This document shows, one piece after another, positions 1 through 32,955 of a DNA stretch of 32,955 nt. Under the pieces are notes generated by a model. It made no database searches, had not been told where the DNA came from, and was given only the letters and a program-made list of their open reading frames with translations. Made by a program: the position numbers and the translations under genes. Source of the stretch: a virus. Every line of letters starts with the position of its first letter. Position 1 is the first letter of the stretch. Location of the stretch: positions 1-32,955 of IMG/VR virus record IMGVR_UViG_3300009177_000026; one strand, written 5' to 3'.

Positions 1-123
1 ACGTCGGTGAGCTGAAACACCAGGTCAGCAGGAATCGGCGTCGCCGCGAGCGACTCGAAATAAGCTTGCCCCTGCTCGAATCCTTCAGATGGCGGAGCGC
101 CCATCGAAATCGCCCACCGCGAA
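1..123. repeat. Direct terminal repeat, left copy (circle junction)
   Basis: These 123 bases are identical to 32833-32955. The copy lies inside one long reading frame that runs uninterrupted across the junction, so this is best read as assembly overlap of a circular molecule of about 32,832 bp. A real physical terminal redundancy cannot be excluded from sequence alone. Confidence 0.95.
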
Positions 124-1547
124 ATCAAGGGATAAGCCGAGGCATTCACACCCGTGGAATACAGGCCGGCCGAGACCGTTCCTATAATCGTTTCCGCCGA
201 CCAGCCGAGGCCCACGCCGGCCGACGTGATGAAGGCGAAAACCATGTTTCCGTCGAGCGGATCCCGAGTATAGAAAATGTAATCGAGCCCGTCGAGGGAA
301 ATGGTCGAGTAGAACCCGCGCGGAAAGGAATCCGGATCCGTCTGAATCAAGCCAAACGGCGTTTCGTCGAAATACACCGGAGCATCCGCCGCCACGAAGC
401 GCACGCAATGAACATTCGGAGCCACCGCGCTATTCGCCAGGTTGTAGGTAAACGCGATCAAATCGTCAGCACTGATAGACGGATAGGACACGAAGGCCGG
501 AGGGTTCGCCGAGCCAAACGGCACAATCACATCCGAGACCGTGAGCGAATCATCGGTATGGATCACCTGATGATATAAAAAGCTTGTTTGCGGAGCCGGA
601 AACGTGCCGGAGAACGCCACGAAAATGCAGTGTATGTTTCCGTCAGAATCCGGAACCATGCCGACCGGTTCCCACTGGTGCGTATCGGCGTCGTCCGTCG
701 TCCCGAGCGCCGTAAGCGAGCCCGCCCAGGTTGCGGCCGTCAGATCGCAAGGAGCTCCGAAAACGCGGTTTGCAACCGGCGTTCCCGAATCGGAGCCGGC
801 CGGAAACATCATCCAAAGCGTGTTATCGACCGCACGGTGAGCCACGCCAAAGCCGCCATTGGAGACGACCGGCAAGTCAGGGAATCGATACGTGAGCGTC
901 GACGAGATCACCGAACCCCAGGTTTCCGTAGACATATCGAACGTCACGGCCGCGATAGTGAAATCCGGAGCCCAAAAGACCGCGTACAGGTTCGCCGAGT
1001 CGACGGCCGAGGCATCGCGGACCACGCCGAAATACTCATAGGTGCTAGGAGGCGGAGACGGAAGGTTGTTATCCGCAATGTCCGGAGCGCCGGCCGCGTC
1101 GACCTCCGCCCACGTCACGCCCTCATCGTCGGACTTATAGGCGCGAAGCTTGAAAGTAGTAACATCCTGCAAAATCTGAAACCGAGTCGTCGCGCCGAAA
1201 TCAAAGGGACCGGCCGGCCCCGGATTGATGACGTTGTTCTCGAAACTGGTAGAAGCTTCCGACGTGATAATTTCCGGAAACTCAATCTCCGGAGCGTCGC
1301 CCGATGTCGACTCCAACAGGACCGCAGCCCAGAAACCCCAGACCAAGGAACCGACCGGCAGAAAAAAGTTGTATTCGATTTTGCCCGAGTCCGGAATAAC
1401 TTGCGACTGCGCATCCGGAACCATCGCATAGCGCGGAGCATGGCACTTACTCAGCTCCAACGGATCGAGCAAAGGCGCAATTGTGGGATTCCACGCCGCA
1501 AAAGCGTCGCGCCAGGAGGAATCAAGAGCCAAGCTGGATAAACTCAT
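1..1547 (-). CDS. Large virion spike/propeller-like protein, 5' part (gene spans the contig junction)
   Basis: The frame starts at ATG 1547 (MSLSSLALDSSW) and stays open to base 1. On the circle it continues to the stop at 32613, giving 588 residues, the longest protein here. The start overlaps the stop of the upstream gene (ATGA at 1544-1547). Residues about 50-460 are rich in beta-strands with repeated Trp/Gly/Asp turns, for example GVTWAEVDAAG, ETWGSVISS and GLGWSAETIIG, resembling the blades of a sialidase- or BNR-like propeller. The C-terminal part (FPGFSLLPAPHPVVGDG onward) resembles the beta-sandwich pattern of its operon neighbours. A receptor-binding or spike role is inferred from position and composition. 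No catalytic motif is recognised. Confidence 0.85.
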   Translation of the reverse strand, partial: MSLSSLALDSSWRDAFAAWNPTIAPLLDPLELSKCHAPRYAMVPDAQSQVIPDSGKIEYNFFLPVGSLVWGFWAAVLLESTSGDAPEIEFPEIITSEASTSFENNVINPGPAGPFDFGATTRFQILQDVTTFKLRAYKSDDEGVTWAEVDAAGAPDIADNNLPSPPPSTYEYFGVVRDASAVDSANLYAVFWAPDFTIAAVTFDMSTETWGSVISSTLTYRFPDLPVVSNGGFGVAHRAVDNTLWMMFPAGSDSGTPVANRVFGAPCDLTAATWAGSLTALGTTDDADTHQWEPVGMVPDSDGNIHCIFVAFSGTFPAPQTSFLYHQVIHTDDSLTVSDVIVPFGSANPPAFVSYPSISADDLIAFTYNLANSAVAPNVHCVRFVAADAPVYFDETPFGLIQTDPDSFPRGFYSTISLDGLDYIFYTRDPLDGNMVFAFITSAGVGLGWSAETIIGTVSAGLYSTGVNASAYPLISRWAISMGAPPSEGFEQGQAYFESLAATPIPADLVFQLTD

Positions 1548-2437
1548 CGTGCGAAAGCTTTGCAGCCCCCAAACCGAAAATAAAGATTCACCGGAGGAGC
1601 GCCGGCCCCATCCTCGCGGTAAACGTCCACGTACAGGCTATGCTCGCGTTGCACGTAAATCTCCGGCGTGTAAAGGCCAGGGAAGAACAGAACGGAATCA
1701 TCATTCGCCGCGCCGGAGGACAGAGGCACCAACGGCCGGCCCTGCCCGAACAAATCGTTAATGTGTATCGGAATATTCGAGTAGGGTTTGAAGACCTCAT
1801 CGACCAGTTGCACGTAGACGCCGGCCCCCTGCCCGAAATTCGGCCCGTCCGTCAGATTGTCGCCGGCGAGAATCGGAGCTCCGAACGGCGACCCGGATTC
1901 AACGCCAGGCGTAAACGGATCACACACGCCAAACCGCACCGCGAAATCCGCGTCCTTTTTTACCCGGAGCTGATTGAAGCGGATAGTATCGGTTCCGCCG
2001 ACGTTCGGCACCACCACCTGATAATCGAACTTCAGCGGAGAGACTTGCGCCGGATACGTCGGAGCCGCAATCCGCCCCGGTTCAAAATACTTGGAGCCAC
2101 GAAACAAAAGCTGCGCGTCGAGAATCGGAGCTCCGGTTTCGTTGCCGATCAAAATGGGAATCGTGCCACCGACCGGATACACCATCTGCGGATAGATGAT
2201 CGATCCGCGCGACGGCCGGAAGTTGGTTCCGAACTGCGCTTGCACGTCCGTCCGGAGCTTCGAGCTCTGCCATTGCCGGCGAGGAGTCTGGAAATTCCAA
2301 CCCGAAACGCCGATGTTGCGCGAGCGGACCAGGCGCAAGGCGAAAGGCGCATCCGTGTCGAGATTGATGGAGAATTCGCCGCCGCCCACCGGAACGGAAG
2401 GAACCCGGATTAAATAGTCCTGATGCCGCTGGATCAT
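1544..2437 (-). CDS. Beta-sandwich virion protein (capsid/spike candidate C)
   Basis: 297 residues from ATG 2437, whose ATG overlaps the stop of the upstream gene (ATGA). A GTG three codons upstream (2446) is a less likely start. There are no membrane segments. It contains two beta-rich halves: residues about 10-110 (LDTDAPFALRLV, then YPVGGTIPILIGNETG) and about 130-295 (FPGLYTPEIYVQREHSLYVDV, ending YFRFGGC). The pattern of a strand, a Pro-containing loop, a Gly-Gly turn and two strands matches the proteins at 2434-3255 and 3252-4277. The LDTDAPF.LR segment parallels LDDDEPFLLH of the upstream gene. Known capsid families cannot be assigned by eye, so a double or single jelly-roll capsid protein is inference. 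Confidence 0.85.
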   Translation of the reverse strand: MIQRHQDYLIRVPSVPVGGGEFSINLDTDAPFALRLVRSRNIGVSGWNFQTPRRQWQSSKLRTDVQAQFGTNFRPSRGSIIYPQMVYPVGGTIPILIGNETGAPILDAQLLFRGSKYFEPGRIAAPTYPAQVSPLKFDYQVVVPNVGGTDTIRFNQLRVKKDADFAVRFGVCDPFTPGVESGSPFGAPILAGDNLTDGPNFGQGAGVYVQLVDEVFKPYSNIPIHINDLFGQGRPLVPLSSGAANDDSVLFFPGLYTPEIYVQREHSLYVDVYREDGAGAPPVNLYFRFGGCKAFAR

Positions 2438-3255
2438 TCCGCGCACTCCTTACGCCGTTTGAACCCGAGCAAAGTTCCCTGAATCAATACCGGCGTCGAC
2501 GCCGAGCCGCCCGCCAGCGCACCCGAGGAGAGCGCCGTTACAAGTTCGGTTTGCGCATCGTCACCCGTCGCATAGGCGAACAGCACCGCGAACGCGGCCG
2601 GCGTGTTATTGATTGCGTTCTGGACATCGGCAAACGTCGACGAAATCGCCGAGGCTCCATCCGTCGCCAACGTCACCGTCACCGCCGAGCCGACCACCCC
2701 GACCGTTAGCGCATGATTCGGCGTCGCGACGTAGGCGAGCTGAATAGTCGCACTGTTGCCGGCCGTGCCATACACCGCCGCGTAGAAGGTGAGCACAGCC
2801 GCCGAGCCCGTCAGCCGGCGAGAAGCCACGCCCGCATTCGTCGAGAGCTGAAAATCGAACAGCAGAGCGCCGCCCGCGTCGCAGAGCACGGCCGGTTCAA
2901 CAGGAAAGCCGAATCCGTTGATACTGTCAAATCCGGATTGACAGTTCGCGCCGAGCGCGAGCACCAGGTCTTCCGAAAGCGGATTGCCCCGCGTATCCCA
3001 GATTCGACACAGGCCAGGCGTCGCGCCGTTCTCGACCCCGAGCGCGGTTCCAATTTGCGGAAACACAATCGCATGGAGCAAAAACGGTTCGTCGTCGTCG
3101 AGCTGGTGAGGAAGTTGGCGAACCATGACCCCATCGCCCGGTATCGTGAACTCGAAATCGACCTCATAGGGAATGTCCCTGTAGCCGGCCGGCGTCGCGT
3201 AAGCGAACTGCGGTTTATAGAGCTGCTTAGGATCCTCGCAGAAATAAGGCGTCAA
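2434..3255 (-). CDS. Beta-sandwich virion protein with inserted domain (candidate B)
   Basis: 273 residues. The start is a TTG at 3255 that overlaps the upstream stop (TTGA). The next Met lies far inside the conserved region, so TTG is preferred. Residues about 17-165 form a beta-rich domain opening with TPAGYRDIPYEVDFEFTIPG, which parallels TPAGYSDEAFTFF in the 341-residue neighbour, followed by CRIWDTRGNPLSEDLVL. Residues about 165-255 look like an inserted module (GTAGNSATIQLAY, then VTVTLATDGASAISST and ADVQNAIN) of a kind common in phage surface proteins. The outer fold then resumes in its last strand (VLIQGTLLGFKRRKE). It is probably a capsid or decoration component. Function is inferred from paralogy and operon position. 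Confidence 0.85.
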   Translation of the reverse strand: MTPYFCEDPKQLYKPQFAYATPAGYRDIPYEVDFEFTIPGDGVMVRQLPHQLDDDEPFLLHAIVFPQIGTALGVENGATPGLCRIWDTRGNPLSEDLVLALGANCQSGFDSINGFGFPVEPAVLCDAGGALLFDFQLSTNAGVASRRLTGSAAVLTFYAAVYGTAGNSATIQLAYVATPNHALTVGVVGSAVTVTLATDGASAISSTFADVQNAINNTPAAFAVLFAYATGDDAQTELVTALSSGALAGGSASTPVLIQGTLLGFKRRKECAE

Positions 3256-4277
3256 ACTTTCCTCCGTTTCACCGCATCGAATTCGATTTGCGCTGTGATG
3301 AGTCCGGAGCCCGCAGCCAGAATGTTCGCCACGTCGAGGATGATGCGTCGACCACGGCCGCGCACAACCAAGGAAGGGAACATTGGGAACCAGGTATTGA
3401 ACGACGCGAAAGGGATAAGATCGCCGCCCGTCACCGAATACCCGGAAGGGTCTCGAAGTTGGACGACCGGAATTCCGCTCGCGGATCCGGAGTAAGTCGT
3501 CAGCACGCGGAAGCGCCGCACCACCGTATCATCCGCGCCTTGCACAATGATCGCGTTATCGTAGCTCGAAGCGCCCGGAGCCACCGAGATCGCATCCGAA
3601 AAGAAAGTAAACGCCTCATCGCTATAGCCGGCCGGCGTTTCCGGCGTGCATTGATTGCCTAGCAGGAACTCCGGAGCCATGATGTTTTGATTCGGCCCGC
3701 ATAAGAGCCGATCCCGAGACCGCAAAGCGGCTATCGGATTTTCCATCATTTCGAGTTTGCCCGGCGTTCGCGCCGGCGTCGAGTATCCGACGATGCAGGA
3801 GCCCGCGTTTGCCGCCCGAGCTGCGTTCGCATCCGTTTCGTTGATCCAGTAGCGAAGCACACCCCAGAACTCTAAATCTGTGTCACCCTCAGCCCCGCTC
3901 ACCTCGACCCCGATGCGCCCGCCCGCGTCGACCGCAATGGGTTCATTGAGCGTATACATATTGCCGCCGCGACCGGCCGGAGCTCCGAACGGCGACGCGT
4001 TCACCGGAAGCGGATTTTGGGTGAGAAACCGGCCGTTCGGCCACTTGATTTTCACCTTGGTATCGTTTTGCATCACGACACCTTTGCAGAAAAACACCGT
4101 GCGTTCGTTGTTCGCGACGCGCCCCTGAGTCGGACCCGCGACCGAGCCCGCCGCTACGCTTCCCTGATAGGGAATGATGTAGCTCAAATCGATATGGCGC
4201 AACCCCGGAGGCGGAACCGGCCGGCCGCACGAATTCAGAACGAAATCCGCTTGCGTCAATAGTTCAAACTGTGGCAA
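3252..4277 (-). CDS. Internally duplicated beta-sandwich protein (major capsid candidate A)
   Basis: 341 residues. The start is TTG at 4277, chosen because a strong GGAGG ribosome site sits 8 nt upstream and no ATG is suitably placed. The protein has two similar halves. Residues 30-146 contain KIKWPNGRFLTQ, then NEPIAVDAGGRIGVEV, then LEFWGVLRYW. Residues 222-338 contain QLRDPSGYSVTG, then FPSLVVRGRGRRIILDV, then ITAQIEFDAV. This looks like two jelly-roll-type domains in one chain, the layout of double jelly-roll capsid proteins. The second half shares TPAGY.D with the N-terminus of the next gene. There is no membrane segment or signal peptide. Capsid function is inference. A fibre head or spike is the alternative. 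Confidence 0.87.
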   Translation of the reverse strand: MPQFELLTQADFVLNSCGRPVPPPGLRHIDLSYIIPYQGSVAAGSVAGPTQGRVANNERTVFFCKGVVMQNDTKVKIKWPNGRFLTQNPLPVNASPFGAPAGRGGNMYTLNEPIAVDAGGRIGVEVSGAEGDTDLEFWGVLRYWINETDANAARAANAGSCIVGYSTPARTPGKLEMMENPIAALRSRDRLLCGPNQNIMAPEFLLGNQCTPETPAGYSDEAFTFFSDAISVAPGASSYDNAIIVQGADDTVVRRFRVLTTYSGSASGIPVVQLRDPSGYSVTGGDLIPFASFNTWFPMFPSLVVRGRGRRIILDVANILAAGSGLITAQIEFDAVKRRKV

Positions 4278-4281
4278 CCGC

Positions 4282-5076
4282 TTACCTCCGCCCGTTTTTC
4301 GTTTTTGCTATTTCAAGCGCCGCCCACACCGAGAACGCCAGCAGGCCGACGCTACCCCAGAACACGTTTGCCGAAAGGCCATCCGTATCGACGACGCCGG
4401 CGACGCCCGACGCCTGCCACGGATAAAGGTTCGGACTCCCGAGGTAAGGCGCGTTCGGATTCGCCGCCGCATCCGGATACAGATTTTGATTGCCCGCCCA
4501 CCCTGCCATTGAGCACGCCCGGAGCTGCTCCGGAGAAACTTGCGCCTGCTGCACGCATCCGGAACGGAGATCCGCGCAGATATTATCCGTGCGGCAGCTC
4601 GCCGGCGTCGGTCGAGCGACGGCCGCAGGAGGCGGAGGAGGCGGAGGAGGCGGAGGCGGAGGCGCAACCACGACCGGAGGCGGAGCCAGAGGCCGAGTCG
4701 GAGCACCCTTTACAACCGGCCGCTCAATCGGAAAGACCGTCTGTAGCGGCAGAATCTTAGGAGCGCAAGGAAGCGAACCCGCAGCGCCGGCAGCGCCGGC
4801 CGATCCGCCGCCAGGCGAACCAGGCGAACCCGAGCCGGAACCGGAGCCGGCCGCGCCACCACCCACCGCGAACGGTGAGTAAGGCGAGACAGCCCCCGGA
4901 ACCTGCCCGATACTGTTTCCCCCAAGGCGAGTTATCAATGAGTCCAGGGTTTTGTTACCGTTCACGAACGACCCGGCAACCACCGACACGCGCCGATCCT
5001 GAGCCGCGATCCGCTCCGGACTCATCGGCGTTGCGCTATTCGGTTCAGTGCAGGCAGCAGCAAACGGAACGTACAT
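4282..5076 (-). CDS. Pro/Gly-rich tail-anchored virion protein
   Basis: 264 residues from ATG 5076 (MYVPFAAACTEPNS), with AGGGTG about 9 nt upstream. A GTG at 5148 would add a poorly supported extension. The order is a short N-terminal region, a Gly/Ser/Ala linker, an uninterrupted polyproline stretch (DNA 4629-4675 is a CCGCCT-type repeat on the coding strand), a four-Cys segment (CRTDNICADLRSGC...C), and a single C-terminal membrane helix (VFWGSVGLLAFSVWAALEIA) ending in KTKNGRR. The MYV/MYL start and the GRR tail are shared with several operon neighbours. It probably sits in a virion membrane with its extended N-terminal part projecting. It is not recognised as a known family. Confidence 0.85.
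   Translation of the reverse strand: MYVPFAAACTEPNSATPMSPERIAAQDRRVSVVAGSFVNGNKTLDSLITRLGGNSIGQVPGAVSPYSPFAVGGGAAGSGSGSGSPGSPGGGSAGAAGAAGSLPCAPKILPLQTVFPIERPVVKGAPTRPLAPPPVVVAPPPPPPPPPPPPAAVARPTPASCRTDNICADLRSGCVQQAQVSPEQLRACSMAGWAGNQNLYPDAAANPNAPYLGSPNLYPWQASGVAGVVDTDGLSANVFWGSVGLLAFSVWAALEIAKTKNGRR
4285..4290 (-). promoter_or_regulatory. Strong ribosome-binding site that supports a TTG start
   Basis: On the minus strand this reads CGGAGG, directly before the TAA of the preceding gene and 8 nt before TTG 4277. It is the main reason to accept TTG as the start of the 341-residue protein. Confidence 0.7.
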
Positions 5077-5305
5077 TGTTGATTCACCCTGAAAAGGAAA
5101 CGAGAAGAAAAAAGCCAGTGATTCGAGGCCACCAGGCCCGAGGACCACGTTTCAACGCGTCGGAAACGTCAAACGCTCGACCCCCGGAGCAGATAGCCCC
5201 GAAACACAACCAACCCCCCACGGCGAAGCGGACAACCGAGGACCCGAGGAAGCCAAGGAATCAGGCCCCAACATGCGCCCGCGACGCCGCGAAGGGAAGC
5301 CGGAA
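5077..5305. other. Longest untranslated gap within the virion operon
   Basis: About 230 bp with no convincing gene. On the coding (minus) strand it holds a GC-rich stretch with weak self-complementarity (around GGCC TGGT GGCC), then CTTTTTTCTT about 20 nt before the ribosome site of the next gene. That could be a weak terminator followed by a fresh leader, but no promoter hexamers are clear. Confidence 0.3.
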
Positions 5306-5923
5306 CTACTGTACCGACCGATCCGTGAGACCGTCCAAGAAAACGATCATGTTGCTATCGGCCGTCAGAGTCGGAGCCGCCACACCGCCGCCGCCAAACG
5401 TCAGCGTCATGCTGAACTGTTGAAGCGGAGCGATGTACTTGGCCCAATCGCCGTAACGCCGCATATTCTGCGGAGCCGGAACGCCGAGCGTATACACGCT
5501 CTCGCCCGAATTCTGCGTAACGCCGGTGAGACCCGCGCCGGCCGGGAACATCCACAGGAAGCCCTCGTGAAAGGTCTTCTCGTCGATCTTGAATTCCATG
5601 TAGCACGAATTCAAAATCAAATCGATGTCCGATTTCAGCATGGACGACTGGAAGTAGAATCCAATCGCCATGAGCAGCAGGCAGCGCGGAGGCGGAAACT
5701 GGTTCCCGCGCGTGAGGTTCGTTTGCAGTTTCGTTTTGATCTGACCCGAAACCGCCGGATTCTGCTGACCGATCGGCACCGAGAACGGATTGTAGGTCGC
5801 CTGCAGCGCCGATCCGCTCAACAGTGTGACCGTATCCCAGTACTGCCACGGTCCACGGTCGACCCAATCGCCCATTACGGAATTGGTGTTGCGGCCGCGA
5901 GACTGGTTTTCATCGTAAGCCAT
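5306..5923 (-). CDS. Compact beta-rich virion protein (possible second capsid or vertex protein)
   Basis: 205 residues from ATG 5923, with AGGAG well placed upstream. It is soluble and has no signal peptide. The segments KLQTNLTRGNQFPPPRC, YMEFKIDEKTFHEGFLWMF, PAGAGL and YIAPLQQFSMTLTF alternate as strands, ending in IVFLDGLTDRSVQ. The K.fhxxhhxxfPAGxGL and LDG...R.VQ signatures suggest a single jelly-roll-like fold. The size is too small for a double jelly roll. It lies directly after the basic membrane protein gene and before the tail-anchored Pro-rich gene, so it is an abundant-structural-protein candidate. Minor capsid, penton or lattice roles are all possible. Confidence 0.85.
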   Translation of the reverse strand: MAYDENQSRGRNTNSVMGDWVDRGPWQYWDTVTLLSGSALQATYNPFSVPIGQQNPAVSGQIKTKLQTNLTRGNQFPPPRCLLLMAIGFYFQSSMLKSDIDLILNSCYMEFKIDEKTFHEGFLWMFPAGAGLTGVTQNSGESVYTLGVPAPQNMRRYGDWAKYIAPLQQFSMTLTFGGGGVAAPTLTADSNMIVFLDGLTDRSVQ

Positions 5924-5993
5924 CTGAAAAAACTCCTAACCTTGAAAATTTTGAAATGCCCGTCTGAATACAACCGAACCGGAGGAGTGCGCC

Positions 5994-6881
5994 CTAGTAA
6001 AGCGTGTCCCGGCCGTTGTAGATGTTTCCGTTTGCGTAGCTACCGACGCCGGCCGGAGAACCGGCAGACGCCGCAGCTGCGGCCGGAGGGAGCATCGGCT
6101 GCCGCCACATGCCCGGAATGTCGATTTCGGCTTTGTTGAAAGGATCAACGAGCCGTTGAGGAGTGACGAACGCCTGAGCCTGATAGTCGCCCATGCCGAG
6201 CTGTGCGACGTACTGACCGAACGGCGTGTAATCGTTGATGAGGCGGAGCACGATTTGCACGGCCGTACCGGAGGCGACGCCCGCCGCCGCCGATGCGTTC
6301 TTGAGAACGCGGCCGGCGAGGAACCACAGCCCCAGGCCCGCCGCGAAGTTGCCGGCGTAACCCATCGCCCCGGTGTTTTTCTCACCGAGAACCATTTGCG
6401 TGAGGAGCTTCGAGCCCAGAGCGCCGGCGATGACGAAAACCGCGTTCGTCACCAACGCCCCGATACCACCGACGCCCGCCCGCCCGGTGTTGTGTCGCCG
6501 AGCCGCGCGACGGCGATGCGCCTGCGACTTGCGAGCTCCAGAATTCTTTCGATGTCCCACTTTGCGAGCAGCCGTTTTTTTGGCCGCAGAGTTGGACTTT
6601 CGTTTCGTCGTAGCCATTTTCTGATGTCCTTTCCGAGTGCCAGGGTTGCCGGCAGTGTGAGCGCGTCGAGTGAATCCAATAATCTCGCCGGTGTTTTTCT
6701 TCACACGCCCGTGGCGAGATGCCGGCGTGTGTTTCTTAGCTGCGCGTTTCGCCGACTTGCGACGAGCGAGCGCCGCCTTCTGAGCCGGCGAACCGAAAAT
6801 AGCGATTTGCTTATCGCTGAGCTTCCGCGCCTTTTTACGGCCCGGATTCACAACGATTCGTTCTCGTGAACTGTTAGCCAT
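5994..6881 (-). CDS. Highly basic DNA-binding-like protein fused to membrane helices
   Basis: 295 residues. Residues 1-135 are packed with Lys/Arg, Ala and Ser (GRKKARKLSDKQ, KKTAARKVGHRKNSGARK, RRRAARRH), like a core or histone-like DNA-condensing segment. Residues about 138-160, 174-191 and 198-215 are hydrophobic helices, followed by a Pro/Ala-rich tail. A protein that both binds nucleic acid and sits in a membrane could tether the genome to an internal virion membrane, which is inference. An internal ATG at 6617 has a strong GGAAAGGA ribosome site 9 nt upstream and would give a 207-residue short form. Two products from one frame are therefore possible. The outer start at 6881 has only a weak ribosome site. 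Confidence 0.85.
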   Translation of the reverse strand: MANSSRERIVVNPGRKKARKLSDKQIAIFGSPAQKAALARRKSAKRAAKKHTPASRHGRVKKNTGEIIGFTRRAHTAGNPGTRKGHQKMATTKRKSNSAAKKTAARKVGHRKNSGARKSQAHRRRAARRHNTGRAGVGGIGALVTNAVFVIAGALGSKLLTQMVLGEKNTGAMGYAGNFAAGLGLWFLAGRVLKNASAAAGVASGTAVQIVLRLINDYTPFGQYVAQLGMGDYQAQAFVTPQRLVDPFNKAEIDIPGMWRQPMLPPAAAAASAGSPAGVGSYANGNIYNGRDTLY

Positions 6882-6996
6882 CGTTATCGGTTCCCTTCAT
6901 TCCCAAAAAATCGAACCAGCCAAATCCGACTACGAAGGAAAGAGGCGACGGAGGTTCAAGACGCCGCCCCAACCCAAGCACCCGCCGACGCGCCCG

Positions 6997-7332
6997 CTAT
7001 CGCGCGTTCGTCGGAGGCCGCTCAACCGAGAATCCGAACGTAATCGCCACCGTTCCGGCCGTGGTCAAAACGACGGTGTTGGCCGTTTTGGAAGCAACGA
7101 AAATCGTTTGCGCGTAGAACGTCGCCGCGCGAGGTTCGAGGCGAACCAGCGGAAAATCGCGGTCGAGATCCGCCTGAGACAGATTCAAATTGTGTTGAAT
7201 CGTGACGTTGGCCGTTGCGCCGTCCGTTGCGATCCGACCCGAGACGAGAGACTTTCCGCGATTCTGCGCCACAGTGGGCGGAGTCGTCGACGGAGCCGCG
7301 TTCGGATAGTAGTAAGTGGGAGTATTCGCCAT
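6997..7332 (-). CDS. Small beta-rich structural protein
   Basis: 111 residues from ATG 7332, with AAAGG upstream. The protein has a short Tyr/Pro/Thr N-terminus, then IQHNLNLSQADLDRDFPLV, IFVASKTANTVVLTT and ITFGFSVERP. The alternating strand pattern and size fit a minor capsid or spike-base protein. It has no Cys, no membrane segment and no catalytic motif. Neighbours on both sides are highly basic proteins, so it is probably made together with virion core components. The family is not recognised. Confidence 0.82.
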   Translation of the reverse strand: MANTPTYYYPNAAPSTTPPTVAQNRGKSLVSGRIATDGATANVTIQHNLNLSQADLDRDFPLVRLEPRAATFYAQTIFVASKTANTVVLTTAGTVAITFGFSVERPPTNAR

Positions 7333-7377
7333 TTCAAAAACCTTTCTTTGTTGCCGTTTTGTGTCTGCTGCTGCCTG

Positions 7378-8070
7378 CTAACCGTCGATTCCCTCATCCG
7401 GAATCGTGTACCCGCCGCCCGCGAAGGAAATCAGCCGGTTTACGGTGTCATAGATCACCGTTGGAGGACTGGACTTTACGAACTTTGGAGCCCCGTTCAC
7501 GCGGACAGCTTGACGCCGGCCGCTGAAAGATAAATGCTTGCGCTTACCGCGCCGACCAGGATTCCGAACCATGCGCCGCCCGCCGAACTTATGGTTGTAG
7601 ATAGCTTCGCCGCCATCCTCCGGCCGCAAGTGATCTTTAATCGTGTAGTAGTAGGCCCGATGCAGCGTTCCTAAGACTTCGGACTCGTGCGCCGTTTCCG
7701 GATCAATGCCGAAATCTTCGAGATTGACGCCTTGATCGCCGCCTTCTAAAAACAGTTGGTTGCGCCGTTCGTTCGACGACAACACAGCCGGCCCGTTATC
7801 GTCCGCAAAATCCTTGACCGTTACGCGGTAATTGCCCTTTGCCGAGACGATGACCAGTTTTTCGCACTCGCCGAGGCCCCATAGAACCGTGTGCGAGTGA
7901 ATCGGCGTGACAATCTTTAGCCGGCGTTCACTAGGCCGGCCGTGGAATTCCTGATAGGCGAGCTCCGCCGATTCGATCCCGTTGCGTCGACGCGCCACGC
8001 CGGAATTCTTTCTTGAGCGCACCCCGGCCGCGGATTTTTTGCTCTTTGCCTTAATCGCTTTTTTCGCCAT
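7378..8070 (-). CDS. Basic-ended virion/core protein
   Basis: 230 residues from ATG 8070. Residues 1-30 are Lys/Arg-rich (MAKKAIKAKSKKSAAG...RSRKNSGVARRR) and resemble the basic segment of the 295-residue protein (both contain RKNSG). Residues about 35-150 form a mixed alpha/beta domain (RLKIVTPIHSHTVLWGLGECEKL, then NYRVTVKDFADD). Residues about 165-195 are again basic (RRMVRNPGRRGKRKH). It is soluble. Two positively charged patches around a folded domain suggest nucleic-acid binding inside the particle. It could be a core protein or a regulator. No named family is recognised. Confidence 0.82.
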   Translation of the reverse strand: MAKKAIKAKSKKSAAGVRSRKNSGVARRRNGIESAELAYQEFHGRPSERRLKIVTPIHSHTVLWGLGECEKLVIVSAKGNYRVTVKDFADDNGPAVLSSNERRNQLFLEGGDQGVNLEDFGIDPETAHESEVLGTLHRAYYYTIKDHLRPEDGGEAIYNHKFGGRRMVRNPGRRGKRKHLSFSGRRQAVRVNGAPKFVKSSPPTVIYDTVNRLISFAGGGYTIPDEGIDG

Positions 8071-8077
8071 CGCGATG

Positions 8078-8467
8078 CTACCGACCCCGCATCAAAAACA
8101 ACCCGGCCGCGCCACCGTAAATCACCCAATTCGGAATAGCCGGAGCCGTGAAGCCGAGCTTTCCCGCGAGCGTCGAAACCAGACTTGTCGACGTGGGCGA
8201 GAAATCCAGGCCCGTCGAGACGTCACCGACGCCATGACCGCCGCAGGTTCCTCCGCAGTGACAATCCCCCGCGCATCCAAGACCAGCCAGGCCCGCCGCA
8301 GCTCGACCGCCCAGGCGCATCGAGCGAGCCGGAGCAAGGAAGTTCGCCGGAGCCTTAAGGCGTCGCGGATCCGCGAACGCGTAAGGCGGAGGGTAGTACA
8401 TCCACGTCCACGGTTTCACCGCGTCATATTCACCGAGACCAGCCGGCCGCGTCGACATATAAGCCAT
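8078..8467 (-). CDS. Small Cys/Gly-rich tail-anchored virion protein
   Basis: 129 residues from ATG 8467 (MAYMSTRPAGLGE). Two Gly-Leu-Gly motifs are present: PAGLGE near residue 10 and AGLAGLGCAGDCHCGGTC near residue 60. The second leads into a four-Cys cluster. The C-terminus is a membrane helix (IPNWVIYGGAAGLFLM) ending RGR. The opening MAYM parallels MGYM of the upstream gene, so the two may be distant paralogues. It is likely a virion membrane protein. Cleavage at the GLG motif is speculative. Confidence 0.8.
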   Translation of the reverse strand: MAYMSTRPAGLGEYDAVKPWTWMYYPPPYAFADPRRLKAPANFLAPARSMRLGGRAAAGLAGLGCAGDCHCGGTCGGHGVGDVSTGLDFSPTSTSLVSTLAGKLGFTAPAIPNWVIYGGAAGLFLMRGR

Positions 8468-8470
8468 TTC

Positions 8471-8908
8471 TTACCGCCGCCCCTTTCCAAAGAACGAACC
8501 CAAGCCAATCACCGCGACCGAAGCCAGCAGAACCATAACGCCGATCCCGCTAGGCCCGCCCGTCGACGCGACCACGCCCGGAGAAAAGATTTGCGAGAGC
8601 CAGGGACTTTGCGCGACTGAATCGAGCTGCGCATACATGCCCGGTTCCTGCTCGCGATCCGCCGCCATCGCCGCATTCGCCAGGTCAACAGCCGTTTGCT
8701 GATTCGCCGGCGTTTGCCGAGTCGTCGCGAGCTGCTGCTTCTGCCACGCCTCAATATCCGCTTCCGTAGGAACGCACAGCGGAGTATTGAAAAACGGCAG
8801 CGCCGCAGGGTTCCACGGATTGCAATACCACGCATCGACGCGGATAGAATTCTTATCCGACACCAACGGCCGCGCATCCCCGAGACCACCCGCCCGCATG
8901 TAACCCAC
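8471..8908 (-). CDS. Tail-anchored virion protein with N-terminal GLGD motif
   Basis: 145 residues from GTG 8908 (MGYMRAGGLGD). ATG 8899, which removes three residues, is an alternative. GTG is favoured by the parallel MAYM start of the next gene. GLGD lies at residues 8-11. A soluble middle with WYCNPWNPAALPFFNTPLC contains two Cys. A Gln/Ala-rich helical section (IEAWQKQQLATTRQTPANQQ) follows. The final 25 residues are a membrane helix (VMVLLASVAVIGLGSFF) plus GKGRR. It is the clearest example here of the combined N-terminal GLG and C-terminal anchor design. Confidence 0.82.
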   Translation of the reverse strand: MGYMRAGGLGDARPLVSDKNSIRVDAWYCNPWNPAALPFFNTPLCVPTEADIEAWQKQQLATTRQTPANQQTAVDLANAAMAADREQEPGMYAQLDSVAQSPWLSQIFSPGVVASTGGPSGIGVMVLLASVAVIGLGSFFGKGRR

Positions 8909-9193
8909 TTAGCGGCCCCCCTCGTCGTCGACCGCCGCCGCCTGCTTGCGACGTTGGGGTTTGCGATCCGGAACCAGGCCAAGCCGCCGCGCCACATCGA
9001 CGGCCGTTAGAGGTTCCCGAGGGAGGCCCATATTCTCTACAACGACCTCCGCCACATCCCCTAAGCCGAGATCCCACGCCCGGCCCCCGCCGAGCTTTCG
9101 AGCCAAAGCTTCCGCACCGCGCAGAAACGCTACGTCGACCCGGCCGGCCGGATCCGCGTTACGAAGTGTCTGCGGTTTCGCCTGAAGTTTCAT
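8909..9193 (-). CDS. Small soluble charged protein in the virion operon
   Basis: 94 residues from ATG 9193, which overlaps the upstream stop (ATGA). It is mostly helical and charged (VDVAFLRGAEALARKLGGG, DVAEVVVENMGLP, VARRLGLVPDRK) and ends in EGGR. No membrane segment or Cys motif is present. It may be a chaperone or internal scaffold for the membrane proteins encoded around it, which is inference from position only. The family is not recognised. Confidence 0.75.
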   Translation of the reverse strand: MKLQAKPQTLRNADPAGRVDVAFLRGAEALARKLGGGRAWDLGLGDVAEVVVENMGLPREPLTAVDVARRLGLVPDRKPQRRKQAAAVDDEGGR

Positions 9194-9525
9194 CGAAGCA
9201 CCGAGCCCGCGAGAAATAGACCGCCGATCACAAGGCCGGCGTACAACCAGGCGTTATCAACACCGACGCCGCCCGCGCCAGGCCGCTCGCATTTCAACGT
9301 GTCCGGATTCAACCCGTAGCCGGTGGGACACACGCAAAAGCCGGAGATGCGTTCCCCGAGCGCACAGACCGGAACACCAGCGCCGCCGCCACCTGTTTCG
9401 TTTCCACAGCCGGCGATAGTGTCGCCGGTAAGCGGATCAATCCCGCCAACCACGCATTTCGTCGAATAGGGAAACGGAATCGTCACCGTGTCACCGAAGC
9501 CCCGACGAGTGGAAGAGAGATACAC
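9190..9525 (-). CDS. Cys-rich tail-anchored virion protein
   Basis: 111 residues from GTG 9525 (MYLSSTRRGFGD, similar to MYLSLNGPF of the gene at 10097-11083). GFGD sits where neighbours have GLGD. Residues 24-40 (C.VG.IDPLTGDTIAGCG, followed by Gly repeats) closely match residues 260-276 of the transglutaminase-like protein, with the same 15-residue spacing between Cys. A second Cys cluster, CALGERISGFCVCPTGYG...C, is EGF-like in spacing. The C-terminal membrane helix (WLYAGLVIGGLFLAGSVL) ends in a single Arg. It is probably an exposed, disulfide-stabilised membrane protein of the particle. Confidence 0.82.
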   Translation of the reverse strand: MYLSSTRRGFGDTVTIPFPYSTKCVVGGIDPLTGDTIAGCGNETGGGGAGVPVCALGERISGFCVCPTGYGLNPDTLKCERPGAGGVGVDNAWLYAGLVIGGLFLAGSVLR

Positions 9526-9527
9526 GA

Positions 9528-10100
9528 CTACCGCGCCCCCCGCGTGAGCATCGAGGTTCCGGCCGGCAGGTAATTCAACTTGACGCCCTGCTTTGCGCGA
9601 GCGCGTAAAATCGCCGCCGCCGCAGGAACGGTAATCGTCGACGGAAACGCACGGCCGAGACCGGAGAGCCCTTTAGTTGCCAGGCCAGCAAGGAAAGCCG
9701 CCGCCGACATTTTCGGAGTATCGTTCACATCCGGAGGCCGCCCGTTCGGGAAAAACACCGCGTCGAAGCCCTCGACCAGCGCGGTTTTGCCAGGAAGCCG
9801 GCCGTAGTAGAAATTCCACACGTCAGCCGTCGCCGTCGACGCGCCGGCCGCTTTGATAAGCGCCGCCTCCGTCGTCGGAGGCACGTACTTGTAGGCCGGA
9901 TCCGGACAAGCCGCAAAATCGCACGTCGCGCCGGTTCGGTGAAGCGTCGAGCCGTCCGGACACGTTTTCGTATCCGTTGGACACGTCGCCGGCGTCGCCG
10001 TCGCGCCCGGTATCGCGCCGGCCGGAGCTGCAACAAACTTCGAGTACAGGAAATAACCCGCGCCCGCTAACAAACCGTACTTGATTAAGTTGCTACTCAT
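9528..10100 (-). CDS. N-terminally anchored Cys-motif virion protein
   Basis: 190 residues from ATG 10100, overlapping the preceding stop (ATGA). Residues 5-25 form a membrane helix (LIKYGLLAGAGYFLYSKF), the reverse orientation to most neighbours. Residues about 38-66 carry C..DTKTCPDGSTLHRTGATC.FAACP, a short Cys motif known from many bacterial and viral surface proteins. The rest is a helical domain (ALIKAAGASTATADVWNFYYGRLPG) containing SGLGRAF. A virion membrane location is likely. The role is unknown. Confidence 0.82.
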   Translation of the reverse strand: MSSNLIKYGLLAGAGYFLYSKFVAAPAGAIPGATATPATCPTDTKTCPDGSTLHRTGATCDFAACPDPAYKYVPPTTEAALIKAAGASTATADVWNFYYGRLPGKTALVEGFDAVFFPNGRPPDVNDTPKMSAAAFLAGLATKGLSGLGRAFPSTITVPAAAAILRARAKQGVKLNYLPAGTSMLTRGAR

Positions 10101-11083
10101 CGACCACCCCGCAGCAGATTAGGAAGAATCACCAACGCGCCGATACCCGCAGCCGCAAGCATCCAGACCGGAGCCCCCACCGAAGTAAAGGGAATTCCAA
10201 CCTGTTTCGTAAACAGATCGGATAAGGAGTCGGAGCCGGAGCCGGAGCCGGCGTCGGATCCGGATCCCGCGCCGCCGCCAGTGTTGCCGCCGCCAGGCGT
10301 CGCAGCCACTTTGAAAGTAAGCGAGCCGGCCGACTTTCCGCCGACATACCAGTTTTCAAGCCACGATCCGACCGTATCGGCCGACATGCGGCCGGTGAGC
10401 ACGCGAACCCCGCTCGAATCCGTCGAACCGAAGGAAGAAGCCGGATTAGAGGCCCCGTTTTGCACGCTCGAAGCAGTAACCGGAGAATTCGCCGGGCCGC
10501 GCACCGTCACGCGCCAATCGTCGCCAACCTGAAACGAGGACGTTTGACCAGGCCGCGATACGTTCTCAATCGAAACCCCGAGCGCCGAGCCCGCAGGAGG
10601 AGGCGGAGACGGCGGAATATAGTTCGGATTCGGAGTAAACGGAGTCGGAGCCGGCAGCGTTTCCGGCGTGTAAACATTCTGGTTGATGTAAGGAGTAATC
10701 GGAGCGTACGGCATCGCGCCGCCGCTCATGCTCTGAGGCGTCGCAGGGTCTTGACCATTCCAGAGCATTTGCGCCGTAACGTCCGGATATTGCCGCGTGC
10801 AGCTATCCGGCGTCCGGTTGAAATCCATCATGCAATTCGCCCGCTTGATCCGGTTTTGTTCCGTCTCTATGGCCGCATTGCGTTGCACGCTTGCTTCAAA
10901 CGAAGCCATCACACAGGCGGTATCGTTCGGCGAGCAGTCACCAAGACCGCGAAGGCCACGCGCCGAGCTGCGCACCAGCCGCCGAGGATTCGGAGCCGGA
11001 GGAAAGGGAACCGCGAGCATAGGACCGACGCCACGGCGACCGACAGCGGATTGAACGAATGGACCGTTGAGGCTCAGATACAC
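10097..11083 (-). CDS. Large tail-anchored virion protein with GLGD motif
   Basis: 328 residues from GTG 11083 (MYLSLNGPFVQS). Basic residues lead into SARGLRGLGDCSPND near residues 41-55, then a helical Cys-containing segment (ACVMASFEASVQRN...NCMMDFNRTPDSC). A Pro/Asn/Thr-rich linker precedes a beta-sandwich-like domain at about 175-265 (GQTSSFQVGDDWRVTVRGP...LTFKVAATPG), then a Gly/Ser/Asp linker. The final membrane helix (VWMLAAAGIGALVILP) ends LLRGGR. The domain order suggests a stalked surface protein on a membrane. Confidence 0.85.
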   Translation of the reverse strand: MYLSLNGPFVQSAVGRRGVGPMLAVPFPPAPNPRRLVRSSARGLRGLGDCSPNDTACVMASFEASVQRNAAIETEQNRIKRANCMMDFNRTPDSCTRQYPDVTAQMLWNGQDPATPQSMSGGAMPYAPITPYINQNVYTPETLPAPTPFTPNPNYIPPSPPPPAGSALGVSIENVSRPGQTSSFQVGDDWRVTVRGPANSPVTASSVQNGASNPASSFGSTDSSGVRVLTGRMSADTVGSWLENWYVGGKSAGSLTFKVAATPGGGNTGGGAGSGSDAGSGSGSDSLSDLFTKQVGIPFTSVGAPVWMLAAAGIGALVILPNLLRGGR

Positions 11084-11084
11084 G

Positions 11085-11807
11085 CTAGTCGTCCCCCATC
11101 GCCAGAGCCAGGCCCACCAAGCCGGCCGGAATCACTAACTGCGAAAGCGGCATGCCGAAAACCGTAGTCGTCGGATCGATCCCCACCGAGGAGAGAACCG
11201 TTGAGCCGCCGCCATCGCCCACCACACCCGTATCGTTTGCGATTGGATCCCGATGCACCGTAAACCAATCGCAGCCCGTTCCGGTGGGACACCACGGAGC
11301 CGATCCGCCGCGCACGATTCGTTCCGAAATACAGCGCCGGCCGGCGTCGCCTAGAGCTGGATTGCCGCACATGCGCTGCAATTGGGCGATTACGTCGTCT
11401 ATCAGCCCGAGCGCCGCCAGGCGCGATGCTTCGGTGCGAACCGGTTGCGCCCAATAACGCCGCTCGACCTCTACCAAAGCATCCGCCGCCTGATTCGCTA
11501 TCGCAGTTGCTTGCGTGCAGGTAGGACCACACCCACGATTGAAAACCGGTGTTAATACCGCGATCAGCCCCGCCGCCGCCGCAATGAACGGAGCCGCAGG
11601 CCCCGTAAATGGCGCGACCACCGCCAAGGCTCCAGCCACGCCGCCCGCCACTTTCGAGCCCGTCGAAATCGCAGTAGTAACGCCGAGCGTCGCGCCCGAA
11701 GTCACCCCGAGCGCAATCTGCGTATTTGTAGGAGTCGCCCCCAACCCGGCCAGGCGATAGCGCGAGGAGGAAGAGAAGGCCGGAACGCCATAGGGACGGA
11801 CGTACAT
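11085..11807 (-). CDS. Multi-helix membrane virion protein with N-terminal GLGA
   Basis: 240 residues from ATG 11807 (MYVRPYGVPAF). RYRLAGLGATP lies at residues 16-26. Residues 38-85 are strongly hydrophobic and small-residue-rich (GVAGALAVVAPFTGPAAPFIAAAAGLIAVL), probably two membrane helices or a fusion-peptide-like hairpin. A soluble middle domain has seven Cys (RGCGPTC, RMCG, RRC, WC, GC) and the segment DWFTVHRDPIANDTG. A final hydrophobic stretch (LVIPAGLVGLALAMG) ends in DD rather than the basic tail. It could be a membrane-penetration or entry protein. That role is inference. Confidence 0.85.
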   Translation of the reverse strand: MYVRPYGVPAFSSSSRYRLAGLGATPTNTQIALGVTSGATLGVTTAISTGSKVAGGVAGALAVVAPFTGPAAPFIAAAAGLIAVLTPVFNRGCGPTCTQATAIANQAADALVEVERRYWAQPVRTEASRLAALGLIDDVIAQLQRMCGNPALGDAGRRCISERIVRGGSAPWCPTGTGCDWFTVHRDPIANDTGVVGDGGGSTVLSSVGIDPTTTVFGMPLSQLVIPAGLVGLALAMGDD

Positions 11808-12965
11808 TCAAGATTTGCGCCCCGATACCGCCATCACCAGCACGACCGCTAACCCAATGCCGAGAATCGGCAGGAGCGAAGAAGTTGGAGACGGGGAAAG
11901 ATACTGCGCACCATACGCGCCGGTGTTAGAAACGATTTGACCGTTCGCCAGGCGCGTCGTCACACCAGACGGAAGGAAAGCCGTTTGCGCCACTTTGCCG
12001 GCCGTCGAAATCGCGTTAGAGAAGATCGAGCCCCAATCGATCGGTTTGGAAATCGCGCCGCCGCCACCGCCGCCGCCCGTCACGAACGGAAATGAAATCG
12101 ACTGCGAATCACTCCCGCCACCGCCGCCGCCATCGCCGCAGCTCGCGACCGTGTCGCCCGTCGCCTCATCGATCATCCCGACGTAGCAACCCGAGAGACC
12201 GGAACGCCGGCGATAGCCGTGCATTGCCGAGGGAGCAAAGGAGAGCTCGACCGGCCGGCCGTCGAGGTTCCAAGCCTGCCGGCGAAACGTGTGCGACGCC
12301 GGAACCATCCAGCCCGGATATTCACCGTGCGATCCGTCGACCGGAACGAGCAAGCCGTCAGGGAGCTGCGCGACCGCGAACACATGCGACCAGCGCCGAG
12401 GGTCCGACGGATCCGCCGCGACCGTCACAATGTAGGCACGCAAGCCGAGGATGCGAAGCAGCGCACACGCCAGCATCGTGAACCCGTCGCAATCTTCTTT
12501 CGGTTCCGGTTCGCGCACCAGCACGGCCGGAGCAATCAGGAGATCGAGCGCACCAGGTTCGCCGATCCGAAACAGGCGCGGTTCGTCGTGAACGTACTTG
12601 ACCGAATGCTTTAGCATCCAGAAGACCGCCCAGACAACCATGCGAGGGTCAGGGTTCGGACCCGCGAAAACGTGAACAGCTTTCGCCGCCCATTGCCTCA
12701 CCACGTCATCATCGACGCCGGCCCGGATGTATTCGCACATCTTAGCGACCGTTTGACGCGTCGACGTATCGGAGTCTGACGAAGCCGAAATCTTTTCTTT
12801 CACCACGCCGGCGTCGCCCGCGCCAGGCGAAGCCGCCCGAGCTGCGGCCGGAGCGCCCGCGCCGGCAGGACGCACAACCAAGGAAGGCGACGGCCGGCCC
12901 TCATAGGATCCGCGTTCACCGTAGCATCCGGAATCGAGATCGCCGCCCAACGGATCAAAGCTCAC
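11808..12965 (-). CDS. Transglutaminase-like cysteine protein with C-terminal membrane anchor
   Basis: 385 residues. The GTG start at 12965 overlaps an upstream TAG. Residues about 90-245 carry the transglutaminase-like triad in order: Cys159 in KEDCDGFTMLACALLRILGL, His194 in RRWSHVFAVAQ and Asp210 in LVPVDGSHG. This core occurs in cysteine peptidases and transamidases. Residues 260-276 carry a Cys-pair motif repeated in the 111-residue protein at 9190-9525, followed by poly-Gly. The last 20 residues are a membrane helix ending SGRKS. As the first large gene of the virion operon it is the best candidate for a maturation protease or cross-linking enzyme acting on its membrane-anchored neighbours. 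Peptidoglycan cleavage at entry is an alternative. Confidence 0.87.
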   Translation of the reverse strand: MSFDPLGGDLDSGCYGERGSYEGRPSPSLVVRPAGAGAPAAARAASPGAGDAGVVKEKISASSDSDTSTRQTVAKMCEYIRAGVDDDVVRQWAAKAVHVFAGPNPDPRMVVWAVFWMLKHSVKYVHDEPRLFRIGEPGALDLLIAPAVLVREPEPKEDCDGFTMLACALLRILGLRAYIVTVAADPSDPRRWSHVFAVAQLPDGLLVPVDGSHGEYPGWMVPASHTFRRQAWNLDGRPVELSFAPSAMHGYRRRSGLSGCYVGMIDEATGDTVASCGDGGGGGGSDSQSISFPFVTGGGGGGGAISKPIDWGSIFSNAISTAGKVAQTAFLPSGVTTRLANGQIVSNTGAYGAQYLSPSPTSSLLPILGIGLAVVLVMAVSGRKS

Positions 12966-13078
12966 TATTTGCGCCCCCCAATACGGCCGGCCGAAAGCAT
13001 GAGCAATGAGGATCTACGCCGACGAGCAGACGATAGCCCGCGAAGACACCCGGAGAGCCGTAGGCGAAAGATCCTCAT
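12965..13078 (-). CDS. Possible 37-residue very basic peptide at the operon head
   Basis: ATG 13078 to TAG 12965 encodes MRIFRLRLSGCLRGLSSARR, then RRSSLLMLSAGRIGGRK. Its stop overlaps the GTG of the transglutaminase-like gene (TAGTG), as expected for coupled genes, and the GGRK end echoes the tails of the virion membrane proteins. Against it, it lies across an inverted repeat and has only a weak ribosome site, so it could be fortuitous. Confidence 0.35.
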   Translation of the reverse strand: MRIFRLRLSGCLRGLSSARRRRSSLLMLSAGRIGGRK

Positions 13079-13081
13079 TGC
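13003..13081. repeat. Long inverted repeat in the divergent control region
   Basis: GCAATGAGGATCT at 13003-13015 is exactly complementary to AGATCCTCATTGC at 13069-13081, with 53 bases between. It sits in the 221-bp region from which the leftward virion operon and the rightward 13187 operon diverge. It could be a paired operator, a leader hairpin of the leftward mRNA or a packaging signal. No clear sigma70 promoter pair was found in the region. A TTGCGA (about 13115) and the AT-rich stretch at about 13121-13150 are weak rightward candidates. Confidence 0.6.
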
Positions 13082-13186
13082 GAATGAGGCTCAACCCTAG
13101 CGCACCATCGACGCGATTGCGACAACTCTGTTACTTAAGTTAGTCTTACACCGAAACCGGGAAACACCCGCGAAGGAGTCCGATAG

Positions 13187-14728
13187 ATGGCAACCAGCGA
13201 GATTGAAACGCGAGGTTTCGAGCCTGAAACCGCCGCGATCCACATGGCAGAACCGAAAAAAGAGCCGGCAAAGAACAAAGGAGGCCGGCCGAGGAGCCCA
13301 CGAGCGAAGCCCGAAGGCGAATCCGGCGACGCCGAGCAAGACGACGACTTTTTTCTGAATCTTAAGCGCGTCGACCCCGAGGAATGGACAGAGCGGCTAT
13401 TCATGTACCTCTATCGAACCGCGCCCCTCATCGACCGCAAGCAGACCGCAGGCCAACACAACAACATCGAGAAGATATCCGAGCCCGTCGACCAAAACGA
13501 CATCATGCTCCGCCACGGCAGCGGAGGCTATAAGTTGATTCTGATTCGCTACGACCCGAGCGCCCCCCGGCCGCAGCAATACAAGAAAGTGCGAGAGAAG
13601 TTTTTCCGGATCTTCAATCCGAAGTTCCCGCCGAAGATCCCCTTAGGAGATTGGATTGACGATCCGCGTAACAAAGATTGGGAATGGGCGAAACGAATCA
13701 TGGAGGCCGAGCAGATGACCGGACAGCCGCAAGGAAACAACGGAGCCGGAGGCGACGCGACCGCGATGTTTCAGGCCGCAGTTTCGGCAGTGAAGGAGCT
13801 CCGCCCCGACGCCACCCCAGACGAATCGATCAGTATTGCCCGATTCGCTATTGAACAGATGCGCGAGAACCAGAAAGGCGGAGGCGACACAAACGCCCTC
13901 GTCGGAACGCTTGTAACCGCGCTAATAACCGCCATCACCAACCGGCCCGCCGCAGCGCCGGCCGGCCCGGATCCGGCGACAACGATGCTACTCGACGAAC
14001 TGAAGCACGCCCGCAACGAAGCCGCCGAGGAGCGGAAATTTGCTCGCGAGCTGATGCTGAAGCAGCAGAACGGAGGCGGATTAAAAGACAAGCTCGAAGA
14101 GTTACAGCTTCTCAAAGGTCTAACCGGTTTCTTCCGGAACGCCCCCGCCGCGCCCGCCGCCGAATCCAACTGGATTCAGGAATTAGGATCGAAGGCCATC
14201 GACGCGTTACCCCTCGTCGTATCCGCCATGACCAGGACGCCCCCCACCCGGCCCGCCATTCCAGCCACGGCGACGCCGGCGACCGCCAACCCCAACACCG
14301 CGACGCCGGCCGGCGACGCGCAGAGCCAACCCGAGGAGAACCCCGAAACTATGATTGGTTTGATTAACAACCAATACGGACACATGTTCGATACCATCGT
14401 GCCGCAGCTCGTCGACCAGTTCCAGCGCGGACTAACCGGAATGGACTTCCGAGATTGGCTTTGCGATGAATATGGCGCAGCCACTTGGCGAACGCTCAAA
14501 GCGATGCACACCGAAACTCTGTTAGGCGTTCTCGACCTACGCAAGAAGGAAGCGCCCGACAACATAATCCGCGAGCTGCTCGCGAAGCTCACGCCCCGCG
14601 ACAAAGTCGCCGCGTTCATCGAAGAATTCAAGAGCGATGAAGAGAGCCCGAACGCCGGCGAAGATGACGACGACGACACCACACCACCCGCGACGCCGGC
14701 CGTTACTCCGAATGTGAGGACGTTCTAA
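13187..14728 (+). CDS. Large AT-hook-like protein of unknown function (replication or assembly)
   Basis: 513 residues from ATG 13187, with AAGGAG 8 nt upstream. Residues 20-45 are basic with KNKGGRPRSPRAK, an AT-hook-like DNA-binding motif. Residues about 60-170 look like a conserved folded domain (EEWTERLFMYLYRTAPLI, DIMLRHGSGGYKLILI, RIFNPKFPPKIPLGDW). Residues about 190-300 are helical. Ala/Pro/Thr linkers follow, then a helical domain at about 390-485 (NQYGHMFDTIVPQLVDQF, DFRDWLCDEYG) and an acidic end (EDDDDD). No Walker A, nuclease or polymerase motif is present. It heads a four-gene rightward operon with zinc proteins. An assembly scaffold or a DNA-organising protein is possible. Confidence 0.87.
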   Translation: MATSEIETRGFEPETAAIHMAEPKKEPAKNKGGRPRSPRAKPEGESGDAEQDDDFFLNLKRVDPEEWTERLFMYLYRTAPLIDRKQTAGQHNNIEKISEPVDQNDIMLRHGSGGYKLILIRYDPSAPRPQQYKKVREKFFRIFNPKFPPKIPLGDWIDDPRNKDWEWAKRIMEAEQMTGQPQGNNGAGGDATAMFQAAVSAVKELRPDATPDESISIARFAIEQMRENQKGGGDTNALVGTLVTALITAITNRPAAAPAGPDPATTMLLDELKHARNEAAEERKFARELMLKQQNGGGLKDKLEELQLLKGLTGFFRNAPAAPAAESNWIQELGSKAIDALPLVVSAMTRTPPTRPAIPATATPATANPNTATPAGDAQSQPEENPETMIGLINNQYGHMFDTIVPQLVDQFQRGLTGMDFRDWLCDEYGAATWRTLKAMHTETLLGVLDLRKKEAPDNIIRELLAKLTPRDKVAAFIEEFKSDEESPNAGEDDDDDTTPPATPAVTPNVRTF

Positions 14729-14732
14729 AAAC

Positions 14733-15266
14733 ATGGCGCAAAGAATTCTCGTACCCGCCACCTGTAAGGTATGCGGAGAGGTTTTCTACGGCCCGGCCGA
14801 GGGACTCGGAGGCGGACGCCTGATAGTCGGAGAAGACCCGAAGCGCCGCGACAAGCTTTATATGGCGACGCTTATTCAGCACATCGAAGCGAAGCACCCC
14901 GGCGACATCAAGCAGGCCCGAATGCTTGGAGCCGAGTATGCGGGAATGCTCGCACTCGCGATTTTCCAAACCACCGACGAAGGAGTGAACCAGCAGCGCG
15001 ACTATCAGCGATGGAGGGTTCACCAGAATTCGATTGCGCTGCGAGTGACGAATGAGCGCATCGACGCCCGCGTGCAAGAGACGTTCGACCGCGTATTGAA
15101 GCAGCACGAAGAATTCGCAACTGCGTTCAGTTCCGAATTGTCGGAGCTCGCCGAGGCGATGAAAGAGACAATGCGCGTTATGCGCGACGTACTCGAAGAA
15201 GTCGACCGCTACCCTAGTTTGACCGATGAGGAACCCGAATCGGCCGTTTCGACCGTCCAAAACTGA
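14733..15266 (+). CDS. C2H2-like zinc-finger and coiled-coil protein
   Basis: 177 residues from ATG 14733, 4 nt after the preceding stop. Residues 8-50 have CKVCGEVF, then IQHIEAKHPGD, a Cys-x2-Cys and His-x4-His arrangement typical of a small zinc finger. The C-terminal half (about 95-165) is a long amphipathic helix (VQETFDRVLKQHEEFATAF, ELAEAMKETMRVMRDVLEEV) likely to form a coiled coil. It may bind DNA or act as an adaptor with the large protein encoded before it. The family is not recognised. Confidence 0.85.
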   Translation: MAQRILVPATCKVCGEVFYGPAEGLGGGRLIVGEDPKRRDKLYMATLIQHIEAKHPGDIKQARMLGAEYAGMLALAIFQTTDEGVNQQRDYQRWRVHQNSIALRVTNERIDARVQETFDRVLKQHEEFATAFSSELSELAEAMKETMRVMRDVLEEVDRYPSLTDEEPESAVSTVQN

Positions 15267-15275
15267 CAAAATAGC

Positions 15276-15312
15276 CAGCGTCTAGCGTTGCGTAGAGCAG
15301 CGTTAGACGCTG
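15276..15312. repeat. Hairpin between 14733-15266 and 15331-15813
   Basis: CAGCGTCTAGCG (15276-15287) pairs with CGTTAGACGCTG (15301-15312): 12 bp with one G-T pair and a 13-nt loop. There is no T-run after it, so it is not a standard terminator. It lies directly upstream of the next start codon and overlaps a TATACA-like sequence (15316-15321), so an operator or leader structure is more likely. Confidence 0.5.
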
Positions 15313-15330
15313 TGTTATACACTGTCAGGT

Positions 15331-15813
15331 ATGGCGACATCCCCCCGCAAACCCAAAGCCCCCACAGCCGAATCCGAGAGCACGCCGCAGAAGCGAAAAC
15401 GGTGCGATAACTGCGGCAATTTTTTCAAGCTCGCAGACAAGAGCAAAGGCGGAAGCCCGCAGAGATTTTGCAAAACGAAATGTCGGAGAGACTTCAACAA
15501 CAACCGCGCCGGATTCGGAAAGCTCAGAGAGACATTGCCGCGATTCATCGAGGCCGAAGTTAAGCGCCAGCTCACCATCATGGCGCAAGGTCTCACGATT
15601 GCCGACGTTGAGAAGATCATCGACGAACGCGATTTAGTCGAGCGCCGCGAGCTCACGCCCGAGGGAATCGAGATTGTACGCCGCGCCGTCAAACGTCGAC
15701 GCGAACGGATCACGGCCGAGATGGAAGCAAGGAAGGCCGCGACCGATCCAAAACGCGCCGTCGCCGAATTCGTACACAAGGTTTTCTTAGCGCCCGGAGA
15801 AACGGAACAGTGA
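15331..15813 (+). CDS. Treble-clef-type zinc-finger protein
   Basis: 160 residues from ATG 15331. Residues 24-50 show CDNCGNFF, then RFCKTKCRRDFNN, a Cys-x2-Cys and Cys-x3-Cys zinc site typical of small DNA- or protein-binding fingers in phages. The N-terminus is Lys/Pro-rich. The rest is charged helix (VEKIIDERDLVERRELTP, VRRAVKRRRERITAEMEAR). It is probably a transcriptional regulator or replication accessory. It ends in a GTGA overlap with the next gene. Confidence 0.83.
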   Translation: MATSPRKPKAPTAESESTPQKRKRCDNCGNFFKLADKSKGGSPQRFCKTKCRRDFNNNRAGFGKLRETLPRFIEAEVKRQLTIMAQGLTIADVEKIIDERDLVERRELTPEGIEIVRRAVKRRRERITAEMEARKAATDPKRAVAEFVHKVFLAPGETEQ

Positions 15814-16124
15814 CCACCCCCGAGCAGGTTCAACGCGCCCAAGCGTTCATGGTCGAGCACCTGAACAGCGGACGCGTATTCGTTGGATGTTTCGCCGGCC
15901 CCATGAAGATCGGCGATATTATCGAGCGTTTCGTTTGCCCCTACCGCGATCACGACGGCCGTTTGCAATCGGCCGTCGTAGTTCATCCGTTCCACATCAC
16001 CGCAGAGCGAACCTACACCGAATTCCGCGCCAACGTACCGCCCGAGGTTCCGGAGATTTGGTTGCCGAGCGCAGACTACGCCGCCGCCGCTGGACTGCGG
16101 TTCTACGAACTGACGACCGACTGA
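15810..16124 (+). CDS. Small soluble protein, unknown
   Basis: 104 residues from GTG 15810, overlapping the upstream stop (GTGA). It is an alpha/beta protein with paired strands (RVFVGCFAGPMKIGDIIERFVCPYRDHDG, then SAVVVHPFHITAERTYTEF) and no membrane segment. It is translationally coupled to the zinc-finger gene and ends 11 bp from the convergent initiator-like gene. Function is unknown. Confidence 0.75.
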   Translation: MTTPEQVQRAQAFMVEHLNSGRVFVGCFAGPMKIGDIIERFVCPYRDHDGRLQSAVVVHPFHITAERTYTEFRANVPPEVPEIWLPSADYAAAAGLRFYELTTD

Positions 16125-16135
16125 AGCGCCCGCCA

Positions 16136-17338
16136 TCACCGCGCCATCCCGTACCGCTGAAGCACCGCACGCCGGAATGATTGCGCCTTGAGTTCGGCAA
16201 ACTGCGGAGCCGACATACGCGCCCGATACTGGTGCAGATCCGCCATGATTTGCATATCGAGCGACACGCGTTCCGAATCCGCGAGCGCCGCCGCGCCGAC
16301 CTTGGCTATTTCGCTTTCGAGATCCTCGACACCATCGGCGAATTCAGAGGCCGACCAATCCTCCGCCACCTGTGAGCCGAATTCGCGAACGCGTCGCGAG
16401 ACATCCGCAAACGGAGCGCCCAATTCAGAGAGCCGCGATTGCATCCCATCGAGCAGCGCCCGACGTTCCGCAAATACGTGCGCCCCCTCCGCCTGCCATG
16501 CCGCCGTTTTCTGCTTCGAGCCGCTCGACCGCAGCACGGCTAAAGCTTCGGGAACCGTGAGCAGAAACAGGCCCTCGCTTTTTTGCTTGCGATGATTCGC
16601 CGCCCACGCCATACCGACCGCCTTGCACAACTCCGCATCCGTCACGACGCCATGCGGACCCGATACACGCTCGACCAGCCGGCCAAGGAAATCAACGCCC
16701 ACCAGCGGATACGCCTCACGTACCGACGCCATCGTGAGCGGAAAATCGGATTCCGCGACATTTCGCGCAACGCGTTGCGCATTCGGTGTTGCAATGGAAG
16801 GACTTTCCGATTTTACCGTGGATTTTGGCGAAGGAGTGGCGAAGGAGGGAGCTTTATCGATTTGCGCAACGCGTTGCGCATTCGGTGTTGCAAATGCAGG
16901 AGTTTCGCACTTTTGGGAGGCATCACATAGCATCTGGCACCCGTTATCACGGCACGCCTGATGGATTTTGGCCCCTGGTTTCGGATCCACGGCACGCCCG
17001 ACCGTTCTGGGTTTCTCCGCCCGATCCGAGGTTTTCACGAATGATTCCCACGTCTGGAAGTCAAACGCGTATTGCGCCGAATCGCCGCGACCGTCGATTT
17101 TCAGGCACTTGGCGCGAAGGCCGGCCGCAGCCGCTTCTTTCATCCGAGGTTTAAGCCCCGTCCATGCCTGCCAGTTCGCATCGGAGACCGGCCGGTTTCC
17201 ACGTCGCAGGACGATCAACGCTAAGGCTAACTCCGCCCGCGTCAATAGAGCCTGGTTTTCAATCAGAGAATTCGGTATCTCGGCATACCCGCGAGTTACC
17301 TTAGGAACGAAGATCGCGGAGGAGCTCACCAGCAGCAC
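16136..17338 (-). CDS. Winged-helix replication-initiator-like protein
   Basis: 400 residues. The GTG at 17338 is the outermost start. GTG 17329 overlaps the stop of a possible 15-residue leader (ATG 17373). Residues about 14-92 (GYAEIPNSLIENQALLTRAELALALIVLRRG, VSDANWQAWTGL, AAAGLRAKCLKI.G) have the helix order of the winged-helix domains that open many phage replication proteins. A middle linker carries ATPNAQRVA twice, exactly where the DNA holds 30-bp repeats. The C-terminal half is helical (VTDAELCKAVGMAWAANHRK, MSAPQFAELKAQSFRRAVLQ). It has no ATPase motif. An initiator role is inferred from the domain and from repeats shared with the adjacent non-coding region. A repressor is the alternative. 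Confidence 0.8.
   Translation of the reverse strand: MLLVSSSAIFVPKVTRGYAEIPNSLIENQALLTRAELALALIVLRRGNRPVSDANWQAWTGLKPRMKEAAAAGLRAKCLKIDGRGDSAQYAFDFQTWESFVKTSDRAEKPRTVGRAVDPKPGAKIHQACRDNGCQMLCDASQKCETPAFATPNAQRVAQIDKAPSFATPSPKSTVKSESPSIATPNAQRVARNVAESDFPLTMASVREAYPLVGVDFLGRLVERVSGPHGVVTDAELCKAVGMAWAANHRKQKSEGLFLLTVPEALAVLRSSGSKQKTAAWQAEGAHVFAERRALLDGMQSRLSELGAPFADVSRRVREFGSQVAEDWSASEFADGVEDLESEIAKVGAAALADSERVSLDMQIMADLHQYRARMSAPQFAELKAQSFRRAVLQRYGMAR
16765..16893. repeat. Two 30-bp direct repeats with a 16-bp palindrome inside the initiator-like gene
   Basis: Copies at 16765-16794 and 16864-16893 are identical, 99 bp apart (in frame). Each begins with the perfect palindrome GCGCAACGCGTTGCGC, followed by ATTCGGTGTTGCAA. 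The same half-site, GCGCAAC and GTTGCGC separated by two bases, recurs at 17723-17738 in the non-coding region. Sites inside an initiator gene are known from lambdoid phages and iteron plasmids. Confidence 0.8.
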
Positions 17339-17596
17339 CCGCCGCCAATCCGGAACGCCGGAAGTTGAATCATTTTCGCCTCAATTTTCTAGGAGTGTTC
17401 TGCGAGTGAGGGAGCCTGAGGCGAATCGAGCCACCCCCACCCGCAAAACGGATCTAGCACCGTCGCACTAAACCCTGGACCCGCCAGCATATTCGCATAA
17501 ATTTCGCCCGGTGTAAATCCCCACCGAAAACACACCCCCATTCCGCAGATTTGTTTTTTCGGCCGTGCCACCTGGTTGTAGGGGCGAAGAAAAGGA

Positions 17597-17640
17597 GCAG
17601 CAGCAGCAGCCACCGACCCACCCCGCTATGCTGCTGCTGC
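17597..17640. repeat. CAG/CTG inverted repeat
   Basis: GCAGCAGCAGCAGC (17597-17610) faces GCTGCTGCTGC (17630-17640) across 19 bases. Eleven pairs form a perfect stem. No T-run follows, so a DNA cruciform or leader hairpin is more likely than a terminator. Confidence 0.6.
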
Positions 17641-17683
17641 CAAAGAGAGTTTACAGAATGTAATAGAGATACAATGCGCGACT

Positions 17684-17750
17684 GGTTGCGCGTTTCCGCG
17701 CAGTTGGTTGCGCTTGGAGTTTGCGCAACCGGTTGCGCAAACGGTTGCGC
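17684..17750. repeat. GGTTGCGC iteron-like array with a 24-bp perfect palindrome
   Basis: GGTTGCGC occurs at 17684, 17706, 17731 and 17743, and in reverse (GCGCAACC) at 17723. The central pair builds a perfect 24-bp palindrome at 17719-17742 centred on GCGCAACCGGTTGCGC. It differs from the sites inside the initiator-like gene only in the two central bases, so one protein probably binds both. Confidence 0.8.
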
Positions 17751-17821
17751 GAAAACATCCGCCCAAGGGTCAAAAATCGATTGCGTCGCCACCCTGTTTT
17801 TGGGACACTACACACACCCCC

Positions 17822-18610
17822 ATGAACCCGAACACACTTACATCGCTCGCCCTCGTTTTCGTCGGCCTGGCGATCATCGCCGCGACCGTCCGAGTGGAAA
17901 GAGACGACCGAGGCAGAAAACGCCGCCTGGCCGTGCGCCTGGCCGGAATCACCTTTGAGCACTGCAACTACGCAGACACCGACGACGACGAGGAGCGCGG
18001 TTTGCGGTTTCCAGCCCGCCCGACAGACGGAGCGCAGATTGCCGTTTTTGAGTCGTACTGGATTCACGCCGGCCGCTTCGCCTACGGATTCGGCCGGTAT
18101 CGCGATTGGGCGAGCCTGCTATGGATCGAGTTTCACTTTCAACAGACCATCGTTACCGCCAGCAAGCCGGCCGGCCGCATCATCGGACAAAGCAATATCG
18201 GCGTTTGCGACGGTTTCGTTATGAACCCGAATTGCGCCGGAACCCTGATACTCGAAACCGGATACATGGAGACCCCGCGCGGATGGCTGAAGCTTGAAAA
18301 GCCAAGCCACATTTCGGTAGTGATAAAGAACCGGAACAACGTGCCCGCCGAGCTCGACTTTTATGCAAGTGGAGTAATGGACACCCAAGGAAGAACGCCG
18401 GCAGACATCGAGCAAAGAAAATCCGTAGGAGCTCACGCGATCATCGAACCCGGAGCCATCACCTACCAGAGCCTAGAACACCGAGGCGAGCCCACCGACG
18501 TTCTAGAGCTCGACCGGTTCACACTACGGACCACCCCGACCGGCCCGGCCCGCTGGAAACGCCTTAGCGGACGCCCGGAATGGAAAACCAGTTTCGAGGT
18601 TCAACGATGA
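17822..18610 (+). CDS. Membrane-anchored beta-rich protein, first gene of the accessory operon
   Basis: 262 residues from ATG 17822. A TTG at 17708 would only translate the iteron array. Residues 4-23 form a membrane helix (NTLTSLALVFVGLAIIAATV), followed by basic residues. A beta-rich soluble domain fills the rest (RFPARPTDGAQIAVFESYW, WIEFHFQQTIVTASK, GTLILETGYMETPRGWLKL, AIIEPGAITYQSLEHRG). GTTTTTGGGACA lies 15 bp upstream as a possible control site. The family is not recognised. It is translationally coupled to the next gene (ATGA). Confidence 0.83.
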   Translation: MNPNTLTSLALVFVGLAIIAATVRVERDDRGRKRRLAVRLAGITFEHCNYADTDDDEERGLRFPARPTDGAQIAVFESYWIHAGRFAYGFGRYRDWASLLWIEFHFQQTIVTASKPAGRIIGQSNIGVCDGFVMNPNCAGTLILETGYMETPRGWLKLEKPSHISVVIKNRNNVPAELDFYASGVMDTQGRTPADIEQRKSVGAHAIIEPGAITYQSLEHRGEPTDVLELDRFTLRTTPTGPARWKRLSGRPEWKTSFEVQR

Positions 18611-18822
18611 CAGTGGGAAAGCTTAAGGAATGGCTTACCGCAAACGCGGACGACGAAATGCAGGTCTATAAGCTTGTGAACGGCGATCCGCGCGACGCCC
18701 GACCGACCATTGAGGAAATGACCGTGTACGGTAGCGGCCCGTTTGAGATCAAATGGCACCCGAGCGGACAAACGAGTATCGCGGACATCCCGACGAAGAA
18801 ACACACGGCCGTATTGCTATGA
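18607..18822 (+). CDS. Small acidic protein
   Basis: 71 residues from ATG 18607 in an ATGA overlap. The N-terminus TVGKLKEWLTANADDEMQVY resembles the small proteins in many phages that begin with a KL..WL...DDEV.V helix and then a beta hairpin. It continues IKWHPSGQTSIADIP. It is soluble. The role is unknown. Coupling on both sides supports it as a real gene. Confidence 0.78.
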   Translation: MTVGKLKEWLTANADDEMQVYKLVNGDPRDARPTIEEMTVYGSGPFEIKWHPSGQTSIADIPTKKHTAVLL

Positions 18823-19139
18823 CGCCCAGGCAAGCCGAGCACGCCCGACTGATGCGCCTCAAGAACGCCGGCGACAAATTGAAACGCATCCAGAGACTAC
18901 CGAACCGCACTCCGGTACAGCAGGCTTACCGCGCCCGCCACATCCGCGAATTTTGGGAATGGTACGCCGCCGAGAAACAGCCGCCGCCGAAGGAGCCCCG
19001 AAAGATATGGAGAGAGACGCCGAGAGCCACCACGCTATTCGCCCCCGCCGCCGCCGAGCCCGCCGAGTCTGGAAGCGCCGGCGTATCCACAGCATCGGAT
19101 ATTACAACCCCGCCACCCGCACAGCCGGCAGCATCATAG
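18819..19139 (+). CDS. Small helical basic protein
   Basis: 106 residues from ATG 18819, overlapping the previous stop (ATGA). Residues 1-60 are charged helix (PRQAEHARLMRLKNAGDKLKR, then QAYRARHIREFWEWYAAEK). The remainder is a Pro/Ala/Ser-rich, probably disordered tail. Its last third overlaps the next gene in another frame, and that overlap may explain the low-complexity tail. Function is unknown. Confidence 0.7.
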   Translation: MTPRQAEHARLMRLKNAGDKLKRIQRLPNRTPVQQAYRARHIREFWEWYAAEKQPPPKEPRKIWRETPRATTLFAPAAAEPAESGSAGVSTASDITTPPPAQPAAS

Positions 19140-19426
19140 TATCCAAACCCATCTATGGCGCTTGTAGTCGCGACTCCGAGAGCATCCTAATCGAGATTGC
19201 ACACCCACGTTTCGGCCTGCTACGCCGAATTCTCGCCGCCCTGCAATTTATTTTTGTCTTCAGTCAGACCCACCGGTTTCGCGTCGAGTGGATCCGCTTC
19301 TATGTACCCGGAACGCGAATCACGCAGGTTTCACCCGTTCAAATTCCCGCCCACACGCCGCACTTACACTACGCGAAATCCGCGATAGAACTAAGGCCCG
19401 CGAACGGCGAAACTATCACGATCTAA
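19007..19426 (+). CDS. Basic beta-rich protein overlapping its neighbour
   Basis: 139 residues from ATG 19007. The first 45 residues, in the overlap with the preceding gene, are Arg-rich. From residue 27 onward the sequence looks like a folded beta-rich protein (SIGYYNPATRTAGSIIV, ESILIEIAHPRFG, FRVEWIRFYVPGTR) with one short hydrophobic helix (LLRRILAALQFIFVF). No other frame fills 19140-19426, which supports it. It may be a membrane-associated accessory protein. Confidence 0.6.
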   Translation: MERDAESHHAIRPRRRRARRVWKRRRIHSIGYYNPATRTAGSIIVSKPIYGACSRDSESILIEIAHPRFGLLRRILAALQFIFVFSQTHRFRVEWIRFYVPGTRITQVSPVQIPAHTPHLHYAKSAIELRPANGETITI

Positions 19427-19444
19427 GGCCCGATTTAAGGCCCG
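19392..19444. repeat. Three TAAGGCCCG direct repeats
   Basis: Copies lie at 19392, 19424 and 19436, around the stop of the preceding gene and the 59-bp gap before 19486. They could be an operator for the downstream genes. TGGGACA also occurs at 19480-19486, touching the next start codon. Confidence 0.45.
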
Positions 19445-19485
19445 AAATACGGCGGAAAATGACCCAAAACGCCGCATAATGGGAC

Positions 19486-19755
19486 ATGCAGACCCCCGCT
19501 AACAACCGTCAAATCGTCGAGCGAAAAGAAGCCGTCAAAATCGGCCGGCAGATTGTCGCCGCGAACCCGACCTACACGTTTTATTCTTGCCCGAGTCATG
19601 TAACCGTAACCGACGCCGCCCGCAGGAATCCGAACGACCCCTATAGACACTTCATCGTGTTTCAGGCCCGTTGCGGACAGCAGCGCCGCAGCAAAGAGCA
19701 GATTGCGGCCGGCGTTCCTAAAGTTTGGTGGATCGAGAAACAGGAGGTTGCATAG
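19486..19755 (+). CDS. Small soluble protein with two Cys
   Basis: 89 residues from ATG 19486. The sequence YTFYSCPSHVTVTDAARRNP, followed by FIVFQARCGQQR and KVWWIEKQEV, suggests a small alpha/beta fold with an aromatic core. There is no membrane segment. The function and family are not recognised. Confidence 0.75.
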   Translation: MQTPANNRQIVERKEAVKIGRQIVAANPTYTFYSCPSHVTVTDAARRNPNDPYRHFIVFQARCGQQRRSKEQIAAGVPKVWWIEKQEVA

Positions 19756-19758
19756 GCC

Positions 19759-20001
19759 ATGAACGCTCACAACACATCGCTTACCCGGTTCGTTTTGCAG
19801 CAAGTGATTGCCGACGTTAGAAAGCACGATCCGGAAATCAAGGTTTCCGACGCGTGGGTTTACAAGTGCGGCCGTGACCATTGGGAGTTTCATTTCGGAA
19901 AGTTCTACTGGCACGGATCCGCAGACAACGCCTATGAAGCCCGTTCCGCAGGATGGAGCGCGTATCTCCGCAAGCAAGGAGCGCCGGAATATGCTGCGTA
20001 A
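19759..20001 (+). CDS. Small aromatic-rich protein
   Basis: 80 residues from ATG 19759, 3 bp after the upstream stop. An amphipathic helix (TSLTRFVLQQVIADVRKHDP) leads into DAWVYKCGRDHWEFHFGKFYWHGSADNAYEARSAGW, where strands and a final helix are rich in Trp/His/Tyr. The pattern resembles small phage accessory proteins, but no named family is recognised. Its end overlaps the next gene by 11 bp. Confidence 0.78.
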   Translation: MNAHNTSLTRFVLQQVIADVRKHDPEIKVSDAWVYKCGRDHWEFHFGKFYWHGSADNAYEARSAGWSAYLRKQGAPEYAA

Positions 20002-20440
20002 TCTGTATTCGTTTGCGGCCGGAGCCGCCACCATAACCGCCGTCATCGTCGGAGCCGCAGCCCGGCCCGCCGCGTTCGTCGGAATCGGTTTCGCCCTCGC
20101 CCTCGCCCTCGTCGCGATTGCCGGCCGACTCATCGGAGCTCGCCGCCTTAGCCTGCTATTCGCGAAGCTCGACCGGAACGCCCAGGCGACGCCGGCAGCA
20201 GCGCAGAGCCGCCCCCAGACGCGCCGGCGACCCGTCGAGAGGCCCACGGCCCCCGCCGCCCCGAGCGCCGCGCCCCGCTGGACCGAAACCGAACGCGAAG
20301 TTATATCCGCCCTCATGAACCTAGGCACGCGGAAACCGACCGCGACCACAGCGACCGCAGCAGCAACCAAGGAAGCACCGCAGGAATTCAAACCGATGTT
20401 TCTAGCCGCCTTACGTTTGACCAGGAGCACAGCCGCATGA
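19991..20440 (+). CDS. Membrane protein with RuvA-C-terminus-like helix motif
   Basis: 149 residues from ATG 19991. Residues about 4-50 hold two membrane helices (YSFAAGAATITAVIVGAAA and VGIGFALALALVAIAGRLI). A basic and Pro/Ala linker follows. Residues about 96-125 read RWTETEREVISALMNLGTRK, then PTATTATAAA, which resembles domain III of RuvA and other UBA-like folds that begin (E)V(I/V)SAL.NLG. Binding of a host helicase or recombination partner at the membrane is speculative. It is coupled to the next gene by ATGA. Confidence 0.72.
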   Translation: MLRNLYSFAAGAATITAVIVGAAARPAAFVGIGFALALALVAIAGRLIGARRLSLLFAKLDRNAQATPAAAQSRPQTRRRPVERPTAPAAPSAAPRWTETEREVISALMNLGTRKPTATTATAAATKEAPQEFKPMFLAALRLTRSTAA

Positions 20441-20637
20441 CTTGCCTACTCTGCAACGGAAACCGCGAGATTTTCAGCCGCGAGAGATTCCCCCGCATGA
20501 TTGTCTCTTGCCGCCGCTGCGAAGGATCCGGCGTCGAGCCGCAGGGAGACGACACCGCCGCCAATTTCAACGCGTCAATACTCGCCCTGCTACTGACCAC
20601 CGCGCCGGCCGAAGCCGCACAGGAGGCGACAGCATGA
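20437..20637 (+). CDS. DnaJ-like zinc-finger miniprotein
   Basis: 66 residues from ATG 20437 (ATGA overlap). CLLCNGN (residues 3-9) and CRRCEGSG (25-32) resemble the CxxCxGxG repeats of the DnaJ zinc domain and should form one zinc site. The C-terminus is an Ala-rich helix. It is probably a small protein- or nucleic-acid-binding accessory factor. Confidence 0.75.
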   Translation: MTCLLCNGNREIFSRERFPRMIVSCRRCEGSGVEPQGDDTAANFNASILALLLTTAPAEAAQEATA

Positions 20638-21101
20638 CCGCGACCAACCAAGAATTCGAGCCACGCCGCTATGTCTGCCACGGCCGAGACTTCGACGGAA
20701 ACGACCTCCGCGTTATGCTCGCACCCGTTGAAGATGCCGGCGAAACACGATGCTATGAAGTAAACAAGAACACGCGAATTTTGCGCCCCGGAGCCGTCTA
20801 CGAGATTCCGACCGCAAAAGGCGGAACCAGCATCCAAGCCACATCCGCCGTCTACATCGAAAAATGGCACGATACCGACGCCGTTATCAAATGGCAGCTT
20901 GCAACCAGCACCGCCGAGACACTCGCCGAGGCATCAAAACGCCACACGAAAGAAACCACACCGAACGCCGAGTTGCTCGAAAGACTACGCCCACTCCGCA
21001 AGCAATACCAACAGACCATCGGAACCGCCCGCCGCCAAGCCCTAGAAATTACCCTCCTAAGTCTGCTGCGGACGCCATTGAAGAAAAACGAAATCCTATG
21101 A
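20634..21101 (+). CDS. Soluble accessory protein
   Basis: 155 residues from ATG 20634 (ATGA overlap). The beta-rich N-terminal half (RRYVCHGRDFDGNDLRVML, TRILRPGAVYEIP, AVYIEKWHD) is followed by a helical half (LLERLRPLRKQYQQTIGTAR, RQALEITLLSLLRTPL). It has no recognised catalytic motif. The even mix of strands then helices resembles small phage DNA-metabolism accessory proteins, but no family can be named. It is coupled to the following gene. Confidence 0.78.
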   Translation: MTATNQEFEPRRYVCHGRDFDGNDLRVMLAPVEDAGETRCYEVNKNTRILRPGAVYEIPTAKGGTSIQATSAVYIEKWHDTDAVIKWQLATSTAETLAEASKRHTKETTPNAELLERLRPLRKQYQQTIGTARRQALEITLLSLLRTPLKKNEIL

Positions 21102-21406
21102 GCCAACACACCAAAGGGGAACAATGGATCGTAGAGGTTTGCATCGAATACCGTTCGATCACGCGAGACGAAGCCGAAGCCCTCACCACCACCGCCGAGA
21201 ACCCGCACGCCGCCGCCCGCTTCCGAGTTTCCATCGTTTCCGACCGCAGCTCCGACGCCTGCCACCTTGCCGAGCAGTGGGCGAGATCCGCGCCGGCCCC
21301 CGACCATAACCCCATGACCGCCGCGAGCGTAACGTCAGTGCGCATCGTAGGCAGTTTCCCCGGCCACGTAAGCGAGAGCCGGCCAGAATGGTGCATCCGA
21401 CTATGA
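21098..21406 (+). CDS. Small soluble protein
   Basis: 102 residues from ATG 21098 (ATGA overlap). IVEVCIEYRSITRDEAEALT, then RFRVSIVSDRSSDACHLAEQW and VRIVGSFPG show strand-helix-strand alternation. It has three Cys but no pair motif. The function is unknown. Confidence 0.72.
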   Translation: MSQHTKGEQWIVEVCIEYRSITRDEAEALTTTAENPHAAARFRVSIVSDRSSDACHLAEQWARSAPAPDHNPMTAASVTSVRIVGSFPGHVSESRPEWCIRL

Positions 21407-21819
21407 ATCTGACCATCACACTCGCCGGAGAAAACCTACTCGCCGATACCGTCGCCTTTTTTGATTCCTACGGCGTCGAACTCACCCGAGCCGGCAAAAT
21501 CCTTTTAGCGCAACCCGCGTTCTACCTACCAACCCGAGAGCCCCGCATCGTAACCACCACCACCGCGAACAACGCGCCCATTCCCGGATGGAGCGAGAGT
21601 CTGTTTCCGGAAATCGATAGCGAGCTTAAGCTTCAATTGATCGAATACGCAAGCCCCGCGCCCGAGGACGCAGAAGACGCAGAGCGCGAGCGCCCCAATA
21701 TGCACCGTTGGCCGTTCTACGTTGAAAGCCGGTTTACCGTCGCCCTCGAATTCGGCCGGCAATGGTGGCAATTCACGTTTACGCCCGGCAACACATACCG
21801 CGAGAGGTTTACGGACTAA
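21403..21819 (+). CDS. Beta-rich soluble protein
   Basis: 138 residues from ATG 21403 (ATGA overlap). Residues 1-45 (LTITLAGENLLADTVAFFDSYG) form an alpha/beta start. An acidic segment lies near residue 95 (PEDAEDAERERP), and the end is aromatic and beta-rich (FTVALEFGRQWWQFTFTPGN). Its stop shares an A with the next start (TAATG). The family is not recognised. Confidence 0.75.
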   Translation: MNLTITLAGENLLADTVAFFDSYGVELTRAGKILLAQPAFYLPTREPRIVTTTTANNAPIPGWSESLFPEIDSELKLQLIEYASPAPEDAEDAERERPNMHRWPFYVESRFTVALEFGRQWWQFTFTPGNTYRERFTD

Positions 21820-22343
21820 TGCCGATCCGACCCGACCTCCGCCAGCACTACGGCCGCGAATGGCACGCCGTCACGCGGCCGGCGATCCTAAAACGCGCCG
21901 GCGACAAATGCGAGCAGTGCAAAGCGCCAAATCACGCCATCGTGTACCGCAACAGCCGGCCCGAATATCGCGGAGTCTGGTTTGACCTCGAAACCGGAGC
22001 CGCCCACAACAGCCGAGGAAAGCGCGAGCGTTACAACGCGTTCGACATCGCAGAGGACGGATTCAGGCACATAAAAATTGTGCTTTGCATCGCGCATCTT
22101 AACCACGTTTCAGGAGACGACCGGCCCGAGAACTTGAAAGCCCTGTGCCAATGGTGCCACCTGCAACACGACAAGGCCCACCACGCGGACACCAGAGCCG
22201 CCAGGAAAGACCAGAACCGCCCGTTACTACAAGGAGACCCCAACCTATGCCCGATCCCACCTGCCAAGCCTGTGAGCAAAAAAGAATGCACACCGCCGAG
22301 GAATGGAAAGAGCACCACCCCAACGCAGGCCACGGCATCATGA
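21819..22343 (+). CDS. HNH endonuclease
   Basis: 174 residues from ATG 21819. Residues 31-117 carry an HNH fold: CEQC (31-34), HLNH (93-96), N105 in RPENLKALCQWCHLQH, with the second zinc pair C110/C113 and His114/His117. HNH proteins nick or cut DNA, and in phages they act in packaging, replication or homing. It lies near the end of the accessory operon, with no terminase beside it. The C-terminal 40 residues are Pro/Lys/Thr-rich and overlap the next gene. It is one of two HNH genes here. Confidence 0.88.
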   Translation: MPIRPDLRQHYGREWHAVTRPAILKRAGDKCEQCKAPNHAIVYRNSRPEYRGVWFDLETGAAHNSRGKRERYNAFDIAEDGFRHIKIVLCIAHLNHVSGDDRPENLKALCQWCHLQHDKAHHADTRAARKDQNRPLLQGDPNLCPIPPAKPVSKKECTPPRNGKSTTPTQATAS

Positions 22344-22465
22344 ACGACGTACCGAGCAAAAAAAAGCCGGCCGTCAAAACGGCCGACTCAGAGAACCAAG
22401 GAAACGCCATCGCCGGCGAGCAGCTCGCGGAGCTCACAGGAAGCGATAGTAAAACAGCGAAATAA
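22247..22465 (+). CDS. Small zinc-finger-like protein in an overlapping frame
   Basis: 72 residues from ATG 22247, with AAGGAGA 9 nt upstream, the best ribosome site in this operon. CQACEQK (6-12) and HTAEEWKEHHPNAGH (about 14-28) provide a possible Cys2-His2 zinc site, followed by a Lys/Glu-rich tail. It overlaps the 3' end of the HNH gene by 97 bp and the convergent gene at 22434 by 32 bp. Confidence 0.68.
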   Translation: MPDPTCQACEQKRMHTAEEWKEHHPNAGHGIMNDVPSKKKPAVKTADSENQGNAIAGEQLAELTGSDSKTAK

Positions 22466-22910
22466 ACCGCGTATTCGGCAAGAACTGATTGTAGAGAGCC
22501 GACGAGATCCCGAGCGCCGTAGGGTGCATGACCATCGGCAGCGGACGCCACGCAACAGGCAGCTTTGCCGGATCCGGAATCACCGCAGTAAAGGAAAACG
22601 TCGCCGTCGTCGCGCCGGCAGGAATCACGACCGCATCCGCGAGCCGTTCGGCGACGCCGCCGTTAATCAGCGGAAACTTATATCCGTTCGGAGCCGGAGC
22701 CGCTTTATCCACCGTCACCGTACAGACGACCGGATCCCCCTCGAATACTTCCAAAGGAACGCAGGCAAGCGACACCGTTGGAGCCGGTATCACCGTGATA
22801 TTGACGGAGGCCGTATTTTTTGGCCCCTTCACACCCACATTGCCGGTTTGCGCATGAATGCAGCCGCACAAACCGAGGAGAGCCACCACAAGAAAAGGAA
22901 ACTGTTTCAT
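22434..22910 (-). CDS. Secreted beta-sandwich protein
   Basis: 158 residues from ATG 22910. The signal peptide is MKQFPFLVVALLGLCGCIHA, with a lipobox-like LCGC that is not canonical. The mature part is beta-rich (ASVNITVIPAPTVSLACVPLEVFEGDPVVCTVTV, AVVIPAGATTATFSFTAVIP), resembling Ig-like or Calx-beta domains. It is likely periplasmic or surface-located and could be a superinfection or adhesion factor. It is the last gene of the leftward accessory operon and converges with the rightward one. Confidence 0.78.
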   Translation of the reverse strand: MKQFPFLVVALLGLCGCIHAQTGNVGVKGPKNTASVNITVIPAPTVSLACVPLEVFEGDPVVCTVTVDKAAPAPNGYKFPLINGGVAERLADAVVIPAGATTATFSFTAVIPDPAKLPVAWRPLPMVMHPTALGISSALYNQFLPNTRFISLFYYRFL

Positions 22911-22929
22911 GCGATCCAGTGTATCCGGA

Positions 22930-23244
22930 TCACGGCTCGCGGAAGGGACTGTAAAGCGTCGACCCGCGCCTATCGTGGATCCGACATAGCGCCGGCGTCG
23001 CCCGAAAGATCAGAACATCGTAGGCCAACACAGGAACCACCAGGCCCACAGCCGGAGCCGGCGACGCCGAACCATAAACGGACTTTGCAAACGCGTCGAG
23101 AATCATCTGCCGATGCTTGCAAGTGGAGCAAACGCCATCATAAAGCGCCCGCGCCTCATGCGATCCAAGCCGCGCACGGACGCCGCAGGCAGGACAACCG
23201 ATAGCAACCCGGCCGCGAGAGGAAACCGACCAATGCGGAATCAT
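22930..23244 (-). CDS. Zinc-ribbon protein
   Basis: 104 residues from ATG 23244, 5 bp after the upstream stop. A GTG at 23292 would overlap that gene. CPACG (about residue 17) and CSTCKHRQM (about residue 39) form a four-Cys zinc ribbon. The second half is hydrophobic (VGLVVPVLAYDVLIF) and could be membrane-associated. It may be a regulatory or adaptor protein. No family is recognised. Confidence 0.72.
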   Translation of the reverse strand: MIPHWSVSSRGRVAIGCPACGVRARLGSHEARALYDGVCSTCKHRQMILDAFAKSVYGSASPAPAVGLVVPVLAYDVLIFRATPALCRIHDRRGSTLYSPFREP

Positions 23245-23249
23245 GGAAT

Positions 23250-23456
23250 TTAGTACCGCGAGAGTCGACGCCGGCAGAGCCAACGCGCACACATCGAGGC
23301 CAGCGCCCAGACGACCGCCACCACACAGGCCCCCATGACGCCGGCGTTGACGCGCACCGAAAAGGTAAAGAGCTGCGAAGAAAGCAGCAGCCCCAGAACA
23401 AACACAATTGCAACCGAGACCACATCAGGCAGCGCCCACAACGGAACCAACTTCAC
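23250..23456 (-). CDS. Small two-helix membrane protein
   Basis: 68 residues from GTG 23456 (GTGA overlap). Two membrane helices (VVSVAIVFVLGLLLSSQLF and AGVMGACVVAVVWALASMCA) are followed by a basic end (RWLCRRRLSRY). The size and topology would fit a holin-like protein, but the operon context is accessory rather than lysis, apart from the L,D-transpeptidase-fold gene upstream. Confidence 0.72.
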   Translation of the reverse strand: MKLVPLWALPDVVSVAIVFVLGLLLSSQLFTFSVRVNAGVMGACVVAVVWALASMCARWLCRRRLSRY

Positions 23457-23884
23457 AGCTCAACCCCCCGCCCGCTCAGATCCCGCTCTATCAGATAATC
23501 CGTACTCTGCAACGCCGGATTATCCCACCCGCACACGTACCGCCGCCGCTCGACCACCTGTAGAGGAATTGTCACCAGCAGGAGCCCGAAGCGCCGCCAG
23601 GCGTCGAGCTCAAAAAACCCCTGCTGGATTGATTCCGATTCGCCGGCCGTTTCCGGAATGAGCTCAACCCGCGTAGGAGATTCGGCAACGTGCGCCCCAC
23701 GGAACACGTCGACCCAGAGCGACACCCCGAAATGGTGAGCCGGATCCGCCGAGCAACCGAACGCGCAAACCGGCCGGCGAATCTGCGGAGTGTCGATCCA
23801 GACCGAATGCAGGTTATCCGGATGTCTGAAGACCTCGACCCGATGCACCACCGCCAGGCCAAGCCGCGATACCTCGACCTTCAC
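23453..23884 (-). CDS. Soluble accessory protein
   Basis: 143 residues from GTG 23884, chosen because it overlaps the upstream stop (GTGA). GTG 23899 would add five residues. It is beta-rich (LAVVHRVEVFRHPDNLHSVW, HHFGVSLWVDVFRGAHVAE, RFGLLLVTIPLQVVERRR) with no membrane segment or known catalytic motif. The unknown function is shared with its coupled neighbours. Confidence 0.7.
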   Translation of the reverse strand: MKVEVSRLGLAVVHRVEVFRHPDNLHSVWIDTPQIRRPVCAFGCSADPAHHFGVSLWVDVFRGAHVAESPTRVELIPETAGESESIQQGFFELDAWRRFGLLLVTIPLQVVERRRYVCGWDNPALQSTDYLIERDLSGRGVEL

Positions 23885-24216
23885 AGAGCGCCCGACCACG
23901 GCCGCAGAGCTTCAGCCTCCAGAGCCTTCATTACCTTTACGTCGCATTGCTCGACCGCCTCCTGAACTCGCAAACGCGAACCAGGCCGGATTAGAGCTCG
24001 CCCGCTATACTCGCCGAACATCACGACGCCAATATCAGAACGGCCAGCGCCCCCCGCTGGAAATCGGCTAGCACACTGAGGCACAATCACCACCCACAGG
24101 GACGCCCACTGTTCCCACGGCAACCCATCCGCCCGAGGTTCCGGCGTACCGGACGGCCGCGCCGCGACCGCCACCGGCCGAACCAAGGAATCAATCAACC
24201 GGCCCGCTTTGCTCAC
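23881..24216 (-). CDS. Soluble accessory protein
   Basis: 111 residues from GTG 24216 (GTGA overlap with the acidic gene). WASLWVVIVPQCASRFPAG, DIGVVMFGEYSGRALI and a helical end (VQEAVEQCDVKVMKALEAEA) suggest a compact alpha/beta fold. It is coupled both upstream and downstream. The family is not recognised. Confidence 0.7.
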   Translation of the reverse strand: MSKAGRLIDSLVRPVAVAARPSGTPEPRADGLPWEQWASLWVVIVPQCASRFPAGGAGRSDIGVVMFGEYSGRALIRPGSRLRVQEAVEQCDVKVMKALEAEALRPWSGAL

Positions 24217-24479
24217 TCGAAATCCTCCTCGTCGGAATCCTCGTCGTCGTCGTCGTCGGAATCCTCGTCGTCGAAATCCTCCTCGTCGGAATCCTCGTCG
24301 TCGTCGGAATCCTCATCGCCGGCCGCGTCCGTCGCCTCTTGATCGAATTCAAACGAGGCGCAATCGCAAAAATCCGCGTCGTCGTCGTCATTCTCTTGCG
24401 CCAGGCACTCGCCCCCGCCGTCATGTTCCATGAACGTATGCCCGCAGGTACACACGTCCGATTCTTCAAAGCTTGCCAT
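24213..24479 (-). CDS. Zinc-binding protein with an extremely acidic repeat tail
   Basis: 88 residues from ATG 24479 (three GTG codons precede it). CTCGHTFMEHDGGGEC and FCDCASFEF provide Cys/His zinc ligands and look like a small phage domain. Residues about 50-88 are almost all Asp/Glu/Ser (repeats of DEDSDEEDF), written in DNA as CTC-GTC and GTC-GTC runs (24218-24315). Such tails mimic DNA charge, so binding to basic host or phage proteins is possible. It overlaps the recombinase gene by 14 bp. Confidence 0.75.
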   Translation of the reverse strand: MASFEESDVCTCGHTFMEHDGGGECLAQENDDDDADFCDCASFEFDQEATDAAGDEDSDDDEDSDEEDFDDEDSDDDDDEDSDEEDFE

Positions 24480-25071
24480 CACCACCACCCCCTGAAATTA
24501 TCCGCTGAACCGTTGACCGCGCAACGCCGAGCTCCGCCGCAATCTTGCGGATTGACGCCCCACTTTCCGCGAGCTTAATCACCGCCGCGCGATCGATCAC
24601 CACCCGAGGCCGGCCGAACTTCTTTCCCTCAAGCCGAGCCCGATCTAACCCGCTCCGGATCCGCGCCCGGAGCGCCGTAGTTTCATACGACGCGAACCAG
24701 GCGAACATGCTCACCAACAAATCGCCCATCGGCCCGACCGTTTGTAGGAAGGGTTCACGAATCGAGCGAAAATCGACGCCGGCCCGCCGTAGCTCCGAAA
24801 TGTAATGCAGCGCCGTTTTGATCCCCTCACGCGTGAGCCGATCCAGCGCCGAGACCAGGACCACATCAAACGCGCCCTTATGGGAATCCCGAAGCAACGA
24901 CTCTAAACCGGCCCGGCCCGCCGATCCGCGCCGGCCGGAAAGCTCGTCGCTATAGGTCTTGACCACCTGCCAGCCCTGCCGAGCCGCGAACTCCGCCAGC
25001 TCCGCCGTCTGATTTTCCAAGTGTTGCCGGCCGTCCGAAGTGCTTACGCGAACATAGAGAGCAGCCCTCAC
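24466..25071 (-). CDS. Small serine recombinase (resolvase/invertase type)
   Basis: 201 residues from ATG 25071 (ATGA overlap). The catalytic domain opens YVRVSTSDG with Arg8 and nucleophile Ser10, continues with DVVLVSALDRLTREG (Asp77-Arg78) and the long E-helix (ETTALRARIRSGLDRARLEG). It is followed by GRPR and a C-terminal helix-turn-helix (AAVIKLAESGASIRKIAAEL, then STVQRII). The size is typical of resolvases and invertases rather than large integrases. In a circular genome it may resolve multimers or act as a plasmid-style partition aid. Integration is not supported by any visible attachment site. Confidence 0.92.
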   Translation of the reverse strand: MRAALYVRVSTSDGRQHLENQTAELAEFAARQGWQVVKTYSDELSGRRGSAGRAGLESLLRDSHKGAFDVVLVSALDRLTREGIKTALHYISELRRAGVDFRSIREPFLQTVGPMGDLLVSMFAWFASYETTALRARIRSGLDRARLEGKKFGRPRVVIDRAAVIKLAESGASIRKIAAELGVARSTVQRIISGGGGDGKL

Positions 25072-25565
25072 GCCGCCTCACGCATCGAAACGCGCAAATG
25101 CTCACCCGCTCGACAGTATCCGAGCAAGCCGGCAATATGAGCGTTAGCCAGGCGAATGCACCCGAACGTAGGCCGGAGAATTCCATTCAAGCCCGGATCC
25201 CCGCCGTGAATCAGCAGCCCGAACCGGCCGGCGTCCTGAGCCTTGAGCGCGTCGCCGGCGACCGCCGTTAAGACGATATAGCCGTAGGGACCGTATTTTC
25301 GCAACGTGTCATGGTCTTTAATCTGACCATCCGCGAAGCGGACCACCGTTCCGACATAATCGCCAAGCGGAGTATCACCGAACGGTTTCAGCGGATCCCG
25401 CGTAGGGTTCCCATGATCGGCCGCGCCTTGATTGTCCGCTTTGCCGAAGCAAGGAAAATGGAGCAAGCGTTGCTCCGGAAGCTTCACACCCTTATCCGGT
25501 TCCGAGATTAGCGACAAATCGCCGTAGCGGTTCCGATCCCGAGGAAGCAAAATCTCAATTCGCAC
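25068..25565 (-). CDS. L,D-transpeptidase-fold (YkuD-like) cell-wall enzyme
   Basis: 165 residues from GTG 25565, with AAAGGGG upstream. His120 in FGLLIHGGDPG and the motif TFGCIRLAN (Cys136, Arg138) match the catalytic signature of the L,D-transpeptidase/YkuD fold (HG...S.GC.R). Such enzymes form or cut peptidoglycan cross-links. There is no signal peptide, so it either acts after lysis or envelope disruption or relies on another export route. It lies in an accessory operon between a HicB-like gene and the recombinase, not next to the virion M23 enzyme. Confidence 0.82.
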   Translation of the reverse strand: MRIEILLPRDRNRYGDLSLISEPDKGVKLPEQRLLHFPCFGKADNQGAADHGNPTRDPLKPFGDTPLGDYVGTVVRFADGQIKDHDTLRKYGPYGYIVLTAVAGDALKAQDAGRFGLLIHGGDPGLNGILRPTFGCIRLANAHIAGLLGYCRAGEHLRVSMREAA

Positions 25566-25569
25566 GTTG

Positions 25570-25830
25570 TTAAGCCCCTTTCACCGGACGAGTACCCGAG
25601 TCACCATCCAACGCCGGCCCCAAAGCGCCCGCGTAAACCGTAGGTATAAACGCCTCCGGTATTAGTTCGCCATTTTCCAGCCGATCAGCGAGCACACGAA
25701 GCGCAAGAACCCGCGACGCCCTTGCAGCTATGGCGCGATCCACCGAGCGAGCAGCACAACCCGGCAGACTCGGCACCTCACAGACCCACCACTCGCAACC
25801 CTCGCGATGGAACACCAATTCAGAAATCAT
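25570..25830 (-). CDS. HicB-like protein
   Basis: 86 residues from ATG 25830 (ATGA overlap). SELVFHREGCEWWVCEVPSL, then PGCAARSVDRAIAARASRV follows the HicB antitoxin pattern: strand, strand, LPGC, then a helix of the form ..A...A. No HicA toxin (a small basic domain with a conserved His) is recognisable next to it, and no DNA-binding C-terminal domain follows. It may be a solitary HicB-fold regulator rather than part of an active toxin-antitoxin pair. Confidence 0.7.
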   Translation of the reverse strand: MISELVFHREGCEWWVCEVPSLPGCAARSVDRAIAARASRVLALRVLADRLENGELIPEAFIPTVYAGALGPALDGDSGTRPVKGA

Positions 25831-26072
25831 TGTTTGCCCCACAAAGCCCAACCCGCGAACGCTGGACCATCCGGCCAAATCTCCGGAGTGTTGCGCACCT
25901 GGTCAAGCAGCAGCGGAAACGGAATCGTCAGGCAGTCAGTAACAGAGGTGAGATTCGGAACCAGCCCGCCCGAGTAGCGATTGCCGTTCGCCTCAAGCGC
26001 CGCGCGGAGAAGCTTCGCCAGCTTCAAAGTAACGGCAATGCGGAATTCAGCCTGTTGTAAGGGATTCGCCAT
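25827..26072 (-). CDS. Small protein, first gene of the leftward accessory operon
   Basis: 81 residues from ATG 26072 (MANPLQQAEFRIAVTLKLAK). An amphipathic N-terminal helix is followed by ASVTDCL-like and Trp-rich segments (TSVTDCLTIPFPLLLDQVRN, PAFAGWALWGKQ). It is soluble. A TGGGACA site lies 10 bp upstream. The family is not recognised. It is probably co-translated with the HicB-like gene. Confidence 0.68.
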   Translation of the reverse strand: MANPLQQAEFRIAVTLKLAKLLRAALEANGNRYSGGLVPNLTSVTDCLTIPFPLLLDQVRNTPEIWPDGPAFAGWALWGKQ

Positions 26073-26081
26073 GCCCGCGAT

Positions 26082-26109
26082 TGTCCCACAATGAGATGGT
26101 TTCGGGACA
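26082..26109. promoter_or_regulatory. Operator-like inverted repeat upstream of the leftward accessory operon
   Basis: TGTCCC (26082-26087) and GGGACA (26104-26109) are inverted around 16 bp, immediately before the first gene. The same GGGACA core recurs at 26177-26182, 17802-17807 and 19481-19486, each close to a gene start or control region. Confidence 0.45.
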
Positions 26110-26170
26110 GCAAAAAACGCCGGCCAAAGCACCCGCAAAACCCTGATTTTGCGTAGCACCCCAAGCCGAC

Positions 26171-26182
26171 GTTTTTGGGACA
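26171..26182. repeat. GTTTTTGGGACA 12-mer, copy 1
   Basis: An exact copy of the 12-mer at 17796-17807 upstream of the rightward accessory operon. Both copies are intergenic. A shared regulator site is likely but unproven. Confidence 0.5.
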
Positions 26183-26188
26183 GCGCGA

Positions 26189-26215
26189 AAAAACGGCTAG
26201 GACCTAGCCGTTTTT
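26189..26215. terminator. Bidirectional rho-independent terminator
   Basis: AAAAACGGCTAGG (26189-26201), one A, then CCTAGCCGTTTTT (26203-26215): a perfect stem flanked by A and T runs on both strands. It overlaps the stop codon of the lipoprotein gene (26214) and should end leftward transcription there. Confidence 0.8.
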
Positions 26216-26792
26216 AGGGAGCCGGAAATAGAGTCTGCGTCGCCACCACGTTCGCCCGGCCGCGAATCTTGGCGAGCGTCGAGCGATCCGCGCCAGTGAG
26301 CTTAAGCTTCGAGGCCGCGAGCAGCTCGTCATTTTCAGCCGCCCGCGACGCCACCAGACCACGCGGAGCCGCCATCGAAGGCACCGGATAGTGCGCAAGG
26401 AAAGACGCCACCGCCGCGCCCACAGAACTCACCAGGACGCGAGCGCCAGGCGGAAGGTCAGCCAACACAGCCGGATCAATCGCGACGCCGGCAAAGACTG
26501 CGGCAATGTCACCCGCCAAGCGCGGATTCGGAGTAACCGCATGCGCCTCAAGAATCGCGCCCACCCTATCCGTCGATTGCGCAACCAGGTTCAGATACGC
26601 ATTAACCTTTATTGCCGCCTGCTGCTGGATCCCGCCACCGGCCCCGAGAGAGGAAACCGCGACCTCCGCCGCCCCGATTACCGCCTCAAGTAACCGGATC
26701 GTCGTAGAAGCCGAGCAGGACGAAGAAAAAAACGCGAGCGCAGCCGCAAGCGGCAACACTAAAAACTTGGAGAGGAAGCCTCGAAATTGCAT
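26214..26792 (-). CDS. Lipoprotein-like secreted protein
   Basis: 192 residues from ATG 26792. MQFRGFLSKFLVLPLAAALA, then FFSSSC is a lipoprotein-type signal with a Cys at the cleavage point (FSSSC lipobox). The mature protein is Ala/Val-rich helical (LLEAVIGAAEVAVSSLGAGG, KVNAYLNLVAQSTDRVGAIL). An in-frame ATG at 26855 overlaps the stop of the small upstream gene but would give an unusually long n-region. An outer-membrane location is likely. It could be a lysis (o-spanin-like) or exclusion lipoprotein, though it is long for a spanin. Confidence 0.78.
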   Translation of the reverse strand: MQFRGFLSKFLVLPLAAALAFFSSSCSASTTIRLLEAVIGAAEVAVSSLGAGGGIQQQAAIKVNAYLNLVAQSTDRVGAILEAHAVTPNPRLAGDIAAVFAGVAIDPAVLADLPPGARVLVSSVGAAVASFLAHYPVPSMAAPRGLVASRAAENDELLAASKLKLTGADRSTLAKIRGRANVVATQTLFPAP

Positions 26793-26854
26793 AGCCGATA
26801 TTTTCTCAGAAACGAATCGCGCCGAAGGGAATCTAAGAGGAAAAGAGGAAGCCA

Positions 26855-27001
26855 TCACTCTTTTCGGTTCCGGACCGTTTCAACCGGACCCACGCCGGCG
26901 TGCGCAGGTTGGACCCCGCGCACGCCGTCACGACCGAACCAAGCGACCGCGAGAGCCAGCGACCAGAAAATAACCCGAAAGGGAAGATTGCGACGGATCA
27001 T
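26855..27001 (-). CDS. Possible small membrane peptide
   Basis: 48 residues from ATG 27001: basic start (MIRRNLPFR), a membrane helix (VIFWSLALAVAWFG), then a polar tail. The stop overlaps ATG 26855 of the longer lipoprotein frame (TGATG). The start lies immediately after the T-run of a strong terminator, so translation would need readthrough or an independent promoter. It may be the inner-membrane partner of the lipoprotein. Confidence 0.4.
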   Translation of the reverse strand: MIRRNLPFRVIFWSLALAVAWFGRDGVRGVQPAHAGVGPVETVRNRKE

Positions 27002-27033
27002 AAAAAAAATGGGCCAGGGAGAAGCCCCGGCCC
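27002..27033 (-). terminator. Strong rho-independent terminator
   Basis: On the minus strand a nine-pair stem (GGGCCGGGG with CCCTGGCCC, loop CTTCT; 27011-27033) is followed by A and eight T (27002-27009). Orientation is clear because the plus strand lacks a T-run. Confidence 0.85.
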
Positions 27034-27143
27034 GAGTCTGAAAAACGGAGGATATTGAACGATTCACCCGAACCGCCAGTTTAAGACTTTGAGATCAAAA
27101 CCGGCGATTCCGTCGAAGATCGTAGCACGGCCCGCGCCCGAAC

Positions 27144-27155
27144 GCTAGACCTAGC
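27144..27155. repeat. GCTAGACCTAGC inverted repeat
   Basis: A 12-bp palindrome-like element (GCTAG-AC-CTAGC) resembling the core of the 26189-26215 hairpin (GCTAGGACCTAGC). It could be a protein-binding or recombination site. Confidence 0.3.
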
Positions 27156-27235
27156 AGTTTTAGGCCATTGACACCGGCCGGAGCCAGGTTCACCGTTCTA
27201 AGTGGAAGGGCTAAGCAATTGCACAGGAGAACCCC

Positions 27236-27376
27236 ATGCAGACACTTATTTCATTCACGATAGCCGTAGCCGCGTTTGGTTTCCTCGTCGACGAGCTCGT
27301 GAGCGCGATCCGCGAGCGCAGCACCGGCAATTCCGGCACTCGACCCCCCGGCAGTATCTTCCGACCCGCCGCGTAA
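27236..27376 (+). CDS. 46-residue membrane peptide
   Basis: ATG 27236 has CAGGAGA 6 nt upstream. The peptide is MQTLISFTIAVAAFGFLVDE, then LVSAIRERSTGNSG... with one hydrophobic helix and a charged, Pro-ending tail. It ends at the edge of the 27375-27418 hairpin. It could be a small holin-like or regulatory membrane peptide. It stands alone on the plus strand, between leftward units. Confidence 0.6.
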   Translation: MQTLISFTIAVAAFGFLVDELVSAIRERSTGNSGTRPPGSIFRPAA

Positions 27377-27418
27377 AAACGAAAGGCCCCTGCCAGCTAT
27401 GACCGACCGGCAGAGGCC
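27375..27418 (-). terminator. Rho-independent terminator after the 27463-28068 gene
   Basis: On the minus strand GGCCTCTGCC (27418-27409) pairs with GGCAGGGGCC (27394-27385) with one mismatch, followed by TTTCGTTTTT. It should end leftward transcription from the gene ending at 27463. A second small stem, TTAACAC/GTGTTAA, lies just upstream near 27455-27475. Confidence 0.7.
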
Positions 27419-27462
27419 CCGACCCTCGAAAGTGTCGCAAGTGTTAACGCGATTTTAACACC

Positions 27463-28068
27463 CTACGGAGTGTTAAGAGGGTTCCGAGCGTTGAAGCGGA
27501 GCTGAAGCAAGGAAGCCGCATAGGACACGTCGACCAGCTCGCCGGCGTCGTCGGTGAAATCGTCAGCCGTCATCACCACCGCACGCGGCCCTTCCGTGTT
27601 GGCATTCATCACCAGAATGCAAACCCGATAGTCGAAATTGAAATCGTAGGTATCGGAATCCGTACCCGGAAGCCCGATGCACTCCTGAATGGAACGCTCC
27701 GGAGCATCCGGACCCGCACCGAACGACGCCGGCGTAATCGGTTCGCGCCGCGTAAACGGAGGAACCGTTGCCTGCCAGCGCCGCGCCTCTGCTTCCGTCG
27801 AAGGTACGCCGGAATTCCGGGCATTGATGCCGATGGAGCCTTGATCCGGCAACATCGGATAGCCGAGCCCGGTAACCAGGGTTTCGACCGCTTGCGCCTT
27901 GCGGTACGTAATCGGAACGCCCTGTTTCTCGCGATCAATGGGAGTGTCGCCAACGCCAGCGCCGGCCGTGGTAGCCGCCACCGTCGACGAATTCGAGGAG
28001 CCATCGGAAGCGCCGGCCGTAGCCGCCGCTTTTTTGGATGCGGACTTAGCCGCGTTTGCTTTTGACAT
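27463..28068 (-). CDS. Soluble protein with Ala/Ser-rich N-terminus
   Basis: 201 residues from ATG 28068. Residues 1-45 are Lys/Ala then Ser/Thr/Gly-rich and probably disordered. Residues 50-201 are folded (GVPITYRKAQAVETLVTGLG, YDFNFDYRVCILVMNANTEG, AVVMTADDFTDDAGELVDVS). There is no membrane segment. It is monocistronic, with its own terminator, and separate from the virion operon. It may be a structural or host-takeover protein. The family is not recognised. Confidence 0.82.
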   Translation of the reverse strand: MSKANAAKSASKKAAATAGASDGSSNSSTVAATTAGAGVGDTPIDREKQGVPITYRKAQAVETLVTGLGYPMLPDQGSIGINARNSGVPSTEAEARRWQATVPPFTRREPITPASFGAGPDAPERSIQECIGLPGTDSDTYDFNFDYRVCILVMNANTEGPRAVVMTADDFTDDAGELVDVSYAASLLQLRFNARNPLNTP

Positions 28069-28117
28069 ACCGATACTCTACGCCAAAACGCGAGCAAAGG
28101 CAGCTAGAATACAAGCC

Positions 28118-28294
28118 ATGACACCACCAACCGGAAGCAAACGAAGCAGCGCCAAGCCGAAAACCCGCACCGTGACCGACGCGGAGACGCCCGAAGCATC
28201 GGCGACGCTTTCGACCAGGCAGCCATGCGCGAAGTGCAACCACATCCACGAAACGAACTGTACTTGCGGATGCACGAAATACGTGGCCCCATGA
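28118..28294 (+). CDS. Small zinc-binding protein
   Basis: 58 residues from ATG 28118. A Lys/Thr/Pro-rich N-terminus is followed by CAKCNHIHETNCTCGC, with five Cys and two His in 16 residues, enough for a zinc site. It is divergent from the 27463-28068 gene (50-bp gap) and coupled to the next gene by ATGA. Confidence 0.65.
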   Translation: MTPPTGSKRSSAKPKTRTVTDAETPEASATLSTRQPCAKCNHIHETNCTCGCTKYVAP

Positions 28295-28452
28295 AGAAGC
28301 CGCGCCGCAAACCAAAGCGGAGGCACCCCAACCCGCCCCCGCCCCCCGGATTCACGTTACCCGAGCCCCACCCGTTAGAAAGGCTATTTCTAGCCCTCGC
28401 GGTTCACGCCCTCAACTTCCGGCCCGGCAACGGCACGAACGGCAATCGCTAA
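28291..28452 (+). CDS. Small basic Pro-rich peptide
   Basis: 53 residues from ATG 28291 (ATGA overlap). The basic start MKKPRRKPKRRHPNPPPPPG precedes a short hydrophobic helix (LERLFLALAVHALNF). It overlaps a leftward small gene by 63 bp, so one of the two might be fortuitous. The coupled start argues that this one is real. Confidence 0.5.
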   Translation: MKKPRRKPKRRHPNPPPPPGFTLPEPHPLERLFLALAVHALNFRPGNGTNGNR

Positions 28453-28566
28453 TTCGTAGGCACCAATCGAGCCTTCAGCACCAATCGAGCCGTCATGATA
28501 CAGACGCTTATCGAGGATATCCGCCGCAGCTCTAAGAGTCTGTTTTTCGTTCTCTGTTAGTTCCAT
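28390..28566 (-). CDS. Small helical acidic protein, end of the virion/lysis operon
   Basis: 58 residues from ATG 28566, with GAGGGTG upstream. MELTENEKQTLRAAADILDK, then RLYHDGSIGAEGSIGAYELA reads like the short helical proteins often found at the ends of phage operons. It is 9 bp after the membrane protein gene, with a duplicated GSIGA. The role is unknown. Confidence 0.62.
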   Translation of the reverse strand: MELTENEKQTLRAAADILDKRLYHDGSIGAEGSIGAYELAIAVRAVAGPEVEGVNREG

Positions 28567-28575
28567 CGAACACCC

Positions 28576-28926
28576 TCAACCAGCAGCCGGAATCGGTTTG
28601 CCGTCGTCGTCGTCGTCTTTACGACGAGGCCGATAGAACTTTGTGAACGCACGATCCCCGAGCAACGCACTGATACCAACAATCTGAAGCCAGTTCCGAT
28701 CATTGTTCGCCGCGACCGTGCCGGCGAGCTGCACAATAGAGCGTTCGAGCCGCTCGACTTGAGAGGCCAGGTTGCTCGTCGTCGCCTCTTGGACTGCAAC
28801 CCGACTCTCAAGCGCCAATACCGCCCGTTGTTGAGCCCGAGCAGGAATCAGCAACGAACCGACCAGCAACACGCATACCAGGAGCAAGAAGCCCCGCCGC
28901 GAATAAAACAAAAAAGCATCGAGCAT
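28576..28926 (-). CDS. Membrane-anchored coiled-coil protein (lysis candidate)
   Basis: 116 residues from ATG 28926. Residues 12-32 form a membrane or signal helix (GFLLLVCVLLVGSLLIPARA). Residues 33-80 form a heptad-like coiled coil (RAVLALESRVAVQEATTSNL, ASQVERLERSIVQLAGTV). A short hydrophobic stretch (WLQIVGISALLG) and a basic then acidic end (RPRRKDDDDDG) follow. The architecture resembles inner-membrane spanins or holin accessory proteins. It lies downstream of the peptidase and HNH genes. Lysis function is inference. Confidence 0.72.
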   Translation of the reverse strand: MLDAFLFYSRRGFLLLVCVLLVGSLLIPARAQQRAVLALESRVAVQEATTSNLASQVERLERSIVQLAGTVAANNDRNWLQIVGISALLGDRAFTKFYRPRRKDDDDDGKPIPAAG

Positions 28927-28964
28927 GAGTAGGACCCCAGAAAAAAAAGTACCCGCGGAAATTG

Positions 28965-29486
28965 TTAGCGACCGCCCCGATACGAGTAGGCACGCCGCGA
29001 GAAGTCAGAACGGAACCAGGCCGGAAAGCTCATGATTTTGTCGAAAGCCTCCGCCGAAGCCTGCCCGCCATGCGGTTCGCCGCGCATCACGCGCAGAAGG
29101 TGCGCGTACTCGCCGATCATCTGTTTTTCTTTCGCTTTTGAAATGCCGGCCGGTTTCTTCCGGCGTTTCTTGGACGGGTTAAATTGTTCGGTGAGCACGC
29201 CCCGGCCGCGCCGCCGCAACCATGCGCCCTTGAGCGTATTACACCGCCTGCAAAGCTTCTGAAGATTCGAGCGCCGGCCGTTCGACTCGTCGCCGTCGAT
29301 ATGGTCGACATCCAACGGCCGATTCCCCTTAGGCGGAAGGAAGCAGATAGAACAAATCTCCGGACCATCCGGCCGGTTCTCTTCGGAATTCGCCCGATAC
29401 CGCTTTGCGCGATCCGAGATATCAGAGACCGGTTTGCGAGCTCCGCCGTTCAAAATGATGTCGACGGTACGAGTACCCTTTATCAT
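28965..29486 (-). CDS. HNH endonuclease
   Basis: 173 residues from ATG 29486 (ATGA overlap). The HNH core spans residues 45-86: CSIC (45-48), DVDHIDGDE with catalytic His62, RRSNLQKLCRRCN with Asn74 and Cys79/Cys82. A basic linker (NPSKKRRKKP) and a helical C-terminus (KEKQMIGEYAHLLRVMRG) follow. It lies within the virion/lysis operon after the M23 gene. In tailed phages such a gene sits next to the terminase and aids packaging, but no terminase is visible here. Confidence 0.9.
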   Translation of the reverse strand: MIKGTRTVDIILNGGARKPVSDISDRAKRYRANSEENRPDGPEICSICFLPPKGNRPLDVDHIDGDESNGRRSNLQKLCRRCNTLKGAWLRRRGRGVLTEQFNPSKKRRKKPAGISKAKEKQMIGEYAHLLRVMRGEPHGGQASAEAFDKIMSFPAWFRSDFSRRAYSYRGGR

Positions 29487-30046
29487 CGCCGCCCCCCGAA
29501 AAGTTCGACCGCCACCAGCGCCCCGAGAACATACAGCCCCACCGTCATCGGATCCACGCCGGCCCCCACGTCAGACGTCACGACCTCCGCCGGCGAATCG
29601 AAGCCGAACGGATCCGCGCCACCGGAGCCGGCCCCCGCGCCCAGGACATTCGGCAAGCTTGCATCGAGCAGCATCGAGGACGGATCCACCCATTGACCGT
29701 TTAACGTGACGCCAAAATGCAAATTAGGCCCGCTGACGGTTCCGGAAGCTCCGGAGAGCCCCAACACCTGCCCCGCGCCCACCGATTGACCCACGGCCAC
29801 CGAAATCGCCGACAGATGCGCGTAGAGAGTACCGACCCCCCCGCCGTTGTCGAGCTGGACCGTATTTCCGAAACCGCTCTGCCAGCCGGCGTAAATCACG
29901 ACGCCATCCGCCGCCGCACTCACCGGCGTACCGACCGGAACCGCGTAATCAATCCCCTTATGATCGGTAGACGCGCCGGCCGTAGGCTGGACCCGCGTTC
30001 CGAACGGCGAAGAGATCCGGCCGACCACTGGTAAAGAGAACGCCAT
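29483..30046 (-). CDS. Tail-anchored M23 peptidoglycan endopeptidase
   Basis: 187 residues from ATG 30046. The M23 (LytM-type) domain spans residues 8-125: ISSPFGTRV, His29-x3-Asp33 in DHKGIDYAVPVGTPV, LYAHLSA (His77) and GPNLHFGV (His110), giving the zinc ligands and catalytic His. A Gly/Ala linker leads to a C-terminal membrane helix (MTVGLYVLGALVAVEL) ending FGGRR. That tail is the same as on the virion membrane proteins, so this enzyme is probably anchored in the particle and digests the wall during entry or exit. Confidence 0.9.
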   Translation of the reverse strand: MAFSLPVVGRISSPFGTRVQPTAGASTDHKGIDYAVPVGTPVSAAADGVVIYAGWQSGFGNTVQLDNGGGVGTLYAHLSAISVAVGQSVGAGQVLGLSGASGTVSGPNLHFGVTLNGQWVDPSSMLLDASLPNVLGAGAGSGGADPFGFDSPAEVVTSDVGAGVDPMTVGLYVLGALVAVELFGGRR

Positions 30047-30049
30047 AGC

Positions 30050-30502
30050 CTACCCGCCCCCCTCGTCGTCGAGCAGCTCCCGCAAAACCGCCTCGAGCAA
30101 GGAATCATCGGCCCACGGCCCAAACCACCACGCGGCCGATACGCCGGCGTCGCCGGCAGGAGCCGGAGGCACCGGAGGCGTAAGCTCGCCGCCCGCGAGC
30201 TGCTGAAACTGGACGCCGGCCGGCCCGGTTCCGGAGGCGTCGAGCTCCGACACGTAGCCGATTCGCGCACCCGTCGACATCGCCCGCCAGGTGTCGGAAA
30301 TCGTCTCTTCAATCGAGGCGTCAATAACCGCCACGTAATGAATTCGCGCACCCGTCGACATCGACCGCCAGGTCTGAGGGAGAGGAGCCGTACCAGAGGC
30401 ATCGATAGAAGTTGGCCCCGGAGCGTCGAGCAGACCCGCACCGAGAGCCGCAACCCCTAAGACCGCATCCCCGAGCACGGATTGAGCAGGAGGAAAGGCC
30501 AT
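30050..30502 (-). CDS. Virion-operon protein with a 27-residue tandem repeat
   Basis: 150 residues from ATG 30502. Residues 44-63 (TWRSMSTGARIHYVAVIDAS) recur at 71-90 (TWRAMSTGARIGYVSELDAS), a period of 27 residues (81 bp). The DNA repeats are at about 30251-30298 and 30332-30377. A hydrophobic Ala/Gly-rich N-terminus and an acidic end (EAVLRELLDDEGGG) flank them. The repeats may be short beta units of a spike or fibre. No family is recognised. Confidence 0.8.
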   Translation of the reverse strand: MAFPPAQSVLGDAVLGVAALGAGLLDAPGPTSIDASGTAPLPQTWRSMSTGARIHYVAVIDASIEETISDTWRAMSTGARIGYVSELDASGTGPAGVQFQQLAGGELTPPVPPAPAGDAGVSAAWWFGPWADDSLLEAVLRELLDDEGGG

Positions 30503-30505
30503 CGG

Positions 30506-31549
30506 CTAAGAAACTTTCCAGCTTTCCAGAATGAACGACGTTGCCGTTGCAGCCGATAGCGCATTCATCGAAATACCGATCCGGTTGGGAGTCAGGAACG
30601 AGGTTCGGCCGGCCGAGTAAATCTGAGTGTAAATCGAGCCATCCCAACTAATCGAAAAAATGATGTTGGTTCCGTTGTCGACGATCCGGAAGAACTGCGG
30701 AAACAGCGGACCCGTACCCGCGCCCGCCTGCGGAATCGCCGTCGATGTGACCGTGTTAGGCGAAGTCGTCGGAGTGGCCCAGGAATAGACTTTAACGAAG
30801 TTGCCATTTTGACAGGCAACGCAAAACTGCAACACCGGAGGAGTCGCGCCGGAGCCCACAATGCAGATACCGGCATTCTGGAAGTTTCCCCAGATCCAAT
30901 CTTGAGGAACGAGCCGCGCATCGAGTGTAAACGGCGTGCCAGGATAGGCCCGCACGTAACACATTTGTTGATCGGTTCCGGAGCTCACCGAGCGAAACAG
31001 AATCGGCCCCGGCGTCACAGGGACAGTAACGAGGGACGTTGACTGATTCACGAACGCATACGCGGAGTTGTCCGGTTCCTGAAAGGGAATGATGCGGCCG
31101 AAAGGCGCGTAGCCCGTAACTTTCACCCACACGCCGCCACTGAGCACCCATTGTTCCGGAGTGTCGTTCGCGTTATAGCGGTTCCCCGTTTTTTGGTTCG
31201 TCGTCGATGGCAAGGAAGCCGCCGCGCCCACTTGAGACAGATCGGCCCGCACACCGTCGAGCATCGAACCGCACCACACGGACCCAATCGCGGCCGATCC
31301 ATTCGCTACATTCGCATCCGTGGACCCCGACGCCCCGCCCGTTCCCGTCAGCACATCGCCGGCCCGACTTGTCACCTTGAAAATGTTGAAGGTCTTGGTA
31401 GCCAGGTTCACCGTCATTGAGACGTAAAACTCGCCCGTCGCTGGACACTTCGCGCCGTCGCCCGTCGCGAGCGTAACGGTAGTTTGCCCGGCAGTATAGG
31501 CAGCGCCGAGGGTCAGAAACGCGAGATCGGAATAAACCTGCAACGCCAT
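30506..31549 (-). CDS. Fibre/spike protein with a lectin-like C-terminal beta-sandwich
   Basis: 347 residues from ATG 31549. Residues 1-150 hold a beta-rich N-terminal part seen in phage fibre attachment regions (TVTLATGDGAKCPATGEFYVSMT, GVRADLSQVGAAASLPSTTNQK). Residues about 155-347 form a beta-sandwich typical of carbohydrate-binding or laminin-G-like folds (PFTLDARLVPQ, NAGICIVGSGATPPVLQFC, FFRIVDNGTNIIFSISWDGS). It is likely the host-recognition protein. Cys content is moderate and there is no membrane segment. Confidence 0.85.
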   Translation of the reverse strand: MALQVYSDLAFLTLGAAYTAGQTTVTLATGDGAKCPATGEFYVSMTVNLATKTFNIFKVTSRAGDVLTGTGGASGSTDANVANGSAAIGSVWCGSMLDGVRADLSQVGAAASLPSTTNQKTGNRYNANDTPEQWVLSGGVWVKVTGYAPFGRIIPFQEPDNSAYAFVNQSTSLVTVPVTPGPILFRSVSSGTDQQMCYVRAYPGTPFTLDARLVPQDWIWGNFQNAGICIVGSGATPPVLQFCVACQNGNFVKVYSWATPTTSPNTVTSTAIPQAGAGTGPLFPQFFRIVDNGTNIIFSISWDGSIYTQIYSAGRTSFLTPNRIGISMNALSAATATSFILESWKVS

Positions 31550-31564
31550 TTGAGTGAGAGCCCC

Positions 31565-32062
31565 TTAGGGAGTCGAAACGCGAATCATATTGTCACCGCC
31601 CGCCGCCAGCGGAGTCGGCAGCGAAACCAGAGGCACATCTGTACCATCCGGAGTGAACGGCAGGCCGGCCCAATCGTCATAAGCCGCGACCAGGTTGTAA
31701 GGCCCGACGCCGACGACCTCCGCCCCGTAGAGAATCGCACGCGTGACGGCCGCGCCGGCAGGAACCGCGCCCCAGACGTTGTTAGGAGCCGCCGCCAGCG
31801 AAAGCTTTATGCCGGCGACATCGTTAGCGGCCGGCGTCGTCGGAACGAGCGCAACCAGCGTGAGCACCGGGAAAGTTCCGGTTTTGCCATCGGCCGCGAT
31901 CGCTCCGCCAGGAATGTCGCCTAACACCGAATCCGTCGCCTGATTCGGAGAATATGCGCCCGTCACCAAGGCGAGATAGAACGCACCCCAGGCCGAAGGC
32001 GCCACCGCGTAGGCCCCTGCCACACTCTTTTGTATGTACTTCCAATAAACGAACGAGGCCAC
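31565..32062 (-). CDS. Fibre-attachment/structural protein
   Basis: 165 residues from GTG 32062 (MASFVYWKYIQKSVAGAYAV). The plan KY....G...... WGAFYLALVTGAYSPNQATDSVLGDI, then TDVPLVSLPTPLAAGGDNMI matches small phage proteins that start with a helix and carry a short beta domain ahead of fibre genes. It is located between the 174-residue beta protein and the fibre gene, so it is probably an adaptor or fibre base. Confidence 0.82.
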   Translation of the reverse strand: MASFVYWKYIQKSVAGAYAVAPSAWGAFYLALVTGAYSPNQATDSVLGDIPGGAIAADGKTGTFPVLTLVALVPTTPAANDVAGIKLSLAAAPNNVWGAVPAGAAVTRAILYGAEVVGVGPYNLVAAYDDWAGLPFTPDGTDVPLVSLPTPLAAGGDNMIRVSTP

Positions 32063-32080
32063 GTTTTTGCACTCCCTCTA

Positions 32081-32605
32081 CTAAGCCGACGCTTCCGAAT
32101 TCGGATACAGGAATCCGGAGAGCTTACCGAAGACGAATTGATCCGAGCCGACCACGACGCCGACGTTTCGCACAACCAGTTCGAGTTTGTTCAAGCTCTG
32201 AAATTCGAGCCGCCCCAAAATCGGATACGGCTGCTGCGTCGACCCCATGCGCGTACTTACGGAGGTAAGAAATTCGACGTTCCGATTGCCGCCGCTTTCG
32301 ACCACGCGCAAGGTGTAAAGCAAATTGCCGGAGCCGTCCAGGAAGCCATCCCCCTCGAATTGAAACACGACGCCCAGGAGCGTTACGCGCATCCCTTCCG
32401 GAACCGTCCCAAGGTTCAGAGTCACCGAGGAGCCGATAGCCGGCAGCACCGCCGAGGCAGACGGAAGGAAGTTCTTAGAATTCGGCCCCGGAATCCGCCA
32501 CTGATACGGAAACACCCCAAGCGAGCGCCGCTTACTCGCAAGCGTGCTTTGCGCCGCTTCGATCAAAGCCGGCCCCGGCCGGATCACGCTGTTATTGTTC
32601 GCCAT
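32081..32605 (-). CDS. Single-domain beta-sandwich virion protein
   Basis: 174 residues from ATG 32605. After a helical N-terminus (RPGPALIEAAQSTLASKRRS), residues 45-170 form strands: SSVTLNLGTVPEGMRVTLLG, then LLYTLRVVESGGNRNVEFLT, PILGRLEFQSLNKLELVVRN and SDQFVFGKLSGFLYP. The spacing of the last strands (P..hG.hEF....L.h.V.N) matches the beta-sandwich proteins at 1544-4277, so it looks like a fourth, single-domain relative. It may be a penton, adaptor or minor capsid protein. Confidence 0.84.
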   Translation of the reverse strand: MANNNSVIRPGPALIEAAQSTLASKRRSLGVFPYQWRIPGPNSKNFLPSASAVLPAIGSSVTLNLGTVPEGMRVTLLGVVFQFEGDGFLDGSGNLLYTLRVVESGGNRNVEFLTSVSTRMGSTQQPYPILGRLEFQSLNKLELVVRNVGVVVGSDQFVFGKLSGFLYPNSEASA

Positions 32606-32612
32606 CGCCCCT

Positions 32613-32955
32613 CTACCTCACCGCGCAATCGGCGTGAGCTTCAGCCACACCCAACAGGAGCACGATTTGCGCCCCCGGCGTTCCCCACGCTTCGAGCGTG
32701 AACAGACCATCACCCACGACAGGATGCGGAGCCGGCAGCAAAGAGAAGCCAGGAAACCGCCCCTCCGCCGCGCCATAGGTCTCGACCAGATCGGCCCGCA
32801 CCGGTTCCTGAAAGAATTTATGCTCAAGCGATACGTCGGTGAGCTGAAACACCAGGTCAGCAGGAATCGGCGTCGCCGCGAGCGACTCGAAATAAGCTTG
32901 CCCCTGCTCGAATCCTTCAGATGGCGGAGCGCCCATCGAAATCGCCCACCGCGAA
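32613..32955 (-). CDS. Large virion spike/propeller-like protein, 3' part
   Basis: The last 113 or so residues of the 588-residue protein whose start is at 1547 across the junction. They end ...AEAHADCAVR at TAG 32613, 8 bp before the next gene. This part (LVFQLTDVSLEHKFFQEPVR, GDGLFTLEAWGTPGAQIVLL) is beta-rich and resembles the capsid-candidate fold. The Met at 32936 is internal and is not the start. Confidence 0.85.
   Translation of the reverse strand, partial: SRWAISMGAPPSEGFEQGQAYFESLAATPIPADLVFQLTDVSLEHKFFQEPVRADLVETYGAAEGRFPGFSLLPAPHPVVGDGLFTLEAWGTPGAQIVLLLGVAEAHADCAVR
32833..32955. repeat. Direct terminal repeat, right copy (circle junction)
   Basis: Identical to bases 1-123. See the left copy. 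Confidence 0.95.

Follow-up and report, generated by a model that had tools for sequence, protein, structure and literature searches.

The DNA analysed here (the window) is a soil virus contig of 32,955 nt whose final 123 bp (32833-32955) are identical to positions 1-123, and this exact direct terminal repeat reduces to a circle of 32,832 bp. In addition to the repeat, closure is supported by a conserved gene on the minus strand that reads through the join, a 588-aa ORF (1547 to 1, continuing from 32832 to 32613) whose reading frame is uninterrupted across it. The protein, with its 5' part at 1-1547 and its 3' part at 32613-32832, has a family domain at each end and a large insert between them; in relatives, a single contiguous protein matches both its first ~77 and its last ~81 residues, and the C-terminal domain is the part that straddles the join. 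The coding share of the window is ~91%, which bears out the circular and nearly fully coding genome claimed in a preliminary description of the sequence.

The search for related circular contigs proposed in that description returned 24 relatives, 11 of which carry terminal repeats, as does the window, with genome sizes of 33-45 kb and a syntenic core common to the family. The best reading of these contigs is an undescribed family of tailless phages. An SNF2-like helicase is found in three members, and the most distant relative, G024, carries a DnaB-type helicase. A further contig, G008, joins a family member to a terminase-bearing tailed phage, with accessory genes common to both parts. One relative was assigned to a Phycisphaerales MAG; with end repeats of its own it may have been placed there wrongly, and a Phycisphaerales host was not adopted.

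The capsid protein candidate and its neighbors

The family's most conserved gene (5306-5923, minus strand), with homologs in 22 contigs including the window, encodes a 205-aa major capsid protein candidate with a predicted single jelly-roll fold. No homolog was found in the GenBank phage and plasmid collections, and profile comparison (hhalign) with the capsid proteins of phage SSIP-1 (gp45/gp46, by length and position) gave no signal. The AlphaFold model is of medium confidence (pLDDT 68, pTM 0.67), and on this model the candidate has the single-jelly-roll capsid typical of the Portogloboviridae. Foldseek matched it to capsid proteins of Sulfolobus polyhedral virus 1 (SPV1, Portogloboviridae) at a probability of 0.96-0.97, VP4 and VP10 being among the best structural matches, and also to plant-virus jelly-roll capsids; E-values against the PDB exceeded 0.001, and the best value in BFVD was 6.6e-5. 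The best predicted-structure match is a viral protein without a name that, at 211 aa, has the length of SSIP-1 gp46. The 205-aa candidate, which is the structural gene covered by fold prediction, is modeled as one jelly-roll rather than the double jelly-roll of Varidnaviria. Helvetiavirae have two adjacent single-jelly-roll capsid proteins; besides this one conserved jelly-roll gene, the family has three beta-rich paralogs further downstream.

Directly upstream lies the gene of a basic membrane protein (5994-6881, minus strand; 295 aa, net charge +41), which combines a KR-rich N-terminal half with a hydrophobic C-terminal domain. It adjoins the capsid gene on the same strand in 22 of 22 contigs, with a net charge of +30 to +62 in 21 of them and +14 in G024, and is a candidate for a DNA-condensing virion protein. 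A small core protein (6997-7332, minus) separates it from a core protein with invariant GGDQ, HE, YFTxKxHL and DGGxA motifs in the alignment (7378-8070, minus), whose profile brought in 11 further contigs. These are followed on the same strand by a small core protein with a G/C motif and a hydrophobic C-terminal segment (8078-8467; homologs in 10 of 10 first-set genomes), another small core protein (8909-9193; 9 of 10) and a membrane-type core protein (11085-11807) with homologs in almost every complete genome compared. The adjacent transglutaminase-like core protein (11808-12965, minus), which has a hydrophobic C-terminal segment, is a homolog of the SSIP-1 structural protein gp34: the family profile matches gp34 among SSIP-1 proteins at E 5e-13, and a single-sequence search of 50,697 phage records matched gp34 (E 0.02) and nothing else.

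Downstream of the capsid gene, also on the minus strand, are a proline-rich protein with a hydrophobic C-terminal segment (4282-5148) and three beta-rich structural paralogs (3252-4277, 2434-3255 and 1544-2446), the profile of each matching family members of the others; a core structural protein is encoded at 32081-32605 (minus). The plus strand carries the largest conserved non-virion protein (13187-14728, 513 aa), modeled by AlphaFold with a small beta-alpha N-domain, a disordered linker and a helical C-domain, and a core protein with a CxxC...HxxxxHP zinc-finger-like motif and a coiled coil (14733-15266).

Replication and other genes

The preliminary description had found no replication enzyme, and for polymerase, helicase and primase that is correct in the literal sense; the description overlooked a Rep-like initiator candidate (16136-17338, minus strand) accompanied by origin-type repeats. 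This protein has a winged-helix-type N-domain (Pfam matches in one of eight family members) and a SEGLFLxTVPEAL motif conserved in the alignment. Upstream of the gene lie four palindromic repeats (GCGCAACCGGTTGCGC and variants; 17675-17750), with two more at 16764-16780 and 16863-16879. Equivalent arrays occur in two relatives, G001 and G006, and the gene likewise has equivalents in relatives. A Rep function for 16136-17338 would fit these features, and with such a gene and such palindromes present, replication is not gene-less.

Further genes include a serine recombinase/resolvase (24466-25071, minus; Pfam Resolvase E 1.9e-36), an L,D-transpeptidase-like protein (25068-25565, minus; YkuD E 0.0012, short of the family cut-off), more than one HNH protein, among them an HNH endonuclease at 28965-29486 (minus; Pfam HNH E 5.3e-5), and an M23 peptidase, a cell-wall hydrolase (29483-30046, minus; Pfam E 2.7e-32). 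PHROG matches under the name 'tail length tape measure' are most likely due to domains of cell-wall hydrolases, M23 among them.

The strand that encodes the capsid protein is rich in G and T at fourfold sites, in genes of either orientation, in the window (GC skew +0.20/+0.25, AT skew -0.47/-0.40) and in six relatives. In G004, G005, G007, G009 and G013 this asymmetry is weak or missing, though their virion genes are the same; a single-stranded DNA virion was rejected as its source, given this variation among genomes with the same virion genes.

Search for a packaging motor

In the window ORFs scanned against Pfam, PHROGs and NCBIfam, no match was obtained to an ATPase, terminase, portal, HK97 capsid, polymerase, helicase or primase, nor to the AAA_25 profile. 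The sole strict Walker A match falls inside a beta-rich structural gene. The strict pattern is too narrow, missing the helicase of G011 (ESFGLGKT) and a candidate in G024 (QTQLSGKT), and therefore every GK[ST] tripeptide in the curated window genes was listed and a relaxed list was reviewed in the relatives; none of the five tripeptides in the window has a P-loop context. Together with the profile searches, this review upholds the earlier statement that no Walker A enzyme, terminase, portal or replicative enzyme of these kinds is recognizable.

The same holds across the family. Profiles of FtsK, HerA/DUF87, Zot and terminase had zero matches across 15 genomes, and in family alignments GK[ST] is conserved in no core family; no P-loop, and no recognizable packaging ATPase, occurs in the shared core. 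In the controls, the P-loop scan recovered the ATPases of PRD1, PM2, P23-77 and SSIP-1 and none in FLiP, while FtsK, DUF87 or Zot profiles matched PM2 and P23-77 and FtsK weakly matched SSIP-1. Single-sequence and profile searches with four known ATPases found nothing in the family. With no terminase in the 15 genomes and no portal or HK97 match in the window, the hallmarks of Caudoviricetes are absent. Since the ATPase is missing family-wide, its absence from the window is no accident of assembly.

Two observations might suggest otherwise. G024 encodes a 742-aa P-loop protein (2271-4499), assigned by motif as a HerA-like candidate ATPase, which has no homolog in the other family genomes; because of this candidate, the family ancestor may have had a motor. 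The terminase on G008 was rejected as evidence for a motor, since it belongs to the tailed-phage half, whose junction lies at a repeat: both ends of that part carry a copy of 316 bp (95.6% identical), as expected of a mis-join.

Comparison with known tailless viruses

The tailless nature of the group, already suggested in the preliminary description, is supported by the single-jelly-roll model, the absence of tail, portal and terminase genes, and the transglutaminase link to SSIP-1. The latter phage is reported as tailless and membrane-containing, with a PRD1-adenovirus-type architecture and two major capsid protein types (PMC6356626), and is listed with T=49 and 'single jelly roll?' (PMC6260650). 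Its genome, like those of the present family, is circular dsDNA of comparable length (43.8 kb), and it too has a serine recombinase and a transglutaminase virion protein with a hydrophobic C-terminal segment. In contrast, its capsid proteins have no detectable sequence similarity to those of the family, its likely capsid position holds two tandem genes of 210-211 aa where the window has one, and its virion ATPase gp40 (RadA-like) has no counterpart in the window.

SPV1, whose capsid proteins are among the best matches of the predicted capsid structure, combines a single-jelly-roll capsid with the lack of a packaging ATPase (PMC8812541); profile and P-loop scans detected none in the window either. 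The SPV1 genome is circular dsDNA kept as a nucleoprotein core within a membrane, and encodes many small and DNA-binding proteins but no polymerase (PMC8459092). It differs in its hyperthermophilic archaeal host and its size (~20 kb, compared with 32.8 kb for the window and 33-45 kb for the family). Members of Singelaviria/Helvetiavirae (P23-77, sphaerolipoviruses) are also tailless, with single-jelly-roll capsid proteins and an internal membrane (PMC12714852, PMC4958249, PMC12643093), but have two major capsid proteins and an FtsK-like packaging ATPase that is absent from the window. Packaging ATPases are lacking in SPV1, FLiP (Finnlakeviridae) and the Odin group (PMC8812541, PMC5894146); the latter two are tailless (PMC5894146, PMC6260650), but have a double jelly-roll capsid protein and genomes of 7-11 kb, FLiP being an ssDNA virus.

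Proposed assembly around membrane-bound DNA

We regard it as just on the probable side that the window represents the whole genome of an SSIP-1/SPV1-like tailless phage of a new family, whose shell assembles around membrane-bound, condensed DNA. This reading is favored by the closed genomes, the shared core devoid of a P-loop, the jelly-roll model with its SPV1 matches, the transglutaminase link, the conserved basic membrane protein and the precedents of SPV1, FLiP and the Odin group. It is weakened by the medium confidence of the capsid model, the lack of detectable sequence similarity to the SSIP-1 capsid proteins, the HerA-like candidate of G024 and the smaller genomes (7-20 kb) of the motor-free dsDNA relatives that are known. 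Replication would be plasmid-like, proceeding from the Rep-like protein and the repeat array on the host replisome. The window encoding no motor, the circular dsDNA would most likely be condensed onto a membrane patch by the basic tails of the 5994-6881 protein and other membrane-anchored virion proteins, and a shell built from the single-jelly-roll coat protein would then assemble around the DNA-membrane complex, a route that would need no motor. The resulting icosahedral particle probably contains a membrane, as we infer. The stricter proposal, that no ATPase of viral or host origin takes part and that 33-45 kb of dsDNA is condensed on the membrane by the basic-tailed protein before the single-jelly-roll shell closes around it, is tentative and falls somewhat short of an even chance.

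Tailless dsDNA phages as a rule have a packaging ATPase. The reported exceptions are small (SPV1, FLiP and the Odin group), and it has been proposed that they preserve a state from before acquisition of the motor. To our knowledge, motor-free assembly among such viruses is so far confined to genomes of ~20 kb or less. If the proposed assembly is correct, it extends to genomes the size of those of tailed phages: a bacterial single-jelly-roll family of 33-45 kb would either carry the pre-motor state to much larger genomes or have lost a motor that a distant member may keep. The orphan phage SSIP-1 gains relatives by sequence, and the family makes it testable whether a jelly-roll virus this large can assemble around its own DNA.

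The unusual or host-dependent packaging put forward in the preliminary description follows from the family-wide missing ATPase, and stays at the level of a suggestion. Its host-dependent form, in which packaging of a tailless virus would be powered by an FtsK/HerA-type translocase or by the replisome of the host driving DNA inward in the course of unidirectional replication, is the main rival, unlikely yet deserving of serious attention. It would account for the packaging of 33-45 kb without a viral motor and is compatible with the Rep-like gene and origin-type repeats. The G/T-rich capsid-coding strand would reflect replication in one direction that leaves one strand exposed; however, this asymmetry varies among genomes with the same virion genes and is therefore not tied to packaging, and none of the known motifs for recruiting a host motor was found in a viral protein.

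The very diverged ATPase that the preliminary description had also considered is improbable. For many core genes no fold is known, and the G024 protein shows that the wider group can carry a HerA-like P-loop protein, but that protein stands alone, GK[ST] is conserved in no core family, and searches with the four known ATPases were empty; nor is the 13187-14728 protein a refuge for a diverged P-loop, its model having another fold and its searches giving no credible P-loop ATPase match. Still less credible is a satellite or accessory replicon relying on a tailed helper phage: the accessory genes common to both parts of G008, and the resemblance of a structural gene of the window (31565-32062) to one on its tailed-phage part, would fit such dependence, but the repeat flanking that part fits a mis-join, the family encodes a capsid-type protein of its own along with a large set of virion genes, and eleven other terminally repeated relatives are free-standing. 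Finally, although the window is a metagenomic contig, a circle missing a stretch that bears the absent genes is the least probable explanation of all, as the same genes are absent from 12 genomes with terminal repeats and the junction gene is conserved across the join in relatives.

Genome closure and absence of a recognisable packaging motor

The window is a single virus record of 32,955 bases, the first 123 of which (1-123) are identical to the last 123, giving a circle of 32,832 bp. A minus-strand ORF of 588 residues remains open across the join, with its ends at 1547 and 32613, and the first ~77 and last ~81 residues of its product match one shorter protein in related genomes. As the relatives encode both ends as a single protein, support for the adjacency at the join does not depend on the assembly. 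The preliminary description of a circular, nearly fully coding contig is borne out, with ~91% of the circle coding. The genes form two divergent blocks. Virion-type genes occupy the minus strand, from 12965 downwards and across the join; the plus strand carries early-type genes between 13187 and about 22400, a stretch that also encloses one minus-strand Rep-like gene. In the window genome, the junction protein (1547->1/32832->32613) carries a beta-rich insert of ~430 residues inside a family domain of ~160 residues, which is a candidate receptor-binding insertion in a virion protein.

Searches of the window against Pfam, PHROGs and NCBIfam gave no match to an ATPase, terminase, portal, HK97 capsid, polymerase, helicase or primase; the matches obtained were a resolvase, HNH nucleases, an M23 peptidase and, weakly, an L,D-transpeptidase. 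The sole strict Walker A match lies in a beta-rich structural gene (31565-32062), and the curated genes contain five GK[ST] tripeptides, none of them in a P-loop context. As a control, the scan recovered the ATPases of PRD1, PM2, P23-77 and the tailless phage SSIP-1, and none in FLiP. The absence of a recognisable packaging ATPase, first noted from inspection of the window, is real and common to the family.

Across 15 family genomes, no match was found to FtsK, DUF87/HerA, Zot or terminase profiles, the sensitivity of which is imperfect, as they also miss the PRD1 ATPase. SNF2-like helicases, fused to or adjoining methyltransferases, occur in three relatives (G004, G005 and G011). The most distant member, G024, in which some core genes have no detectable match, encodes a DnaB-type helicase (L096:14490-16031) whose Walker A motif is degenerate and a P-loop protein of 742 residues (L095:2271-4499; motifs GQTQLSGKTT, VPEAQD and SQ). 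The latter is recognised by no profile but, from motifs read by eye, is a candidate HerA-like protein; if this reading is correct, either the main clade may have lost a motor or G024 may have acquired one.

A virus family resembling SSIP-1 and SPV1

With the candidate capsid gene (5306-5923, minus strand) and the GGDQ-motif gene (7378-8070, minus strand) as queries, 24 further contigs were found, one of which sits in a Phycisphaerales metagenome bin. A search for circular relatives had been proposed, and exact terminal repeats (20-127 bp) are present in 12 genomes including the window. The complete genomes have a syntenic core in common, comprising on the capsid strand a transglutaminase, membrane proteins, the GGDQ protein, a basic membrane protein, the capsid protein, paralogous beta-rich proteins and the junction protein, and on the opposite strand proteins of 513 and 177 residues.

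The capsid gene, for which the GenBank phage and plasmid sets contain no homolog, encodes the most conserved protein of the family (205 residues; 43-68% identity in the first set of relatives). Its AlphaFold model (pLDDT 68, reaching 70-90 in most of the core; pTM 0.67) comprises eight main strands and one helix and is read here as a predicted single jelly-roll. The best Foldseek matches in the PDB are mostly virus jelly-roll capsids (E-values 0.005-0.015), among them the capsid proteins of the archaeal virus SPV1 (probability 0.96-0.97). The best match in a viral structure library (E 6.6e-5) is an unnamed 211-residue protein, a length that SSIP-1 gp46 also has. One relative, G005, has an additional capsid-like ORF that is shorter than the first (L023:4258-4749; G005 32258-32749, minus strand; E 5e-20).

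SSIP-1 is a tailless, membrane-containing phage placed among the two-capsid-protein viruses (PMC6356626, PMC6260650, PMC4958249). Its gp34, annotated as a structural protein, is the sole match of the core transglutaminase among 50,697 phage records (E 0.02, single sequence), and the family transglutaminase profile finds it in the SSIP-1 proteome with an E-value of 5e-13. In both proteins a glycine-rich stretch comes after the transglutaminase domain, and a hydrophobic segment lies at the C-terminus. SSIP-1 gp40 (L054:24775-25737), annotated as the virion ATPase, is RadA/AAA_25-like in sequence, is only marginally matched by FtsK, and has no counterpart in the window.

Jelly-roll viruses without an ATPase are already known, but their genomes are small: 7-11 kb in the Odin group, 9 kb in FLiP and 20 kb in SPV1. 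The authors reporting on the first two set them against larger dsDNA viruses, in which packaging uses ATP (PMC5894146). No published description of the family was found in the literature searched, mainly open-access journal papers. We take the window to represent a new family close to SSIP-1 and SPV1, with a genome larger than that of SPV1 and no motor.

Genome packaging and replication

In each of the 22 contigs showing both genes, the gene immediately ahead of the capsid gene encodes a membrane protein whose first half is rich in Arg and Lys (5994-6881, minus strand, in the window), with a net charge of +30 to +62 in 21 of the 22 and of +14 in G024. Among the credible gene products of the window it is the most basic by a wide margin. 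Whereas PM2 and P23-77 have an ATPase gene close to their capsid genes, here that place is occupied by a candidate DNA condenser, which would act in place of a motor. By arithmetic, neutralising all 65,664 phosphates at +41 per copy would take ~1,600 copies, from which we infer a plausible fit to a T=43-49 shell. SPV1, with a jelly-roll shell, an internal membrane and a nucleoprotein core but no ATPase (PMC8459092, PMC8812541), shows that an ATPase-less particle of such build can exist. The alternative to condensation by the basic membrane protein is DNA entry driven by a host motor or by replication.

The Rep-like gene (16136-17338, minus strand; 400 residues) has a conserved SEGLFLxTVPEAL motif and an N-terminal domain of winged-helix type, as judged by its family. 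Four palindromes of the type GCGCAACCGGTTGCGC lie beside it at 17675-17750 and two more within it (span 16764-16879), and GTGCAACCGGTTGCAC arrays precede the Rep-like genes of two relatives, G001 and G006; in sequence, palindrome array and Rep-like gene together look like a candidate plasmid-type origin. Regardless of gene direction, fourfold-degenerate sites on the capsid-coding strand are rich in G and T in the window (GC skew +0.20/+0.25, AT skew -0.47/-0.40) and in G006, G011, G012, G018, G022 and G023, indicating one-way replication with one strand exposed. The asymmetry is weak or absent in G004, G005, G007, G009 and G013, which raises the question of whether two replication modes exist in one family.

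Many dispersed repeats of 30-60 bp (~90% identity or more) are scattered around the genomes of G007 and G008 (L026-L028, L040-L041). The G008 contig (L040-L044, 85,924 bp) is a relative joined at a 316-bp repeat to a tailed phage; its halves have several accessory stretches in common at 74-95% DNA identity, suggesting that the two shared a host and exchanged genes.
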